A stretch of 64,000 nucleotides of DNA from Clostridia bacterium. GTDB taxonomy: Bacteria; Bacillota; Clostridia; Lachnospirales; Lachnospiraceae. Numbering within the stretch: the first letter of the stretch is position 1; every line of letters starts with the position of its first letter. Under the pieces are notes generated by a model that did not search any database, was not told the origin of the DNA, and saw nothing but the letters and a program-made list of their open reading frames with translations. The position numbers and the translations under genes are program-made. Shown in pieces: positions 1 through 64,000 of this stretch. The stretch covers positions 62,001 to 126,000 of the forward strand of contig CAJTAK010000010.1 of the NCBI GenBank assembly GCA_910574255.1, read 5' to 3'.

Positions 1-1
1 G

Positions 2-172
2 GATTCCGTGCAAAAAGCAATCAGCATTTTTCCAATGACACAAGGCATTCGGCTTATGAAAGCAGCATTCCTCGGCCTGCCGGTTCAAAATATCAGCTTG
101 CCCGTGATTACCATGGGAACAGTCACTATTATATGTATAGGAATATCCATTCTGTTTTTTAAGTGGGAATAA
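2..172 (+). CDS. ABC-type transporter permease, C-terminal end (partial)
   Basis: The window opens inside a reading frame that ends at the TAA at 170-172. The 56 visible residues end in a hydrophobic stretch of about 20 residues (around ITMGTVTIICIGISILFF) followed by a short charged tail KWE. This is the usual last transmembrane helix of an ABC-2 or similar permease subunit, with the preceding phrase KAAFLGLPVQN resembling the loop before the last helix in such proteins. The start lies outside the window, so the family cannot be fixed. It could be any polytopic membrane protein. Confidence 0.5.
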   Translation, partial: DSVQKAISIFPMTQGIRLMKAAFLGLPVQNISLPVITMGTVTIICIGISILFFKWE

Positions 173-191
173 ATTGGGTTTGCTTGAGATG

Positions 192-384
192 ATTTCCGAT
201 ACGGACTACTAGTACAACGAATATTAAGTTATTGGCAGTTTGACTTGCCTATTTTCCTGATAGCACTACTCCCCAAGCCTCGCCGTAGCCACCGCTACGA
301 CTGCGTTTGTGAAGCAGCACTCTCAGAAAAATATTCTGCGTCAAACTATCCAAAACTTAATTTTCGTTGAACTAGATCGGAAAT
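192..384. repeat. Long imperfect inverted repeat (palindromic element)
   Basis: The left part (192-244) and right part (340-384) are near-complementary over about 45 bp. Both ends contain ATTTCCGAT, then CTAGT-CAACGAA, AATTAAGTT and AGTTTGAC elements in mirrored order. The left arm carries an extra 8-nt segment (ACGGACTA). The centre contains a second small hairpin, CGTAGC-CACC-GCTACG, at about 284-299. The outer sequence TTTCCGATACGGACTACTAG recurs at 16371-16422. No protein is encoded. It looks like a MITE-like or REP-like palindromic repeat. Confidence 0.7.
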
Positions 385-402
385 GCTTGAAAATAAGTGA
401 TG

Positions 403-522
403 ATTCTGCTATTATGATGACATCGCAACATATCTGTTTATTCTGAATCTTCAGATACGTTTTGATTCAACCGCTTATGGCCGGTCGCCATAGTTTTCAT
501 TCAAATCATAATAGCAGGATCA
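403..522. repeat. Inverted repeat of about 17 bp with a 90-nt loop
   Basis: The segment at 403-419 (core CTGCTATTATGAT) is mirrored at 506-522 (core ATCATAATAGCAG), with one mismatch. The loop holds a few weaker hairpins. It occupies the rest of the gap before the Rpn-like gene, whose ribosome-binding site follows at about 594-602. It could be a leader hairpin of that gene or a second palindromic repeat. No similar copy was seen elsewhere in the window. Confidence 0.55.
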
Positions 523-605
523 TACATATGAAATATCATCTGCTTTGCAGACAATGCGATTCCATTGCAGCTATTTCTATTTGTGAATCCGGAAAAGGAG
601 GGTAA

Positions 606-1790
606 GTGGGTAAGAATAGAACCCGGGACGAGAAACAGACAGATGAGAAGCTTTTAGAGGAAGAGAGCATGTTTCCGGATCAGCTTCCGGAGGAGGTACT
701 TAGAGAACTGACCCCGGACATTCGGAGACAGTATTTCCTTTGGGATGAGATACTAAAGAGAGAGGTGGAGCTCTATCCATGGCTAATCTTGCCGCTGATA
801 GAAGAAAATTTCCACAAAAAGTACCGAAAGAATACAAGGCTGCAGCTACTTTCCACAGAATATACCGTAAGCCGTATTCACAAAAAGGGAGTGAAACTGC
901 TGCATTCCATTCGTGCGGATTTACTGCTTCGGATTGGAATGGATCTGTACCATTTTGAATGTCAGATGAAAGCGGACAAAACCATGGCATTGCGGATGCT
1001 AGAGTATGATACTCACGTTGCTCTTGTACATGGGGCCGGCAAGAACCGGCTTACCTTTCCGAAATCCGTAGTACTGTATCTGAGCCACTCAAAAAACATG
1101 CCGGATTATGAGCAATGCACGCTTCATTTTCAAGATGGATCCAGTCATTTATATCAGGTGCCCGTAATGAAAGTGCAGAGCTATTCCCTGCACAGGATAG
1201 CGGAAAAACATCTGAACATTCTGATCCCTTTTTTGCCGATCCGTTTTATGAGACGTATAAGGACAGGGAAAGGAAAGAGCAGAAAAAGACTGAAAGAGGA
1301 TTTGACAGAATTCCTGGCAGAATGTATCATGATATTGAATCATGAAAAGGAAAGCGGAGTGCTGACAGAGAATGCACAGAATGATATAGCGGAATTTTTG
1401 TATAAAGCATGTGAACATCTGTTGGCAGACGAACCGGAGCTGCTTGGGGAGGTGTTTGAAGCTATGGAGCCGGCAATTAAGTTGAATCGGGAAATTATAA
1501 AGGAATTGCAGGATGATAAGAAAGAATTGCAGAATGAAAAGAAAGAATTGCAGAATGAAAAGAAAGAATTGTGGCATGACAAAGAGCAACTTCAGCAAGA
1601 TAAGATTCAATTAAGCAGACAGCTTCAAATCAAAGACAAGAAATTGGAAAAGGGAATTGTAAATTTGATTCAAAGAATCAAAAACGAGGGAAAAACACCA
1701 GCAGATGCTGAGTGCGCCCTGGAGGATGTGTTTTCTCTGGACAAAAAGGAAGCGAAAGATAAAGTGATGCTTTACTGGGAAAAGAAGTAA
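606..1790 (+). CDS. Rpn-family (PD-(D/E)XK nuclease-like / transposase_31) protein with C-terminal coiled coil
   Basis: The residues around 95-140 (RADLLLRIGMDLYHFECQMKAD, then MALRMLEYD) match the core of Rpn/YhgA-like proteins: an acidic residue followed by a strand, E-x-Q, and the MALRMxEYD helix. Members are DNA nucleases of the PD-(D/E)XK fold that promote recombination. The active site here would be D-x(n)-E-x-Q. The C-terminal 100 residues form a coiled coil whose middle is built from a heptad repeated at DNA level, 21-bp units at about 1513-1569 encoding KKELQNE. The start is GTG at 606, preceded by GGAAAAGGAGGG. The 394 residues are longer than short Rpn proteins because of the coiled coil. 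It stands alone, flanked by palindromic repeats. Target and cellular role are unknown. Confidence 0.7.
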   Translation: MGKNRTRDEKQTDEKLLEEESMFPDQLPEEVLRELTPDIRRQYFLWDEILKREVELYPWLILPLIEENFHKKYRKNTRLQLLSTEYTVSRIHKKGVKLLHSIRADLLLRIGMDLYHFECQMKADKTMALRMLEYDTHVALVHGAGKNRLTFPKSVVLYLSHSKNMPDYEQCTLHFQDGSSHLYQVPVMKVQSYSLHRIAEKHLNILIPFLPIRFMRRIRTGKGKSRKRLKEDLTEFLAECIMILNHEKESGVLTENAQNDIAEFLYKACEHLLADEPELLGEVFEAMEPAIKLNREIIKELQDDKKELQNEKKELQNEKKELWHDKEQLQQDKIQLSRQLQIKDKKLEKGIVNLIQRIKNEGKTPADAECALEDVFSLDKKEAKDKVMLYWEKK

Positions 1791-1903
1791 ACATAAAAAG
1801 GCACGGTGCACTCATAGTACGGGAATAGGGCAGCCTATTCCCGATTTGCCGCAATAAAAAAGGATTTCGTTTAGACAGCAGAACTATTTTGGGAGTGACA
1901 AGA

Positions 1904-2572
1904 ATGGCGTATAAAATACTGGCTGTTGATGATGACAGAGAATTACTGAAAATGCTGAAAAACTATTTTGAATTGAAAGGCTACCTGATGGATACCGCCC
2001 CAAATGGCCAGGAGGCGGTAGATAAGATTTGGAATGGCTATGATATGATTCTTTTGGATATTGCCATGCCTAAAATGAACGGCCTTGAAGTGTGCAGAAA
2101 AATCAGAGACAGTATAGACTGCCCCATCATTTTCCTTACGGCAAAATCAGAAGAGCAGGATAAGGTGAACGGTCTGCTGTCAGGAGGAGATGACTATATT
2201 GCCAAGCCCTTCAGTATATTAGAGCTGGAAGCACGTATGATTGCTCATTTAAAAAGAGAAGAACGTCATCAAAAACGGCAGAAGCTGGAGATGGGAATTG
2301 TCATAGATTATGTGAAAAAGGCTGTCTTTATCAATGGAAAAGAAGCAGATTTTACAAAAATAGAATATAAGATTATAGAATTTTTATCCATGAATCCCCA
2401 GCAGGTGTTTGACAAAGAAAGAATATATGAAGAAGTGTGCGGATATGACGGGGAGGGAGACAGCAGGGTGATCACGGAATTGATTTACAGAATACGGAAG
2501 AAAATGAAAGATTTGTCTATGGAGAACCATATTATTACCGTATGGGGAATGGGGTATAAATGGAAAAAATAA
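1904..2572 (+). CDS. OmpR/PhoB-family response regulator
   Basis: This is a two-domain transcription factor. The N-terminal receiver domain shows the acidic pair in VDDD, the phosphoacceptor aspartate in MILLDIAMPKMNG, the switch threonine in FLTAKS and the lysine in IAKPF. The C-terminal winged helix ends in ITVWGMGYKW, typical of Trans_reg_C. I start it at ATG 1904 (MAYKILAVDDD), because GGGAGTG lies 6-12 nt upstream; a TTG at 1889 in the same frame is less likely. It overlaps the kinase gene by 13 nt. The order regulator, kinase, ABC ATPase, FtsX permease suggests control of the transporter that follows, as in BceRS-BceAB-like peptide-sensing modules. Confidence 0.92.
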   Translation: MAYKILAVDDDRELLKMLKNYFELKGYLMDTAPNGQEAVDKIWNGYDMILLDIAMPKMNGLEVCRKIRDSIDCPIIFLTAKSEEQDKVNGLLSGGDDYIAKPFSILELEARMIAHLKREERHQKRQKLEMGIVIDYVKKAVFINGKEADFTKIEYKIIEFLSMNPQQVFDKERIYEEVCGYDGEGDSRVITELIYRIRKKMKDLSMENHIITVWGMGYKWKK

Positions 2573-3750
2573 AAAATCTGTCTATCAGAAAAAGCATTGT
2601 TCTCTATATGGGCATAGCAGTGACTGCCAGTTTTCTGCTGTCAATGCTATGCATATGGTCCGCTCATAAAGTCCAGCAGAATATTTGGAGAAAGTATACG
2701 GTCCCGGAAAAAAACAAGCTGGAGCTTTACACGGATGATCCCGGACAAATCATCTATGATTTTCCCAGAACAGTAGAAAGAATCAGCGATGACGCCATGT
2801 CATCCTCCGATGCGTTTAAATCAAATATATGTGATTTTGTGGATACATGGTGTATTGCGTTTATTTCTATGGCATGTTGTGTGATATCCACATGTCTCTT
2901 TTATGGAAACAAAATAAAAGTGCCTTTAGAGCTTTTGGAAGATGGTTCTAAAAAAATATCTGCTCAATGTCTGGATTTTCAAATACGGTATGACAGAACA
3001 GACGAGATGGGAAGACTGTGTGCGGAATTTGAAGCAATGAGACAGGAATTGGAACATAACAATAAAAAGATGTGGAGGATGATTGAAAATGAAAAAATCA
3101 TGCGTGGTGCAGTCACCCATGATATAAGCTCTCCCCTTGCAATTATAAAAGGATATCAGGAAACCCTTAAGGTTTTCATTCCCTTAGGCAAATTAAGCGA
3201 AGAAAAAATGCTGGAAATCGTAGAATCCTGCTTAAAACAGGTAGACAGGCTGGATCAGTTTGTAAAAACAATGAAGCAGTTATCTGGGATAGAAGAAAGA
3301 ACCGTGAAAAAAGAAAAGATTTCCCTGAGCACTTTATGCAGGCATATGGAAGATACGGTAATCTTTCTAACCTCACCTGTGAGGATCGGGTATCAGTTTC
3401 TTCACGCCGGGGAAAGGGAAATATATGCAGATCAGAACATGATTTATGAAGTGTTTGAAAACATTTTATCGAATGCCCTCAGGTATGCGAGAAAAGAAAT
3501 CACAGTCAAAGTAAATGCCAAGGATTGTGAATTGGAGATATATGTGGAAGATGATGGAGAGGGCTTTGGCGAGCATGCAAAAGAAATGGTAAAAGCATTT
3601 GCTCATGACGGCACCGGGGAAGATGGCGTTCATTTTGGACTGGGGTTATATATATGCGACGTATTCTGCAAAAGGCATGGCGGAGAGCTGTGTCTCAATA
3701 ATTCTGAGAGTGGGGGAGCAGGTGTAAGAGCAAAATTTAAGGTTGATTAA
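2560..3750 (+). CDS. Membrane sensor histidine kinase
   Basis: There are two transmembrane segments (about residues 12-34 and 95-116) around an extracytoplasmic loop of about 60 residues. A HAMP-like linker follows, then the phosphoacceptor motif AVTHDISSPLAIIKG, and a HATPase domain with N-box NILSNALRYA, G1 box EDDGEGF and G2 box FGLGLYICDVFCKRHGG. Length 396 aa is normal. It is translationally coupled to the response regulator upstream (13-nt overlap). The loop is longer than the roughly 25-residue loop of true BceS kinases, so direct ligand sensing rather than transporter-dependent sensing is possible. The signal is not visible from sequence. Confidence 0.92.
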   Translation: MEKIKNLSIRKSIVLYMGIAVTASFLLSMLCIWSAHKVQQNIWRKYTVPEKNKLELYTDDPGQIIYDFPRTVERISDDAMSSSDAFKSNICDFVDTWCIAFISMACCVISTCLFYGNKIKVPLELLEDGSKKISAQCLDFQIRYDRTDEMGRLCAEFEAMRQELEHNNKKMWRMIENEKIMRGAVTHDISSPLAIIKGYQETLKVFIPLGKLSEEKMLEIVESCLKQVDRLDQFVKTMKQLSGIEERTVKKEKISLSTLCRHMEDTVIFLTSPVRIGYQFLHAGEREIYADQNMIYEVFENILSNALRYARKEITVKVNAKDCELEIYVEDDGEGFGEHAKEMVKAFAHDGTGEDGVHFGLGLYICDVFCKRHGGELCLNNSESGGAGVRAKFKVD

Positions 3751-3780
3751 ATGAGCCGCCCTGCCGAATCCTTTCCTTCG

Positions 3781-4012
3781 GGGGCTGTCGGGAAATAAGA
3801 CATCAGCCATTTCTATACCCTTAGCAATAAGGAATCCTCCCACCTTGTGGGTCCCTCCTTATTACAAGGTTCGGACGGTTTGTGTACATTCTGTCTGCTC
3901 TGTACGGACATTAAAAAGCAATATCCGTACGTATCAGACAGTCTGTACACAAACAGCCGGACACTGGGTATCAGAAAAGTCTTCTGTCTTATTTCCCGAC
4001 AGCCCCTTTTTT
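3781..4012. repeat. Nested palindrome: conserved hairpin core inside a terminator-like outer stem
   Basis: A perfect 22-bp outer stem (3781-3802 with 3985-4006, beginning GGGGCTGTCGGGAAATAAG) is followed by TTTTTT at 4007-4012, so it has the form of a rho-independent terminator with a 180-nt loop. Inside lie a small hairpin (AATAAGGA with TCCTTATT, about 3826-3864) and a core hairpin at about 3868-3964 starting GTTCGGACGGTT and ending ACAGCCGGACAC. The same core occurs at 49270-49400 inside a different outer stem. The outer-stem sequence resembles the simple hairpin at 38117-38160. It separates the two-component system from the ABC genes. Confidence 0.75.
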
Positions 4013-4082
4013 AGTGTTTCGTTGATTTTGTGTTGATAAACGGGTGATATACTGAACCAAAAGGAACAGGAGCGTGAAAGGT

Positions 4083-4757
4083 ATGATAATGGTGGAGGCA
4101 AAGCATTTAACAAAGACATATCAGGCACATGGAAATCCGGTAAAAGCCGCTGACAATATTAACTTAGAGATAGAGAAAGGCGAATATGCGGCAATATGCG
4201 GACAATCAGGAGCAGGCAAAAGTACACTTATGCACTTATTAGGCGGGCTGGATGAGCCTGACAGCGGCGAAGTTATCATTGACGGCATTTCCTTTTATGC
4301 CTTGGATAAAAAACAGAAAGCTATATTCAGGCGAAAAAAGATTGGGTTTGTATTTCAGTCCTTTCATCTGCTACCCTATCTGTCTGTTTGGGAAAATATT
4401 ATTTTACCCCTCAGTCTGGATCACAGAGAGGCAGATCTTCCCTTTTTAGAGCATATCTTAAATACATTGGGCCTTGAAGATAAAAAGAATAGCCTGCCGG
4501 AGGAACTGTCCGGGGGACAGCGGCAGAGGGCAGCGATTGCAAGGGCTTTCATAACAAGGCCATCCATATTGATCGCCGACGAACCCACCGGGAATTTAGA
4601 CAGCAGGTCAGGTAAAAATGTGATGGATTTATTAAAGAAGTCACATGAAATATATGGGCAGACCTTACTGGTGGTAACACATAACGAACAAATCGCAAAT
4701 GAAGCAGATCGGATTATCCGAATATCCGATGGGAAGATCTTAGGAGGCGATTCATGA
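4083..4757 (+). CDS. ABC transporter ATP-binding protein (MacB/BceA type)
   Basis: This is the ATPase subunit of an FtsX-type exporter or mechanotransmission transporter. Walker A is GQSGAGKS, the Q-loop lies in VFQSFHLLPYLSVWENI, the signature is LSGGQRQR, Walker B is ILIADEPTGNLD, and the H-loop is VTHN. The phrase HLLPxLxVxENIxLP is typical of the MacB/LolD/BceA subgroup. I choose ATG 4083, because AGGAG at 4068-4072 is 10 nt upstream; GTG 4074 is too close. The stop overlaps the permease start by 4 nt (ATGA), so the two are coupled. It probably exports or senses a peptide or lipid, under the upstream two-component system. Confidence 0.92.
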   Translation: MIMVEAKHLTKTYQAHGNPVKAADNINLEIEKGEYAAICGQSGAGKSTLMHLLGGLDEPDSGEVIIDGISFYALDKKQKAIFRRKKIGFVFQSFHLLPYLSVWENIILPLSLDHREADLPFLEHILNTLGLEDKKNSLPEELSGGQRQRAAIARAFITRPSILIADEPTGNLDSRSGKNVMDLLKKSHEIYGQTLLVVTHNEQIANEADRIIRISDGKILGGDS

Positions 4758-6853
4758 AAACAAAAATGAGCATTCCCTACTTGTCATGGAAAAGCATGAA
4801 ATATAACAGGCAGAAAACAGTATTTCTCATATTGACGGTATCACTGGCAGTATGCTTAATGACAGTATTTTGGCAGTATCTGTACAGCAGCAGGCAAAGA
4901 AGTGCGGAAATTGCGGCATTGGAGGCAGGGGCTTATCATGCGGAATATGGAAATCTAAGCAATTGGCAGTTAAGCCGGTTAAATAATTGTAAAGCAATCA
5001 GGGAGGTAATGCCCGTACAAAGTAAAGACGGCGTAGATTATGTAAAAATTATATTGAAATCAAATATAAACTGTAAAAATACATTAAGGGACATTGAAAA
5101 TAAATATGGGATTCAGGAAAATCAAATTCAATGGAATATCCCATATCTGGATTCAATCAACATAGGAATTGAGGAGATATTGCAGGCTTTTTGTATCATA
5201 GCAGGATTAATTTTTGTATCCGGTATTGTTGTTTACAATATCTATAATATCTACATGATTCAAAATATTCAGATATTGGGAGCTATGAAAGCAGCAGGAT
5301 TTGACAGCAGGCAATTAAAATTATTTTTAAAAACGGAAAGCATAATCATCGGAATAACAGGGAGCCTGGCCGGGATCATATCAGGAGAATGTGTCAGCTT
5401 TCTATTGATTCCCATGCTGGGAAATGCGGAAAATATAAGCGTCGGCCTTAAGGTGCGGACAACGCCGGGGATTGCAGTACTCTCATTTGCAGTAGGGGTA
5501 CTGATCGTGCTTCTTGGGATTCAAAAGCCTGTAAAAACAGCGGCGGAAAAATCAGTAATAGAAATGATACGATATGTTCCGGCATATAATCCCTGGCGGG
5601 CAGGGAGAAAGGGCAATGGTAAAAAGCGGATTACCTTGTGGGATTTTTGCAAAATAAATTTGAATCGGAATCAGAAAAGAAACCGCTGGGTTGTGTTATC
5701 TTTGACAGTAACCGGGGTATTGTTTCTGGTGACAGCAAGCATTATTGACGGTATGAATATAGAGAATCTATTGAAATTAACCATTCAGGGAGATTACAGC
5801 ATCGGGCTTAAGGATGAAGCCGGAAGAAATAAAAAATCAGGGATTCGTTTGGATGAACATATATTGGAGGAACTGCAAAAACAGGATGGAATCGAAGAAT
5901 TGCATCCAATTATGTATGACAGACTGCTCTGGACAGAGGAAGATGCAAAAAAGTATGCCAGGATTACGGAGGAATTTCGGGAATTAGGAATCGGATATGA
6001 GGATATGGATTCCATCATTTATGGGTATGATGATGCCTATATGGAAAGGTGCCTTCAGTTAACAGGCAATGAAATATCATTAGAAGATATTAAGGAGCAG
6101 GATTATATCATCCTTGTCCAAAAGGGAATTTCTGAATTTCATGCCGGAGATACCATTCATTTTCAGATTGATAATGGAGCGTCAGGGGATGTAATCGAAT
6201 TTAAAATTGCAGGCGTTTTGAAAAATAATATTACTTACAGAGGGTACAGCGGAGCCGGAAATGATTTTATTCTTCACCAAAAAAGATTCGAGGCATTTAA
6301 TCTGGACAGCCGGATACAGAGGGTATCTGTTACCGTGAAAGAAACCGAAAAAGAAAATGTGGGAAGTTATCTGGAAAAACTGACGGAAAATAATCAAAAT
6401 ATAGAATTGGAGAGCTTTGATGAACAAAAAGAAGAATATACGGCTCAAAAAGAGGCATTGGAGAGGGGAAGCTATTCCGTACTGATATTTTTATTTTGCA
6501 TTTCAGCCGTAAACCTTATAAATACCAGTTTAAGCAATATCTTATCACAAAAAAGAGAATTAGGCATACTGGAGGCTATTGGGATGACCAGAGGGCAGGA
6601 AAGCCGGCTGCTTCAAATGGAAAGTGCAGCCCTTACATTTTCCGGCGGGGCAATTGCCTGTCTCATTGGAATCCCTCTGGGATATATGGGATTCTGCCTG
6701 TTTCGCCAATCGGCTTCCTATGCGGTTTACAAAGCTCCGGTTATGCAGTGCTTTCTATTGATGATGGGATATATTGTTATTCAGGGGCTTATAGCAGGGA
6801 TGATTCAATATGGGCTTGATAAGATCAGTATTACAGATAAAATCAGACAGTAG
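4754..6853 (+). CDS. FtsX-family ABC transporter permease
   Basis: At 699 aa it has an N-terminal helix (about 20-40), a first FtsX domain of three helices (about 140-260), another helix near 310-330, a large extracytoplasmic domain (about 335-570) and a second FtsX domain with three helices at the C-terminus. The phrase ILSQKRELGILEAIGMTRGQ is the classic FtsX cytoplasmic loop. It is the membrane partner of the ATPase directly upstream. Size and layout (two FtsX blocks, large loop) fit the macrolide/lipoprotein/bacteriocin-immunity permease group better than BceB, whose large loop sits between helices 7 and 8 of ten. Substrate unknown. Confidence 0.88.
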   Translation: MKTKMSIPYLSWKSMKYNRQKTVFLILTVSLAVCLMTVFWQYLYSSRQRSAEIAALEAGAYHAEYGNLSNWQLSRLNNCKAIREVMPVQSKDGVDYVKIILKSNINCKNTLRDIENKYGIQENQIQWNIPYLDSINIGIEEILQAFCIIAGLIFVSGIVVYNIYNIYMIQNIQILGAMKAAGFDSRQLKLFLKTESIIIGITGSLAGIISGECVSFLLIPMLGNAENISVGLKVRTTPGIAVLSFAVGVLIVLLGIQKPVKTAAEKSVIEMIRYVPAYNPWRAGRKGNGKKRITLWDFCKINLNRNQKRNRWVVLSLTVTGVLFLVTASIIDGMNIENLLKLTIQGDYSIGLKDEAGRNKKSGIRLDEHILEELQKQDGIEELHPIMYDRLLWTEEDAKKYARITEEFRELGIGYEDMDSIIYGYDDAYMERCLQLTGNEISLEDIKEQDYIILVQKGISEFHAGDTIHFQIDNGASGDVIEFKIAGVLKNNITYRGYSGAGNDFILHQKRFEAFNLDSRIQRVSVTVKETEKENVGSYLEKLTENNQNIELESFDEQKEEYTAQKEALERGSYSVLIFLFCISAVNLINTSLSNILSQKRELGILEAIGMTRGQESRLLQMESAALTFSGGAIACLIGIPLGYMGFCLFRQSASYAVYKAPVMQCFLLMMGYIVIQGLIAGMIQYGLDKISITDKIRQ

Positions 6854-6987
6854 AGCCTGCGATATCATGAAGCTAAGCTTTAAAAGCTTACAAAGGCTTC
6901 TATCCTTTAGGATAACTCCTTAGCGGGGCGGCCCTCTCCCCTGCGTCAGTAATTTTCCGAAGCTTAACTTCATGATTTTGGCAGAGC
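6854..6987. repeat. Inverted-repeat element between the permease and the DUF4430-like gene
   Basis: The arms at 6864-6880 (ATCATGAAGCTAAGCTT) and 6960-6976 (AAGCTTAACTTCATGAT) pair in 16 of 17 positions, and the pairing extends loosely outwards to GAGCCTGC and GGCAGAGCT. The loop holds two further short hairpins (ATCCTTTAGGAT; GCGGGG with CCCCTGC). It fills the whole intergenic gap up to the next ribosome-binding site. There is no T-run, so it is not a simple terminator for the upstream gene. Confidence 0.65.
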
Positions 6988-7004
6988 TTATAAGGAGACG
7001 TAAA

Positions 7005-7427
7005 ATGAAAAAAGTCAAAATTGTGCTGGGCAGCATATTCGTTATCATGGCAGGCATTTTTATAATTGGCAGGTTTATGCCGGAACCGTCAGAAGATATG
7101 CTGGTCTATGAAAGCAAAGGGGCTATGGAAACGGTGATCGATCTTGCGATACAGGGACCGGACAATATCCTTTACCTGGGAAAAATAAAATTAGTAACGG
7201 ATAATCCTACAGTTGGTGATATAATTCAGGCAGTTAATTCCAGTGATGAGGGTATCAATATAAAACTGGGGGAAAATGGGGAAATTGTACAAATCGGGGA
7301 TTACCTGTCCGGCCAGCCGGAGCATTGGAATGTTTTGATTGATAACAAAGAAGCGGGTGAAACGAATGTATGGAATATTCCGGTAAAGGAGTATCAGGGA
7401 ATTACATTTCTTTTTGAGCAAGAATGA
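7005..7427 (+). CDS. Small exported/anchored protein with a DUF4430-like domain
   Basis: One N-terminal hydrophobic segment (residues 5-22, IVLGSIFVIMAGIFIIG) serves as signal or anchor. The remaining 115 residues are extracytoplasmic. The pattern NPTVGDIIQAV...QIGDYLSGQPEHWNVLIDNKEA...YQGITFLFEQE resembles DUF4430/transcobalamin-C-like domains, in which a short beta-rich unit ends in a W-x-x-x-x-x-x-x-E/A strand. I use ATG 7005, because AAGGAG at 6992-6997 is 7 nt upstream. There is no cysteine lipobox. Its position after the ABC permease suggests an accessory binding protein. The domain call is from pattern memory only. Confidence 0.55.
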   Translation: MKKVKIVLGSIFVIMAGIFIIGRFMPEPSEDMLVYESKGAMETVIDLAIQGPDNILYLGKIKLVTDNPTVGDIIQAVNSSDEGINIKLGENGEIVQIGDYLSGQPEHWNVLIDNKEAGETNVWNIPVKEYQGITFLFEQE

Positions 7428-7733
7428 AATTTACGCATAAAGCTGATTTCCATGGCATTCAGGGACAAAGAGAGCTATAATGTAAAAGATATGGAAAGGC
7501 ACATGTTCATCCCTGTTGACAAATTGCCAACCATTCTTGGTAGCTTTTCAGTCTCCAAGATCCTATACTCACATCATCAAATAACAGCAGACCTCAAAAC
7601 AGAGCCGGAATTATTTCAAACACTGTACTTGTGACCGGAACTTATTCTATATAAGAGTTAATCGGAAGAGGGCTGTAAAATTGGAATCCGCAATGTATGA
7701 ACCATTGCAAAAATGGAATAGGAGGCATGGAAA
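7428..7733. other. Intergenic stretch without recognisable gene
   Basis: About 300 nt between the DUF4430-like gene and the XRE regulator. An open frame of 60 codons (7452-7634) begins MAFRDKESYN but has no ribosome-binding site and no recognisable motif, so I do not call it. No repeat shared with the other elements of the window was found here. Confidence 0.4.
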
Positions 7734-8132
7734 ATGAAATTTAATGAAAAGCTGTTGGACCTGCGAAAAAAACGGGGCTTATCCCAGGAAGAGCTGGGAT
7801 TGGAGCTTAACGTATCCCGTCAAACTATCTCAAAATGGGAAGCAGGCCAGTCTTACCCGGATTTTCAGCGGCTTGTGATGCTCAGCGACTACTTTGGTAT
7901 GTCTCTGGATGAACTGGTAAGAGATCTTGATGTGCAGGATGTAAGGGAGAGAAGCTTAACGGATGAAAGAGTAGCTTCCCTGTATTTTGATGTGGAGCGT
8001 GGAAAAGAGCTTTTGCAAAAATGCATCAAATGCATCTGCTATGCAGGTTTGTTTTTTCTTGCGTTTGTTGTGATCACTTTTGTGATTCATCTGATTTTCC
8101 CGGAGATTACCTGGCTTTGGAGGAACTATTAA
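7734..8132 (+). CDS. XRE-family HTH regulator with C-terminal membrane helix
   Basis: Residues 7-60 form an XRE/Cro helix-turn-helix (LRKKRGLSQEELGLELNVSRQTISKWEAGQSYPD). Residues 61-90 are a linker, and residues about 98-120 form one transmembrane helix. The ribosome-binding site AGGAGG lies upstream. Proteins of this layout are common in Clostridia and are thought to act as membrane-tethered regulators of nearby transport genes. Which gene it controls is not visible; the ABC module upstream is the nearest candidate. Confidence 0.85.
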   Translation: MKFNEKLLDLRKKRGLSQEELGLELNVSRQTISKWEAGQSYPDFQRLVMLSDYFGMSLDELVRDLDVQDVRERSLTDERVASLYFDVERGKELLQKCIKCICYAGLFFLAFVVITFVIHLIFPEITWLWRNY

Positions 8133-8224
8133 AAGGGCACAGGCTGTTTGGCTTTCGGAAGTGTTCCATGTATAAGATACCGTAAAAACGCAGATTCTAA
8201 CAAAAAATGAAAGAGGCGGTAAGC

Positions 8225-10174
8225 TTGAGCAATCGATTACAGTATGAGACAAGTCCCTATCTTCTCCAGCACAAGGACAATCCGGTTGACTGGTATCCAT
8301 GGTGTGAGGAAGCCTTTTTAAAGGCCAAATCAGAAGATAAACCCATTTTTTTGAGCATTGGTTACAGTGCATGCCATTGGTGCCATGTGCTTGCCCATGA
8401 AAGCTTTGAGGATACGGAGATTGCGGGGCTGCTGAATCAATATTTTATCTCCATTAAGGTGGATAAGGAGGAACGGCCGGATATTGACAGTGTGTATATG
8501 TCGGTATGCCAGGCCTTTACAGGAAGCGGAGGCTGGCCCACCAGTATCTTTATGACTTGGGAGCAAAAGCCTTTTTTTGCGGGGACCTATTTTCCAAGAA
8601 CCACCCGGGGCGGCAGGATCGGATTTAGAGAGCTTCTTATAACAATACATGAAAAATGGCAGCAGGACCGAGAAGCCCTTTTGCAGCAGTCGGAGCGTAT
8701 CGTGGAATATTTGAGCAAATCCGATTTGGCAGACGGCACAGCTTCACGGCAGCTTGTCCATTTCGCCGCAGAGAATTATGAGCATCTCTATGATTCAAAA
8801 TACGGCGGTTTCGGCCAGGCACCCAAGTTCCCGACACCCCATAACCTGCTGTTTCTGCTTGGCTATTATGAGCGTTATAAAAAGGCTTCCTGCCTTAACA
8901 TGGCGGAGCATACCCTTTTGCAGATGTATCGGGGCGGTCTGTTTGACCATATTGGTTTTGGATTTTGCCGTTATTCTACGGACAGGATATTTCTTGTTCC
9001 CCATTTTGAAAAAATGCTGTATGACAACGGGCTGCTGATTCTCGCCTACTGCAAAGGATATGCGGCGACTAAAAATAGTTTATATCTTGAAATAGCCGAA
9101 AAAACAGCGAACTATCTCATAGAAGAGATGGCAGATCCAAAAGGGGGCTTTTACAGTGCCCAGGATGCGGACAGCGAGGGGGAAGAGGGGAAATATTACC
9201 TGTTTACGCCGGATGAGATTCTTAAGGTGCTGGGAAAAGAGAAAGGCGAGGCATTTAACAGGCATTATGGGATAAGTAAAAAAGGGAATTTTGAGGGGAA
9301 AAATATTCCCAACCGGCTGGCGGGATCTTTGGAGGATAAAACCCTTGAAGCTTTTCTGCCCCAATTAAAGAGCTATCGGAAAAAGCGGTATACGCTCCAT
9401 CTGGACGACAAGATTTTGACGGCATGGAACAGTCTTGTGATTGGGGCACTGTGTGAACTGTACCTTGTCGGCAAAAAGGAACGGTATCTTCAGGCGGCAA
9501 TGAAAGCGGATGCTTTTATACAAACATATCTGCTGGAAAAGGACAGCCTGTTTGTCAGCTTCTGCAAGGGAAAGCGTGGCGTCAGGGGATTCTTAGACGA
9601 TTATGCAGGATATATTTTCGCACAGCTCGCCCTGTATAGGGCAACTCTGAAGCAGGAATATCTTAATCGGGCAGACAGGCTGTGCCGCAAGGTCATGACT
9701 GATTTTAGCGGCAGCGGCGGCGGGTTTTATCTGTATAGCCGGGAAAGTGAGGAACTTATCCTGCATCCCAAGGAAACCTATGACGGTGCCATTCCAAGCG
9801 GCAATTCTCTGATGGCGTATAATCTTGTCAGAATGTCAATGCTTACAGATGATGAAAAATATCAAAAAGCGGCAGAGGAACAGTTAAATTTCCTTGGGAC
9901 GGACGCAGAGCGGTATCCGCCCGGTTATGGCATGTTTTTGACGGCGTTTTTAGAGTATCTGGAGCCCCCAATGAAAGTGACAATCGTACCGGATGAGCAG
10001 GAAAATAGAGAAAATCTGCCTCTTACCATACCCCCGTATGCTGTAGCTGTCCTTTTACAGCATCCTACGGCAGAATACCCACTGAAAGACGGCAAAACCA
10101 CTTACTATGTCTGCCGCAACCATAGCTGCCTGCCGCCTGTTAATACCTTGACGGACGAAGTCCGCCAGCCCTGA
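8225..10174 (+). CDS. DUF255 thioredoxin-fold / six-hairpin protein (YyaL, SPATA20 family)
   Basis: The N-terminal region (about residues 1-160) is a thioredoxin fold with motif SACHWCHV (CxxC) and the family signature [24 protein letters not shown]. The rest resembles an (alpha/alpha)6 barrel as in N-acylglucosamine epimerases and glycosidases (motifs [64 protein letters not shown]). I prefer the TTG start at 8225, giving MSNRLQYE, because AGAGGCGG lies 6 nt upstream and most family members start with this phrase; ATG 8207 would add six residues. At about 650 aa it is near family length. The biochemical role of the family is not established. Confidence 0.88.
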
Positions 10175-10225
10175 AAGGGCATGAATTACGGTGTGCCCGT
10201 AGGGTATACCTTGACGGACGAAGTC
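10143..10225. repeat. Two direct copies of a 20-bp dispersed repeat
   Basis: ACCTTGACGGACGAAGTC occurs at 10145-10162 and again at 10208-10225, in the gap between the convergent DUF255 gene and the small hypothetical gene. Related copies lie at 29672-29691 and, inverted, at 44952-44971. The second copy overlaps the last codons of the leftward gene, so the C-terminal tail of that protein is encoded by the repeat. Confidence 0.65.
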
Positions 10226-10563
10226 TTTTCATAAATATCTTTTCTGGGGCTGAGGGAGGAGAGAGAAGTGCTCTCTTCCTCTGGCTTTGGAAGCTCTGAT
10301 TTTGCGGACTTAAGTTCCCGGGAGATTTCTTCCAGCTTTTCTTCCAGAGCTTTCTGATTCTCCGGCGACATTTTGCTGCTGTCTGAGCCTGTGGATTTCA
10401 TGAGAAGCAGGGTATTTTGAAGCTGCTGCTGTTTGCTCTGCAGTTCTTTTATTTTACCTGCCTGATCCCTTGTGCCTGCCGATGCCAGCCGGAGCTTCTG
10501 ATTTCTGTTTGTGTTCATCATAGTTAAAGGGTTGACATAATTCTTTCTGATTTCCATAGACAT
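10186..10563 (-). CDS. Hypothetical coiled-coil protein
   Basis: About 125 aa. Start is taken at ATG 10563 (MSMEIRKNYVNP), because GGGAGG lies 9 nt upstream on the minus strand; an open frame extends further upstream but has no better start. The middle (about residues 35-100) is charged and helical, KIKELQSKQQQLQNTLLLMK...ENQKALEEKLEEISRELKSAK, predicted as coiled coil. There is no membrane segment and no known motif. The last 13 codons run through a copy of the dispersed 20-bp repeat, so the original C-terminus may have been replaced. Function unknown. Confidence 0.6.
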   Translation of the reverse strand: MSMEIRKNYVNPLTMMNTNRNQKLRLASAGTRDQAGKIKELQSKQQQLQNTLLLMKSTGSDSSKMSPENQKALEEKLEEISRELKSAKSELPKPEEESTSLSSLSPRKDIYEKTSSVKVYPTGTP

Positions 10564-10669
10564 TTGGTATACCTCCCATTTGGATTTCATAAATGTATGA
10601 AAGTTTTGTGTTATATAGGTATATCGCAAAGATGAGAGCGGAAAAGAAGACTTTTTGCGTGGGTGGCTG

Positions 10670-12022
10670 TTACTGCTTCGCAGACGGCCTTATGGGGGAA
10701 CAAAGCAGCACGGTAATCCGAAAACGCCCGTTCTCTTTTTCAAATTCCACAGCTCCCTGATATTTTTCCGCAAGGATTTGGATATTGCGAAGACCAATGC
10801 CGGGGGTGACGGGGGAGGAAAAGGATGTAGTATTTGTTTCCTCAATAACAAGAAAATGGGCCTTAGTCCTGGTGGAAATGGATAGATGCCGATTTTCAGA
10901 AGATTCATTCATACAGGCATGAATGGCATTATCCAGAAGATTGGAGAAAATGACACAGAGATCCATGGGATCTGCAAAAAAGGTTTTGGGAACACGTACA
11001 TGACACTGGACTTCAATGCCATTCTGCTTTGCAAAGCTTAACTTTTCACGAAGCAGAACATTAAGAGCGGGGCTTCCGGCATCAGGCGATATAAGAAATG
11101 AGTGATTCTTTTTGTACAGCTTTTTTGCGTATTTCCTCGCTTCTTTGTAGTTTTCCTCCTGTAGAAATCCCGTAAGAACTAAGAGGTGATTATCCAAATC
11201 ATGCCGAAAGGAGGCATATTGCTCCTGACGCTTCTCTGCCTCCTGAATGTAAGCCTTTTGTCCCTCAAGTTCTTTGGAAAGTAATGCCATCGTCTGATTT
11301 TGTTCTGTCAGGGCAATCATTTTACCGAATACGCTTAGGATTAGGAGAAAAAGCAGAAAGGCTGCTGTCATGAGAAAGAGAATCGTATAAGCGGCATTTT
11401 TCCCGAAGGATGAGAGATATGACGCAAAGCCGGGGGTGTCCAGCCTTAATCCGTAACGAATGGACAGGACCAGAAAGGCACAGGGGAGAAGAAGAATGTA
11501 CAGGCAGGAGGACAGAGGATGCCAAAGGGCTGTGGAATATTTTCTTTTTATACAGCTTAGCAGGACAAACAGCAGAAGCGGCGGCAGGGCGGAGAGAAAA
11601 ATCTGAATCACAGTCCATTTTTCGTCTAATCTAAGATTTGAAGAGAGATAAGACAGAATTAAGGCTGAAAATCCCTCCAAAAAGGTATGGAGCGTAAAGA
11701 GTATGGCAATAGGAGCAGAGATAGTATTCCAGGAAAGCCTTAGGATGTATTTGGCGAAAAGCAGTAAAAGTACCATATGGAAGAAAAACATGCCTGATAC
11801 ATGGTTCCTGGTGGAAAACAGAGTAAGGCCGCTGGTAATGATGAGCCATGGAATGATAGAGCTTCTGTCGGGGCGGTTGGCAATACAAAGCAGAAAATGA
11901 AGCTCCAGGTAATGGGTACAGCCATTAATGATAAGCCACCAGCTATAGAAAAAGAAAGGTTCTGTTATCATAGGTATATGGATTCCTTTCCCATTGCTCA
12001 GGGCATATAAGGCCAAGAACAA
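10670..12022 (-). CDS. GHKL-type (AgrC-like) sensor histidine kinase
   Basis: The N-terminal half is a polytopic membrane domain of about six helices. A coiled segment follows with the phosphoacceptor region SFRHDLDNHLLVLTGFLQEENY, and then a GHKL ATPase domain with N-box FSNLLDNAIHAC and G-box TPGIGLRNIQILAEKYQG. This is the layout of AgrC/NatK kinases that pair with LytTR regulators. It lies 70 nt downstream of such a regulator on the same strand. The start is uncertain: TTG 12022 lacks a ribosome-binding site, while ATG 11971 (MITEPFFFYSWW) has AAAGGA about 12 nt upstream. Confidence 0.87.
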   Translation of the reverse strand: MFLALYALSNGKGIHIPMITEPFFFYSWWLIINGCTHYLELHFLLCIANRPDRSSIIPWLIITSGLTLFSTRNHVSGMFFFHMVLLLLFAKYILRLSWNTISAPIAILFTLHTFLEGFSALILSYLSSNLRLDEKWTVIQIFLSALPPLLLFVLLSCIKRKYSTALWHPLSSCLYILLLPCAFLVLSIRYGLRLDTPGFASYLSSFGKNAAYTILFLMTAAFLLFLLILSVFGKMIALTEQNQTMALLSKELEGQKAYIQEAEKRQEQYASFRHDLDNHLLVLTGFLQEENYKEARKYAKKLYKKNHSFLISPDAGSPALNVLLREKLSFAKQNGIEVQCHVRVPKTFFADPMDLCVIFSNLLDNAIHACMNESSENRHLSISTRTKAHFLVIEETNTTSFSSPVTPGIGLRNIQILAEKYQGAVEFEKENGRFRITVLLCSPIRPSAKQ

Positions 12023-12092
12023 TTTTAAATTTAATCGTTGTCATGTCCATTTCCGTTTTACGGTTTATGAACAAATTATGGTATCAAAGGTG

Positions 12093-12791
12093 CTATACTC
12101 TGCAGGCATTTAAAAGGCGTCTGGTAAATTCCTGCTGTTTTCTTCGGGCAATGAGAACTTGATGTCCGCCGGTTACCAGGGCATATCCATCTGATTTATT
12201 AATAACAGCGTCCATATTTACAAGATAACTTCTGTGACAGCGGAAGAAACGGGCATCCAGTCTTTGCTCCAAAGCGTCCAGGGTATCAAAGAGCCGGAAG
12301 CTTTCATCAAGGGTATGGATAATAATTCTATGGTCAAATACCTCGCAGTAGAGAATTTCGCTCATAGGAATACGCAGGATTATTCCGTCCCTAGGCAGGA
12401 GAAGTGCCTTTTCCTGAACAGAATTTGTGCGTTTTACAGCCTTATCAAGAGCCATGAACAGCTTTTTGGTCCGTACTGGTTTTAAAAGATAGTGGACAGC
12501 GTCCAAATCAAAGGCATTTAAAGCATAGTCCTCATAGGAGGTAACAAAGATGACCTGTCCTTTCCTATTGGAAGAGTGCAGATGTTCTGTGATTTCCATA
12601 CCGTTTTTTCCGGGGAGACGGATATCCATAAGAAGAATATCCGGCGACAGGCCGGAGTATAGAAGCTCTTCCCCAGTGGAAAATAGAAGGATTTGCCCTG
12701 CCAGATTTTTTTCTTTCAGATATTTGGAAGTCATTTTTTTCAGTTTTTCTGCAAAATAGGCTTCATCGTCACAGATTGCTATAAGAAGCAT
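12093..12791 (-). CDS. LytTR-family response regulator
   Basis: The receiver domain shows acidic CDDE, phosphoacceptor D in ILLMDIRLPGKNGME, switch S/T in FVTSYEDYA and K in YLLKPV. The C-terminal LytTR DNA-binding domain shows ILYCEVFDHRIIIHT, FFRCHRSYLVNMDAV and the ending QQEFTRRLLN. Length 232 aa is standard. It heads a leftward operon with the GHKL kinase. The promoter region to its right holds TAAACCACA direct repeats (12930-12983), which could be its own binding sites, shared with the divergent XRE-membrane gene. Confidence 0.92.
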   Translation of the reverse strand: MLLIAICDDEAYFAEKLKKMTSKYLKEKNLAGQILLFSTGEELLYSGLSPDILLMDIRLPGKNGMEITEHLHSSNRKGQVIFVTSYEDYALNAFDLDAVHYLLKPVRTKKLFMALDKAVKRTNSVQEKALLLPRDGIILRIPMSEILYCEVFDHRIIIHTLDESFRLFDTLDALEQRLDARFFRCHRSYLVNMDAVINKSDGYALVTGGHQVLIARRKQQEFTRRLLNACRV

Positions 12792-12929
12792 GGGAACGGC
12801 TCCTGTTCTTTTAATTTTGTAAAGGAAAGTGCTATTAGTTTAATTCTAGCAGAGATGAGAGAGAAAGGCTATTTCTGATTTCGCAGATGGTTGTTTTTAC
12901 TGCGTGAATGGCAGGTCTGTAATACCCTC

Positions 12930-12983
12930 TAAACCACATAAACCACATCTAAACCAATGGTAGAATTATCCGCCTAAACCACA
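12930..12983. promoter_or_regulatory. TAAACCACA direct repeats in a divergent promoter region
   Basis: TAAACCACA occurs at 12930-12938, 12939-12947 and 12975-12983, with a near copy TAAACCAAT at 12950-12958 and a weaker ATAACCGAC near 12995. They sit between the leftward LytTR regulator and the rightward XRE-membrane gene. Tandem direct repeats of about 9 bp are the usual form of LytTR binding sites, so autoregulation is a reasonable inference. The exact motif differs from sites I know. Confidence 0.5.
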
Positions 12984-13069
12984 AAGCGGTTGTCATAACC
13001 GACACAATCTTTTATACTGATGATAGATGAAATGATGAAATCAGTATTTGCAAAGTGGGGGATAAGCCG

Positions 13070-13936
13070 ATGGAAAGTGAATGGAATGGGAATGAAAAAA
13101 TGGGAAGGTTCATTTCTGAGATGAGGAAAGAAAAGGGACTGACTCAGAAAGAATTGGCGGAGCAGTTGGGAGTTACGGATAAGGCTGTCTCAAAATGGGA
13201 GCGTGCTGTCAGCAGTCCGGATATCGGGCTTTTGATTCCGCTGGCAAAGATTTTGGGAGTATCCGCCGGGGAGCTGCTTGGCGGTGAGAGAGCGGAACAC
13301 TCCGCAGAGAACATGGAAAAAGATACGGAGGATATGGTGGAAGAGGCTCTGAATTATTCTCACAGGACAAGCTTTCTTAAGCAAAGGAAGATGCAGGGTC
13401 TGCTTTTTGCGGGAGTGTCAGGTATCTTCTTGACAGCATGCATGGTGTGTTTGATTTGTGATTATGCTATTTCGAGAAAGCTCTCCTGGTCCTTGGTTGT
13501 GGCAGTGTCTTTATTTGCCGCATGGATTTTGCTGTTTGCGCTTTTTAGGGCAAAAGAATACCGGATTCGAAAAGGGCTGCTTGCATTAAGCGTGGAGATA
13601 TTTCCTTATTTGGCAGTGCTGAGTATTCTTTTGCGGGTTCCGCTTCTTTGTACAATGGGGATGTGCATCGGGGCTGCGGCAGTTCTGGGGTTGTGGGGGC
13701 TTTACATTGTCATTATTCATGAGTGGAACAGCAGGAGGTATTTTGCATTTGGAATGATATGCTCCATTTTGGCTGCGGAAGAATATGGAATTAATCTTAT
13801 TATATCCGGATTTTTGGGAGCTGCATCCACAGATAAATCATTTGCTTTCCTAAAATGCATGATTATGCTTTTGCTGGCAGCGGCTGGTTTTGGCATAAGC
13901 TGTTACAGGGAGTATAAAAAAGAATATAAAGTTTGA
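13070..13936 (+). CDS. XRE-family HTH regulator with large C-terminal membrane domain
   Basis: Residues about 10-65 form an XRE helix-turn-helix (ISEMRKEKGLTQKELAEQLGVTDKAVSKWERAVSSPD). The C-terminal 180 residues contain six predicted transmembrane helices. I use ATG 13070 because GTGGGGGA lies 8 nt upstream; GTG 13055 in the same frame is inside that site. It is divergent from the LytTR/GHKL operon and shares its upstream region, suggesting it is a target or counter-regulator of that system. The role of the membrane domain is unknown. Confidence 0.85.
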   Translation: MESEWNGNEKMGRFISEMRKEKGLTQKELAEQLGVTDKAVSKWERAVSSPDIGLLIPLAKILGVSAGELLGGERAEHSAENMEKDTEDMVEEALNYSHRTSFLKQRKMQGLLFAGVSGIFLTACMVCLICDYAISRKLSWSLVVAVSLFAAWILLFALFRAKEYRIRKGLLALSVEIFPYLAVLSILLRVPLLCTMGMCIGAAAVLGLWGLYIVIIHEWNSRRYFAFGMICSILAAEEYGINLIISGFLGAASTDKSFAFLKCMIMLLLAAAGFGISCYREYKKEYKV

Positions 13937-13942
13937 AGAGGA

Positions 13943-13988
13943 AGCCGTAAAATAAGCCTGTGAGGTTTGTTTTACGGCTTACTATTTT
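13943..13988 (+). terminator. Rho-independent terminator after the XRE-membrane gene
   Basis: AGCCGTAAAA (13943-13952) pairs with TTTTACGGCT (13970-13979), followed by TACTATTTT. It lies 7 nt after the stop codon of the upstream gene. Confidence 0.75.
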
Positions 13989-14307
13989 GCAAAAATAATC
14001 TACATGCGCCTCATTTCCGCACCATCATAAATCAAATTTGGCAGTGTCGCATGGGGCATCCATGAAATTAGTTTTTTGCTATGTACAAGAGGAACTTTTA
14101 TGAGCGCACTTTCGAATGAAAATTTCTCTCACAGGTGTGTGCTGAAGTGACTTTACCCTTTCGTACCGCTGCGCAGCAACTTAATAAGGAAAGGCTTGCT
14201 TTAACCTGAAGGTTCATATACAATAGGAACATATTACAACAAATTACAAATGCAGAGCTTTATATTAGCAAAAAGAACCACAAAAAGAAAAGGGCAGGTG
14301 AATTCTT
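13989..14307. other. Intergenic stretch before the LysR remnant
   Basis: About 320 nt with no open frame of note, no shared repeat and no clear hairpin. A TATAC/TATATT-rich segment near 14210-14260 could hold the old promoter of the LysR gene. Confidence 0.35.
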
Positions 14308-14519
14308 ATGTATAATCCTCAGTTGGACACATTTCTGCGCATGGCAGATGCAGGAAGCTTCAACAAGGCGGCAGAGGATGCCTATATTACGCCGACGGCG
14401 GTGATTAAGCAGATCAATCTTCTGGAAGCCAGGATACAAAATACATTATCCAGTATTGTGAGGATTCCATAGTTCGGGCCAGGAATGCCATGCAGGCGGA
14501 TGGATTTGAGGTAATATGA
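14308..14519 (+). pseudogene. LysR-family regulator, remnant
   Basis: ATG 14308 with AGGGCAGGTG upstream begins MYNPQLDTFLRMADAGSFNKAAEDAYITPTAVIKQINLLEA, the intact helix-turn-helix of a LysR-type regulator. The frame then changes, and the next stretch (from about 14432) reads KYIIQYCEDSIVRARNAMQ in another frame, which is the linker helix that follows the HTH in intact relatives. About 25 codons (the LFxRTxRGxxLTxAG part) are missing between them, and the gene stops at TGA 14517, so the whole effector domain is gone. Two deletions are needed. It may once have controlled the sodium symporter gene that follows. Confidence 0.8.
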
Positions 14520-14552
14520 TAAAAATGTGAAAATATAAGGGAGATTATTGTA

Positions 14553-15950
14553 ATGAGAGAAGGTGGAAGTACCAATGCGTTGCTGCACGCGGGTAGATCC
14601 CGAAGCAGCTTTTCCGGGAAAATGGGTTATGTTCTGGCGGTTGCCGGGTCAGCCGTAGGACTTGGAAATATCTGGCGTTTTCCGTATTTGGCGGCAAAAT
14701 ACGGCGGAGGAATTTTTCTTCTGGTGTATCTGATTTTAATGCTGACCTTTGGCTATGCGCTCATTATGTCAGAGACGGCACTGGGACGTATGACGAAGAA
14801 AAGTCCGGTGGGGGCATTTGGGACTTTTGGAAAAGGCATTGCTTTTCGGTTGGGAGGATGGATCAATGCGGTGATTCCCATGCTGATCGTACCTTATTAC
14901 AGTGTTATCGGCGGATGGGTGGTAAAGTATCTCTTTGAATATCTGCGTGGAAATACAGGTATTTTGGCGGAGGATGGATATTTTACCGGGTTTATTGCAG
15001 AGGGTGTCAGTGCGGAGCTTTGGTTTCTGCTATTTAGCATATCTGTTATTGCGGTGCTTTTTGCCGGAGTTAAGCAGGGGGTGGAGCGTGTCTCTAAGGT
15101 AATGATGCCGGTGCTGGTTATACTGGCTGTTTTTGTTGCAGGTTATTCTATGACCAGGCCGGGAGCTTTTGAGGGCGTAAAGTATTTTCTTGTTCCCAAT
15201 TTTGAGAATTTTTCCTGGATGACAGTGGTGGCGGCCATGGGACAGATGTTTTATTCTCTGTCTATTGCGATGGGAATTTTGTATACTTATGGTTCCTATG
15301 TAAAGGAGGATGTTGATATTGAGAAGTCCACGAGCCAGGTGGAGATTTTTGATACGGCCATTGCCATGCTTGCTGGGCTTATGATTATTCCGGCGGTATT
15401 TGCGTTCTCCGGAGGGGATCCGGATACCTTGCAGGCGGGACCCTCCCTGATGTTTATTACGATTCCAAAGGTGTTTGCAAGTATGGGCTTTGGGACCGGT
15501 GCCGGGATTTTGTTTTTCCTTTTGGTGCTTCTTGCGGCATTGACCAGTGCCATTTCTCTGGCGGAATCCGGTGTTTCTACCTTTGAGGATCAGTTGGGAT
15601 GGAGCCGCCATAAGGCTGCGCTTTTGATGGGAGCCGTTATGGTTGTATTTGGCTCGGCTTCGGCTCTTGGTTTTGGGGTACTGGATTTTATTACGATACT
15701 TGGGATGTCCATTCTTGACTTTTTTGATTTTCTCACCAATTCTCTCATGATGCCCATAGTTGCGCTGGCTACCTGCCTTCTGGTTACCCGTGTGGTGGGG
15801 ATTGATAAAATTGCGAAAGAGGTGGAGCAGTCCTCAGGATTTAAGCGTAAGGGGATGTATAAGCTGTTTATGAGGTATCTGGCTCCTGTCTGTATTGTGG
15901 TGATTCTGCTTAGTTCTGTTGCGAATGTGTTGGGGTGGATTTCTATGTAG
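14553..15950 (+). CDS. Sodium-dependent transporter of the NSS (SNF) family
   Basis: A 465-aa polytopic protein with the family signature early in helix 1 (VLAVAGSAVGLGNIWRFPYLAAKYGGGIFLLVYL), including the unwound NxWRFPY segment that binds sodium and substrate. About 11 helices follow, as in bacterial NSS members such as MhsT and TnaT. It imports an amino acid or related amine with sodium across the inner membrane. The substrate cannot be read from sequence. The start ATG 14553 has GGGAGA about 11 nt upstream. It lies just after the LysR remnant, its likely former regulator. Confidence 0.92.
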   Translation: MREGGSTNALLHAGRSRSSFSGKMGYVLAVAGSAVGLGNIWRFPYLAAKYGGGIFLLVYLILMLTFGYALIMSETALGRMTKKSPVGAFGTFGKGIAFRLGGWINAVIPMLIVPYYSVIGGWVVKYLFEYLRGNTGILAEDGYFTGFIAEGVSAELWFLLFSISVIAVLFAGVKQGVERVSKVMMPVLVILAVFVAGYSMTRPGAFEGVKYFLVPNFENFSWMTVVAAMGQMFYSLSIAMGILYTYGSYVKEDVDIEKSTSQVEIFDTAIAMLAGLMIIPAVFAFSGGDPDTLQAGPSLMFITIPKVFASMGFGTGAGILFFLLVLLAALTSAISLAESGVSTFEDQLGWSRHKAALLMGAVMVVFGSASALGFGVLDFITILGMSILDFFDFLTNSLMMPIVALATCLLVTRVVGIDKIAKEVEQSSGFKRKGMYKLFMRYLAPVCIVVILLSSVANVLGWISM

Positions 15951-16080
15951 AGGTGCTAAACAGTATAAATATTTGGTTTGCTGCCTCTTTTCTACAAGCA
16001 GGACCAGGTTAGTGCTGCTTCACACCTTAAGGTATAAAAAGATGAATAAATAGAAATTTCTGTTAATATATTCTTTTATT

Positions 16081-16208
16081 CCTGTGGGCAACGAGCCAAG
16101 CGGACGTGCTTGCACGTCCGTTTGGCGACTGCCGCAGGGGTCAAATACCCCACAGCTCTGCTGTGCTACAAGCTTGATGCCCCGCCAGCTTGCTGTGGGG
16201 TATTTGAC
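16081..16208. repeat. Double hairpin element ending in the GTCAAATACCCC repeat
   Basis: The first hairpin, 16081-16138, folds around GGACGTGC-TT-GCACGTCC with outer arms CCTGTGGGCA and TGCCGCAGG. The second is an inverted repeat of 17 bp, GTCAAATACCCCACAGC (16140-16156) with its complement at 16192-16208. The second unit recurs, with a compensated A-to-G change, at 33955-34006. No T-run follows. Confidence 0.7.
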
Positions 16209-16370
16209 ATATACTGATACCAGAAAACCTGCTATTCCCATGCTATAAAAATTTTAGAAAAGAAGAAAATTTTATGGTATTTACAATATTGAACAATGGT
16301 ATGAGGATGTTCCTAGAAGGTTTAGGGAGTGTTTCAGGTTTCCGGACTTTAGATTTGTGAGAAGTCCATG

Positions 16371-16422
16371 CTAGTAGTCCGTATCGGAAATCCTTGTGCA
16401 TATTTCCGGTACGGACTACTAG
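16371..16422. repeat. 21-bp inverted repeat, short version of the 0.2-kb palindrome family
   Basis: CTAGTAGTCCGTATCGGAAAT (16371-16391, 21 nt by position) pairs with the mirror sequence ATTTCCGGTACGGACTACTAG at 16402-16422, leaving a 10-nt loop. The arm sequence matches the end of the larger element at 192-384. Confidence 0.7.
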
Positions 16423-16564
16423 ATGCTGCATAGCGGGAAAATTTATAATTAGTAGTCAAGAGACTTTATAAATTTAAACCTCGCAGCGTTCACAAAAAGA
16501 AATGTTAACGCATCTGCTTGGCTGATTGCTCACGGTAATCCCCTGAGAGAATATAGTTATAAAA

Positions 16565-16653
16565 ATAGATTTTACAGGCATCCTATATTTGAATCATGGT
16601 AGTTGAGCAGGATTCAAATATAAGATGTCTTTATTTTGTGGCAGAAAATCTAT
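16565..16653. repeat. Hairpin of about 89 nt upstream of the copper operon
   Basis: The outer arms ATAGATTTT (16565-16573) and AAAATCTAT (16645-16653), and inner arms TATTTGAATC and GATTCAAATA (about 16585-16620), pair with small internal bulges. It lies about 110 nt before the copA promoter. It could be an old terminator or a further palindromic repeat. Confidence 0.5.
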
Positions 16654-16764
16654 AGTATGTTTTTTCTTGAAAAGTGGCACGATTAATATACGTTCTCAAA
16701 ATCTATGTAAAATTTCAAAAATCCTATATATAGAATTAACATTCTTAATAAATCCAAAAGGGTA

Positions 16765-16821
16765 TTGACAAAGATACCTGATAGGGGTATATTGAAAGCA
16801 TAAGATACCCAATGGGGGTAT
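16765..16821 (+). promoter_or_regulatory. copA promoter with two CsoR-type operators
   Basis: TTGACA (16765-16770), a 17-nt spacer and TATATT (16788-16793) form a strong sigma-A promoter. The spacer is occupied by ATACCTGATAGGGGTAT (16774-16790), and a second site, ATACCCAATGGGGGTAT, lies at 16805-16821. Both follow the CsoR pattern TACC-N5-GGGTA (a GC-rich dyad with a G-tract). Apo-CsoR would block polymerase binding, and copper would release it. The csoR gene itself is the second gene of the operon. Confidence 0.85.
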
Positions 16822-16845
16822 TTAACCACGAAAGGAGTGAAGCAT

Positions 16846-19308
16846 ATGAACCAAGAGGTTACGCTGATTATAGAAGGCATGACCTGTGCATCCTGCAGCG
16901 CAGCAGTAGAACGCGTGACGAAAAAGCTGCCCGGCGTTGAGAGCAGTCAGGTAAACCTGGCCACCAACCGGGCAAGGATTGTATATGACCCGGAGCAGGT
17001 GAACATAGAAATGCTGTGCCAGAAGATTGAGCGGGCAGGCTTCGGAGCCCGGGAGGAGAAAAAAGCAGCCGCAGAGAATCAGGAGATTACCCTGAATATC
17101 GAGGGTATGACCTGTGCATCCTGCAGTGCGGCAGTGGAGCGTGTGACAAGGAAGCTGCCCGGTGTTATTAGCAGCGAAGTAAATCTTACCACCAACAAGG
17201 CACATATTGTCTACGACCCCTCTCAGGTGAAGCTGGCAGACATAAAGCTGAAGATTGAAAAAGCAGGCTTTGTACCAAAGGACATAGAAAAGGAAGACCG
17301 GAACGAAGAGCTTAATGAACAGATGGAGAAGCTGCGCAGGCAGAAGCAGAATCTGATTGTAACCATCTGTCTTGCCGTTCCCTTGCTCTATATTTCCATG
17401 GGACATATGATTCCCATTACACTGCCACTGCCGGATTTTCTTCATATGCACAGCCACCCGCTGAACTTTGCCCTGGCACAGTTGATTTTGACCGTGTTAA
17501 TTCTCTGGCATGGGAGGAAGTTCTATGTTGTAGGCTTCAAGACTCTGTTCCGGGGCCATCCCAATATGGATTCCCTTGTGGCAATCGGAACGGGAAGCGC
17601 TTTTTTCTACAGCCTTGCTATGACCATTCAGATTCCCTCAAATCCCGCCAGTGTGGAGAATCTTTATTATGAGTCGGCAGCTGTGGTTGTAACCCTGATT
17701 ATGCTGGGTAAGTATCTGGAAGCGAGAAGCAAGGGAAAAACCTCCGAAGCGATCCGGAAGCTGATGGAACTGGCGCCGGATACGGCAGTGCTTCTGCGTG
17801 AGGGACAGGAAGTAGAAGTTCGGGTAGAGGAAGTTGTTCCGGGAGATATCCTTTTGGTAAAGCCGGGAAGCAAGGTTCCGCTGGACGGAACAGTGATTGG
17901 AGGATCCAGCAGTGTGGATGAGTCCATGCTCACAGGAGAGAGCATTCCGGTAGAAAAGGAAGCCGGAGACACGGTGATTGGCGGCAGTATGAACTTCAAC
18001 GGAGCTATGGAGGTCCGAGTGACCCATGTGGGCGCCGACACCACCCTTTCCAGAATCATTCAGATGATGGAGGATGCACAGGGGAAAAAAGCGCCCATTT
18101 CCAAGCTGGCGGATACGGTGTCCGGGTATTTTGTACCTACGGTTATGGGAATTGCTGTTGTGGCAGCTCTAATCTGGGCTTTACTGGGCCATGATGCGGC
18201 CTTTGTTCTGACCATTTTCGTATCAGTTCTTGTAATAGCCTGCCCCTGCGCTCTGGGTCTGGCTACGCCTACGGCTATTATGGTAGGAACAGGCCTTGGC
18301 GCCAGCCATGGAATCCTGATTAAAAGCGGAGAGGCGCTGGAGACTACCCACAAGATCCAGGTAGTTGTATTGGATAAGACGGGAACCATTACCGAGGGAA
18401 AGCCCAGGGTGGTGGATGTGGTATCCCACGAGATGGAAGCGGATGAGCTTCTGCGTCTGGCGGCAAGCTGTGAGCGCTCCTCCGAGCATCCCCTTGGAGC
18501 GGCCATTGTGGAGGGCGCACAGGAAAAAGGCCTTGAGCTGGAGCAGACAGAGGGCTTCCAGAGTGTAACCGGAAAAGGCATCGAAGCAGTTCTTAAGGGA
18601 CATTACTTCCATATCGGAAACCGACGGATGCTGGAGGGAAAACATGTGGAATTGGGAGCATACGAGGAAGCGGCAAAGACAGCGGCAGGCAAAGGGCAGA
18701 CACCTATGTTTGTAGTTATGGATGGTAAGCTGTCCGGCATGATCTGCGTGGCGGATACCATCAAGGCAACCAGCAGGGAGGCCATTGCCCAGATGCGGAG
18801 CCTTGGCATCCGGGTGGTGATGCTCACAGGAGACAATCAGCTGACGGCAGATTACATCGGCAGCCAGGTAGAGGTAGATGAAGTGATTGCAGAGGTGCTT
18901 CCCGGCGATAAGTCTCAGGTAGTGTCCCGTTACCAGAAAGAGGGCTTTTGCGTAATGATGGTAGGGGACGGCATCAACGATGCACCGGCTCTTGTGCAGG
19001 CGGATGTGGGCGTGGCCATCGGAAGCGGAAGCGATATTGCGCTGGAATCCAGCGACATTGTACTGATGAAGTCGGATTTAAAGGATGTGTATAAAGCTGT
19101 CCGTTTAAGCCGGGCCACCATACGGAATATTAAGCAGAATCTCTTCTGGGCATTCTTTTATAACAGTTTGGGGCTTCCCATTGCGGCCGGATTGTTGTAT
19201 GCTTTAGGTGGGCCTTTACTGAATCCTATCTTCGGAGGGCTTGCCATGTCCTTTAGCTCTGTGTCCGTAGTCAGCAATGCCCTGCGGTTAAAGAGGCTGA
19301 AGTTGTAG
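16846..19308 (+). CDS. copA: Copper-exporting P1B-type ATPase
   Basis: Two N-terminal heavy-metal domains each carry GMTCASC (about residues 11-17 and 86-92). Eight membrane helices include the ion-binding VIACPCALG motif. The actuator loop has LTGES, the phosphorylation site is [13 protein letters not shown], and the nucleotide domain has SSEHPLG and [10 protein letters not shown]. This is the standard Cu(I) exporter of the cytoplasmic membrane, about 820 aa. I use ATG 16846, with AAAGGAG about 9 nt upstream. It is preceded by two CsoR operators and followed by csoR, so it is copper-induced. CPC plus GMTCASC favours copper over silver-only or zinc transport. Confidence 0.96.
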
Positions 19309-19440
19309 TGAGTGAAAGAAACTGGAATACAGCATCCTTTAGACAGTGCCAGATGGATTTACGGATGCAGAATTAAGCAGCCGGGAATCCGTCTAAGAGA
19401 AAGGTGCTGGAGAAAGGATGCGGAACTGGAATAAAAAAAT

Positions 19441-19770
19441 ATGGAAAATGAAAAGCGAAAAGTAAACTGCAGCTGTCAGGAGGGCTGCTGCGTAAAAACC
19501 AAGCATCGGGACAGCGACGAGTATAAGAGCCTGATCCACCGTCTGAACCGCATTGAGGGACAGGTCCGGGGGATACGGAGCATGCTGGAGGAAGAGCGCT
19601 ATTGTGTGGACATTCTCACCCAAGTATCCGCCATTCAGTCAGCCCTCAATGCCTTTAATAAGGAGCTGCTGTCCAATCACATCAAAACCTGTGTGGTGGA
19701 GGACATCAAAAGCGGGGATGAGACAGTGGTAGATGAGCTATGTGACACCATCCGAAAATTGATGAAATAA
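19441..19770 (+). CDS. csoR: Copper-sensing transcriptional repressor CsoR
   Basis: A 109-aa all-helical protein of the CsoR/RcnR family. The Cu(I) ligand set C-H-C is present: the cysteine in EERYCVDILTQ, and H and C in NHIKTCVVEDI. The family phrase LNRIEGQVRGIRSMLEEERYC is intact. The extra N-terminal cysteines (NCSCQEGCC) are not part of the core and could bind additional metal or be a tail feature of Clostridia. It represses the promoter at 16765-16821, which drives copA, itself, the small chaperone and probably the flavodiiron gene. Confidence 0.94.
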   Translation: MENEKRKVNCSCQEGCCVKTKHRDSDEYKSLIHRLNRIEGQVRGIRSMLEEERYCVDILTQVSAIQSALNAFNKELLSNHIKTCVVEDIKSGDETVVDELCDTIRKLMK

Positions 19771-19931
19771 GCTATTACAGTAAATTGCTGTTAAATATCA
19801 GATGCAAAATACACCTTGTCTCAAGACATGATAAGACAACGTGTATAGATAGAAGCAACTCAAAAAGCAGCGGAATCGGGGCAGTCCATGCACCGGTTTC
19901 CAAAAATCAAAAATTAAGGAGGAACAAAGAA

Positions 19932-20126
19932 ATGACAGTATTAAAAGCAGAGGACATGCATTGCGAGAAGTGTGTGGAGCGCATCACAAAGGCCCTTACC
20001 GGAGCCGGACTGGATTTCAAGGTAAGCCTGGAGGATAAGACCGTAACCATCGACGGCTGTGAGAACTGCGTGGCAAAGGCAAAGGAACTGATGGATGATC
20101 TTGGATTTGACACAGTTGAGGTATAA
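19932..20126 (+). CDS. Small HMA-type copper chaperone (CopZ-like)
   Basis: 64 aa with a ferredoxin-like HMA domain. The metal site is MHCEKC near residue 9. A second CxxC, CENC, sits at the position of a later loop (about residue 44), which is unusual for CopZ. ATG 19932 has AAGGAGG 11 nt upstream. It lies between csoR and the flavodiiron gene, with only 2 nt to the latter. It probably ferries Cu(I) to CopA in the cytoplasm. The second CxxC may allow dimerisation or a second metal site. Confidence 0.85.
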   Translation: MTVLKAEDMHCEKCVERITKALTGAGLDFKVSLEDKTVTIDGCENCVAKAKELMDDLGFDTVEV

Positions 20127-20128
20127 GC

Positions 20129-22666
20129 ATGGAGACAAAAGCATATAAACTCAGAGAAAACTTTTACTGGGCTGGAATTTTGGACGATACCCTCCGGGTA
20201 TTTGACATTATTATGTATACGGAATTTGGAACCACCTATAATTCCTATGTATATCGGGCAGGGGACAAAACCATCCTCTTTGAGACCGCAAAGGCGAAAT
20301 ACTTTGATGCCTACTTAAAGGAACTGGAAGAGATTGTGGATATAAAGTCAATCGATTATCTAGTGGTAAATCACACGGAGCCGGATCACGCAGGAAGCGT
20401 AGAACGGCTTTTGGAACTGAATCCGGGGCTTAAGATTATTGCAACTCCTACGGCCATTTCATTTCTGCAGAATATCGTAAATAGGGATTTCTGCAGTATC
20501 GCTGTGAAAGACGAACAGGAAATGAAGATAGGAAACCTTACCTTACGCTTCCTTCATGTTCCCAATCTTCACTGGCCGGATACCATGTACACCTATCTGG
20601 AGGAAGAGCAGGTGCTGGTGACGTGTGATTCCTTTGGTTCCCACTATTCATTCCCGGAGATTGTGTACAGCAAGGTAACGAATCAGGAGGACTACTGGAA
20701 AGCAACACGCTATTATTTCGACTGCATTATCGGACCATTTAAACCCTTTATGCTGAAAGCCCTGGATCGCATCCGTGATTTGGATATTTCCATGATCTGT
20801 ACCGGACACGGCCCTGTTCTGGATTCCGGCATTGATCGGATGCTGAACACCTACCAGGAGTGGTGTACCGTAGTCAACCCCAATCCACGGAAAACAGTGG
20901 TAATCCCCTATGTAAGTGCTTACGGCTACACGGGAGAACTGGCAGAGCAGATCAGTAAAGGTATCAAAGACAGCGGGGACATTGATGTGCGCAGCTACGA
21001 TCTGGTGACAGCAGACCAGGGAGAAGTGCTGAGCGAGCTTGGATTTGCAGACGGCATATTATTCGGAACACCTACCATTGTGGGAGAAGCCTTAAAGCCC
21101 ATCTGGGATTTGACCACCTCCATCTTTGCGGGGACCCACGGAGGAAAGCTTGCAAGCGCTTTTGGAAGCTACGGCTGGAGCGGCGAGGGAGTTCCCCACA
21201 TTATCGAGCGTCTTCGTCAGTTAAATATGCGTGTGGCAGAGGGCTTCCGGGTACGGTTTAAGCCCGGTGAGGTAGACCTTTTAAATGCCTATGAATACGG
21301 ATACAACTTCGGCTGTACTCTTTTGGAGAAAGAAAATCCCAAGAAAGCAAAAGGGAAAACAACCCTTGTTAAATGCCTTGTCTGTGGAGAAATCTTTGAT
21401 TCCTCTCTGGAGATTTGCCCGGTCTGCGGCGTAGGAAAGGAAAACTTCGTTCCGGTGGAAAGCGAGACAACGGAATACCGCAAAGATACCAACAATCTCT
21501 ATGCCATTCTTGGAAACGGAGCCGCAGGACTGAATGCGGCCAAGGCCATTCGGGAACGTGACAAGACCGGAGGCATATACATTATTTCCAATGAAGAATA
21601 TCCGGCCTACAACCGGCCCATGCTGACCAAAGCCTTGGTGTCAGGCCTTGACGGGGATCAGATAGGGATTCAGGATGCAGCCTGGTATGAGGAAAATAAT
21701 ATTGTCCAGATCCTTGGAAAGCAAATAAAAACCGTGGATACAAAGGAACGGGAGATTCTCACGGAGGACGGGGCCAAATTCAAATATACAAAGCTGATCT
21801 ACGCCCTTGGATCCGAGTGCTTTATACCGCCCATTCCCGGTGCGGATAAGCCGGAGGCCGTGGCCATCCGCCGTTTGTCCGATACCCGTAAAGTGACGGA
21901 GCTTCTGCCCCATACAAAAGAGGCTGTTGTGATCGGCGGAGGCGTATTGGGACTGGAAGCCGCATGGGAGCTTAAGAAAGCTCACTGCAAGGTGACGGTT
22001 CTGGAGCTTGCCCCAAGGCTTATGGGGCGGCAGCTTGATGAGGGAGCCAGCCAGATGATGAAAAGCATCATTGAGGCCCAGGGAATTGCCGTACACACGG
22101 GCGTGCAGATTTCCGCTGTCGAGGGTGAAGAGCATGTAACGGGCGTTCGCTTAGGCGACGGGACTTTACTGCCGGCCCAGCTTGTGATTCTTTCCTGCGG
22201 CGTGCGCTCCAACATTGGAATCGCTAAGGAAGCGGGAATAGACACGGATCGGGCCGTGATAGTGGACAGTCATATGCTCACCAGCAATGAAGACATCTAT
22301 GCCTGCGGCGACTGTGCCCAGTATGAGGGCATCAATTACGCCATCTGGCCCCAGGCAGTGGAGCAGGGTAAAGTAGCCGGAGCAAATGCGGCGGGAGAAA
22401 GCCTTACGTACACCACCGTTCCGGCGGCCCTTACTTTCCATGGTATGAATACGGCTCTGTTTTCCATCGGAGACAATGGCGGCAATCCGGATCTGGTTTA
22501 TCGAACTGTGGAATTTAAGGATGTGTCCCGAAAGCAGTATGAGAAATACTACTTCCGCAATAATCACCTTTGCGGCGTGATTCTCATTGGAGATGTGTCA
22601 AAAATGGGAGAGATGAGCGACGCAATTGAACGCAGAGCCTCCTTTAAGGAGCTGTTTGGCAGATAA
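20129..22666 (+). CDS. Flavodiiron protein fused to rubredoxin and NADH:rubredoxin oxidoreductase (class F-like)
   Basis: 845 aa with four modules. A metallo-beta-lactamase diiron domain (about 1-250) has the ligand motif H82-x-E84-x-D86-H87, then H in FLHVPNLHW, D in VTCDSFGSH and H in CTGHGPVL. A flavodoxin-like domain (about 255-400) follows. A rubredoxin has CLVC and CPVC (about 416-437). The last is an FAD/NAD-binding oxidoreductase (about 455-845; GNGAAGLNAAKAI, GGGVLGLEAAWEL, CGDCAQYEG). It would take electrons from NADH to reduce O2 to water or NO to N2O in the cytoplasm, all in one chain. The start is 2 nt after the chaperone stop, implying translational coupling and copper-linked expression. 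Confidence 0.95.
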   Translation: METKAYKLRENFYWAGILDDTLRVFDIIMYTEFGTTYNSYVYRAGDKTILFETAKAKYFDAYLKELEEIVDIKSIDYLVVNHTEPDHAGSVERLLELNPGLKIIATPTAISFLQNIVNRDFCSIAVKDEQEMKIGNLTLRFLHVPNLHWPDTMYTYLEEEQVLVTCDSFGSHYSFPEIVYSKVTNQEDYWKATRYYFDCIIGPFKPFMLKALDRIRDLDISMICTGHGPVLDSGIDRMLNTYQEWCTVVNPNPRKTVVIPYVSAYGYTGELAEQISKGIKDSGDIDVRSYDLVTADQGEVLSELGFADGILFGTPTIVGEALKPIWDLTTSIFAGTHGGKLASAFGSYGWSGEGVPHIIERLRQLNMRVAEGFRVRFKPGEVDLLNAYEYGYNFGCTLLEKENPKKAKGKTTLVKCLVCGEIFDSSLEICPVCGVGKENFVPVESETTEYRKDTNNLYAILGNGAAGLNAAKAIRERDKTGGIYIISNEEYPAYNRPMLTKALVSGLDGDQIGIQDAAWYEENNIVQILGKQIKTVDTKEREILTEDGAKFKYTKLIYALGSECFIPPIPGADKPEAVAIRRLSDTRKVTELLPHTKEAVVIGGGVLGLEAAWELKKAHCKVTVLELAPRLMGRQLDEGASQMMKSIIEAQGIAVHTGVQISAVEGEEHVTGVRLGDGTLLPAQLVILSCGVRSNIGIAKEAGIDTDRAVIVDSHMLTSNEDIYACGDCAQYEGINYAIWPQAVEQGKVAGANAAGESLTYTTVPAALTFHGMNTALFSIGDNGGNPDLVYRTVEFKDVSRKQYEKYYFRNNHLCGVILIGDVSKMGEMSDAIERRASFKELFGR

Positions 22667-22861
22667 AAATAGTTTAAGCTTATCATAAAAAACCTCTTTT
22701 TGGAAATCCTGTAAAGAAAAGATTCTGCATGTTTCTCTCACAGAAAGCTTTTGGCGAGGGGACAAAAGGAAGTACAGGAAGTTTCAAAAGCAATGTCATT
22801 AAGTCTTTACAAGCTTTCAATGTTTATCTTAGCGGCATTGCTTCCAAAAGGAGGTTTTTTA

Positions 22862-24037
22862 ATGCTGATTCTTGGAGGCAGGATATATACCATGGAAAAT
22901 GCAGTGTATGATCCTGGCTATATTAAGATTGAAAATGGAAAAATACTGAATTTGGGGACGGAGCGCAATGCTCCGGCGCCGGAGGAGAGAGAAAAGGTTC
23001 TTGAGGTAAAGGGCTCCTGGGTGCTTCCGGGGCTCATTGAAGCCCATGGGCATATCGGTATAACGGAGGAAACCAGGGGAGCCATTGCGGACGACTGCAA
23101 TGAGACCAGTGAGCCGGTACAGCCTTATTTGCGGGCCATTGATGCCATAAATCCCATGGATCCGGCCTTTCATGATGCAATTATGGCGGGAATTACCTCG
23201 GTAATGACAGGACCGGGCAGTGCCAATGTGGTGGGCGGTCAGTTTGTATTTATGAAAACACAGGGACGTTGTATGGATCGGATGATTGTGTTGGAGCCGG
23301 CAGCTATGAAAGCAGCATTTGGCGAGAATCCCAAGACTGCTTATGAGTCTCAGGGAAAATGTCCCCTGACAAGAATGGGAACGGCGGCTCTTTTACGAGA
23401 AGAATTGTTTCGAGCCAGACAATATGGAAAACAGAAGGAAAACGGAAAGCTAAAGGAGGAAGACTTTCGCCTGGAGCCGTGGCTTCCCGTGCTGCGCCGG
23501 GAGATTCCTCTAAAGGCACATGCTCATCGGGCGGATGACATTTTGACAGCCATTCGGATAGCAAAGGAATTTGAGATAGATATTACCATTGATCACGGCA
23601 CGGAAGCCCATCTCATTGCCGACGAGGTTGCGGCCTCCGGTTTTCCGGTGATTGTAGGAACGGATCTGACCTCCCGCTCAAAGCTGGAGATACAGAATCT
23701 CAATTTTAAAACCAACCGGATTCTTTATGAATCCGGAGTGACCATTGCCGTGACCACGGATCATCCGGTGGCTTTGATTCAATATCTTCCCTTGTGTGCC
23801 GGACTTGCGGTAAAGCATGGTTTGCCTATGGAAGAGGGGCTGAAAGCGCTGACCATCAATCCGGCCCGTATCTGCCGGGTTGAGGAACGGGTAGGGAGCT
23901 TGAAGCCGGGAAAGGATGCGGACATTGCCATATTTTCCGGGAATCCTATGGAGGTGTTTACGAAGACTCTTTATACGATTATTGACGGGGAGATTGTGTA
24001 TGAGGATGGAGAGCAGGGAAAAAGGGAATTTTTATAA
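22862..24037 (+). CDS. Amidohydrolase of the imidazolonepropionase/dihydroorotase-like superfamily
   Basis: 391 aa. The N-terminal beta-sandwich strand begins MLILGGRIYTMENA. The metal-binding HxH lies in PGLIEAHGHIG, further metal or catalytic residues are H in PLKAHAHRADD and H in ITIDHGTEAH, and the final aspartate is in VTTDHPVAL. The C-terminal AAGL-like phrase LTINPARICRVEERVGSLKPGKDADI is standard. ATG 22862 with AAAAGGAGG upstream is the start; the frame is open further upstream but has no signal. It hydrolyses a cyclic amide, imide or related bond with one or two metals. The substrate is not predictable. It is single-gene, following the copper/oxygen block. Confidence 0.85.
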   Translation: MLILGGRIYTMENAVYDPGYIKIENGKILNLGTERNAPAPEEREKVLEVKGSWVLPGLIEAHGHIGITEETRGAIADDCNETSEPVQPYLRAIDAINPMDPAFHDAIMAGITSVMTGPGSANVVGGQFVFMKTQGRCMDRMIVLEPAAMKAAFGENPKTAYESQGKCPLTRMGTAALLREELFRARQYGKQKENGKLKEEDFRLEPWLPVLRREIPLKAHAHRADDILTAIRIAKEFEIDITIDHGTEAHLIADEVAASGFPVIVGTDLTSRSKLEIQNLNFKTNRILYESGVTIAVTTDHPVALIQYLPLCAGLAVKHGLPMEEGLKALTINPARICRVEERVGSLKPGKDADIAIFSGNPMEVFTKTLYTIIDGEIVYEDGEQGKREFL

Positions 24038-24150
24038 GTAAAAGTGTAAAAAGTAAAATAACAGATAATTATTCGGTGTTTGTTAAAAAAGTCTGTTTTT
24101 AACAATAAAAAAGGTCAATATAAAAAAAATAATTTTTTTTAAAAAAAAGC

Positions 24151-24179
24151 TTGCCAAATAAGGAATTATATTATATACT
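24151..24179 (+). promoter_or_regulatory. Promoter of tRNA-Glu
   Basis: TTGCCA (24151-24156), a 17-nt spacer and TATACT (24174-24179), in an AT-rich upstream region with A and T tracts (24121-24148) that looks like an UP element. The tRNA begins 28 nt after the -10 box. Confidence 0.75.
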
Positions 24180-24206
24180 AAGCAAGTCGGCAGGAAAAGC
24201 CGGTAT

Positions 24207-24278
24207 GGTTCCTTGGTCAAGCGGTTAAGACGCCGCCCTCTCACGGCGGAAACAGGGGTTCGATTCCCCTAGGGACTG
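24207..24278 (+). tRNA. tRNA-Glu (anticodon CUC)
   Basis: A cloverleaf can be drawn: acceptor stem GGTTCCT with AGGGACT (one G-T at the end pair and one internal T-G), D-loop with GGTCAAGCGGTTAAGAC, anticodon stem CCGCC/GGCGG around loop CTCTCAC (anticodon CTC), and T arm CAGGGGTTCGATTCCCCT. CUC reads GAG. CCA is not encoded. The body is close to common bacterial tRNA-Glu. It stands alone with its own promoter and terminator. Confidence 0.96.
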
Positions 24279-24284
24279 TCAAAA

Positions 24285-24323
24285 ACTCCGAAAGCAGATG
24301 AACAGGGGCTTTCGGAGTTTTTT
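24285..24323 (+). terminator. Terminator of the tRNA gene
   Basis: ACTCCGAAAGC (24285-24295) pairs with GCTTTCGGAGT (24308-24318), followed by TTTTTT. It starts 7 nt after the mature tRNA end. Confidence 0.9.
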
Positions 24324-24356
24324 GTGTTATATAAATGCAGGAGACTGGAAAGCTAT

Positions 24357-26657
24357 ATGAGAACCGGGACAAGCAGAGGAGAAGAGAGCCGTAAGAGACG
24401 GCTCTGTTTGCCGTTAAGTAGAAAAATCAGACAATGTTCAAAGCAGCAGAGAGCTCAGAGAATAGTTCTCTTGTTTGCGTTTCTGTTTCTTTGTATTCTG
24501 CCTGTTTGTTCACAGTACAATAAGACAGGTCCCAGAGAAATATGGATTGATGTGGAGCATGTGAAGAGAGGCTCTTTGATTCCCGTTCAATTTCGGAATA
24601 TAGCTCCTTCAGAGGTAGAGGCCTGCACCTGGTATGTAGGAGAACGCCAGGTATCCAAAACAAAGGAGATTACTTCGTTTACGCCCAAAGAAGGAGATGA
24701 GGAACAATTTATCCGTGTAGAGGTTGCCTTTACAGATGGAAGTATTTGCGAAGATTCTTTTTACTACAGTATTCTTCCCGTACTTTATTTAGAAAGCGAA
24801 ATGGGGTATAAAGACGTTTACTGGCAGGAGGGCATCTATGCTCAAATACGGCTTGCCGCAGGAGAAGGGTATCTGCCCACGGAAGCATATGAGGGGGGAG
24901 CCTTTATTCACCTGAGAGGCAATTCTACTAATGAATTAGATAAGCGGCCTTTTAAATTGAAGCTGGATAAGAAAAGCGATCTGCTGGGAATGGGAAAGTC
25001 AAAGCATTGGATATTACTGGCGAATGCGATTGATGCCACCCTGCTCCGCAATAGATTGATGCAGGAGTTTGCACGAGATATCGGAGCGGATGTCTGGATG
25101 GACTCGAAAAATGTAACCTTGATTTACAATGGAGAATATCAGGGTGTTTATGAGTTGTGTGAACAAGTGCGCATTGATGAGAACAGAGTGGATGTTTATG
25201 ATTGGGAAGAAGTCTGTGAACAGGCAGCCAGAGGAATTGCAGGGGATTTGACAGAACAGGGGCTGGCGACAGAGGAAGAGAGACCATTTCTTGAAAAAAT
25301 GATAGAAGCGGATTTGACCCTGGATTTTTCATGGATGGAAGAGGCGGCATTTACATCTGATTTTTTGAATGACTTGAATGAAAGTACTGGAAGGAATCTT
25401 CCGGTTTCTTATGATCTGCATAAATACATAGATATGCAGAAACTTCCGGAAGCTGTGGGAGGCGTACTTATGGAGATGAGCCAATATCATAAAAATGATG
25501 CGTCCCTTAAGACCAATTATGATATGCCCATCTATTTCAACAGGCCTTCCCAGGGAGCAACCTATAGGGAGCTTCTTGATTATATGCGGGAGTATCTTCA
25601 GACTTTGGAATATGCATTTCATGAAACTGATTTTACGTATCATGAGGATTCGCCTCATTATCAAATGTCTGATCCCGGATGGTATGATCAGGAGAAAAAA
25701 ATGCGTTTGGGTGTGGAATATAAGCCGGCATCTTTTTCAGCAGAGGAGTATGACGGGCTTCATTATTCAGAGCTGATCGATTTTGACTCCCTTTTGATCA
25801 ATTTTTTGATATGCGAATTTTCGGTAAATTATGATGGCATGAAAAATAGTGTTTTCTTTTATAAGGATGTGGATGGAAAGCTTTTTATCGGTCCGCCCTG
25901 GGATTATGACTGGGCATGGGGCAACAGCTACAGCGACCGTACCATACAAACCTGGTGTACGGATATCTGGCAGACTACAGATGAATATTTTGGAAGAGAG
26001 AACTATTACCAGAGCGTTCAGTGGAACCGCTGTCTCATTCGGGATCCTTATTTTGTGGCAAGAGTTTATGAAAAGTATTGGGAGATTCGGGAGACAGTTA
26101 TAGAAGAAATGGTACGTGAGGGCGGTCTGATTGATACGTATGCAGCCGAGCTTAAGCCGGCGGCTGACGCCAACGATGCGAGATGGGGAGGAAGCATGGG
26201 GGATTATACAGGCAGAAAATTTAATGACTCCATTGCAGATGTGAAAAGCTTTCTTAAGCAGCGGATTTCCTGGCTGGATGAACAGTTTGCTTCTGTAGAG
26301 ACCTTGTGTGCCTCTCTGGGGTATTACCAGGCATCAGATAACCTGACTGTGCAGAAGATTGACACAGCTTCCCGCAGAGGTATGACCAGGATACAGGTAA
26401 GTGTGGAGCTTCCGGAATGTAAAGAAGTGGCGTTTCAGATTAATGGCGCCTACATCCGGCGCTCAGAGGTGCAAAATGGCATTGCAGAGCTTTGGGTATC
26501 CAATCGGGAGCTTCGGACAGGGAAAGGAGAGCTGAATGCAGTTCAGGTACGGGCAGTGGATAAGCAGGGAGAATATATACGGAATTCGGAGGGCACAGTA
26601 GAGGGAGAGTATTGCAATGCTGTCTCTAATTATGGATGGTTTGTTTGGAATCCATAA
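24357..26657 (+). CDS. CotH-kinase-family extracytoplasmic protein
   Basis: An N-terminal basic region and one hydrophobic helix (about residues 34-50, IVLLFAFLFLCILPVCS) suggest an exported or anchored protein. A small beta-rich domain follows, then the CotH fold with its hallmarks: HLRGNSTN, RPFKLKLDKK, LLGMGKSKHWILLAN, LLRNRLMQEFARDIG, GEYQGVYELCEQVRID, and the active-site phrase GPPWDYDWAWG. CotH proteins phosphorylate coat proteins in Bacillus spores. In Clostridia many are outside sporulation loci and their targets are unknown. ATG 24357 is chosen with GCAGGAGA upstream; GTG 24324 lies in the tRNA terminator. 766 aa. It stands alone between a tRNA and a membrane-protein gene. Confidence 0.85.
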   Translation: MRTGTSRGEESRKRRLCLPLSRKIRQCSKQQRAQRIVLLFAFLFLCILPVCSQYNKTGPREIWIDVEHVKRGSLIPVQFRNIAPSEVEACTWYVGERQVSKTKEITSFTPKEGDEEQFIRVEVAFTDGSICEDSFYYSILPVLYLESEMGYKDVYWQEGIYAQIRLAAGEGYLPTEAYEGGAFIHLRGNSTNELDKRPFKLKLDKKSDLLGMGKSKHWILLANAIDATLLRNRLMQEFARDIGADVWMDSKNVTLIYNGEYQGVYELCEQVRIDENRVDVYDWEEVCEQAARGIAGDLTEQGLATEEERPFLEKMIEADLTLDFSWMEEAAFTSDFLNDLNESTGRNLPVSYDLHKYIDMQKLPEAVGGVLMEMSQYHKNDASLKTNYDMPIYFNRPSQGATYRELLDYMREYLQTLEYAFHETDFTYHEDSPHYQMSDPGWYDQEKKMRLGVEYKPASFSAEEYDGLHYSELIDFDSLLINFLICEFSVNYDGMKNSVFFYKDVDGKLFIGPPWDYDWAWGNSYSDRTIQTWCTDIWQTTDEYFGRENYYQSVQWNRCLIRDPYFVARVYEKYWEIRETVIEEMVREGGLIDTYAAELKPAADANDARWGGSMGDYTGRKFNDSIADVKSFLKQRISWLDEQFASVETLCASLGYYQASDNLTVQKIDTASRRGMTRIQVSVELPECKEVAFQINGAYIRRSEVQNGIAELWVSNRELRTGKGELNAVQVRAVDKQGEYIRNSEGTVEGEYCNAVSNYGWFVWNP

Positions 26658-26775
26658 GTTTTATAATCAAAAATCTTAATTGTTTTCCAAAACTTGTCCG
26701 GTGTGGAAACAAGGATGCTTCGCATACTAAAAATGAAAAGATACCCCCAAATATGGGCGAAACAAGGAGGTTTTC

Positions 26776-27342
26776 ATGCATAAACGGTATGCGTTTTATT
26801 CTTTGTGTCTGATTTTCCTTTTGACTTTCCTGATGGCATCAGGTTTCCAATTAACAAGCACCAATTTTTCCGTTATCGGCAGCCGGGGCGGACGGCGGAT
26901 GGCGTTTCTGCTGTGGGGGGCTTTGACAGGAAATTATTTTTATTTGTATACAAAGATGCTCATGGAGCTGGCAGACTGCCGGGATTGGATTATGGAGAGC
27001 TTTCTTTTGTGCGCCCTGCTTTTTTTTGTGACGGCTGTGGGAATTCCCTATATTCCGGAGCAGGTTCCGAGAATGTCCCGCCTGCATGTGGCGATTTCCT
27101 TTCTTGCTCCTTTATTTCTGGGACTGGCCCAACTGCGGTTTCTTCTCCTGCTCCAAAAGAAAATCAGCGGAAGCTTTCGGATGCAGTGGCTTCTTTTGTC
27201 TATTTTAGGCTTTGGTTCGGCCGTTCTGCTTTTAACCGTAGGCATTGTATCAAGTCTTCTGGAAATATTTCTTATCATTGGAATCTGTCTCTATCTTTTG
27301 CTTTTATATTGTAAATTAAATAAATTGATGAGTTTTGTATGA
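26776..27342 (+). CDS. Polytopic membrane protein of unknown function
   Basis: 188 aa with five to six predicted helices (about residues 8-25, 40-58, 70-92, 103-128, 138-165, 168-182) separated by short charged loops. The ribosome-binding site AAGGAGG lies 6 nt before ATG 26776. No motif is recognised. It is not in an operon; a 277-bp palindromic element follows it directly. It could be any small membrane protein, for example a regulator-linked or sporulation protein. Confidence 0.7.
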   Translation: MHKRYAFYSLCLIFLLTFLMASGFQLTSTNFSVIGSRGGRRMAFLLWGALTGNYFYLYTKMLMELADCRDWIMESFLLCALLFFVTAVGIPYIPEQVPRMSRLHVAISFLAPLFLGLAQLRFLLLLQKKISGSFRMQWLLLSILGFGSAVLLLTVGIVSSLLEIFLIIGICLYLLLLYCKLNKLMSFV

Positions 27343-27389
27343 AATAATAGGAAAGAAATGTTTTACAAACTACAAGCTCTTGTGCTATA

Positions 27390-27666
27390 CTACCCCCAGT
27401 GGACAAGGGGACACACGGTTTTGTACCATGAATTTGCGATTCTGCTGCGTTACTGTCGCTCAGCGTACGTCCAGTACGCTTCGTTCCAGTGCCTTGCAGA
27501 ATCACAAATTCATGGTGCAAAACTCCTTTGGACCCCAAGTACCGAATTTTGGTGGCTGGCAAGGCAATGGAATGAGGCGTACTGGACGTACGCCGATTGA
27601 CAGTAACGCAGCCAGCCTCCAAAAGATGGCACTTGGGGCGTGTGTCCCCTTGTCCACTGGGGGTAG
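27390..27666. repeat. 277-bp cruciform element with perfect 27-bp terminal inverted repeats
   Basis: The ends 27390-27416 and 27640-27666 are perfect complements (beginning CTACCCCCAGTGG). Inside are two large hairpins, 27426-27515 (arms CCATGAATTTG and CAAATTCATGG) and 27533-27638 (arms CCCCAAGT and ACTTGGGG). Each of them holds the sequence GCGTACGTCCAGTACGC or its complement, so the two inner parts are also complementary to each other. Short open frames inside it exist only because of the symmetry. It has no transposase and looks like a non-autonomous mobile or structured element. No clear target duplication was seen. Confidence 0.8.
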
Positions 27667-27730
27667 CTAAGACTGAAAAAAACAGAACATCCATTCGGAT
27701 AGACACCATATAGGAACGAGGAAAATAGTG

Positions 27731-29653
27731 ATGGCAAAGAAAAATACCTACGACGCAGACAGCATAGCAGTCCTGGAGGGCCTGGAGGCCGTGCGCAAAC
27801 GCCCGGGCATGTACATTGGCAGCGTGTCACGAAAAGGCTTAAATCATTTGATTTATGAGATAGTAGATAACTCCGTGGACGAACATCTGGCAGGCTTCTG
27901 CTCCAAGATCTGGGTCACACTGGAGCGTGACGGCTCCTGTACCGTCAGCGACGACGGCCGCGGCATCCCGGTAGATCTCCACGCAAAGGGCATTTCCGCA
28001 GAAAGGCTGGTATTCACCACCCTCCATGCAGGCGGAAAGTTTGACGATTCCGTCTACAAGACAAGCGGCGGTCTCCACGGAGTAGGCTCATCCGTGGTCA
28101 ACGCTCTGTCTACCTACCTGGACATAGAAGTGAGCCGTGACGGAGCCGTTCACCACGACCACTACGAGCAGGGCATCCCCACCATTGAGCTAAAGGACGG
28201 TCTGCTCCCCATACTGCGAAAAACAAAGGAGACAGGAACCCGGATCAATTTCCTGCCGGACCCGGAGATCTTTGAGAAGACAAGATTTCAGGCAGAAGAG
28301 GTGAAAAGCCGTCTTCATGAGACTGCCTATCTGAATCCGGAGCTGACCATTTATTTTGCAGATCGGCGGACAGAGCCGGCGGAGGAAGCAACTTTCCATG
28401 AGGAAAACGGAATCATCGGCTTTGTGGAGGATTTAAATAAGAAAAAAGAACAGATCCATGATGTGATTTATTTTAAGGGAGAAGCAGAGGGCATTATCGT
28501 AGAGGGCGCATTTCAGTATGTAAACGAGTTCCACGAAAATGTTCTGGGCTTTTGCAATAACATTTACAACGCAGAGGGCGGCACCCATCTGACCGGTTTT
28601 AAGACCGTATTTACCACCGTGATCAATAATTACGCCAGAGAGCTGGGCATCTTAAAGGAGAAAGACACCAACTTCACCGGAGCCGACGTGCGCAACGGCA
28701 TGACGGCCGTAATCTCCATCAAACATCCCTCTCCCCGGTTTGAGGGTCAGACCAAGACAAAGCTTGACAATCAGGATGCCTCCAAAGCTACAGCAAAAGT
28801 AGCGGGAGACGAGATCGTCCGCTACTTTGACCGCAACCTGGAGACTTTAAAAGGCGTCATCGGCTGTGCAGAAAAAGCGGCTAAAATACGAAAAACCGAG
28901 GAACGGGCCAAGACGAACCTCTTAACCAAGCAGAAATACTCTTTCGACTCCAACGGAAAGCTGGCAAACTGCGAGAGCCGGGATGCCTCCAAATGCGAGA
29001 TTTTTATCGTAGAGGGAGACTCCGCCGGGGGCTCCGCAAAGACCGCAAGAGATCGAAACTTCCAGGCCATCCTGCCAATCAGGGGAAAGATCCTGAACGT
29101 AGAAAAAGCCAGCATCGACAAAGTGCTGGCCAATGCAGAGATCAAAACCATGATCAATGCCTTCGGCTGCGGCTTCTCCGAGGGCTACGGCAACGACTTT
29201 GACATCACAAAGCTCCGCTACGACAAGATCATCATCATGGCCGATGCGGACGTAGACGGCGCACACATTTCCACCCTGCTTCTGACCCTCTTTTACCGCT
29301 TCATGCCGGATCTCATCTATGAGGGACACGTATACATTGCCATGCCGCCCCTCTATAAAGCCATGCCCCAAAGAGGAGAGGAAGAGTATCTCTACGACGA
29401 CAAGGCCCTGGAGCGCTACCGGAAGCGCCACAAAGGAAGCTTCACCCTCCAGCGCTACAAAGGCTTGGGAGAGATGGATGCCGAACAGCTCTGGGAGACA
29501 ACCTTAAACCCGGCTACCAGAATCCTGAAACGAGTAGAGATCGAGGACGCACGCATGGCCTCCAACGTAACGGAAATGCTCATGGGAACCGAAGTGCCCC
29601 CCAGACGGGCATTCATCTACGAACACGCCTGCGACGCAGAGCTGGACGTATAG
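27731..29653 (+). CDS. parE: DNA topoisomerase IV subunit B (gyrase-B-like)
   Basis: This is the ATPase and TOPRIM subunit of a type IIA topoisomerase. The GHKL ATPase shows EIVDNSVDE, DDGRGIPV and GGLHGVGSSVVNALS. TOPRIM shows IVEGDSAGGSAKTARDR, LPIRGKILNVEKA and DADVDGAHI. The C-terminal tail has QRYKGLGEMDAEQLWETTLNP. 640 aa. The partner at 29938 lacks the gyrase-specific GyrA box, which makes this pair topoisomerase IV or a second gyrase-like pair rather than the main gyrase. ATG 27731 follows a GAGGAAAATAGTG leader. It decatenates daughter chromosomes in the cytoplasm. Confidence 0.85.
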   Translation: MAKKNTYDADSIAVLEGLEAVRKRPGMYIGSVSRKGLNHLIYEIVDNSVDEHLAGFCSKIWVTLERDGSCTVSDDGRGIPVDLHAKGISAERLVFTTLHAGGKFDDSVYKTSGGLHGVGSSVVNALSTYLDIEVSRDGAVHHDHYEQGIPTIELKDGLLPILRKTKETGTRINFLPDPEIFEKTRFQAEEVKSRLHETAYLNPELTIYFADRRTEPAEEATFHEENGIIGFVEDLNKKKEQIHDVIYFKGEAEGIIVEGAFQYVNEFHENVLGFCNNIYNAEGGTHLTGFKTVFTTVINNYARELGILKEKDTNFTGADVRNGMTAVISIKHPSPRFEGQTKTKLDNQDASKATAKVAGDEIVRYFDRNLETLKGVIGCAEKAAKIRKTEERAKTNLLTKQKYSFDSNGKLANCESRDASKCEIFIVEGDSAGGSAKTARDRNFQAILPIRGKILNVEKASIDKVLANAEIKTMINAFGCGFSEGYGNDFDITKLRYDKIIIMADADVDGAHISTLLLTLFYRFMPDLIYEGHVYIAMPPLYKAMPQRGEEEYLYDDKALERYRKRHKGSFTLQRYKGLGEMDAEQLWETTLNPATRILKRVEIEDARMASNVTEMLMGTEVPPRRAFIYEHACDAELDV

Positions 29654-29671
29654 ACCTGAAGATACATTGTC

Positions 29672-29691
29672 ATACCTTACCGAACGAAGTC
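29672..29691 (+). repeat. Dispersed 20-bp repeat copy
   Basis: ATACCTTACCGAACGAAGTC, a variant of the repeat at 10143-10225. It starts 18 nt after the parE stop and forms the left part of a weak hairpin closing at GGGTATG (29723-29729). Confidence 0.55.
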
Positions 29692-29765
29692 CTATAGGAA
29701 CATGCATTAATGCCTGCTCGCAGGGTATGAATAAAAAACAAACCTAAAATATAGATACAATATCA

Positions 29766-29855
29766 GCCGCCGGGAAACAGAAAATATCTTCTTTCCAGGC
29801 GTGTCAGCCCTGTGGGCGGAGCAGGGAAAGAAGATATTTTCTGTTTCCCGGCGGC
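29766..29855. repeat. Perfect 31-bp inverted repeat between parE and parC
   Basis: Positions 29766-29796 (beginning GCCGCCGGGAAACAG) are the exact complement of 29825-29855. The loop is 28 nt. No T-run follows on either strand, so it is not a standard terminator. It sits in the 284-nt gap of what is usually a two-gene operon, and may limit or process the transcript. Confidence 0.8.
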
Positions 29856-29937
29856 GTCCGTTTACCAACACAATAAAACAAATCACACCCAAAGTAAAAA
29901 AATGCCATAAACAAAGCTAGGAGAAAATAGTAGAACA

Positions 29938-32187
29938 ATGGAAAAGCAGATAGAAGAACAAATTATCCGCACCGAATACTCAGATTTAATGCAGAAATCC
30001 TACATCGACTACGCCATGAGCGTAATCATAGCCAGAGCACTCCCGGACGTAAGAGACGGCCTGAAGCCCGTACAGCGGAGAACCCTCTACGACATGTACG
30101 AGCTGGGTATCCGTTTCGACCGCCCCTACCGGAAATGCGCCCGTATCGTAGGTGACACCATGGGTAAATACCACCCCCACGGCGACAGCTCCATCTACGA
30201 AGCCCTGGTAGTCATGTCTCAGGACTTCAAAAAAGGCCTCCCCCTGGTAGACGGCCACGGCAACTTCGGATCCATTGAGGGAGACGGAGCCGCCGCCATG
30301 CGTTACACAGAAGCCCGTCTGGAAAAAGTGACCCAGGAAGCCTTTTTATCCGATCTGGACAAAAACGTAGTAGACTTCGTTCCCAATTTCGACGAAACAG
30401 AAAAAGAACCCTCTGTACTGCCGGCAAAGCTTCCCAACCTGTTGGTGAACGGATCCGACGGAATCGCAGTAGGAATGGCCACCAGCATCCCGCCCCATAA
30501 TCTGGGAGAAGTCATAGACGCAGCCAAAGCCTATCTGAAAAATCCGGAGATTGCCACAGAAGCCCTACTAAAGCTGATGCCCGGTCCGGACTTCCCTACA
30601 GGCGGCATTGTAGTAAACAAAGACGAGCTTCCAGCCATCTACGAAACGGGAGCCGGCAAGATCAAAGTCCGGGGCCGCATAGAGGTAGAAAAAATAAAAG
30701 GCGGCAAAGAACAGTTAGTCATCACAGAGATTCCTTATCCCATGATAGGAGCCAACATCGGAAAATTCTTGAATGACATTGCCACACTCATCGAGTCTAA
30801 AAAAGCGCCGGAGATCGTTGACATCTCCAACCAATCCTCCAAAGAGGGCATCCGCATTGTACTGGAGCTTAAGAAAGGATCTGACACTGAGAACCTGAAA
30901 AATATGCTCTACAAAAAGACCCGCCTGGAGGACACTTTCGGCATCAACATGCTGGCCGTCGCAGACGGAAGACCGGAGACCCTGGGCCTGAAACAGATCC
31001 TGGAATACTACATTGAATTCCAATACGAGCTGGCTACAAGAAAATACCAGACTCTTTTAGCCAAGGAGCAGGAAAAGCGGGAAATACAAGAGGGACTCAT
31101 AAGAGCCTGCGACGTTATAGACCTTATCATCGAAATCCTCCGGGGCAGCAAAAACGTCAAAGACGCCAAAGCCTGTCTCATAGAGGGAAAAACCGAAAAC
31201 ATCCGTTTCAAATCAGAGGCATCAAAAAAAAGGGCTTCCAAGCTGCGCTTTACAGAGCGTCAGGCCTCGGCCATCTTAGAAATGCGTCTCTACCGACTCA
31301 TCGGCTTAGAGATTGAGGCTCTGATGGCAGAAAACGCCCAAACACTGAAAAACATAGCCACTTATGAAGACATCCTGGAAAACCATGCCAGCATGACAAA
31401 GGTCATCATCAAAGAAATGGATGCCATCAAAAAAGCTTACGCAAGACCAAGGCGGACCTCCATAGAAAATGCCGCCGAGATCGTATTTGAAGAAAAGAAA
31501 ATCGAAGAAATGTCGGTCATGTTCCTGATGGATCGCTTCGGTTACGCCAAAACCATAGATTTGGCCGCCTACGAGCGCAACAAAGAAGCGGCAGACAGCG
31601 AAAACAAATATGTCTTCTCCTGCATGAACACCGGCCGCATCTGCGTATTTACCGACACCGGCCGCATGCACACCATCAAAGTCCAGGATCTGCCTTTCGG
31701 CCGGTTCCGGGACAAAGGCGTCCCCATAGACAACTTCAGCAACTACAACAGCGCCGAAGAGCAGCTGGTGGGAATCGGAAGCATGGAAACCCTAAAAGTC
31801 CAAAAACTAATCTTCGCCACCAAAGACAGCATGCTGAAAGTTGTAGACGGCAGCGAATTTGAAACCAGCAAACGTACCGTAGCCGCCACAAAACTAAGCG
31901 AAAACGACAAAGTCCTATTAGCAGAACCCACAGACGGCAGCGAACAAATCGTCCTCCAAAGCAAAGAGGGCTATTTCCTGCGCTTCCCAATATCCGAAGT
32001 CCCGGAAAAAAAGAAAGGAGCCGTAGGTGTCCGCGGCATGCGCCTGGGAAGCAATGACCACCTGGAAGCCGCCTATATCTATCAAACCGGCAAAGAACAA
32101 ATCATCACCTACAAAGAAAAGCAGCTAATCCTCAACAAACTAAAATCCGGAAGCAGGGACACCAAAGGAGTAAAAGTAAGAACATAA
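29938..32187 (+). CDS. parC: DNA topoisomerase IV subunit A
   Basis: This is the DNA cleavage subunit. The catalytic tyrosine is Y123 in AAMRYTEARL. The winged-helix phrase HPHGDSSIYEALVVMSQ contains Ser84 and Glu88, the positions equivalent to the quinolone-resistance sites, and both have the sensitive-type residues. The C-terminal beta-pinwheel is present (blades with NTGRICVFTDTGRMHTIKVQDLP and similar) but has no QRRGGKG GyrA box, which favours ParC over GyrA. 749 aa. It lies 284 nt after parE and acts with it. Confidence 0.86.
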   Translation: MEKQIEEQIIRTEYSDLMQKSYIDYAMSVIIARALPDVRDGLKPVQRRTLYDMYELGIRFDRPYRKCARIVGDTMGKYHPHGDSSIYEALVVMSQDFKKGLPLVDGHGNFGSIEGDGAAAMRYTEARLEKVTQEAFLSDLDKNVVDFVPNFDETEKEPSVLPAKLPNLLVNGSDGIAVGMATSIPPHNLGEVIDAAKAYLKNPEIATEALLKLMPGPDFPTGGIVVNKDELPAIYETGAGKIKVRGRIEVEKIKGGKEQLVITEIPYPMIGANIGKFLNDIATLIESKKAPEIVDISNQSSKEGIRIVLELKKGSDTENLKNMLYKKTRLEDTFGINMLAVADGRPETLGLKQILEYYIEFQYELATRKYQTLLAKEQEKREIQEGLIRACDVIDLIIEILRGSKNVKDAKACLIEGKTENIRFKSEASKKRASKLRFTERQASAILEMRLYRLIGLEIEALMAENAQTLKNIATYEDILENHASMTKVIIKEMDAIKKAYARPRRTSIENAAEIVFEEKKIEEMSVMFLMDRFGYAKTIDLAAYERNKEAADSENKYVFSCMNTGRICVFTDTGRMHTIKVQDLPFGRFRDKGVPIDNFSNYNSAEEQLVGIGSMETLKVQKLIFATKDSMLKVVDGSEFETSKRTVAATKLSENDKVLLAEPTDGSEQIVLQSKEGYFLRFPISEVPEKKKGAVGVRGMRLGSNDHLEAAYIYQTGKEQIITYKEKQLILNKLKSGSRDTKGVKVRT

Positions 32188-32270
32188 TCTTGCCAACCCC
32201 CACCCGTTTATGATATGATTTTCCAAATTACAAGTAACATACAGAAACATCTGTACACGAGGAGGAAGTT

Positions 32271-33938
32271 ATGGAAACCGAAGTAATCAGCAAAAACTTT
32301 ATAGAACAAATGATAGATAAAGATCTGGCAGAGGGCGTCTACGAAACCGTACACACCCGTTTCCCTCCGGAGCCAAACGGCTACCTGCACATCGGACATG
32401 CCAAAGCAATCCTTTTAAACTACGGCCTTGCCCAAAAATACAACGGCAAATTCAACATGCGCTTCGATGACACCAACCCCACCAAAGAAAAAGTGGAGTT
32501 CGTAGAGTCCATCAAAGCCGACATCAAGTGGCTGGGCGCAGACTGGGAAGACCGCCTGTTCTTTGCTTCCGATTACTTTGAAGCCATGTACGAAGCGGCG
32601 GTCAAGCTCATTAAAAAAGGAAAAGCTTTCGTCTGTGACCTGACGGCGGAAGAAATCCGATCCTACCGTGGAACCCTGACGGAGCCGGGCAAAGAAAGCC
32701 CTTACCGTAATCGAAGCGTAGAAGAGAACCTGGAGCTTTTCGAAGCCATGCGTGCCGGAAAATACGCAGACGGAGAAAAAGTACTCCGTGCCAAAATAGA
32801 CATGGCATCCCCCAACATCAACATGCGTGATCCCGTCATCTACCGGGTAGCCCATATCTCCCACCACAACACAGGAGACAAATGGTGCATTTACCCCATG
32901 TATGACTTCGCACATCCAATAGAGGACGCTATTGAGGGCATCACCCACTCCATCTGCACCCTGGAGTTCGAGGATCACCGTCCCTTATACGATTGGGTCG
33001 TAAGAGAGCTGGAATATCCCGTTCCGCCCCGCCAGATCGAGTTTGCCAAGCTCTATCTGACCAACGTAGTAACAGGAAAACGCTATATTAAAAAGCTGGT
33101 AGAAGAGGGCATCGTAGACGGCTGGGATGATCCCCGTCTGGTATCCATCGCAGCGCTTAGGCGCAGGGGCTTCACTCCGGAATCCATCCGCATGTTCGTG
33201 GACCTCTGCGGCATTTCCAAGAGCCAGTCCTCCGTAGACTATGCCATGCTGGAATACTGCATCCGGGAAGACTTAAAGCTGAAGAAACCAAGGCTGATGG
33301 CAGTTTTGGATCCCATCAAGCTCATCATAGACAACTACCCCGAGGACCAGGTAGAATATCTGGACGCAGCTAACAACCTGGAAAATGAGGACCTTGGAAG
33401 CCGAAAGATTCCGTTCTGCCGGGAGCTGTACATTGAACGTGAGGACTTTATGGAGGAGCCGCCCAAGAAATACTTCCGTCTCTTCCCCGGCAACGAAGTG
33501 CGCCTGATGCATGCCTATTTTGTAAAATGCGAAAGCTTCGTAAAGGATGAGAACGGCCGGATTACGGAGATACACTGTACCTACGATCCCGAGACCAAGG
33601 CAGGCAGCGGCTTCACGGGCCGGAAAGTAAAGGGAACCATCCATTGGGTGCCGGCTCCCTATGCAATGACTGCCCAGGTGCGGTTATATGAGAACATCAT
33701 TGACGAAGAAAAGGGCGTATACAATGAGGATGGAAGCCTGAACTTAAATCCCAATTCCCTGACCGTAGTAGAGCAGGCATATCTGGAACCGGGCTTTGAG
33801 GGAGCCAAGCCCTATGACAGCTGCCAGTTTGTGCGCAACGGCTTCTTCTGCGTTGATGCCAAGGACAGCACGGAGGATAAGCTTGTCTTTAACCGAATCG
33901 TGTCATTGAAGAGTTCCTTTAAGCTGCCAAAAGCATAA
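32271..33938 (+). CDS. glnS: Glutaminyl-tRNA synthetase
   Basis: A class I synthetase of 555 aa. HIGH is present as HIGH at residues 40-43 in [16 protein letters not shown]. The glutamine-specific phrase FDDTNPTKE and the WDDPRL[14 protein letters not shown] block are GlnRS marks. The KMSKS-equivalent, usually MSKR in GlnRS, reads VTGKR here ([16 protein letters not shown]). The anticodon-binding beta-barrels follow ([40 protein letters not shown]). Many Gram-positive bacteria use GatCAB instead, and Clostridia of this family have gained GlnRS. ATG 32271 has GAGGAGG upstream. Single gene. Confidence 0.94.
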
Positions 33939-33954
33939 AAAGAAAAGAGCAAGG

Positions 33955-34006
33955 GTCAAATACCCCGCAGCTTGCTGCGTTACAAGCTTGCTGCGGGGTA
34001 TTTGAC
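33955..34006. repeat. GTCAAATACCCC hairpin repeat
   Basis: GTCAAATACCCCGCAGC (33955-33971) pairs perfectly with 33990-34006, leaving an 18-nt loop. It is the same unit as 16140-16208, with the fourth-last pair changed from A-T to G-C on both arms. It lies just after glnS and could end its transcript, though no T-run follows. Confidence 0.75.
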
Positions 34007-34069
34007 TGAATGACATCTGACGTAAGAAGCTTTCGTTATATTTTTTGAATCCGGAAAGTGTGTGAGCTT

Positions 34070-35488
34070 ATGCGTGAACTGACAATCAGCTTAAATCCCA
34101 AAAGCAAAACCCCTTTATACGAACAAATCTACAATTACATCAAACAGGACATTCAAAAGGGCCGTATTAAGGCAAAAGAAAAGCTTCCCTCCAGCCGTTC
34201 CCTTTCCGCATATCTTGAGGTCAGCCGCAGTACCGTGGATTTAGCATACGAACAGCTCCTGTCAGAAGGGTATCTGGAATCCGTTCCCTGCAAAGGCTAC
34301 TATGCCTGCCAGATAGAAGAGCTCTATCATTTTTCTCCTGACAGGTCGGTGAAAGAAAAGGCGGTTTTTCAGGAGAAAAACTCCTATCCCTATGATTTCA
34401 CTCCCCGGGGGATCGATCTGGACAGCTTTCCCTATGGCATATGGCGCAAAATCACACGGAACATTCTTCTGGATGACAAAAAAGAACTTTTCCAGCTGGG
34501 CGATCCCATGGGAGAGCGGGAACTAAGGGAGACCATCTGCAGCTATCTTTATCAGGCCCGGGGTGTAAACTGCCGTCCAAAGCAGGTGGTAATCGGGGCG
34601 GGAAATGACTACTTGCTGCTTCTGTTATCAACAATCCTGGGGAAAAATCGAAAAATCGCAATGGAAACGCCAACCTATAAGCATGCTTACAAAATTTTTG
34701 AGCAGCTTGGCTGCTCCCTTTGCACCATCCCCATGGATGCCCAGGGAATGCAGGTATCAATGCTTCAAAGCTCGGGAGTGGATATAGCCTATGTAATGCC
34801 CTCCCACCAGTATCCATTGGGAATCGTAATGCCTATCAAACGCCGCCTGGAGCTGCTTTCCTGGGCGGCCGAAGAGGAGGGGCGCTATATTATCGAGGAT
34901 GACTATGACAGTGAATTTCGTTACAAGGGAAAGCCGATTCCGGCCCTGCAGGGAACAGATCAGAGAAACAGCGTGATTTACATCGGCACGTTTTCCAAAT
35001 CCATTGCCCCGGCAATCCGGATCAGCTACATGGTGCTTCCGGATCGGCTTTTGCAAAAATGCGAACATCAAATTCTTCGTTTTTCCTCCACGGTGTCCAG
35101 AATCGATCAGATGATCCTGAATCAATTCTTAAAAGACGGATATTATGAACGCCATCTGAACCGGATGCGCATTATCTATGGAAGAAGACACGACATTCTT
35201 TTGGGAGAGCTGAAAAAAATACCGGGCTGCCGTATAACGGGGGAGAATGCCGGCGTGCATCTTCTGGTAGAATTTATAAATGGCATGACCGAAAAAGAAG
35301 CGATAGAAAAGGCGGAAAGGGAGGGGATAAAGGTATATCCCCTGTCCGAATACGAGATTGGAGAGCAGGAGAAAGACATAACAGGAGAACAGAAAAAATG
35401 TACGGTAATACTGGGATATGCCACCCTTTCGGAACCGGAGATCCTGGAAGCGGCCCGCAGGCTTAAGAGGGCCTGGGACCGGCAATAA
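34070..35488 (+). CDS. MocR/PdxR-type regulator (GntR HTH fused to aminotransferase fold)
   Basis: The N-terminal GntR winged helix (residues about 8-75: PLYEQIYNYIKQDIQKGRI, LPSSRSLSAYLEVSRSTVDLAYEQLLSEGYL) is fused to a fold-type I PLP domain. PLP lysine lies in YIGTFSKSIAPAIRISYMV, the aspartate in YIIEDDYDSEFRY. About 472 aa. These proteins bind PLP or PLP adducts and regulate vitamin B6, GABA or amino-acid genes; they rarely act as aminotransferases. ATG 34070 has GGAAAG 12 nt upstream; GTG 34058 is an alternative. It is followed by an AraC regulator and isomerase, but nothing shows it controls them. Confidence 0.88.
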   Translation: MRELTISLNPKSKTPLYEQIYNYIKQDIQKGRIKAKEKLPSSRSLSAYLEVSRSTVDLAYEQLLSEGYLESVPCKGYYACQIEELYHFSPDRSVKEKAVFQEKNSYPYDFTPRGIDLDSFPYGIWRKITRNILLDDKKELFQLGDPMGERELRETICSYLYQARGVNCRPKQVVIGAGNDYLLLLLSTILGKNRKIAMETPTYKHAYKIFEQLGCSLCTIPMDAQGMQVSMLQSSGVDIAYVMPSHQYPLGIVMPIKRRLELLSWAAEEEGRYIIEDDYDSEFRYKGKPIPALQGTDQRNSVIYIGTFSKSIAPAIRISYMVLPDRLLQKCEHQILRFSSTVSRIDQMILNQFLKDGYYERHLNRMRIIYGRRHDILLGELKKIPGCRITGENAGVHLLVEFINGMTEKEAIEKAEREGIKVYPLSEYEIGEQEKDITGEQKKCTVILGYATLSEPEILEAARRLKRAWDRQ

Positions 35489-35546
35489 AGAGTGGCATTA
35501 AAATAAGAATGGAGAAGAGCCATTTTTCATAAAGGAGCAAATCCCT

Positions 35547-36548
35547 ATGGAGCAGTCGCTTTTAAAGCAGCTATCAGTCATTACGGAAGAAGAAAAAGAA
35601 ATATTGGCGGGAAGAGACGGAATCGACAGAAGCCTTTATATGGCAGGGGATTCCTATGAGATTGACAGCAGCCTGCTACTGGAAAAGGGAAAGCTTATTA
35701 CTCTGCGTCCCCACACCCGGTTTGTCTATTTCCCAAAGCACACCCACAATTATATGGAAATGATATATATGTGCAGAGGAAAGACAAGGCACCGGATTAA
35801 TGGGATTGATCTGCTTTTGCAAGAGGGAGAGCTTCTGCTCTTAAGCCAGGGTGCGGTACAGGAGGTATTTCCGGCAGGAGAGGAAGACATAGCGGTAAAT
35901 TTCATTATCTGGCCCCAGTTTTTTGACACGACCCTTAAGATACTGGGGGAGGAGGAAAATCAGATCCGTGATTTCCTGGTAAATTGCTTAAAAAGCAAAG
36001 ATGCCGGAACCGGATATCTGCATTTTAAAGTGTCGGATGTTCTGCCCATTCAGAACCTGGTGGAGAATCTGATTTGGACCCTTACAAGTGAGGGTGCTAA
36101 TAAAAGGAGAATCAGCCAGTGGACCATGGGCCTGCTGTTTCTGCAGCTTGTGAATCATACGGAGAACCTGTATACGGATCCCAGATTTTCCGAGCAGCAG
36201 CTTATGCTTCGGGTCCTCCGCTACATTGAAGAGCATTACTGTGACGGGGAGCTTCGGGACCTTGCGAAAGAGCTTCACTACGAGATGACCTGGCTGAGCA
36301 GGGAGATAAAGAAGCAGTCCGGAAAGACATTTACGGAGCTTCTCCAGGACAGACGCATGAACCAGGCAGTCTTTTTGCTGAAGACGACAAAAATGAACGT
36401 GGCGGAGATCAGCGAAAGCATCGGATATGAGAATTTCAGCTATTTTCATCAGCTCTTTAAAAAACGGTACGGTACCTCGCCCCACAAGTACCGGCATGCA
36501 AATAACGACAGTTTTTTGAACAACCCACCCTCTTTTTTTCCCCAGTGA
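35547..36548 (+). CDS. AraC-family regulator with cupin sensor domain
   Basis: 333 aa. An N-terminal cupin-like domain (about residues 55-125; FPKHTHNYMEMIYMCRGKTRHRINGIDLLLQEGELLLL) would bind a sugar or related ligand. The C-terminal double helix-turn-helix is typical AraC/XylS (LMLRVLRYIEEHYCDGELRDLAKELHY, MNVAEISESIGYENFSYFHQLFKKRYGTSPHKYR). AAAGGAG precedes ATG 35547. It lies 130 nt upstream of the isomerase gene in the same direction, so it probably activates it in response to the substrate sugar. Confidence 0.9.
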   Translation: MEQSLLKQLSVITEEEKEILAGRDGIDRSLYMAGDSYEIDSSLLLEKGKLITLRPHTRFVYFPKHTHNYMEMIYMCRGKTRHRINGIDLLLQEGELLLLSQGAVQEVFPAGEEDIAVNFIIWPQFFDTTLKILGEEENQIRDFLVNCLKSKDAGTGYLHFKVSDVLPIQNLVENLIWTLTSEGANKRRISQWTMGLLFLQLVNHTENLYTDPRFSEQQLMLRVLRYIEEHYCDGELRDLAKELHYEMTWLSREIKKQSGKTFTELLQDRRMNQAVFLLKTTKMNVAEISESIGYENFSYFHQLFKKRYGTSPHKYRHANNDSFLNNPPSFFPQ

Positions 36549-36677
36549 GGAAGTTATAATAAAAGGCAGAGTGTTAATTTAAAAACTATTATGTATGCCG
36601 ATAATCCGTATACTGGCACCTTGGAATCAGATGAACAGGAGCGTGTCATTACACCGGACGGCGGAAAGGAGATTTAT

Positions 36678-38096
36678 ATGTTAGTAAAGACAAAAGCAAA
36701 GGTAGGGGTTTTCTCCATCGCATTGGGAGCGTATCTGCCCCAGTTCCCGCAGCTTGTACCGGAGTTCGAGAGCCAGTTTGAAGCTTTTAAGAAGACTCTT
36801 CCCGATACGGTAGAGGTGATTGACGGCGGCATGGTGACCACAAAGGAGCAGTCCCAGGCGGCAGGCGATTTGTTCCGGGCGGCAGACGTTGATCTGGTAT
36901 TCCTGCAACTTTTGACTTATGCCACATCCTACAATATGCTTCCCGCAGTAAAGGATCTGGACGTTCCCGTAGTCCTTGTGAACATTCAGAAGCTGAAAGC
37001 CCTTGACTATGATCACACGGATATTGCATCCTGGCTTGGAGAGGGCTATGCCTGCGGCGCCGTGGGTGAGATGGTAGCGGATCTTGAGAGATACGGAAAG
37101 AGACATGCCGTGATCACAGGCGTAGTAGAGGGCGGTGATCCGGGCGTGCAGGCAGAGATTGAGGACTGGTGCAAGGCAGCCCAGACCAGAAGACGCTTCC
37201 GTGACACCAATCTTGCACAGGTAGGAAGACCTTATCCGGGCATGATGGATCTTTACATAGACGAGTCCAATCTGTACAGAAGAATGCATCTTTACACCAA
37301 GCAGTTTGACTGGGAGAAGATGTGGGTAATCGCAGACAATATTACGGACGAGGAAGCGATCCGTGCAAAGGCCCAGGACATTCTGGATACCTTTGACATT
37401 GAGGGCGGCGGAACCATCGAGAAAGTATGGGATATGGCAAAATATGTAGTAGCTTTCGAGAAGTGGTGCGAGGATGAGAAGCTGGGACTTATCGCATCCC
37501 ACTATGACGGCTTTGCAAAGGGTCAGGCAGGCGTTCTTGACAGTATGCTGATTCCGGCATTCTCCATGCTGATTAAGCAGGGCGTGGCCTGTGCGGTAGA
37601 GGGTGATATCAAGGTTGCCATGGCTATGAGCATCTTAAAGACCATCTCCGGAACGGGACAGCTTGCGGAGATGTATTCCATTGACTTTAATGATGATATT
37701 GCCATTATCGGCCACAGCGGATCCGGAGATGCGGATATCTCCGACAAGAAGCCGACCATGAAGATCGTGGAGGTATTCCACGGAAAGACAGGCGGCGGCT
37801 ATCTGACACAGTTTTATCCATATACCGGCCCGATTACCTATCTTGCAATTACCCAGGACGGAGACGGTCACTTTAAGTTTATTGCGGCAGAGGGCATTAA
37901 CGAGGAGGGCAAGATCCTTTCTTTCGGCGATACCAACATGAGAACCCGCTTCACCTGCGGCGCAAGAGAGTTTGTGAACCGCTGGAGCGAGTGCGGACCG
38001 ACCCACCATTTTGCGGCGGCTGCAGGCAGGCATATTGATACCATTTTGAAAGTTGCAAAAATCTTTAATGTACCGGTAGAGATTGTTACCAGATAA
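36678..38096 (+). CDS. L-fucose/L-arabinose isomerase-like protein
   Basis: About 473 aa. The N-terminal domain (residues 8-180) resembles the FucI/AraA Rossmann-type fold (VGVFSIALGAYLPQFPQLVPEFE, VDLVFLQLLTYATSYNMLP). The C-terminal barrel has TGPITYLAITQDGDGHFKFIAAEG and a final HHF. Family members interconvert aldose and ketose with Mn2+ and use glutamates and histidines near GDGH and GPTHHF. I use ATG 36678, with AAAGGAG at 36665-36671; the frame is open upstream without a signal. Which sugar is unknown. The AraC gene upstream is its likely activator. Confidence 0.78.
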   Translation: MLVKTKAKVGVFSIALGAYLPQFPQLVPEFESQFEAFKKTLPDTVEVIDGGMVTTKEQSQAAGDLFRAADVDLVFLQLLTYATSYNMLPAVKDLDVPVVLVNIQKLKALDYDHTDIASWLGEGYACGAVGEMVADLERYGKRHAVITGVVEGGDPGVQAEIEDWCKAAQTRRRFRDTNLAQVGRPYPGMMDLYIDESNLYRRMHLYTKQFDWEKMWVIADNITDEEAIRAKAQDILDTFDIEGGGTIEKVWDMAKYVVAFEKWCEDEKLGLIASHYDGFAKGQAGVLDSMLIPAFSMLIKQGVACAVEGDIKVAMAMSILKTISGTGQLAEMYSIDFNDDIAIIGHSGSGDADISDKKPTMKIVEVFHGKTGGGYLTQFYPYTGPITYLAITQDGDGHFKFIAAEGINEEGKILSFGDTNMRTRFTCGAREFVNRWSECGPTHHFAAAAGRHIDTILKVAKIFNVPVEIVTR

Positions 38097-38116
38097 GGAT
38101 AAAAGAAAGCTGCGGT

Positions 38117-38160
38117 GGGGCTGCCGGGAAATGGCTGATGGCTTATTTCCCGGCAGCCTC
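38117..38160. terminator. Hairpin after the isomerase gene
   Basis: GGGGCTGCCGGGAAAT (38117-38132) pairs with ATTTCCCGGCAGCCTC (38145-38160) with a 12-nt loop. No T-run follows on the plus strand. The arm sequence is close to the outer stem at 3781-4006, showing what that hairpin looks like without an insert. Confidence 0.7.
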
Positions 38161-38208
38161 ATATATATGTGTTGAAAATCTGAATCAGTAACGCTATATT
38201 AAGATAAG

Positions 38209-38252
38209 CCTGGCTTTGTGTAAATAGCACAAAAACCAGGTTTTGTTTTTTG
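38209..38252 (+). terminator. Rho-independent terminator before the PTS operon
   Basis: CCTGG-C-TTTGTG (38209-38220) pairs with GCACAAA-AA-CCAGG (38226-38240), followed by TTTTGTTTTTTG. It isolates the isomerase transcript from the PTS genes. Confidence 0.7.
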
Positions 38253-38443
38253 TATCTGAATCGAGTTGCACAATTACAACTGAGATAAGTGAAATTAATT
38301 TCAAAAACCCTGCAAATAATTGACGAAGTTTCATTTGTACCTTATGATGATCCTAACATGCATGGGACAAAAGAAATACTGAAAACAAAGGAAAGGGTTT
38401 ACAGGGTACAAAAGAGTACTCTACACAAGAAAGTAGGGAAGAG

Positions 38444-39874
38444 ATGAATATTATAACAAACATTTGGAACGTGATGTTCAATAATATCCTGTCGCAGCCG
38501 GCGATTTTTATCGGCCTTATCGTTGTTGTGGGATATATCCTGTTAAAGAGAAAATGGTACGAGGTTGCAGCCGGATTTATCAAAGCTGTGGTCGGATATC
38601 AGATCTTGCAGTTAGGCGCTTCTTCGCTGAAGAATACCGTAGACCCCCTGCTGAAAGGAATTCAGCTCAAATGGTCTGTGGAAGCGGTGGTCATTGATCC
38701 GAACTTTGGGCTGACGGCCGCAAACAGTGCTTTGGAGAGCATCGGCGTTACTACCTCATTTGCCATGATTACACTTCTGATTGCGTTTATCTGGAACATT
38801 GTGCTGGTATTTTTTCGCAAATACACCAAGGTGCGGACCCTGTTTACCACAGGCCACATTATGGTAAAGCAGTCCACCGTAGCCACCTGGATTATTTTCC
38901 TGCTGATTCCGGAGCTTCGGAATATGGTCGGAATCATATTGATTGGCCTTTTGTGCGGAACCTACTGGTCTGTATTTTCTAACCTGACCGTAGAAGCCAC
39001 CCAGGAGCTGACGGAAGGTTCGGGCTTTGCGGTAGGCCATCAGCAGATGCTTGGCGTATGGTTTGCCTACCGGTTCGGCGGACTTTTTAAGGGGAAAGAC
39101 AAAAAAGAAGAGAGTAAGGAATTAAAGCTTGGGGGCGCATTAAAGGTTCTGGATGACTATGTGGTATCCACTACGCTGATTATGCTGCTGTTCTTCGGTG
39201 TGATCATGGTTATCCTGGGACCGGAGATGATGAAAGAGGTGGATGCGGGCAATTTCGGAAGCCTTGCTTTTCCGGTATACATATTCCAGAGATGTACTTC
39301 CTTTGCCGTATCGTTGGTTGTATTAAAGACCGGCATCCGGATGTTTGTAGGAGAAATGGTAGAATCCTTTGAGGGAATTTCCGGTTCAATCCTGAAAGGC
39401 TCCCTCCCTGCGGTAGACTGTGCGGCGACATACTCCTTTGGAGATCCCAATGCGGTTACCTTAGGCTTCCTCTTCGGCGCCGTAGGCCAGATTATCGCCA
39501 TTGCAGGTCTCTTGATCTTCAAGTCCCCGCTGATGATTATTCCGGGCTTTGTACCTTTGTTCTATGATAATGCCACCATTGGGCTTTACGCAAATATGAA
39601 AGGAGGCTTTAAGGCGTTGGTTGCCTGCTGCTTAGGATCCGGCCTTATTCAGATATTGGGAAGCGCCGCAGCCATAATGCTGTTTCAGATGGGACCCTTT
39701 GGCGGATACGTTGGAAACCTGGACTGGGCGACCCTGTGGCCGGCTATGGGAGCATTGATGAAGTATCTGACCGTTCCGGGAGCGGTGATCTGCATCATCG
39801 GAATGCTCGTGATACCTCAGATACAGTATCGAAAGAACAAAAAAGATTACTTTACTTTGGGTATGGAGGAATGA
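38444..39874 (+). CDS. PTS IIC component of the ascorbate/Ula (SgaT) family
   Basis: 476 aa, about 10-11 helices. The N-terminus (ILSQPAIFIGLIVVVGYILLKRKWYEVAAGFIKAVVGYQILQLGASSL) matches UlaA-type IIC proteins, and the later phrases GHQQMLGVWFAYRFG and GSLPAVDCAATYSFGDPNAVTLGF also fit. It would carry a sugar or sugar acid through the membrane while IIB phosphorylates it. Its IIB partner is 234 nt downstream, separated by a tandem hairpin array. No IIA gene is in the cluster. Ascorbate is only one of the possible substrates, and the isomerase and sulfotransferase nearby argue for something else. Confidence 0.9.
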   Translation: MNIITNIWNVMFNNILSQPAIFIGLIVVVGYILLKRKWYEVAAGFIKAVVGYQILQLGASSLKNTVDPLLKGIQLKWSVEAVVIDPNFGLTAANSALESIGVTTSFAMITLLIAFIWNIVLVFFRKYTKVRTLFTTGHIMVKQSTVATWIIFLLIPELRNMVGIILIGLLCGTYWSVFSNLTVEATQELTEGSGFAVGHQQMLGVWFAYRFGGLFKGKDKKEESKELKLGGALKVLDDYVVSTTLIMLLFFGVIMVILGPEMMKEVDAGNFGSLAFPVYIFQRCTSFAVSLVVLKTGIRMFVGEMVESFEGISGSILKGSLPAVDCAATYSFGDPNAVTLGFLFGAVGQIIAIAGLLIFKSPLMIIPGFVPLFYDNATIGLYANMKGGFKALVACCLGSGLIQILGSAAAIMLFQMGPFGGYVGNLDWATLWPAMGALMKYLTVPGAVICIIGMLVIPQIQYRKNKKDYFTLGMEE

Positions 39875-39879
39875 AAACA

Positions 39880-40075
39880 GTAACGCTTGAAAGGTGCACA
39901 GAAGAATTTACAGACACATGCATCTGCAGCTGGAAATTCTTCTAGGAGAAGGTGTACATTTCAAATGTTACGGAACTAAAACAGTAACACTTGAAAGGTG
40001 CACAGAAGAATTTACAGACGCATGTATCTGCGGCTGGAAATACTTCTAAGAAGAGGTGTATCTTTCAAGTGTTAC
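39880..40075 (+). repeat. Tandem pair of 92-nt hairpins (family A locus)
   Basis: Two copies, 39880-39971 and 39984-40075, with period 104 bp. Each folds into one long hairpin: outer 20-bp arms (GTAACACTTGAAAGGTGCAC in copy 2), then AGAAGAATTT with AAAT-TTCT, then an inner stem CAG-A-CGCA with TGCG-G-CTG and a short loop. Most imperfect pairs are G-T with G on the left arm, which would be stable G-U pairs only in RNA from the plus strand. Both copies are preceded by the linker GGAACTAAAACA or a relative. They fill the IIC-IIB gap. A second locus is at 54454-54650. Confidence 0.85.
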
Positions 40076-40107
40076 GGAACTATAAATAAGAAAGGAAATT
40101 GAAAATT

Positions 40108-40395
40108 ATGATTAAAGTATTAGTTGCATGCGGATGCGGAATGGGAAGCTCTCAGTTATTAAAGAAAAATTGCTCTACGGTATTAAAAAATCTCGGCATT
40201 GAACACACGATTCATCATACCAGCATTGACGAGGCAAAGTCCACGGCACATGATTACGATCTGATTGTAGTAGGAGAAAACTTTGTGAGCCATTTGAAAG
40301 TAAAGGACGACACAACCGTAATCGGCCTGAAAAACCTGATGAACAAAAAAGAATTGGAGACCAAGCTCAGAGAAAGCGGAATCGTAGAAAACTAA
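40108..40395 (+). CDS. PTS IIB component (Ula/SgaB family)
   Basis: 95 aa with the phosphocysteine loop CGCGMGSSQ (residues about 8-16) at the end of strand 1 (KVLVACG), characteristic of lactose/cellobiose/ascorbate-type IIB. It is phosphorylated by a IIA and passes phosphate to the sugar bound by the IIC upstream. ATG 40108 has AAAGGA 11 nt upstream. There is no IIA beside it; one must be encoded elsewhere. Confidence 0.92.
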   Translation: MIKVLVACGCGMGSSQLLKKNCSTVLKNLGIEHTIHHTSIDEAKSTAHDYDLIVVGENFVSHLKVKDDTTVIGLKNLMNKKELETKLRESGIVEN

Positions 40396-40417
40396 GAACG
40401 GGAATGGAGAAAGAACA

Positions 40418-41389
40418 ATGAGACAGATGGATGAAGATGAGCTGGCAGTGATTGCAGAGGTGGCAAGAATGTACTACATAGAGGGAATGTCCCAGCTTGA
40501 CATAGCCAACATGCTCTTTTTTTCCAAGGCAAAGGTGTCTCGGGCTCTTCGGATTGCACGGGAGGAGCACATTGTAGAATTTCAGATCAACTATCCCTTA
40601 AAACGCTCTCTTGCGCTGGAGGCAGAGCTCAGGCGCAGGTTCGGGCTAAAGGAAGCGTTGGTGGTTACGGATCTCTATGACAACCAGAACACGGATATTT
40701 CCATCAAACGAATCGGAGAGATGGCGGCAAGTTATCTGGATGAGATCTTGAAAGACGGAGATTCCATCGGCGTGTCCTGGGGAAGAACCATGTACCAGGC
40801 GGTACGGCAGCTTAAGCCCTCTTCCCCCAGGAGGATCCAGGTGCTTCAGCTTATGGGCAGCTGCATGGATGATTACAATTTGGACATTGATGTGACAACC
40901 CTGACGGAACGAATGGCTCAGGCCTTTCAGGGAACAGCGGTCCGGCTGTATGCGCCTATGCATGTAAAGAGTGACATTGTTAGAAAAGAACTTTTGCGGG
41001 AGCCTATTATCCGCAAAACCATGGATAAGATACGCTCCGTGGACTATGCCCTGACAGGAATCGCCGATGTGTCTCTGGAGCGGCCAAGAAGCACTTGGGC
41101 AGGATATTTGACAGAGAATAAGAAACGGGAACTTATAAGAAAAGGTGCGGTTGGATATCTCTGCGGTTATTTTCTGGATAAAAACGGAAATAAGCTTTCG
41201 GATCCCATCAATGACAAAATTATCGGCATTTCCTTTGAGGATTTGAGAAAAATATCCCACGTGATTGCCGTAGCCGGAGGCATTGACAAAACCCAGGCTA
41301 TTTATGCCGCATTGAAAGGAAATTTAATTCATTGCTTAATTACAGACAGCCGGATAGCGGAAAAGCTGCTGGCGATGAGGGACAGCTAA
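40418..41389 (+). CDS. SorC/DeoR-family sugar-binding transcriptional regulator
   Basis: 323 aa. The N-terminal helix-turn-helix (about residues 15-50; YYIEGMSQLDIANMLFFSKAKVSRALRIAREEHIVEF) is followed by a SorC-type sugar-phosphate-binding domain (about 60-320; GVSWGRTMYQAV, LQLMGS, AVAGGIDKTQAIYAALKGN). These regulators respond to phosphorylated sugars made by the PTS. It lies 22 nt after IIB and 28 nt before the sulfotransferase gene, so it probably controls the whole operon from 38444 to 44557. Confidence 0.93.
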   Translation: MRQMDEDELAVIAEVARMYYIEGMSQLDIANMLFFSKAKVSRALRIAREEHIVEFQINYPLKRSLALEAELRRRFGLKEALVVTDLYDNQNTDISIKRIGEMAASYLDEILKDGDSIGVSWGRTMYQAVRQLKPSSPRRIQVLQLMGSCMDDYNLDIDVTTLTERMAQAFQGTAVRLYAPMHVKSDIVRKELLREPIIRKTMDKIRSVDYALTGIADVSLERPRSTWAGYLTENKKRELIRKGAVGYLCGYFLDKNGNKLSDPINDKIIGISFEDLRKISHVIAVAGGIDKTQAIYAALKGNLIHCLITDSRIAEKLLAMRDS

Positions 41390-41417
41390 AAAAGAGGCTG
41401 TCCGGAGAGGAGAATAT

Positions 41418-43286
41418 ATGACAGAAAGGATTTCTTACAGCTTCAGTGAAAGTCTGCCTGCAAGACAGGCTCAGGCGGAAGCGTCCATGCTGGAGGAATT
41501 TGCAGCGGGCGCCTATACCCTGGAAAAGCCCTTTCTCAGAGTGAATCCTTATTTGATAAATCCGCTGTCAGCGGTCGTGGCCTTTCGTACGGAAGAGGAA
41601 ACGGCAGTGACAGTTACCATATTCGGAAAAGAAGAACGGGGAACCATTGTACACACTTTCCCAAAGGCGAAGGAGCATATGCTTCCGATTCTCGGCCTTT
41701 ACGGGGACTATGACAATCAGGTGGAGCTGCGGCTTTATGGGGGACGAGCCCATACCCTTACCATTCGGACAAAGCCCCTGGATCCGCAGGTCCCGGCCCT
41801 GCTTTCCATGAAGACGGAGCCGGAATACACAGGGCAGGACTTAATCTTTGTGACCCCATCCCTCAATGCGTGCGCAACGGCCTTTGACTATAAGGGCGAC
41901 GTGCGCTGGCATCTGACCATCCCTGTTGTCTTTGAAATGGCACAGCTGCGCAACGGAAATTTCCTCATAGGAACCGAGCGTGTGATGCAGATGCCTTACT
42001 ATATGTCAGGTCTTTATGAGATGACCATGATGGGGAAAATTGTGAAAGAATATGCAATTCCCGGGGGCTACCATCACGATCAGTGCGAGATGGAGGACGG
42101 AAATATTCTGGTACTCACAGAGGATCCCGGCTATGAGACGGTGGAGGATGTCATTGTGCTTCTGGATCGGGAAACCGGAGAGATAAAAAGAACCTGGGAT
42201 CTAAAGGACTGCCTTGTTCCGGGGGAGGGCCCCTCCGGCGGCTATACGCCTAAGGACTGGTTCCACAACAACGCCCTCTGGTATGATAAGCATACCAATT
42301 CCATTACCCTTTCCGGCAGGCATGTGGATGCCATCATTAACATAGACTATGACACCGGAAAATTAAATTGGATTCTGGGCGATCCGGAAACCTGGCCGGA
42401 GGATAAGCAGAAATACTTCTTTACCATAAAAGGAGAGGGCGATTTTGACTGGCCCTACGAGCAGCACGGATGCATGGTTACGCCAAACGGCGGAATCATG
42501 TGCTTTGACAACGGACATTACCGTTCCAAGCTTCGTGAGAAGTTCCTCCTTAACAGAGACAGCTTTTCCAGAGGCGTGCTCTACCAGATTGACCGGGAGG
42601 CCATGACCATTGAGCAGCGTTGGCAGTACGGCAAGGAGCGGGGAGAGGAATTCTTTTCCTCCTATATCGGAAATGTGGAATGGTATGGGGAAGACCATTA
42701 CCTGGTTCACTCCGGGGGAATTCAGTATTATGGGGAGCATGCTTCTGAGAAGCCGGCAGCCCTGCTTAAAGGAGATCCCAATGTTCGTGCGGAGAGCATT
42801 ACGGTGGAGGTGCTTCGTGGAAAGGTCATTATGGAGATGAAGATAGAGGGGAACTTTTACCGGGGAAAGAAGATGTCCCTTTATCATGAACAGGATAACC
42901 TGCCCCTTGGAAAGGGAATTTGCGTGGGGCAGATGGGCATAACACCGGAATTTGACACTCTGATTCCCATGGAAGCCTGCGGGGAGCTGCTGCCCTACCG
43001 CTATGAGGCCGGCCTTACGGAGGAAGCGGATCGGTTTGTGTTCAAAGCCATTTTCGAGGGCGGACAGCTTGTAATGCTGATGCTGGAAAATGAAAAAGAG
43101 GAGCACGGATACTTTATTTCCACTTCCAAAAACAAGTTTAACGCCCTGTGCTGCGGCACATTTATTGAGAAAGATCCCAGAAATATTACCTTAAATGTGA
43201 ACAAAGCAGGACTTTCCGGCGTCTTCGATGTGCGGGTAATTGTAGATGACAAAAAGTATGAGACAGGCATCCGGATTACCTGCTGA
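41418..43286 (+). CDS. Arylsulfate sulfotransferase (ASST)-like protein without signal peptide
   Basis: 622 aa. An N-terminal beta-sandwich-like domain (about 1-125; LRVNPYLINPLSAVVAFRTEEETAVTVTIFGKE) matches the ASST N-domain, followed by a six-bladed propeller. The catalytic set of E. coli-type ASST can be aligned: His219/220 (GYHHDQ), His283 and Asn285 (WFHNN), Arg301 (SGRH) and His350 (EQHG). The enzyme would move sulfate from an aryl sulfate to a phenol via a sulfo-histidine. No signal peptide or lipobox is seen, so it should be cytoplasmic, unlike the periplasmic enzyme. AGAGGAG precedes ATG 41418. It is followed by thioredoxin reductase and thioredoxin. Confidence 0.85.
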   Translation: MTERISYSFSESLPARQAQAEASMLEEFAAGAYTLEKPFLRVNPYLINPLSAVVAFRTEEETAVTVTIFGKEERGTIVHTFPKAKEHMLPILGLYGDYDNQVELRLYGGRAHTLTIRTKPLDPQVPALLSMKTEPEYTGQDLIFVTPSLNACATAFDYKGDVRWHLTIPVVFEMAQLRNGNFLIGTERVMQMPYYMSGLYEMTMMGKIVKEYAIPGGYHHDQCEMEDGNILVLTEDPGYETVEDVIVLLDRETGEIKRTWDLKDCLVPGEGPSGGYTPKDWFHNNALWYDKHTNSITLSGRHVDAIINIDYDTGKLNWILGDPETWPEDKQKYFFTIKGEGDFDWPYEQHGCMVTPNGGIMCFDNGHYRSKLREKFLLNRDSFSRGVLYQIDREAMTIEQRWQYGKERGEEFFSSYIGNVEWYGEDHYLVHSGGIQYYGEHASEKPAALLKGDPNVRAESITVEVLRGKVIMEMKIEGNFYRGKKMSLYHEQDNLPLGKGICVGQMGITPEFDTLIPMEACGELLPYRYEAGLTEEADRFVFKAIFEGGQLVMLMLENEKEEHGYFISTSKNKFNALCCGTFIEKDPRNITLNVNKAGLSGVFDVRVIVDDKKYETGIRITC

Positions 43287-43307
43287 TTACAGGAGGGATA
43301 AGTGAAA

Positions 43308-44228
43308 ATGGCAGATTATGATTTGATTATTATAGGCAGCGGCCCGGCGGGGATGACGGCGGCCATCTATGGAGCCAGAGCCAATCTGTCCGTTCTGATG
43401 CTGGACAGGCTGGCGCCCGGCGGAAAGATCATCAACACCAGCGAAATTCAGAATTATACGGGAATGGGGACTGTGGAGGGTGCGGATCTGGCCATCCGCA
43501 TGTTCCAGCATACTCAGGAGTTAAATGTGGAGTTTGATTACAGGACCGTTCTTAAGGTGCAGGACAAGGGAAAGGAAAAGCTTGTCGTTTGTCAGGAGGA
43601 AGATAAAACCTACACGGCTTATGGGGTAATATTAAGCACCGGAACCAGTCCCAGAATGCTGGAAGCAGCAGGGGAAGAGCGCTATGTGGGAAACGGCATA
43701 AGCTGGTGCGCAATCTGTGACGGGGCAGGGTGCCGGGATAAGGATGTAGTGGTAATCGGCGGCGGAAATTCCGCTGTGGAGGAAGCTTCCTATCTGGCCG
43801 GATTTGCAAAATCCGTAACCGTAGTGGTGCGCTCTAAGCTGTCTGCGGATCCAATAGCTTGTGACAAGCTTCTTGGTCAGGAGAATGTGAAGCTTTATTC
43901 CGGACATGATGTGCTGGAATTCTGCGGTGAGAAAAAATTAGAGAGCGTCAGCCTGCGATCCAAAGAGACGGGAGAGGTATTTTCCGTAAGCTGCCAGCAG
44001 GTTTTTGAGTATATTGGACAGATTCCGGCCACGGATTGTTTTCAGGAGCTGGGGGTGTTAAATGCGGGAGGATATGTGGAGGCAAACAACCGGATGGAGA
44101 CGGCAGTGCCGGGAATCTTCGGAGCCGGGGACTGCATTGCCAAGGAACTGCGGCAGGTTGTTACTGCCTGTGCGGACGGGGCAATTGCGGCCCAGAGTGC
44201 GGCCCATTATATACAGAATTTAAAATGA
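43308..44228 (+). CDS. trxB: Thioredoxin reductase (NADPH- or ferredoxin-type flavoprotein)
   Basis: 306 aa with FAD motif IIIGSGPAGMTAAIYGARA, active-site CAIC in SWCAICDGAGC (about residues 133-136), NAD(P) motif VVIGGGNSAVEEASYLAG and C-terminal FGAGDC. It reduces thioredoxin. AGGAGGG lies 10 nt before ATG 43308; GTG 43302 is also possible. The second dinucleotide site has GGGNSA followed by VVRSKLSAD rather than the HRRxxxR motif of NADPH-specific enzymes, so another electron donor is possible. It lies 15-20 nt from its neighbours on both sides. Confidence 0.9.
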   Translation: MADYDLIIIGSGPAGMTAAIYGARANLSVLMLDRLAPGGKIINTSEIQNYTGMGTVEGADLAIRMFQHTQELNVEFDYRTVLKVQDKGKEKLVVCQEEDKTYTAYGVILSTGTSPRMLEAAGEERYVGNGISWCAICDGAGCRDKDVVVIGGGNSAVEEASYLAGFAKSVTVVVRSKLSADPIACDKLLGQENVKLYSGHDVLEFCGEKKLESVSLRSKETGEVFSVSCQQVFEYIGQIPATDCFQELGVLNAGGYVEANNRMETAVPGIFGAGDCIAKELRQVVTACADGAIAAQSAAHYIQNLK

Positions 44229-44245
44229 AAATAGGAGATGGATTT

Positions 44246-44557
44246 ATGTTGAGAGAAGTAATGGAAGAAGAATTTCGCCGGTCCGTAAAAGAGGGACTCG
44301 TACTTGCGGACTTTTATTCCGCCACCTGCGGACCCTGTAAGATGCTTTCCTTTGTGCTGGCGGATGTGGAAAAGGCCTGCGGGGACAAGGTGAATATTAT
44401 GAAAGTCGATTTTGATAAAAACAAAGTTCTCGTAGAAGAGTATGGAGTATCCGGATATCCCACCTTGATTTTTATGAAAGACGGGGAGGAATTAAAGCGG
44501 CTGACAGGTCTTCAGCAGAAGCCGGCTATTATCAAAATGATTGAGGAAGCGTTATAA
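44246..44557 (+). CDS. Thioredoxin
   Basis: 103 aa with the active site SATCGPCKML (CGPC at residues 28-31) and the cis-proline in GVSGYPTLIFM. The usual tryptophan before CGPC is replaced by threonine, which is a little unusual. AGGAG lies 8 nt before ATG 44246. It is the last gene of the ASST-trxB-trx run and would be reduced by the enzyme upstream. In some Gram-negative bacteria an ASST gene is accompanied by its own thiol-oxidising pair, so a dedicated redox partner is a sensible guess. Confidence 0.92.
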   Translation: MLREVMEEEFRRSVKEGLVLADFYSATCGPCKMLSFVLADVEKACGDKVNIMKVDFDKNKVLVEEYGVSGYPTLIFMKDGEELKRLTGLQQKPAIIKMIEEAL

Positions 44558-44566
44558 GGATATATC

Positions 44567-44601
44567 AAAAAAGGGACCGGCGCGGTTGTGCGTCGGTCCC
44601 T
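44567..44601 (-). terminator. Terminator of the small acidic protein gene
   Basis: GGGACCG and CGGTCCC (44573-44600 region) form a stem with a 15-nt loop. On the minus strand it is followed by TTTTTT (44567-44572 read in reverse), so it ends the leftward gene. It may also fold for the thioredoxin transcript. Confidence 0.75.
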
Positions 44602-44619
44602 GACACTAAACCTTAGCCA

Positions 44620-44874
44620 TTATTCCTCAACAGTCTCTTCCTCAGCAGCTTTTTCTTCCTCATTCTCTGCTTCCTCAGCCGTGTCTTCCACAGGGCTTAA
44701 AGACACATAGCCTCTTTCCGATGCTTCTGCTTCTTCCAGGTCATCATCCAGATCGTCGTCCAAATCATCATCAAAGGGATCGGCTGCAAAGAACTTCTTG
44801 TAAGCAAAGATACCTCCGGCGATGGTTCCGCAGACCAGTGCGGCAGAGCCTAAAAATTTAAAAAATTTCTTCAT
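44620..44874 (-). CDS. Small membrane-anchored acidic protein
   Basis: 84 aa. A basic N-terminus and one hydrophobic helix (about residues 7-26, FLGSAALVCGTIAGGIFAY) are followed by KKFFAADPF and an extremely acidic tail with repeated DDDLDD and EEAE units. No motif is recognised. Its acidic tail faces the cytoplasm or the cell surface depending on topology. The ribosome-binding site AAAGGAG lies upstream on the minus strand. Similar short proteins occur in Clostridia without known role. Confidence 0.7.
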   Translation of the reverse strand: MKKFFKFLGSAALVCGTIAGGIFAYKKFFAADPFDDDLDDDLDDDLEEAEASERGYVSLSPVEDTAEEAENEEEKAAEEETVEE

Positions 44875-44951
44875 ATCAGGTAAAACTCCTTTCTTTTACT
44901 TTTTAAATGTTCTTTTGGCTTTCCCTAACGCATACCCCTTTTGGATGGGCA

Positions 44952-44971
44952 GACTTCGTCAGGCAAGGTAT
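44952..44971 (-). repeat. Dispersed 20-bp repeat copy (inverted)
   Basis: On the minus strand it reads ATACCTTGCCTGACGAAGTC, a variant of the repeat at 10143-10225. It lies in the gap before the LiaF-like gene and forms part of a weak hairpin with GCATACCCC at 44930-44938. Confidence 0.55.
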
Positions 44972-45157
44972 ACACAGGAAACATTTTCTCTATTGTAATA
45001 CGAAACAAGCAAAAAGAAAAGCAAAAAAATTGAAAAATTTTATTGTCAAGGGAAAAAATATATATTACTCTATATAGAGATAAACGAATGCAAAGTCTGG
45101 AAAAAATTTTCCGGATTTATCTACATGACACAGTAAATGGGTCGGAAAGAGGAAAAG

Positions 45158-45850
45158 ATGAAAAACAGAGTTTCAAACGTAATATGGGGTCTGATTTTGA
45201 TTCTCATCGGAATCGGATATGCAGGAGGAAATCTTGGTTTCTGGGACTTTCATATATTCTTTAAGGGCTGGTGGACTTTATTTATTCTGGTGCCCTGTGT
45301 GATCAATTTGATACAGCATGGGCCCAACGGCGGCAATATAGCTGGTCTGTGCGTGGGAATAGCCCTTCTTCTTACTGCTCAGGGATTTTTGGAAATTTCC
45401 CTGATTCGCAAGCTTTTGGTTCCGGCTATTTTGATTCTTATCGGTCTTAGCATTATGCTCAGCAATACAAAGCGGAGAATTGTCGATCAGCAGGGGAATC
45501 AGATTCCCTTTGAAAAGACCGGGAGGGGCGGCTCTGATGTGTCAGGGGTTTTTGACGGAAGAAAGGTTCAGTATGACGGACTGCTCTTTGAGGGAGCTAC
45601 GGCCAGTGCGGTATTCGGCGGCGTGGAGATGGATCTGAGGATGGCGAGGATTGAGAGAGACGTGCGGATTGACGCAACGGCAATCTTCGGAGGCATCGAG
45701 ATCTATGTGCCCGCTAACGTAGTAGTGAAGGTTATGTCAACTCCGGTGCTGGGCGGCGTGTCCAACAAGGCCATGGCTCCTACGGAGGTTCCCTGCCATA
45801 CCTTATATATCAACGCAACCTGTGTATTCGGAGGAGTAGATATAAAATGA
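45158..45850 (+). CDS. LiaF/DUF5668-like membrane protein
   Basis: About 230 aa. Four short helices in the N-terminal half (residues about 8-25, 30-50, 56-73, 80-97; NVIWGLILILIGIGYAGGNLGF) are followed by a cytoplasmic beta-helical tail rich in GG turns (TASAVFGGVEMDLR, DATAIFGGIEIYVP, VLGGVSNKA, ATCVFGGVDIK), the C-terminal domain found in LiaF and related cell-envelope stress proteins. ATG 45158 follows GAAAGAGGA. There is no LiaSR two-component system beside it, so it may regulate something else. The stop overlaps the maf start by 4 nt. Confidence 0.78.
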   Translation: MKNRVSNVIWGLILILIGIGYAGGNLGFWDFHIFFKGWWTLFILVPCVINLIQHGPNGGNIAGLCVGIALLLTAQGFLEISLIRKLLVPAILILIGLSIMLSNTKRRIVDQQGNQIPFEKTGRGGSDVSGVFDGRKVQYDGLLFEGATASAVFGGVEMDLRMARIERDVRIDATAIFGGIEIYVPANVVVKVMSTPVLGGVSNKAMAPTEVPCHTLYINATCVFGGVDIK

Positions 45851-46431
45851 AAAAGAAGCTGATTTTAGCCTCTGCCTCTCCCAGAAGAAAGGAGCTTCTG
45901 GAGCAGATGGGACTTGTGTTTCGTGTATGTCCTGCCTGCGGGGAGGAGGAAAGCGTTCACCGGGATCCGGAGAAAATGGTGCTTGAGCTGGCTCTAAAAA
46001 AAGCCCGGGAGGTTGCTCAAAAGACAAAAGAAGATGCGCTGATAATCGGATCGGATACGGTGGTTGCTTTTCAGGGAGAGATTTTGGGAAAGCCTGCGGA
46101 CGAGGAAGATGCCATTCGGATGCTGAAAGGTCTTCAGGGCGCCTCCCATATGGTATATACGGGCGTTGCCGTGGTAGATGCCCGGACAGGAAAGGTGCTT
46201 CTGAACTTTGCGGATGGAACGGAGGTTTCCATGTATCCTATGACAGAAGAATGGATTCGCAGGTATGTCAAGACGGGGGAGCCTATGGACAAGGCAGGAG
46301 CTTATGCCATACAGGGCGGCTGTTCCTTGTGGATTCGGGGAATCAGGGGAGCCTACTCTACCGTAGTGGGATTTCCTGCTGCCCGGTTTTATCAGGAAAT
46401 GCTGGGGATTGGAATTGATTTGCTGAAATGA
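45847..46431 (+). CDS. maf: Maf-type nucleotide pyrophosphatase
   Basis: 194 aa of the Maf/Ham1-like fold. The N-terminal motif LASASPRRKELLEQMG, the conserved SDTVV in IIGSDTVVAF and the KPADEEDAIRMLKGLQG stretch are the family marks. It hydrolyses non-canonical or methylated nucleoside triphosphates (dTTP/UTP/pseudo-UTP subclass) to the monophosphate. It overlaps the LiaF-like gene by ATGA and is followed 17 nt later by a HAD phosphatase. The run 45158-49222 looks like one operon. Confidence 0.93.
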   Translation: MKKKLILASASPRRKELLEQMGLVFRVCPACGEEESVHRDPEKMVLELALKKAREVAQKTKEDALIIGSDTVVAFQGEILGKPADEEDAIRMLKGLQGASHMVYTGVAVVDARTGKVLLNFADGTEVSMYPMTEEWIRRYVKTGEPMDKAGAYAIQGGCSLWIRGIRGAYSTVVGFPAARFYQEMLGIGIDLLK

Positions 46432-46447
46432 GAAAGGACGGATAAGG

Positions 46448-47149
46448 ATGTATCGAGCCTGTATTTTTGATTTGGACGGGACACTGTGCGACAGTGTGGA
46501 GTCCATTGCTTACTGCGCCAATCATGCCCTTCGGGATCTTGGAATGAAGGAGGCATCCTTAGAAGACTATAAGATCTTTGTAGGGGACGGAGTGGATATG
46601 CTGGTTCGCCGGCTTTTGCGCTTTAACGGTGAGGAGTCAGACAGGCAGTTTGACGTATTGAAGGAAAAGTATATGGGGTATTTTCTGGATGGATGTATGT
46701 ACCATGTGGTGCCCTATCCGGGAATACCGGAGGCCCTAAGAGAGCTGAAAGGGCTGGGGGCAAAGCTTGGGGTAATCTCCAATAAGCCTCATGCCAATAC
46801 CCTGAATGTGATTGAGCAGGTGTTCGGGGAGGGTGTTTTTGACTGGGTGCAGGGGCAGACCAAGGATATGCCCAGAAAACCGGATCCGGCCGGGGCCTTG
46901 TATACGGCCAAAAAGCTTAAAGTTTTGCCAGGAGAGTGTCTCTACGTGGGAGATACGGACACGGATATGAGAACCGGAACCGCAGCCGGGATGCATACGG
47001 TGGGAGTTCTGTGGGGCTTTCGGGACAGAAAAGAGCTGGAGGAAACAGGAGCTAAAGAGATAATCGCCGAAGCCGGGATGCTGCCTGGGATTTATGCTGA
47101 TACACAATTATTCCCTGACGGACGAACAGGAGAAAGAGGAGCATTATGA
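46448..47149 (+). CDS. HAD hydrolase of the phosphoglycolate phosphatase type
   Basis: 233 aa. HAD motif I FDLDGTLCDS, motif II VISNKPH, motif III K in RKPDP, and motif IV GDTDTDMRTG. The cap is the C1 four-helix type. The overall form and LGVISNKPHANTLNVIEQVF block match Gph/PpaX-like phosphatases. It removes phosphate from phosphoglycolate or a similar small metabolite in the cytoplasm; the exact substrate is unknown. It overlaps the next HAD gene by 4 nt. Confidence 0.9.
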   Translation: MYRACIFDLDGTLCDSVESIAYCANHALRDLGMKEASLEDYKIFVGDGVDMLVRRLLRFNGEESDRQFDVLKEKYMGYFLDGCMYHVVPYPGIPEALRELKGLGAKLGVISNKPHANTLNVIEQVFGEGVFDWVQGQTKDMPRKPDPAGALYTAKKLKVLPGECLYVGDTDTDMRTGTAAGMHTVGVLWGFRDRKELEETGAKEIIAEAGMLPGIYADTQLFPDGRTGERGAL

Positions 47150-47931
47150 TTAAATTAGTTGCAAGCGACATTGACGGTACATTGCTTCCGGAGGGGACCG
47201 ATCAGATTAATCCGGAGATGTTTGAGGTGATTCGAAAGCTGAAGGAGAAGGATATTCTCTTTGCAGCAGCCAGCGGAAGGCATTATTCCGGCATGTCCCG
47301 ACTTTTTGAACCTGTGAAAAAAGATATGATTTTCATTACGGAAAACGGAGCTTATGTAAACTGTCGCGGATATACCATGCTGGATCAGACGCTGGACTGG
47401 AAGGATGTGCAGGACTGGGTACATGAGGTGCGCAAGATTCCGGGAGCCAGCTTTACCATGGATACGAAGGAGGGATTCTATACGGAGAGCCGGGATCCGG
47501 AATTTCTGGATCTGGTGCTGAAGGGGTATAAGAGCGCTATGTCTGTGGAGGAAGATGTGCTGACACAAAAGAGAGAAGTCAACAAGGTAGCTCTTTATCA
47601 CAAGACAGACATTCAAAAGATTGCAGCAGAGATGACCCCACGGTGGAACGGACGCATGCACTGTACATTGTCGGGTGAAATCTGGCTTGATTTTCTGAAC
47701 AAGGAGTCCAACAAGGGCAATGCCATCCGGGGCATTCAGAAGATCCTGGGAATCCGCCCGGAGGAAACCATGGTATTCGGCGATAATTTCAATGATATCG
47801 AGATGTTTCACAGCGCAGGAGAGAGCTATGCGGTGGGCAATGCGGCGGAGGCGGTAAAGCGTGAAGCAAAATATGTGGCGGATACCAATGTAAATGACGG
47901 GGTGCTTAAGGTTCTTAGAACCTTATTATAA
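47146..47931 (+). CDS. Cof-type HAD-IIB phosphatase
   Basis: 261 aa. Motif I is SDIDGTLLPEG, the threonine/serine motif AAASGRHYSGM, motif III K in NKESNKGNAI and motif IV FGDNFNDIEMF. The C2B cap lies between them. Cof/YidA-type enzymes dephosphorylate sugar phosphates or flavin precursors. The start overlaps the stop of the Gph-like gene by ATGA, so the two are translated together. Confidence 0.92.
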   Translation: MIKLVASDIDGTLLPEGTDQINPEMFEVIRKLKEKDILFAAASGRHYSGMSRLFEPVKKDMIFITENGAYVNCRGYTMLDQTLDWKDVQDWVHEVRKIPGASFTMDTKEGFYTESRDPEFLDLVLKGYKSAMSVEEDVLTQKREVNKVALYHKTDIQKIAAEMTPRWNGRMHCTLSGEIWLDFLNKESNKGNAIRGIQKILGIRPEETMVFGDNFNDIEMFHSAGESYAVGNAAEAVKREAKYVADTNVNDGVLKVLRTLL

Positions 47932-47955
47932 AATTAAGATCAGGAGGATTGCTGT

Positions 47956-48219
47956 ATGAACGAGTATTCGGAAGAATGTCTGGAGATTTTTTTGAGAAAG
48001 CAGGGCCGGCTTTTTGATGAGCCGGTGGCAGAAACTCTTGAGGAGGCAGAGGAATTTCTGGAGGACTGCATGGCAGTGGTGGTAAATTCTCTCAAAGAGG
48101 TTCAGGAGTATTTTGAGGAGAGCGGCATGGATGTATCCGGCTTGTCCTATGAGGAGCTGGAGGAGATGTCGGAGGTGTTCCCCATAGGCGATGGAGCCTA
48201 CCTGATTGTAGAGGCATAG
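47956..48219 (+). CDS. Small acidic protein of unknown function
   Basis: 87 aa, strongly acidic, mostly helical (ETLEEAEEFLEDCMAVVVNSLKEVQEYFEESGMDVSGLSYEELEEM), ending in a strand-like DGAYLIVEA. AGGAGG lies 9 nt before ATG 47956. It sits between the HAD gene and the parvulin-like gene, with 1 nt to the latter, so it is part of the operon. Relatives seem common in Lachnospiraceae in the same context, but I know no function. No metal or DNA-binding motif is evident. Confidence 0.75.
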   Translation: MNEYSEECLEIFLRKQGRLFDEPVAETLEEAEEFLEDCMAVVVNSLKEVQEYFEESGMDVSGLSYEELEEMSEVFPIGDGAYLIVEA

Positions 48220-48220
48220 T

Positions 48221-49222
48221 ATGAGGAAAAAACTAAAAAGAGGATTGACTGCGTGCCTGTGTGCCTGCCTGTTAGCAGGCGGTGCCACAGGCTGTAGTCG
48301 TTTTGAGAATACAGAAATTGTGCTGACCACCGGCCTTACGGAAAATCAGCTTTTTAAGGTCGGAAGCAGCGTATGCACACTGCCGGAGGCAATGATCTAT
48401 GTGATGGATTACCAGAGACAGTATGAGAGCGTCTATGGGGTAGAGATGTGGGAGCATGATTTCGGCGGCATTACTTTGGAGGAATATGTAAAAAATATCA
48501 TTGTGTCCCAGCTGGCGGCCATGAAGGCTGTGACCCTTCTGGCTAAGGATTATGAGATTGACCTGACAGAGTCAGAGACGGAAAATGTGAAAAAGGCGGC
48601 AAAGGAATATTATTCGTCTATGGGCAGTGATGCGGTGAAATATATGGGACTTGCCCAGGAGGATGTGGAGAACCTTTATCGGGATCATGTATTGTCCAGG
48701 AAGGTTTACCATGAGATTACAAAGAATGTGAATACAGAGGTCAGTGACGATGAGGCACGGATTATTACGGTTCAGCAGATTAAGATGGATTCCGTGGAAA
48801 GTGCAAAAAAAATTTTGGAGGATTTAGCGGAGGGGAAGGAATTTATGACACTGGCATCTGCTTATAGTCAGGACAGCCAGATTACTTACACCTTTGGGCG
48901 AGGAGAAATGTCTTCCGTTTATGAGGAGGCTGCCTTTGCTTTGGAAAATGACGGGGTCAGCGATATCATAGAGGAAGAGGATGGGTATTATATTCTTAAA
49001 TGTGTGAATAATTTTGATCGGGAAGCTACGGAGGCTAATAAGATTACTATGGTGGAACGCCGCAGGGATGAGATCTTTAGTGAGGTTTATGAGGATTTGG
49101 TAGCAAATACGCCTTCGGAGTTCAATACACGCATTTGGGAGCAGATACATTTTGAGGATTGGAAACGGGAGATTCCGGAGAGTTTTTTGGAGGTTTATAG
49201 TAGGTATTTTGAGGAGGAGTAG
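48221..49222 (+). CDS. Parvulin-type peptidyl-prolyl isomerase lipoprotein (PrsA-like)
   Basis: 333 aa. A signal peptide (residues 1-24, KLKRGLTACLCACLLAGGATGC) ends in a possible lipobox ATGC, with C25 the lipidated cysteine. A SurA_N-like helical region (about 60-170) is followed by a parvulin domain (about 180-270; ARIITVQQIKMDS, AKKILEDLAEGKEFMTLASAYSQDS, GRGEMSSVYEEAAFALENDGVSDIIEEEDGYYILK). It would help fold exported proteins outside the cytoplasmic membrane. It is the last gene of the run and is followed by a huge palindrome in a convergent gap. Confidence 0.88.
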   Translation: MRKKLKRGLTACLCACLLAGGATGCSRFENTEIVLTTGLTENQLFKVGSSVCTLPEAMIYVMDYQRQYESVYGVEMWEHDFGGITLEEYVKNIIVSQLAAMKAVTLLAKDYEIDLTESETENVKKAAKEYYSSMGSDAVKYMGLAQEDVENLYRDHVLSRKVYHEITKNVNTEVSDDEARIITVQQIKMDSVESAKKILEDLAEGKEFMTLASAYSQDSQITYTFGRGEMSSVYEEAAFALENDGVSDIIEEEDGYYILKCVNNFDREATEANKITMVERRRDEIFSEVYEDLVANTPSEFNTRIWEQIHFEDWKREIPESFLEVYSRYFEEE

Positions 49223-49232
49223 GGGGTGGACG

Positions 49233-49437
49233 AGGAAATGCAGCAAAATACGCCGGCTTTTCCATATCCGTGTTCGGACGGTTCACGTACACTCTGTCTG
49301 CTCTGAGCGGACATTACCCGGAAGTTTTTTTACAGTATTAAGATGGTGAGGGTAATATCCGCTCAGAGCAGACAGAGCGTTCGTGAACAGCCGGACACTT
49401 GATATTGGAAAAGCCGGCGTATTTTGCTGCAGTTCCT
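49233..49437. repeat. 205-bp near-perfect palindrome between convergent genes
   Basis: Left arm 49233-49319 and right arm 49350-49437 pair over about 85 bp with few mismatches. The outer 30 bp (from GCAGCAAAATACGCCGGC) is unique to this locus. The inner part, from GTTCGGACGG to CGGACATTACCC, is the same core as at 3868-3964, with paired changes (GAGC here, GTAC there). The loop is 30 nt with a TTTTTTT stretch. It sits where a bidirectional terminator would be expected between the parvulin and aminotransferase genes. Confidence 0.8.
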
Positions 49438-49468
49438 CTGTCTTTGGGGGTGGCAGTATCTTTTTTTG

Positions 49469-50563
49469 TTATAGCAGTTCTTTCATGCAGGCTAATAGTG
49501 CGTCGTTTTGGGCGGGGGTCATGAAGCAGAAGCGGATGTAGCGGTTGTCTAAGAAGGGGAAGGTGGAGCAGTTGCGTATCATCATTTTTTGGCGGATGGC
49601 GTGTTCGAATAGGGCTTCTGCGGTAACGCCTTCTTTTTCTATACGGACTAGGACGAAGTTGGCAAAGGAGTCGTATACTTTTAGGGTTCCCCAGGTTTTG
49701 AGTTCCTGGCAAAGTCTTGTCCGCTCTTTGGCGGTCAGTTCCCGGGTTTGAGTGATATAGTTTTTGTCTGAGAACATCAGTTCTCCGGCTGCGGCGGCCA
49801 GACTGTTGATGGTCCAGGGGTTTTTTCTGGAATTCAGTCCCTTCATTAGATCTTCGTTTCCGGTTATTGCATATCCCAGACGCAGGCCGGGGGAGGCGAA
49901 GAATTTGGACACGCCCCGTAAAATGATCAGGTTGTTGTAATAGCGTGTAAGGGGAACAGCGGTTATGGCTGCATAATCTGGGGCAAATTCTACATAGGTT
50001 TCGTCTATCATTACATAGATATCGCAGCGTTTGCAGGTATCCAGGATCTGCCGCATGGTTTGCTGGGGAATGGCAGAGGAGGTGGGGTTGTTGGGATTGC
50101 AGATTACCAGCAGGTTGAGGCTTTCATTTAGCTGTGCCTGGAAATCTTCTGCATCCAGGACGAATCCATTTTCTTCCTTAAGGGGATAATAAAGGGAGGT
50201 TCCGCCTCCTAAGGAGATTTCACGTTCATATTCTGAGTAGGTGGGGCCTAAGATGAGGGCCTTTTTTGGATGCTCAAGCTGGATAAAGAGGGAGATTAAT
50301 TCTGTAGAGCCGTTGCCCACCAGAATGTGCTCCAAGGGAGCGCCGGTGTAAGCCCCAATCTGCCGCCGCAGGGCCGTGTATTCCCGATCCGGGTAGGAGG
50401 TAATGCAGTCAATGCGGTCAAGGAGAGCCTGCCGCATGAGGGGGGAGATGCCCAAGGGATTTACATTGGCGCTGAAGCTTACAATATCTTCCTTTTTGAT
50501 GCCATATACCTGCTCTATTTTTTCCAGGTCACTGCCATGAAAATGATCTACATGTTTTAACAT
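49469..50563 (-). CDS. HisC/CobD-type PLP-dependent aminotransferase
   Basis: 364 aa. Fold-type I motifs: N in FSANVNPLG, NP in NPNNPTSS, D and Y in VMIDETYVEF, the PLP lysine in RGVSKFFASPGLRLGY, and Arg in NRYIRFCF. The start phrase HFHGSDLEKIEQVYG and ...SANVNPLG resemble CobD (threonine-phosphate decarboxylase) as well as HisC (histidinol-phosphate aminotransferase). No cobalamin or histidine genes lie nearby, so I cannot choose. ATG 50563 follows AAGAGG on the minus strand; an upstream in-frame extension has no start signal. Single gene. Confidence 0.85.
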   Translation of the reverse strand: MLKHVDHFHGSDLEKIEQVYGIKKEDIVSFSANVNPLGISPLMRQALLDRIDCITSYPDREYTALRRQIGAYTGAPLEHILVGNGSTELISLFIQLEHPKKALILGPTYSEYEREISLGGGTSLYYPLKEENGFVLDAEDFQAQLNESLNLLVICNPNNPTSSAIPQQTMRQILDTCKRCDIYVMIDETYVEFAPDYAAITAVPLTRYYNNLIILRGVSKFFASPGLRLGYAITGNEDLMKGLNSRKNPWTINSLAAAAGELMFSDKNYITQTRELTAKERTRLCQELKTWGTLKVYDSFANFVLVRIEKEGVTAEALFEHAIRQKMMIRNCSTFPFLDNRYIRFCFMTPAQNDALLACMKELL

Positions 50564-50754
50564 TGGAAAACCTCTTTTCTTGTACTTTATTTTAAATAAT
50601 GTTATACTATAACTAACCATGCGGAGTGTAAAATGAATGGCGTTTTCTACCATTATAATGCTATTTTAAAAAAATGCAATGGATAACATTGTTTCCCTTT
50701 TGGCAGAAATTGCTGATGAATCTGCAAAATGGAATAAGAAAGGACAAAAGAGAT

Positions 50755-53307
50755 ATGAGGGCGAAGATTGAGCGGATAGCAGCAGGGAAATTTGAATATG
50801 AGAAGTGTCCTGTGATTCTGTCGGAGCCCTATATTCAGTTCCGCTGCAATCCCGGAGGCCGTCATGAGGGAAGCTTTACCCTTTCCTGCAGGCGCTCCAT
50901 TAAGGGAATTGTCTATGCATCTTCCAGTCGGATGTATTTGGAGCACCCAAGCTTTCACAGCCGCAACGTACGGATTGTCTATGTGTTTGACAGTCGGGGC
51001 ATGTGGGGCGGAGAGGAAGTGGAGGGCGAGTTCTGCATTGTTACGGAGGCGGGGGAATATACCCTTTCTTACCGGATCCAGGTGGATGAGCACCGGGATC
51101 CGGAGGAGGACAGCTATGCTTATTTTATCTCTGCGGATCCGATTGAACCTCTTCCGGAGAAGATAGAGCGGCAATCGGATACGGTTTTGGAGATTATTGA
51201 TGATTTTAAGGAAGAGGCGATGACGCCGGATGAGGCTGTGCGCCTTACGGAGCTGATTTTAAAGAGCCGCCAGCCTACAGACAGTCAGCTTGCCAGGCTG
51301 AAGACGGCATATCATAAATACGGAGGACAGGAGATGCTGAGCGGCATCTGCTCCATTCTCATTAAATGCGGACGCACCGATGAGGAAAGCTTTTTCTGGT
51401 ATCAGAGGGGCGTGCGGATGGAGCTTAAGATTACCAATCTGTTTGAGTATTTTATAATGTCTGTGCCTGAGAATTATCAGGAGCAGCTTCCAAGGAACCT
51501 GCTCTTGTATTTTCAGATGGAGAATACCCTGAATAATAAGCAGAAGGCATTTCTCTATGCAAATATTATCCGGTATCAGGACAGGACTTCGGATATTTAC
51601 CGTCAGTATGAACGGGAGATCCAGTCCTTTATGCTGGAGCAGCTTTTGGGTCGAAAGCTCAGTGAGGATCTGGCTCTGATCTATGAGCGGTTTCTGGTGG
51701 AGGAACTTTTGACGATTGATTTTGCGGAGGCTTTGGCGGATATTATGTTTCTCCGTCAACTTACCTGTACAGATCCAAGGATTCGCCAGGTACAGGTGCT
51801 CTATGAACCTCTTAGGCAGCGGATTACAGTGCCCTTAATCGGTGGAAAGGCACTGGTGCCTGTCTACACGCCGGGGGCTGTGATTCTTCTGGTGGATGAA
51901 CAGGGAAATTGTTATACTTCCAGTGTGCCTTACAGTATGCAGCGGCTTATTAAGGAGCAGCAGTATGTGGAGCGGTGCAGAGAGCTTCTTCGATATCATC
52001 AGGGTTTGTATCTGCATCTTTGTGACGGGACCTCCCGTTATCATGTAATTACCAGAGAAAATGTGGAGAATTATAAGCGGATTCTCAAGATTAGCGGCCT
52101 GACAGCCCGGTACAAGCAGGAGGTTCGTCAGGAGATTCTTCAATATTACTATGCCAACCACGAACTGGAGGAGCTGGATCGGGAATTTTTTGTTACAGAG
52201 ACTACATATATGATGCCTAAGGATCGGGCCAGATTTACAGAGATCCTGATCTTAAGGGGGCTCTATGAGGAAGCTTGGGACATGGTAAAAAAGCATGGCT
52301 ATTCCATGGTTCGGGTCAATCTGCTGATTAAGTTGGCTGCATGGGCGATTCGGGAGCTGGAGTATGAGGAAGATGAATTTCTTTTGAAGCTCTGCCTCTT
52401 TATCTTTCAGAGCCATAAGTACAATGAGAGTATTTTGGAATATTTGGCCGGCTATTACTATGGTTCCTGTGAGATGATGGAGTCTATCTGGAAGGCGGGG
52501 GCGGAATTTGAGCTGAATGTGTTTGATTTGGAAGAGCGGCTGTTAAGTCAGATGCTTTTTACCGGGAAGTTTTTGGATTCGGCCTTTGCTGTCTTTCAGG
52601 ATTATCACCGGCTGGGAGGAAAGGGAATTGTCAGCAGGGCTTATTTGACTTGGCTGGCTTATGAGGATTTTGTACTGGGGGAAAAGATACCAAAGAAAAC
52701 CTATGATTACATTGAACAGGGCATTGTCTGGGAGGAAAATCTGGCAGATGTATGCGGTCTGGCTTACCTTAAGTATTTGTCCGGACAGGCCCAGTTATCG
52801 GAGCATCAGCGGATTCGAGCAGAACGAATGACTATGGAATACATACAGCGGCGGCTGCGCTTTGGATTTATGAAGGAGCTGCTTGCTCAGGTCGGAAAGC
52901 CGCAGCTTTTGGAGGACAAGACCTTTGTGGAGTACCGGACGAATCCCAATCATAAGGTGGTGATTCACTATGTAGTCGAGACACCAAGGGAGAGGCAGTG
53001 CAGTTATGTGGCGGAACGGCTTTACCCTACGGAGGTTGGAGTCTTTGTAAAGGAGTTTACGCTTTTTTTTGGAGAGCGTCTGACCTGGTTTGTGACGGAA
53101 ACCATGGAGGACGGAACGGAAAGCTCCACGCCGGATCACAGTCTTGTGGAGAACCGGGAGGAAGAGCTTGTGACCGGAACTAAGTATGCGGCTCTCTATG
53201 AGATGGCCCGCACTCTGGAAGAACGGGATATGCGGCTTCTGGAGCAGCAGATGGAGCAGTACGGACGCAGGCAGTTTTTGGTGGAGCGATTCTTTTCATT
53301 GAAATAA
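50755..53307 (+). CDS. Large DUF5717-like protein, first gene of a three-gene cluster
   Basis: 850 aa. The N-terminal 100-110 residues are beta-rich (GSFTLSCRRSIKGIVYASS, NVRIVYVFDSRGMWGGEEVEGEFCIVTEAGEYTLSYRI), like an immunoglobulin-type sandwich. A long helical region (about 150-650) has repeat-like helices resembling TPR/HEAT solenoids. The C-terminus is mixed with strands (NHKVVIHYVVETPRE...YPTEVGVFVKEFTLFFGERLTWFVTE). It has no membrane segment or signal peptide. From memory it corresponds to Pfam DUF5717, known from Lachnospiraceae; I could not verify. ATG 50755 has AAAGGA 10 nt upstream. It is followed by an actin-fold ATPase and TPR protein. Confidence 0.7.
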   Translation: MRAKIERIAAGKFEYEKCPVILSEPYIQFRCNPGGRHEGSFTLSCRRSIKGIVYASSSRMYLEHPSFHSRNVRIVYVFDSRGMWGGEEVEGEFCIVTEAGEYTLSYRIQVDEHRDPEEDSYAYFISADPIEPLPEKIERQSDTVLEIIDDFKEEAMTPDEAVRLTELILKSRQPTDSQLARLKTAYHKYGGQEMLSGICSILIKCGRTDEESFFWYQRGVRMELKITNLFEYFIMSVPENYQEQLPRNLLLYFQMENTLNNKQKAFLYANIIRYQDRTSDIYRQYEREIQSFMLEQLLGRKLSEDLALIYERFLVEELLTIDFAEALADIMFLRQLTCTDPRIRQVQVLYEPLRQRITVPLIGGKALVPVYTPGAVILLVDEQGNCYTSSVPYSMQRLIKEQQYVERCRELLRYHQGLYLHLCDGTSRYHVITRENVENYKRILKISGLTARYKQEVRQEILQYYYANHELEELDREFFVTETTYMMPKDRARFTEILILRGLYEEAWDMVKKHGYSMVRVNLLIKLAAWAIRELEYEEDEFLLKLCLFIFQSHKYNESILEYLAGYYYGSCEMMESIWKAGAEFELNVFDLEERLLSQMLFTGKFLDSAFAVFQDYHRLGGKGIVSRAYLTWLAYEDFVLGEKIPKKTYDYIEQGIVWEENLADVCGLAYLKYLSGQAQLSEHQRIRAERMTMEYIQRRLRFGFMKELLAQVGKPQLLEDKTFVEYRTNPNHKVVIHYVVETPRERQCSYVAERLYPTEVGVFVKEFTLFFGERLTWFVTETMEDGTESSTPDHSLVENREEELVTGTKYAALYEMARTLEERDMRLLEQQMEQYGRRQFLVERFFSLK

Positions 53308-53342
53308 AACAGTATCATGCAAAACTATAATAGGAGGACGAG

Positions 53343-54437
53343 ATGGGTCAGTTTGCGGCAGGCTTTGACTTGGGAAATGATTATTCACAGATATGCTGCT
53401 GGAATGCAGATTCCGGCGGTCCGGTATCCATATCCGTTGTGCCGGGAGCAGAAAAGTACCGGATTCCCACCGAGAGTCTGGAATTGTTTTTGAAAAAGGC
53501 TCTGCGGCTTTTGAAGCCATACGGCAGAATTCATGAGGCTATGGCAGTCGTTTTTTCTGTGGACACTCTGGAAGAAGGACTTGTGGAGCGGATTAAGCAG
53601 GCGGCTATGCGGACTATGGGTGTTCCGGAGAGCCGAATTTATGTACAGACTCGTCAGGAGAGTTTCTGCGCCTATGTGCTGAATCAGCCAAAGGAGATCT
53701 GGCGCCATCAGGCAGTGCTTTTTGACTATGAGGGGGAGGAGCTTCAGGGAATGGTGCTGAATGTGAATCCCCGGACGACACCGTTTTTGGCAAGGGTAGA
53801 GCGAGAAGAGGGTTGGAGCCGTCCCATTTCGGGGCTGCAGCAGACGAATAAGAATGAAGTCTTTCAGGAGTTGATACGAGAGATTTTTTCCGGCCGCCCG
53901 GTTTCGACGGTTTATCTGGTAGGAGACGGGTTTGAGGAAAACTGGTATGAGGATTCCCTGAAGCTTCTCTGCAATGGACGGAGAGTGTTTGCGGGCAATA
54001 ACCTCTATGCAAAGGGCGCCTGCTATCGGGCCATGCGTGCGGCAAGTCGGAACGAGGCTGCATCCTATGTGTTTTTGGGAGCAGACAAGATCTCTTATAA
54101 TGTGTGCCTCCGCACACCGGGTATAGGGAAGAACAGCATGTACACGCTTCTGAATGCAGGGGAGAGCTGGTATGAAGCCAAGGCCGGCTGTGAAGTGCTT
54201 CTCTATGATGAGCCGGTGGTGGAATTCTATTTTCAGCCCATGCAGGGACCGGAGGGACTGAAGGAGAGCCTGCTTCTGGAAGGATTGCCGGATCGCCCCT
54301 CCCGGGCATCCCGCCTTCGGATTGAGGTGGAATTTGTCAGCGTGGAACGCCTGCAGATCACAGTCCGTGATATGGGCTTTGGAGAATTGTTTCCTTCATC
54401 CGACTTGTGCTGGGCGGAGGAAGTAGATTTATCTTAG
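53343..54437 (+). CDS. Actin/Hsp70-fold ATPase-like protein (DUF5716-like)
   Basis: 364 aa. The phosphate-1 loop is GFDLGNDYSQI at residues 7-17, as in Hsp70, FtsA and MreB relatives. Further marks are a possible phosphate-2 segment AVLFDYEGEELQGMVLN and the adenosine-type phrase STVYLVGDGFEENWY; an ALYAKGACYRA segment matches the NxxAxGA helix of Hsp70-like proteins. The C-terminal part is beta-rich. A substrate-binding domain typical of DnaK is absent. It starts 36 nt after the large DUF gene, with AGGAGG upstream. It may act as an ATP-driven scaffold or switch with its two partners. Function is not established. Confidence 0.7.
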   Translation: MGQFAAGFDLGNDYSQICCWNADSGGPVSISVVPGAEKYRIPTESLELFLKKALRLLKPYGRIHEAMAVVFSVDTLEEGLVERIKQAAMRTMGVPESRIYVQTRQESFCAYVLNQPKEIWRHQAVLFDYEGEELQGMVLNVNPRTTPFLARVEREEGWSRPISGLQQTNKNEVFQELIREIFSGRPVSTVYLVGDGFEENWYEDSLKLLCNGRRVFAGNNLYAKGACYRAMRAASRNEAASYVFLGADKISYNVCLRTPGIGKNSMYTLLNAGESWYEAKAGCEVLLYDEPVVEFYFQPMQGPEGLKESLLLEGLPDRPSRASRLRIEVEFVSVERLQITVRDMGFGELFPSSDLCWAEEVDLS

Positions 54438-54453
54438 AAAGGAACTTAAAACA

Positions 54454-54650
54454 GCAGTATCTCGTGCAACGCCAGAAGAATTTACGGATGCATGCATTTG
54501 CAGCCGGAAATTATTCTAAGAAAGGGGTGTTGTTAGAGATACTGCGGAACTTAAAACAGCAGTATCTCGTGCAACGCCAGAAGAATTTTTGGATGCATGC
54601 ATTTGCAACCGGAAATTCTTCTAAGAAAGGGGTGTTGTTAGAGATACTGC
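54454..54650 (+). repeat. Tandem pair of 92-nt hairpins (family A, second locus)
   Basis: Copies at 54454-54545 and 54559-54650, period 105 bp, each 92 nt, equal in length to those at 39880-40075. The core AGAAGAATTT...GGAAAT-TTCTAAGAA is shared, while the outer 20-nt arms (GCAGTATCTCGTGCAACGCC here) differ entirely from the first locus and still pair with their partner. A G-U pair is again placed for plus-strand RNA. The linker GGAACTTAAAACA precedes each copy. The array fills the gap between the actin-fold gene and the TPR gene, and its open frames are a by-product. Confidence 0.88.
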
Positions 54651-54673
54651 GGAACTTAAATAGAGGTAGTAAC

Positions 54674-55462
54674 ATGGGAGCAGTACTGATATGCAGCCAG
54701 GAACAGGCGAAAACCCCTTACTATATTGAAAGTATGGGAATCCGGCTTTACTCTATGGAGGAGTTGGCCTATTTCCTGTACCAGAATATTTATCTGGTGG
54801 ACAAGCAGATGCTTGGTGTGCGGCTCTGGGACTGGATCCGCACAGAGATTGGAAACGGAGAGCTGGCGGAGCGTCTGAAGAAGGGCGCAGAGGCGGGAAG
54901 CAGCTTGCAGAATATGGTTCTTACAATTCTTCGGAATGTGGACTACTACACGCCGGAGGAACTGGAGCAGCTGTCTTCCAAAATGAAGATTTTAAACACC
55001 TATCAGGAACAGGAGCGTTTGAAGCTTCGTGCAGATGAATACTTTATCAATGGAAATTATCAGGCTGCGGTGTATGAGTATGAGAAGATTCTGAATATCC
55101 GTCAGAGCGAGCGCTTGGGAGTAGATTTTTATGCCCATGTGTGGAACAACCTGGGCGTGTGCTGTTGCAGGCTGTTTCTCTTTGGCCGGGCGGCGAAGGC
55201 TTTTCGAACCTCCTACCAGTATCGAAAGGATCCGGAGGTGTTAAAGGAATATGTGTGCGCCATGCGTCTGGGACTTTCGGAGGAAGATTTCGATGAGGCT
55301 ATGGGGCTTCAGAACATTCGGGGGGAGCAGCTTAAGTCTCTGACAGAAGAATATGACCGTCTGATGGAAGAATCATCAGAGCATCTTAAGGTGCCGCAGG
55401 ATCTGCCGGGACGGCTTTATGAGCTGGAGAGAGAGTACTATCGGAATACGCGGTATGCATGA
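54674..55462 (+). CDS. TPR-containing protein, third gene of the cluster
   Basis: 262 aa. After an N-terminal helical part (about 1-110; SMEELAYFLYQNIYLVDKQMLG, LWDWIRTEI) there are TPR-like helix pairs (about 112-195; RADEYFINGNYQAAVYEYEKIL, HVWNNLGVCCCRLFLFGRAAKAFRTSYQYR). The C-terminal part is helical and acidic. The true start is ATG 54674 with AGAGGTAG upstream; the frame continues back through the hairpin array only by chance. No membrane segment. It probably binds the actin-fold partner or its client. It lies in one operon with the two genes upstream, separated from them by the tandem hairpins. Confidence 0.75.
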   Translation: MGAVLICSQEQAKTPYYIESMGIRLYSMEELAYFLYQNIYLVDKQMLGVRLWDWIRTEIGNGELAERLKKGAEAGSSLQNMVLTILRNVDYYTPEELEQLSSKMKILNTYQEQERLKLRADEYFINGNYQAAVYEYEKILNIRQSERLGVDFYAHVWNNLGVCCCRLFLFGRAAKAFRTSYQYRKDPEVLKEYVCAMRLGLSEEDFDEAMGLQNIRGEQLKSLTEEYDRLMEESSEHLKVPQDLPGRLYELEREYYRNTRYA

Positions 55463-55532
55463 AAGACAGAAATGTGACAAATAAATTCTGGAGGGAAAGA
55501 ATATGAGGACGGAGTAGAAGAAATTAGAGATA

Positions 55533-55673
55533 ATGTATCCGAGAACTTTCCGGTATTCTGCAAATTATCAGGCTCTTGCATACAAAGGGATGTTGTTCTT
55601 CAATCTGCCGGAGGGCATAAATTCCATGCATGAGCTGGAGCAGATGGGCGGTATGGGGGATACCGCAGCTTGA
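55533..55673 (+). other. Short open frame, possible gene remnant
   Basis: 46 codons from ATG 55533 (MYPRTFRYSANYQALAYKGMLFFNLPEG...) to TGA 55671. No ribosome-binding site at a useful distance and no recognised family. The surroundings contain another broken short frame (ATG 55503 to TAG 55515 after AGGAGGGA-like GGAGGG), as if a gene had decayed here. It could be noise. Confidence 0.25.
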
Positions 55674-55729
55674 AAGCATTCGGATCTATGCAGGAGAGGC
55701 GGCAGGGGAAGCTGGATCGGAGGAGTGAT

Positions 55730-56038
55730 TCAGATCCCCATTTCTTCAATAATGGTCTTCAAATGCTGCCAGTCGGCGATCATCTCTTTTAAACGTATCT
55801 GCCCCTGTTCCGTAATGCGGTAATACTTCCGGGTGGGGCCGCCGCTTGTAGTTCCCGTAAAAGTTGTTGCGGCCCCATCCTTATGAAGCCGGCGCAGGAT
55901 GGCATAGAAAGCGCTCTCGCCCACTTCCGGGAAATAAACATGCATCCGCTGAATTATATCATAGCCATAGAGGGCTTCTGCGGCTATGCACTGGAGTATA
56001 CACATTTCTAGGATTCCTTTTTTTATTTGTGTGTCCAT
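55730..56038 (-). CDS. PadR-family transcriptional regulator
   Basis: 102 aa. A PadR winged helix (MDTQIKKGILEMCILQCIAAEALYGYDIIQRMHVYFPEVGESAFYAILRRLHKDGAATT, then GPTRKYYRITEQGQIRLKEM) with the LYGYDI and YxILRRLxxDG marks. It follows the HAAS membrane gene by 4 nt on the same strand. PadR/HAAS pairs usually form a self-regulated unit. The palindrome at 56935-56965 upstream of the pair is its likely operator. Confidence 0.93.
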   Translation of the reverse strand: MDTQIKKGILEMCILQCIAAEALYGYDIIQRMHVYFPEVGESAFYAILRRLHKDGAATTFTGTTSGGPTRKYYRITEQGQIRLKEMIADWQHLKTIIEEMGI

Positions 56039-56042
56039 AAGC

Positions 56043-56903
56043 TTACTCCTTTGTCTGGAATTTATGAATTTTGCCTGGTTTTAAAAGAAAAGCGAACAAA
56101 AGAGCAAGAAGCAGTCCGATGCCATACCAGCAGAGAGGCAGCAGAAATTCCCGGTGAACAATCTCTAGGTTATGAAAATCCAGATCCATGCGGTGAAGAA
56201 TAGAACGTGTATCTAAAAGAAAAAATATGGTGCCCAGAATGTGGACAACTCCAGGGTAGTACCGGATGGAGCGAGTCCGTATCTGGAACAATGTCCAAAT
56301 GAGCAGAAGGACAAGAAGAAATACAAGTGAACACAAAACTGTATTTATCACAGGCCCTATGCGCCATACGCCTATGGCAGTCGGAATAGATTCCGGCGGT
56401 TGAACCAGAAGCTTCTGCATGGCGTACTCGGTCAAAGATGTAAGAACCAGAGGCAAAAGCTGCAGAAGCCAAAAGCTTCGTCTAAGCAAATAAGCTCCCA
56501 ATTGCTGTTCCAGAACGGCTCTGGCTCTGCCGTGAAGCAGGGCAAATAAGGACAGGGAAAGGATTCCCATAAGAGGAACATAGCAGGGAAGCGATTGATA
56601 GCATAGATATAGAGTGAACAGTAAAACTGCGCCCCATCCTCCGGTCCACAAAAGGAAAAAGCGTCTGCCTTTTGGCATTTCATTAAGAAGTTCCTTGAGG
56701 ATGCCTGTTGGGTTTTTTAATTCCTGCAAAAGACCTTCCGCTGAGGTTCCCCGTTCTCTTCCAAGGGACAGATATTCCTGGTAGTCCGCCAGAATTTCCT
56801 GAACTTGCGAGAGAGGAAAAAATTGCAGAAGGTGTGCTCCCAGGCGGTTTAGACAGAGGGTTTCGGAAATGATATTTGAAGATTGAGGTTCTGTTTTACT
56901 CAT
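56043..56903 (-). CDS. HAAS-domain (DUF1700-like) membrane protein
   Basis: 286 aa. An N-terminal HAAS-type helical domain (about residues 20-75; LNRLGAHLLQFFPLSQVQEILADYQEYLSLGRERGTSAEGLLQELKNPTGILKELLNE) is followed by about seven transmembrane helices. Such proteins are the usual partner of PadR regulators and may be involved in membrane stress or transport control. Here the membrane gene comes first in the operon and PadR second, the reverse of the common order. Confidence 0.82.
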   Translation of the reverse strand: MSKTEPQSSNIISETLCLNRLGAHLLQFFPLSQVQEILADYQEYLSLGRERGTSAEGLLQELKNPTGILKELLNEMPKGRRFFLLWTGGWGAVLLFTLYLCYQSLPCYVPLMGILSLSLFALLHGRARAVLEQQLGAYLLRRSFWLLQLLPLVLTSLTEYAMQKLLVQPPESIPTAIGVWRIGPVINTVLCSLVFLLVLLLIWTLFQIRTRSIRYYPGVVHILGTIFFLLDTRSILHRMDLDFHNLEIVHREFLLPLCWYGIGLLLALLFAFLLKPGKIHKFQTKE

Positions 56904-56934
56904 AAGTGTCCTCCCTTATTGTTGATTGCTGATT

Positions 56935-56965
56935 CTAAACTAATGTTTATTAAACAGTAGTTTAG
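56935..56965. promoter_or_regulatory. 31-bp palindromic operator upstream of the PadR/HAAS operon
   Basis: CTAAACTA (56935-56942) is mirrored by TAGTTTAG (56958-56965), and inside lies TGTTTA-T-TAAACA (56944-56956), so the whole 31 bp is nearly symmetric. It lies 32 nt upstream of the HAAS gene start. It fits a dimeric winged-helix repressor such as the PadR gene product, and may also affect the divergent MFS gene. Confidence 0.65.
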
Positions 56966-57100
56966 AATTACTATACTTCCAAGTATGATTTATGTCAATA
57001 GCGGAAAAGAAAAAAGCTGGGCAATTGACTTTTTTTACCCTTTATGGCATGCTTATGCACAGCAAAATATAAAATACATTTTGGATAAGGACGGATACCT

Positions 57101-58285
57101 ATGAAAAATCAATACAATAGAACAATAACTGCCTGCTTTACAGGATATATCGTTCAGGCGGTTGTAAATAATTTTGCGCCCCTTTTATTTTTGACCTTCC
57201 AGCGCACCTATGGGATTCCGCTGTCTCAGATTACCATGCTGGTGACTGTTAATTTCGGAGTGCAGCTTTTGGTAGATATTTTGTCTGTTGGATTTGTGGA
57301 TAAGATTGGGTATCGGGCGTCAATGGTGATGGCTCATGCTTTTGGAGCAGTCGGACTTATATCGCTTCCTTTGCTTCCGGAGCTGTTCACCCATCCTTTT
57401 GCCGGAATCCTGGCAGCTGTCGTTCTTTACGCCATAGGCGGGGGACTTTTAGAGGTGCTGGTAAGTCCGGTGGTGGAAGCCTGCCCTTCCGATAATAAAG
57501 AGAAGGCTATGAGCATGCTCCATTCCTTTTACTGCTGGGGCCATGTGGGAGTAGTGGCGTTTTCCGCCCTGTTTTTTCAAATCTTTGGGATAGACAACTG
57601 GAAAGTCATAGCATTTATATGGGCCCTGATTCCCCTGTGCAATGGAGCAGTATTCATAAAAGTGCCGATTCCCTCTCTGATGAAGGAGGGGGAGAAAGGC
57701 CTTGACATAAGAGAACTTTTTTCCACAAAGATATTTCTGGTATTATTCATTATGATGGTATGCGCAGGTGCAAGCGAGCAGTCTGTGAGCCAGTGGGCTT
57801 CAACCTTTGCGGAAAAAGGTCTGGGCATTTCAAAGACAGCTGGTGATTTGGCAGGTCCTATGTCATTCGCAATACTGATGGGGCTTTCACGGGCATTTTA
57901 TGGGAAATATGGAGACAAGATCAATCTGGATCGGTTTATGATCTACAGCAGCGCACTATGCATTGCGTCCTATCTGTGTATTTCTCTGGTACCGATGCCG
58001 CAGATTAGCTTGATGGCCTGTGCTGTCTGCGGACTTTCTGTGGGGATTATGTGGCCGGGAACCTTTAGCCGTGCATCCGCATCTATTCCCCGGGGAGGCA
58101 CGGCTATGTTTGCTCTGCTGGCATTAGGCGGAGATCTGGGCTGCTCAGGAGGTCCTACACTGGTTGGAAGCATATCAGGAAGCTTTGGGGATAATTTAAG
58201 ACTTGGGATTTTGGCAGGTACTGCTTTTCCGGTACTGCTTTTGGCGGGGATATTGCTTTGCAGCCAGTGCAGTTCACGCTCTTAA
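57101..58285 (+). CDS. Major facilitator superfamily transporter
   Basis: 394 aa with 12 predicted helices. The cytoplasmic loop between helices 2 and 3 reads GFVDKIGYRASMVMAHAFG, an MFS signature A variant, and the region after helix 6 is SLMKEGEKGLDIRELFSTK. Phrases such as GGGLLEVLVSPVVEACPSDNKEKAMSMLHSFYCWGHV resemble the fucose/glucose permease-type (FucP/GlcP-like) or YfkF-like subgroup. The substrate is not predictable. Start ATG 57101 with AAGGAC upstream. It is divergent from the PadR operon and convergent with the ParB/BMP gene. Confidence 0.88.
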   Translation: MKNQYNRTITACFTGYIVQAVVNNFAPLLFLTFQRTYGIPLSQITMLVTVNFGVQLLVDILSVGFVDKIGYRASMVMAHAFGAVGLISLPLLPELFTHPFAGILAAVVLYAIGGGLLEVLVSPVVEACPSDNKEKAMSMLHSFYCWGHVGVVAFSALFFQIFGIDNWKVIAFIWALIPLCNGAVFIKVPIPSLMKEGEKGLDIRELFSTKIFLVLFIMMVCAGASEQSVSQWASTFAEKGLGISKTAGDLAGPMSFAILMGLSRAFYGKYGDKINLDRFMIYSSALCIASYLCISLVPMPQISLMACAVCGLSVGIMWPGTFSRASASIPRGGTAMFALLALGGDLGCSGGPTLVGSISGSFGDNLRLGILAGTAFPVLLLAGILLCSQCSSRS

Positions 58286-58366
58286 AAACAGGTGCCCATC
58301 AGAAAATGTGAAAGCGGCGATGGATGCAGCGCTGAGGGATTAGGGGTAACAGAAATTTTTAAGTGG
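58286..58366. other. Tiny coding remnant after the MFS gene
   Basis: Within 58288-58342 one frame reads NRCPSENVKAAMDAALRD followed by a stop. It looks like the C-terminal end of a lost gene, but is too short to identify. Confidence 0.25.
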
Positions 58367-58367
58367 A

Positions 58368-58416
58368 AAAGGGCTGCTCTTCTGTATGAGTTAGAAGAGC
58401 AGCCCTTTCATTTTTT
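58368..58416. terminator. Bidirectional terminator between convergent genes
   Basis: AAAGGGCTGCTCTTC (58368-58382) pairs with GAAGAGCAGCCCTTT (58394-58408), followed by CATTTTTT. An A-tract precedes the stem, which serves the leftward gene. It ends the MFS transcript and overlaps the ParB/BMP stop. Confidence 0.88.
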
Positions 58417-60319
58417 ATACCTGTGACATACGAAGCCCTTGCAAAAGAACCATAGGCTTAGCCTCTTCAATCAATGCTTCTATGGGCGGAATTTCCCCTT
58501 CCACATTATCCAAAAGCCAATCCATAGTAATAATTTCCTCAGGAGAAAGGCTTTGTCCGGTCTGACTTCGCAAGGTACCATCCTGAGAATAGAGGTCGCC
58601 AAAGAATGGATTAAAGCCGGAATCAGAAAACTCCCGTTTGATGAGATCGAGAAGCCATCCGGAACCAGCAGGAAGCTCTTTGGAACAGATTACATCAATC
58701 ATGCCGGAAGAAATGCCCCACCAGTAATGGACAGCCTTCGTCTGAGCCTCTTTTTTCTTCCAGGAACTATTTAAAATTTCCCGAACAATGCGTTCGTAGA
58801 ACTTTCCCCAATGCCAGATAGGAGAAGCTACGTTTATCATGTGCCCGTTCCGGATGTCGTATAGTCCGAATTTTCGGGAAGCATATTTGGGAGTAATCAA
58901 ATCCTGGCCGGATATATAGGAGATATTTTTGGCCCGGAAGATCTCATCCGGATTCCTCTCCTTGACAGTAGACCATTCCAGGTGGATTTTTGCTTCCGGA
59001 TTGGTCATTTTTACACCCAGAGCAAAGGCATTGATGTTGGCTGTCATACCATAGATGGGATAATCGGCCAGATAGCCTACATGGGGAGTATCTGTCAGAA
59101 TACCGGCTAAAGCTCCTGTCAGGAATTTTGCTTCATAGAGACGGCCATAATAAGTCCGCAGATGTCCGCTGTAGGTGTGAAGAGAGCAGTTTAAAAGCTT
59201 TACCTCCGGATAGTGGATGGCGGCTTTGATGCTTGCTCCCAGGAGTTTCGGGGTAGTGGTAAAGATAACCTTACACCCTTTGACAACTGCTTCCTCTATA
59301 GCTTTCAATCCCAATTCTTCTGAGTTGATATTGTCATAGCACAGAGTTTCCGCCTGAGCGCCGAACACTTGGTTCAGATGCTGCCGGCCCAGTTCATGTC
59401 CGTAAGTCCAGCTTGAGGTTTCCGCTGTTTTATCGTGGAGAAATGCAATTTTTAAGGGAGCAGGAGCAACTGGAATCAGACGGCTGATTACAGGCTTTCC
59501 GGTCTCGGCATCAGGCTGCATACTAAACTCCAAAGGTACTTTGCCAGGATAAAGCTGAAAATCTTTCCAGAGCTTGGTTATTTCACTTCGGATCTGGCTG
59601 TGAGATTTATCCCACAGGTTTTCATATCCATAGAATTCCAGATAGAGAAGGAAAGCATCGCCGGAGGTAAGAGACAGCTTTCGTCCTCCTTTTTCTTCAA
59701 ATACATCTGTAAAATGAATATAAGCAGAATGAAAATCCAGCTTTTCATCATCACTCCAGACATGATCCGATTGTTTTCCCATAAGCTTTAAGAGCTTCGG
59801 AAAGCTTCCTTCCTGACTGAACCAGAGATAGTTGATGGCAGTCAGCTTGTAGAAGTCCAGGAATTCATAGTAGATACAAACTTCTTTGGAATCATTTTTT
59901 TCAGGAAGAATTCGAGTTACCTGTCCGCTAACGCTGACAGCGCCGGAATATTTCAGGACACTGACACGTTTGTTTCCTTCGATGACGTAGAAACGATTCA
60001 TAAATTCACAGGCTTTAATGGGATCCCGAATTCCTTCTTCCAGGTGGGAGTGGTAGAGTGAGCTCCATTTGGATGCAAATTCGGAATCTTCAGGTAGAAG
60101 AGGCATAAAGTTGCCGGCAAATGCCTGAGTTCTTCCGGCAGTTTTTGTACCTGCAATTTGATCCAGAGGAATTTCCACCAAGCCCAGATCCACCTCTGAG
60201 CTGGTTTTGGTAAAGGAGAGGATTTCATCCAATACCTGCAGATAGGGATAGCTGCCCTTTAGCAGAGAAGTCCGGTATGCTTTTTGCGCTAATTTTCTTG
60301 CTTTTGCGTATTCTTCCAT
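58415..60319 (-). CDS. ParB-like domain fused to a BMP/PnrA-type nucleoside-binding domain, cytoplasmic
   Basis: 634 aa. Residues about 40-145 resemble a ParB/Srx N-domain (VDLGLVEIPLDQIAGT..., then DPIKACEFMNRFYVIEGNKRVSVLKYSGA). Residues about 145-280 are helical with no family call. Residues about 290-620 match the basic membrane protein (BMP, PnrA) periplasmic-binding fold: KIAFLHDKTAETSSWTYGHELGRQHL, CKVIFTTTPKLLG, LLNCSLHTYSGHLRTYYGRLYEAKFLTGALAGILT, VGYLADYPIYGMTANINAFALGVKMTNPEAKIHLEW. There is no signal peptide or lipobox, so the binding fold would act in the cytoplasm. It may be a nucleoside-sensing regulator. No HTH is visible. Confidence 0.75.
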   Translation of the reverse strand: MEEYAKARKLAQKAYRTSLLKGSYPYLQVLDEILSFTKTSSEVDLGLVEIPLDQIAGTKTAGRTQAFAGNFMPLLPEDSEFASKWSSLYHSHLEEGIRDPIKACEFMNRFYVIEGNKRVSVLKYSGAVSVSGQVTRILPEKNDSKEVCIYYEFLDFYKLTAINYLWFSQEGSFPKLLKLMGKQSDHVWSDDEKLDFHSAYIHFTDVFEEKGGRKLSLTSGDAFLLYLEFYGYENLWDKSHSQIRSEITKLWKDFQLYPGKVPLEFSMQPDAETGKPVISRLIPVAPAPLKIAFLHDKTAETSSWTYGHELGRQHLNQVFGAQAETLCYDNINSEELGLKAIEEAVVKGCKVIFTTTPKLLGASIKAAIHYPEVKLLNCSLHTYSGHLRTYYGRLYEAKFLTGALAGILTDTPHVGYLADYPIYGMTANINAFALGVKMTNPEAKIHLEWSTVKERNPDEIFRAKNISYISGQDLITPKYASRKFGLYDIRNGHMINVASPIWHWGKFYERIVREILNSSWKKKEAQTKAVHYWWGISSGMIDVICSKELPAGSGWLLDLIKREFSDSGFNPFFGDLYSQDGTLRSQTGQSLSPEEIITMDWLLDNVEGEIPPIEALIEEAKPMVLLQGLRMSQV

Positions 60320-60345
60320 ATTATTTAAGATTCTCCTTTCCTTAT

Positions 60346-60951
60346 CTATGGGGTATTTCGAGGAAATTCAAAAACAGTCCGTTCATAAGCGTTGATCACT
60401 GTAGTATTTTGATAAGTGCAGGTTCGAGGAACACGATAATTGTAGGACAAATGCACATGTCCATGAACGAAATAGGAGGGGGAATAACGCTCCATAAGTC
60501 CTAAAAACCCCTGAAATCCCTGATGGGGCAGATTTTCCTCATCATTGAGATGATATGCAGGGGCATGAGCCAGCAGAATATCAAATCCTTTGTGACGCTT
60601 CAGAGAGTACCACAGACGCCGGATGCGGGCATTCATCTGCCTTTGCGTATACTGGTGAGGACCGTCCTTATAGCGCATGGAACCGCCAAGGCCCAGAATG
60701 CGGATACCCTCATGTACATAGATTTGATCCTCCACACAAATGCAGCCATAAGGAGGAGAAACCTCATATACGGCATCGTGATTCCCATGAACATACAACA
60801 CGGGTCCTTTAAAAAAGGTGGCCAGAAAGGAGAGATAGAGAGGGCTGAGATCGCCGCAGGAGAGGATAAGATCAATCTTCGAGAGCTTCTCCTTACTGAA
60901 ATCATCCCATAGATATTTGGATTCCGTGTCTGAAATTGCTAAAATTTTCAT
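60346..60951 (-). CDS. Metallophosphoesterase (calcineurin-like)
   Basis: 201 aa. Metal ligands: D in ILAISDTESKYLW, D in ILSCGDLSP, GNHDAVYE, H in LLAHAPAYH and HGHVH near the C-terminus. The small size and YfcE/MJ0936-like layout suggest a phosphodiesterase. The usual DxH of motif I is DTE here, a missing histidine. ATG 60951 is the start, with AAGGAAGAA upstream on the minus strand. It lies 27 nt upstream of the ParB/BMP gene on the same strand, so the two may be co-transcribed. Confidence 0.82.
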   Translation of the reverse strand: MKILAISDTESKYLWDDFSKEKLSKIDLILSCGDLSPLYLSFLATFFKGPVLYVHGNHDAVYEVSPPYGCICVEDQIYVHEGIRILGLGGSMRYKDGPHQYTQRQMNARIRRLWYSLKRHKGFDILLAHAPAYHLNDEENLPHQGFQGFLGLMERYSPSYFVHGHVHLSYNYRVPRTCTYQNTTVINAYERTVFEFPRNTP

Positions 60952-61191
60952 AGAGCTTCTTCCTTTGTCCAAGGGATTAAAAACAGAGCTGCGCAAGACA
61001 AGCCCCTGGCCTTTCATACTTTAGAAATTTTATTGGAAAAGCCTATTATCTTACCTTGCGACAGCCCTGTTCCCTAAGAGTTCTTCTATTAACCGCTGCT
61101 GCTTAATTCCTGAACAGTAACTATTAACCTTTCCCGAATTTCCATCCGGATTTTGGAAGGCTATTTTGATCATGAGTACTGAAGTATCGGC

Positions 61192-62361
61192 TTACCGTGA
61201 CTGCTTCGCAATCAGCTTGCGGATTTTCTCGGTAGGCGTATTAATGCTGTCTGCGGAAAAATCATGATTCAAAGTATCAATGATTCTCGCTAAAAATTTT
61301 GTCATATCTGCCTCAGTGTAATAAGGCTTGGAAAGAAGCTCCGGAGAGCGGTAATTCAGATTCGTAGTCACAATACGGGTAATAAACCCTTTTTCATAAT
61401 AATCATCGAATTTTTCAAAACCATCCGTAAACAAACCGAAGGTACAGCACACGTACACATGCTCTGCCCCCCGTTCTTTCATCTGCTTTGCCACATCCAG
61501 CATACTTCCGCCGGAGGAAATCATATCATCAATAATGATAACATCCTTGCCGACAAGGGAATCGCCCAAGAACTCATGTGCCACAATGGGATTCTTGCCA
61601 TTGATAATCGTGGAGTAGTCCCGGCGTTTGTAGAACATCCCCAGATCAATCCCCAGTACATTGGAAAAGTAAACGGCACGCTCCATGGCACCTTCATCGG
61701 GGGCAATAATCATCAGATGCTCATTGTCAACCTTTAATTCCGGCTCCGTGCGAAGAAGTGCCTTGATAAACTGGTAAGGCGGCTGGAAATTGTCAAAGCC
61801 ATTTAAGGGAATCGCATTCTGTACTCTTGGATCGTGGGCATCAAAGGTAATGATATTATTCACACCCATATTGCGCAGCTCCTGAAGAGCGATAGCGCAG
61901 TCTAAGGATTCCCGGTTGCTGCGTTTGTGCTGACGGCCTTCATAGAGGAAGGGGACTACCACATTGATCCGGTGAGCTTTCCCGGTAGCGGCGGAAATCA
62001 TACGCTTTAAATCCTGGTAGTGATCATCCGGTGACATGTGGTTCTCGTGGCCGCAGACCTTATAGGTGATGCTGTAATTGCATACATCCACCATGATAAA
62101 AAGGTCGCTTCCCCGGACAGACTCTTCATAGCGCCCCTTGGCTTCGCCTGTTCCGAAACGAGGGCAGGAGCATTTGACCAGATAAGAATCTTGGGCATAT
62201 TCCTGAAAATAGATATTATCCCGATGCTGCTTGTTGGCTGTTCTACGGAACTTTACCAGATGCTTGTTCACCTTTTTTGCAAAATCTATGCAGCTGTCCA
62301 AAGCTGCAATTTTCAAAGGGGCTACTGGTAAAATATTATCAAACTGATTGGTTTCCGACAT
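61192..62361 (-). CDS. prs: Ribose-phosphate pyrophosphokinase (PRPP synthetase)
   Basis: 389 aa, longer than the usual 310-320 aa because of an N-terminal extension and inserts. The PRPP loop is VIIIDDMISSGGSM, the FDAHDPRVQNAIPLNG segment is the divalent-metal-binding flexible-loop region, and PDEGAMERAVYFSNVLG is also typical. It makes PRPP from ribose 5-phosphate and ATP for nucleotide, histidine and tryptophan synthesis. GGAGG lies upstream of ATG 62361 on the minus strand. The long form occurs in some Clostridia alongside a standard one; whether this is the main enzyme is not clear. Confidence 0.9.
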   Translation of the reverse strand: MSETNQFDNILPVAPLKIAALDSCIDFAKKVNKHLVKFRRTANKQHRDNIYFQEYAQDSYLVKCSCPRFGTGEAKGRYEESVRGSDLFIMVDVCNYSITYKVCGHENHMSPDDHYQDLKRMISAATGKAHRINVVVPFLYEGRQHKRSNRESLDCAIALQELRNMGVNNIITFDAHDPRVQNAIPLNGFDNFQPPYQFIKALLRTEPELKVDNEHLMIIAPDEGAMERAVYFSNVLGIDLGMFYKRRDYSTIINGKNPIVAHEFLGDSLVGKDVIIIDDMISSGGSMLDVAKQMKERGAEHVYVCCTFGLFTDGFEKFDDYYEKGFITRIVTTNLNYRSPELLSKPYYTEADMTKFLARIIDTLNHDFSADSINTPTEKIRKLIAKQSR

Positions 62362-62690
62362 ATTGATCCTCCGAATAGGGGGTATCCGACTGGCACGATA
62401 TCCCGGCTGATATAATTGTGTAAAATATTCTAATAATTTTATAACATCTTTCAGGGGGGAACGTCAAGATAATCAGAAAATTTTTACGGCAAAACACAAT
62501 TGATTCGGTGAAATGGAAATGATATACTGCTTGTAGATGAAAGGAAACGGAGGAGGTTTCGAAACGATATTCCTGACAAGATTAACATGGTATTCGGATA
62601 CCGGACAAGCATGTCTATGAAAAATAAGAATACTTTGGAAATTGCACATAAGTATTGCTAAAAGCTGCAGCATGAGAGGAAAGCGGAATT
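62362..62690. other. Intergenic stretch with possible gene debris
   Basis: The left part holds the prs promoter. Around 62534-62661 there are AGGAGG-like sites and short frames on the plus strand, one ending KNKNTLEIAHKYC before a stop at 62661, suggesting debris of an old gene. No hairpin family member was seen. Confidence 0.3.
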
Positions 62691-63050
62691 ATGGATTACA
62701 ATTCGAATATTAAGTATATCATACGACAGATGCACCGGGAAGAATATCCATTGCTAAATGACTTCCTGTACGAAGCAATTTATATTTCGGACGGAATGGA
62801 ACCGCCGCCCAAAAGGATCAGAAATACTCCGGAATTACAAGAATATGTTGTTGATTTTGGAACAAGGGAGCATGACAAGGCTTTTGCTGCGGAGATCGAG
62901 GGAATGATTGCGGGCGCTGCCTGGGTGCGGATTATGCATGATTACGGACATATTGATGACGACGCACATTCCATTGCAATAGCGGTACGCAAAGCATACA
63001 GAGGCTTGGGAATCGGGACGAAAATGCTGAAAGAATTGTTTGAATCATGA
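62691..63050 (+). CDS. GNAT N-acetyltransferase, C-terminally truncated
   Basis: 119 aa. The N-terminal IRQMHREEYPLLNDFLYEAIYI and the motif A region ending VRKAYRGLGIGTKMLKELF are clear GNAT marks; RGLGIG is the acetyl-CoA pyrophosphate loop. The protein stops right after this loop, while intact members continue about 40-50 residues with strand 5 and helix 4 (the ALSVxxxNxxAxxxYxKxGF part). So the fold is probably incomplete. Its stop overlaps the next start by 4 nt. It may be a fragment left by a deletion that joined it to ybaK. Confidence 0.75.
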   Translation: MDYNSNIKYIIRQMHREEYPLLNDFLYEAIYISDGMEPPPKRIRNTPELQEYVVDFGTREHDKAFAAEIEGMIAGAAWVRIMHDYGHIDDDAHSIAIAVRKAYRGLGIGTKMLKELFES

Positions 63051-63532
63051 AAAAGAATGCGGAAAAAACAAATGTTATGAGAATACTGGAACAAAAGAAA
63101 ATAAATTATGTAAGCCATTGCTACGCAGATACCGGGGTCATTAGCGGCATTGAGGTTGCCGCCGTTCTTAAGCAGGATCCGAACCAGGTGTTTAAAACGC
63201 TGGTGACTATTGGAAGTTCCAATAACAATTATGTGTTCTTAGTTCCTGTTCAAAAAGAGCTGAACTTAAAAAAGGCGGCGAAATCCGTAGGTGAAAAAAG
63301 TATCGGCATGCTTAAATCAAAGGATTTACTGCCACTCACAGGATACATTCATGGCGGCTGTTCGCCCATTGGAATGAAAAAGCAGTTTCGAACAGTCATT
63401 GATGCATCAGCAAAGAACCTTGACACCATTATTTTCAGCGGAGGAAAGATAGGCTATCAGGTGGAAATGTCTTTGGATGAGCTTAAAAAGGCTTTAAGAT
63501 TTGAAGTGGAAGACATTGTTGAGACTACCTAG
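63047..63532 (+). CDS. ybaK: YbaK/EbsC-family Cys-tRNA(Pro) deacylase
   Basis: 161 aa of the YbaK/ProX editing fold: conserved residues appear in VFKTLVTIGSSNNNYVFLVPVQKELNLKKAAKSVGEKSIGML and GYIHGGCSPIGMKKQFRTVIDASA. The lysine in VFKT and the GGCSPIG loop are the family marks. It removes cysteine mis-attached to tRNA-Pro. The start at 63047 overlaps the GNAT stop; no clear ribosome-binding site is seen, so it may depend on coupling. Confidence 0.9.
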   Translation: MKKNAEKTNVMRILEQKKINYVSHCYADTGVISGIEVAAVLKQDPNQVFKTLVTIGSSNNNYVFLVPVQKELNLKKAAKSVGEKSIGMLKSKDLLPLTGYIHGGCSPIGMKKQFRTVIDASAKNLDTIIFSGGKIGYQVEMSLDELKKALRFEVEDIVETT

Positions 63533-63599
63533 CCGGATGAGGTACTTAAGCTTTAGATGAGTGAGTATTTTAGAGATTCTTGCAGTAAAGGAGTATGAG

Positions 63600-64000
63600 A
63601 TGACAATCGAAGAAATTGTTCATGGTGAATCTAAAAATATCGAGTTTAAGGTAATGCTTCCAAAGGATTCGGAAAAATATACAAAGACGATTGTGGCGTT
63701 TGCCAATACCCAGGGGGGCCGCCTGATTATAGGCATTGATGATGAGACACATGAAGTGGCGGGGGTGGACGGTGATGCTGCTTTTCAGATTATGGACAAA
63801 ATTGCCAATGCGGTTTCCGACTCCTGTATACCGCAGATTGTTCCGGATATAGAACTTCAGACAGTGGACAATCGAACGGTTGTTGTTGCCACGGTCATAC
63901 CTGGTCCGAACAGGCCGTATTATCTGAAATCGAAGGGAAAAGAAAATGGGACGTTTATTCGGGTCGCAGGTACATCCAGGCCTGCACATCCTGAAAAGAT
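63600..64000 (+). CDS. AlbA_2 (Schlafen-type) ATP-binding protein, partial at the window end
   Basis: ATG 63600 with AAAGGAG 5 nt upstream opens a frame that runs out of the window (133 codons seen). The sequence shows HGESKNIEFKVMLPKDSEKYTKTIVAFANTQGGRLIIGIDDETHEVAGVD, the typical start of an AlbA_2 domain (ExxxxEfK, AFANtxGG, iGvdD). Proteins of this family usually continue with a C-terminal winged-helix or ATPase part and act as regulators. The rest is outside. Confidence 0.85.
   Translation, partial: MTIEEIVHGESKNIEFKVMLPKDSEKYTKTIVAFANTQGGRLIIGIDDETHEVAGVDGDAAFQIMDKIANAVSDSCIPQIVPDIELQTVDNRTVVVATVIPGPNRPYYLKSKGKENGTFIRVAGTSRPAHPEK

Follow-up and report, generated by a model that had tools for sequence, protein, structure and literature searches.

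A high-copy RNA hairpin repeat located directly in front of Shine-Dalgarno sequences in a Lachnospiraceae genome

Introduction

Two operons in the genome of a Lachnospiraceae bacterium, probably a gut dweller, contain tandem pairs of long hairpins between neighboring genes, which raises the question of what these hairpins are and how they came to occupy such sites. An earlier note on the 64-kb stretch of DNA analyzed here (referred to as the window) described four hairpins of 92 nt joined by the linker GGAACT(T)AAAACA. All four are present at the coordinates given below and are members of a high-copy family, named here element A, whose unit consists of AAACAG, the hairpin, and CGGAACTnnAATA, is non-coding, and measures about 110 nt. 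The window also carries a fifth copy, a degraded copy, and a remnant of another repeat family, element B. The features are as follows (SD, Shine-Dalgarno sequence):

7583..7685, + strand: degraded copy of element A, 5' of AATAGGAGG and a start codon
14085..14184, + strand: element B remnant, with no sense start within 40 nt
19327..19434, + strand: fifth copy of element A, single, with a start codon shortly 3'
39880..39971, + strand: hairpin copy 1, between the EIIC gene (stop codon 39872-39874) and the IIB gene
39972..39983, + strand: linker GGAACTAAAACA from copy 1 to copy 2
39984..40075, + strand: hairpin copy 2, with outer arms 39984-40003 and 40056-40075
40004-40047, + strand: inner stem and loop of copy 2, with two A-G mismatches
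40048-40055, + strand: 3' bulge of copy 2, 8 nt
40076..40089, + strand: 3' tail GGAACTATAAATAA of the last copy in the EIIC/IIB array
40090..40097, + strand: SD-like GAAAGGAA of the IIB gene (PF02302), start codon at 40108
54454..54545, + strand: hairpin copy 3, between the DUF5716 gene (ends at 54437) and the TPR-like gene
54546..54558, + strand: linker GGAACTTAAAACA from copy 3 to copy 4
54559..54650, + strand: hairpin copy 4
54651..54662, + strand: 3' tail GGAACTTAAATA of the last copy in the DUF5716/TPR-like array
54663..54667, + strand: SD GAGGT of the TPR-like gene, start codon at 54674

The pairs had been described as exactly filling the gaps between genes; each array does lie between the upstream stop codon and the SD, but the SD itself is outside the array. 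The GAGGT of the TPR-like gene is also present in relatives without a copy, such as G005.

Copy Number and Distribution

Element A has 149 matches in its own genome (150 candidates scored), and is multi-copy, short, and non-coding, as are MITEs of the ERIC, Correia, and RUP type. A regular-expression finder was abandoned because of its low recall (84/132). The distribution is patchy: 7 of 299 sampled genomes of the family are positive, and in a second sample the element occurs in 10 of 61 genomes, the own genome being counted both times. The earlier statement that no such family has been described holds for Rfam 15, in which the element matched no family at the gathering score and only tRNA was hit, and for the open-licence papers listed in literature searches, among which no account of the element appeared. 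Permissive Rfam searches gave one sub-threshold match each (E 0.84 and 0.34). Phage records contained no match to two copies of element A, and plasmid records none to one copy with its adjoining element B.

RNA Structure and Covariation

Folded as sense RNA, copies 1-4 reach z values of -5.8 to -10.4 relative to their own shuffles, none of 200 shuffles folding as well. Antisense RNA, tried for copy 3 alone, also folds well (z -6.9) but is less stable, at -34.2 kcal/mol compared with -44.1 kcal/mol for sense. Across 130 copies, 93.5% of pair cells are able to pair (73.2% after shuffling), and 32 of 37 pairs show changes on both sides (24.5 after shuffling). In three alignments, G-U cells exceed A-C cells by 333:53, 235:29, and 185:14. 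Non-canonical positions are maintained as well: the first mismatch site keeps A•G in 110/130 copies, and the second has A•G in 92/130 and the swapped G•A in 25/130. The covariation and the excess of G-U over A-C support the plus-strand RNA element proposed earlier and show that the selected form of element A is a sense-strand RNA structure.

Two of the earlier descriptions require modification. The outer arms were said to be unlike between loci while pairing with their own partners; the pairing and the variation are confirmed, but a complete lack of resemblance is not, since the arms share motifs genome-wide, namely the outermost CAGYA...TRCGG, a loose ARTATCC...GGATATT, and an inner GTGCAC...GTGTAC, between which the sequence varies. 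Compensated arm changes, proposed as a check, are found in the own genome and in others. Likewise, a conserved core exists, but it is not fixed: compensated variation occurs within it, for example AGAAGAATTT/AAATTCTTCT versus AGAACAATTT/AAATTGTTCT in L014.

Placement in Front of Shine-Dalgarno Sequences

In the own genome, 90 of 114 arrays are located 4-20 nt 5' of a sense start codon with an SD, compared with 2.7% of random positions passing the same start-codon/SD test; none of the 114 passes with an antisense start, and the remaining arrays pass on neither side. Among relatives, whose arrays were taken from the best-scoring matches listed and hence form a non-random sample, 67/71 pass the sense test and 0/71 the antisense test. 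Cruder picking of the nearest ORF had placed an antisense ORF behind 13/114 arrays and in front of 12/114; for the final counts, actual start codons were sought instead. Copies are therefore not random with respect to transcription, a point on which the earlier note had made an RNA role depend, and every passing array has the orientation of the gene that follows it.

With regard to an SD-sequestering switch, ligand-free prediction gives no significant change of SD exposure: for 81 single-copy arrays it is 0.564 with the element, 0.531 with the element shuffled (p = 0.06), and 0.538 with the element removed (p = 0.14).

Downstream Genes and Orthologous Gaps

The genes behind element A are of mixed functions (36 from a random draw of 40 among 99 eligible genes, plus two window genes), and nine of the 36 sampled have no family at the cut-off used. 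Only 12 of the relatives' 71 arrays precede a gene whose own-genome counterpart (at least 70% identity) also has an element, or 9/68 without the three arrays included because of the window loci, and a conserved regulon was rejected on this count. A previous set with some overlap comprised 94 downstream genes, of which 22 matched at 1e-10, nine of these with at least 73% identity. A role in processing or in setting gene ratios was an earlier hypothesis; the variety of genes and the scant conservation of position speak against a dedicated host function. In relatives, one and the same gap may be empty or hold a shortened or full version of the element. In the EIIC/IIB gap, five pairs are doubly changed between the own genome and G002 with pairing kept, an observation that may equally mean host function and in that respect speaks against a mobile repeat.

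Mobility and Remnants

Copies L179 (contig C16) and L169 (contig C11) occupy unlinked loci and are 99% identical from GCGTAGCAACTT to AATAGGAGGA, with no identity past these limits. At L131, an old right-arm tail, resembling the right arm of an intact copy at the G012 ortholog (L341), is followed by an element with other arms that adjoins the SD; at this locus, a new copy lies between the old tail and the SD. Near-identical unlinked copies, empty orthologous gaps, and the adjacent old tail and new copy at L131 support the earlier suggestion of a mobile hairpin whose arms change.

Remnants retain the 3' end far more often than the 5' end (38 vs. 6 at E<=3), many of the 38 being weak matches and two of the six being opposite-strand shadows of 3'-end remnants. 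Equal tolerance was applied at both ends, which carry similar information (33.6 and 36.7 bits). Stricter cut-offs give 14 vs. 2 (E<=0.1) and 7 vs. 2 (E<=0.01), so that the retained 3' end and truncated 5' end expected of a SINE-like retroelement are found, weakly at the strictest level. Eleven of 21 readable remnants have the same arm as the adjacent full copy, which the decay of tandem duplicates fits too. The SD-proximal copy outscores the most distal one in 20/31 arrays, both window arrays being excluded since they had served to build model R1; this is a trend only (p = 0.15), and array polarity was rejected as proof that the newest copy is the nearest.

Candidate Enzymes and Signs of DNA Transposition

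A reverse transcriptase was rejected as the mobilizing enzyme, since RVT_1 does not co-occur with element A: it is found in 9/13 carriers and 8/13 other genomes, and is absent from four carrier assemblies (G006, G012, G028, G212), where past activity or assembly gaps are possible. The Y1 transposase was rejected on the same grounds (8/13 carriers vs. 7/13 others). Assemblies of carriers without RVT_1 or Y1 transposase are 83-97% complete. Direct repeats of at least 5 nt flank 19 of 45 usable arrays (of 114), compared with a shuffled mean of 12.8 and maximum of 21, and hence give no signal of target duplication. By eye, there are no terminal inverted repeats beyond the hairpin arms, the ends AAACAG and GGAACTnnAATA not being inverted repeats of each other.

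Interpretation and Rival Explanations

These observations point to a small element of an unnamed kind, moving between sites in front of ribosome-binding sites. The reading we prefer, with a probability of roughly one half (about 0.48), is that element A is a non-coding, high-copy repeat that multiplies by short insertions directly 5' of SDs, in the sense of transcription, through 3'-anchored copying. In one conceivable route, a DNA 3' end able to pair with the SD would prime on the SD-bearing leader of another element, the template being either leader RNA or, by template switching, leader DNA; copying would run upstream and end at differing positions. The RNA fold may be kept for a role in copying, for the upkeep of a working intercistronic mRNA, or for both. 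As each copy forms a long intercistronic hairpin in mRNA, altered mRNA processing is a likely side effect.

Processing itself could be the purpose, the hairpins serving as SRPS or RNase III-type cleavage sites between cistrons. The sense-only location between sense genes, the long stem, and the preserved pairing at orthologous EIIC/IIB gaps agree with this, and SRPS are stem-loops between genes of clostridial operons, reported in Clostridium cellulolyticum (PMC4423207). Nevertheless, positional conservation in relatives is low, the conserved core and GGAACT tail exceed the needs of a generic stem, and abutment on the SD is superfluous for processing, so that we regard this explanation as rather unlikely. 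To our knowledge, SRPS stem-loops are gene-specific and form no repeat family. A regulatory RNA that acts in cis, is recognized by a protein or ligand, and controls the translation of over 100 genes together would account for the narrow SD distance, the conserved non-canonical pairs, and the single-stranded GGAACU; it is unlikely given that the downstream genes lack the coherence of riboswitch or protein-bound leader targets, presence varies among close relatives, predicted SD exposure does not clearly change, and tandem and truncated copies are common.

High copy number, dispersal, small size, and a palindrome would also characterize an ordinary DNA-transposed miniature repeat of the MITE or REPIN type, in which the palindrome is needed as DNA. 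The missing inverted repeats and duplication signal, the carriers devoid of Y1 transposase, the strand-asymmetric wobble pairs, and the kept A•G mismatches make this quite improbable. Finally, arms that agree within each copy though different between loci could result if imperfect palindromes were corrected by template switching on DNA, with no selection on RNA. Such correction should erase both A•G mismatches along with the bulge of 8 nt, and it predicts no excess of G-U over A-C; we consider it very improbable.

Comparison with Known Systems

ERIC and Correia/NEMIS elements are, according to PMC2229807, whose text does not contain the term 'Shine-Dalgarno', palindromic, dispersed sequences of about 100-160 bp, situated in transcribed gaps and folding as RNA, with terminal inverted repeats, target duplications, and reported effects on mRNA cleavage. 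Element A is likewise short, palindromic, dispersed, located in transcribed gaps, and folded as RNA, but differs in its strict orientation and SD abutment, compensated arm variation, and no duplication seen. BOX elements of Streptococcus are presented in PMC3049150 as modular, predicted to form RNA stem-loops, suggested to be parasitic, and over-represented between convergent genes. Unlike these, arrays of element A never pass the antisense test, and most are directly 5' of an SD. REPIN/RAYT systems comprise hairpin repeats with many copies per genome and require a Y1-type transposase, whereas 5/13 carriers of element A lack one. Eukaryotic SINE retroelements are non-coding and RNA-structured, with a kept 3' end and 5' truncation; element A differs in having no co-occurring reverse transcriptase and in its target, the SD.

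If the preferred reading is true, a class of small bacterial repeats spreads by a rule that translation signals set, not a transposase target, and about 100 genes of mixed function, housekeeping genes among them, carry a strong RNA hairpin in front of them. Close species would then come to differ rapidly in the shape of their operon mRNAs, and an as yet unknown means of copying would be active.

Elements B and C at the Same Kind of Site

Repeat families B and C are unrelated to element A, adjoin SDs, and stack with it. A sense start lies close behind 10/11 groups of C and 22/33 groups of B. A broader and rather doubtful proposal is that SDs are a genome-wide landing pad, SD-ended leaders being copied into the SD sites of other genes by SD priming. 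Under such copying, the unrelated structured repeats A, B, and C would pile up in front of SDs and be the bacterial equivalent of SINEs. Only three families are seen at SDs, though SD-primed copying should move any leader, an observation that counts against 3'-anchored copying. By eye, element B is directly 3' of element A in 6/114 arrays and element C in one.

Structure of element A

Element A is a family of hairpin repeats of about 110 nt. The earlier note had described four 92-nt hairpins in the window, and these were borne out at the following positions, where they fold far better than shuffled sequences:

39880-39971 and 39984-40075, two tandem copies of element A, after the EIIC gene and before a PTS IIB gene
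54454-54545 and 54559-54650, two tandem copies of element A, after the DUF5716 gene and before a TPR-like gene

The fold comprises an outer stem of 20 bp and an inner one of about 10 bp. Beyond the inner stem come two A•G mismatches, 3 bp apart, and then 4 bp closed by a hexaloop; eight nucleotides bulge out of the 3' strand where the two stems meet. Individual copies carry mismatches within this structure. The hairpin is followed on its 3' side by GGAACTnn, and then by AACAG where another copy comes next or by AATA and the Shine-Dalgarno sequence (SD).

This fold is selected as RNA, on the sense strand. In 130 copies from the own genome, standard pairs fill 93.5% of the pair cells (73.2% in shuffled data) and both-side changes are found in 32 of 37 pairs (shuffled mean 24.5), counts that are biased towards the structure, as the alignment was fitted to it and the copies were picked by a structure model. 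When the partners are displaced by one to three columns, only 35-50% of the cells pair, and the covariation score is 0.585 versus 0.220 after shuffling. G-U cells outnumber A-C cells by 333:53 in the own copies and by 235:29 and 185:14 in two partly overlapping sets from other genomes. At the first mismatch site, 110 of the 130 copies have A•G; at the second, 92 have A•G and 25 have G•A. Mismatches kept in this way would not be expected of a plain palindrome or of palindrome correction.

Two copies are unusual in form. In Bacterium D16-50 (L084:3229-3339), AAACAGTCTCGGAACGAAAA is doubled at the left end, possibly through rearrangement, and in a MAG titled Oscillospiraceae (L073:7486-7592), the inner stem is unusually remade (CAATGTGTCTGGCGACACATGAGG).

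Copy number and distribution

With R1, the covariance model built from the four window copies, at least 149 matches were found in the own genome (5.04 Mb; 150 of 2216 first-look candidates scored), the weakest at an E-value of 3.5e-4. Covariance and nucleotide-profile matches combined gave 154 full-length copies in the window and 77 stretches fetched around matches. Of 61 genomes, the own one among them, R1 matched 10: nine of the 16 members of the genus, counting the own genome, and one from a different genus. Within the genus, G015 holds a single weak copy. Using R2, built from 130 copies, the family was detected in seven of 299 sampled family genomes (own included), each in a different genus, and among 391 sampled genomes of the class in the own genome solely, under strict filters by which weak matches are lost in these large searches. 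The exact core pattern occurred in 58 stretches in one scan of genome contigs, whose titles include Clostridia bacterium, Lachnoclostridium sp., Lachnospiraceae bacterium, Bacterium 1XD21-13 and D16-50, and in one case a MAG titled Oscillospiraceae. The Clostridia bacterium titles carry MGBC catalogue numbers, which denote mouse-gut origin. Judging by these titles, the own genome is probably that of a gut Lachnospiraceae.

Placement before Shine-Dalgarno sites

Element A abuts the SD, and does so in the sense orientation only. The next gene on the 3' side is sense in 101 of 114 own arrays (one or more tandem copies at one site) by crude gene picking, and a search for starts finds that of a sense ORF no more than 60 nt away in 109. 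A stricter test, which asks for an SD-like sequence plus a start codon lying 4-20 nt beyond the end of the model, was passed by 90/114 own arrays, compared with 537 of 20,000 random positions; in the antisense direction, out of the 5' end, 0/114 passed. Relatives' arrays, taken from stretches around top-scoring matches among those listed, gave 67/71 sense and 0/71 antisense. Several of the 24 own arrays missing the SD and start then carry another copy or another family. The sense rule is obeyed as well by arrays that face against the majority on their contig (for example, C2:143722). The upstream distance is unconstrained: in the 107 of 114 own arrays with a sense gene ending within 400 nt upstream, its stop lies anywhere from inside the first letters of the element to 357 nt away. 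In predictions, no clear hiding or freeing of the SD by the element was seen.

The downstream genes were sampled by drawing 40 at random out of 99 eligible ones and scanning 36 of these. Families above their cut-offs included GatB, Der, UppS, AddB, IlvC, GlpK (twice), RnfC, ThiE, purine nucleoside phosphorylase, CysW and 6-phospho-beta-glucosidase; no family was found for nine of the 36, and other genes had families below the cut-off.

Dispersal, remnants and turnover

Element A is dispersed. Copies at different loci share a mean identity of 61%, versus 83% within one array (18 pairs). The most alike unlinked copies, on contigs C16 and C11, are 99% identical; their likeness runs from inside the 3' end of an element B, a further repeat family, to the SD, with unlike flanks on both sides. 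Remnants partly show a retention of the 3' end: those with the 3' end and without the 5' part outnumber the reverse type by 38 to six at E≤3 (opposite-strand shadows account for two of these six), by 14 to two at E≤0.1 and by seven to two at E≤0.01. A full copy immediately follows 22 of the 38, and eight stand before an SD-like sequence; the 22 have an arm in common with the full copy in 11 cases, a different arm in 10 and an unreadable one in one.

Orthologous gaps were read by eye. Among the 15 genomes shown for the DUF5716/TPR gap, the own genome (G000) carries two copies, and G006 a single one whose arms differ. Remnants of the 3' end stand in G012 and G013, and perhaps in G002 and G007; no element A was seen in G004, G005 or seven genomes (nearly) without the family. 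Genomes with a copy or remnant (G000, G002, G012) and genomes in which these are absent or doubtful (G005, G007) have similar SDs at the TPR gene (GAGGT), so this SD seems to be supplied by the host. Of 10 genomes compared at the EIIC/IIB gap, G000 and G002 carry two copies each, G012 one copy and a mini-hairpin, G007 one degraded copy, and six none.

For 12 of the relatives' 71 arrays (in G002, G012, G005 and G006), an element is present at the own-genome counterpart of the downstream gene too, usually with arms that differ. The turnover process is in view when the own locus L131, an old right-arm tail followed by an element with other arms adjoining the SD, is compared with its G012 counterpart, L341. 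In 13 orthologous comparisons, pairing is mostly preserved, and each comparison shows between 0 and 13 double changes; some cases probably reflect replacement rather than descent.

Possible mode of spread and comparison with known repeats

Element A may spread by 3'-anchored copying, in which the SD would act as the shared priming sequence. Among 13 carriers tested, RVT_1 was not found in G006, G012, G028 and G212, nor the Y1 transposase in G004, G006, G007, G028 and G319.

Element A had no match in Rfam 15. Of the features expected of MITEs, no target-duplication signal (45 of 114 arrays usable) and no terminal repeats were seen; the transposase expected for REPIN/RAYT, Y1, is missing in 5/13 carriers. 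ERIC, NEMIS and BOX are likewise dispersed hairpins (PMC2229807, PMC3049150), and SRPS stem-loops resemble element A in position (PMC4423207); element A differs from these in adjoining the SD, in its exclusively sense orientation and in its compensating arms. We rate it as belonging with the small dispersed repeats, as a new form of them, and its way of spreading could be new.

Further repeat families

Two more families stand at SDs:

L129:5251-5429, minus strand, element B, multi-helix, nearly identical at several loci; also in L140, L160, L188, L126, L120, L144 and L149
14085-14184 of the window, element B remnant
L186:1807-2101, L132:762-1052, L185:422-572, L172:6507-6570 and L121, family C, small hairpins that frequently come in tandem (ACACCCTRCGGGTATACC, ATGCACAAAAAACATGTGCA)

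Element B (about 170 nt, without an Rfam match) has predicted helices with both-side changes in 9/53 pairs, is 98-100% alike between several loci and ends 3' in GCAACTTAA, followed by the SD. A sense start lies within 40 nt behind 22 of 33 element B groups, most others then having element A. Element B directly follows element A in 6/114 arrays, and its 3' end directly precedes the first A copy in 10/114 (crude pattern). Family C hairpins end 3' in GGAAAGGAG and then the start codon; the sense start is 7-15 nt away in 10 of the 11 groups and 35 nt away in the other. In L121, family C comes after element A. No likeness between the three families was seen beyond the tails of A and B, and the site therefore seems to be their common factor.

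Two other repeats were noted. A palindromic one of about 200 nt (GGGGCTGTCGCAAAATAAGACAGAAG...), another dispersed family, lies at 3869-4011 and 49237-49433 of the window and in L191, L130, L177 and L180, and one with GAATCCGGCCTAT...AGGCCGGATTC arms occurs at several loci (L129:5461-5599, L176:13654-13758, L189:3223-3314).
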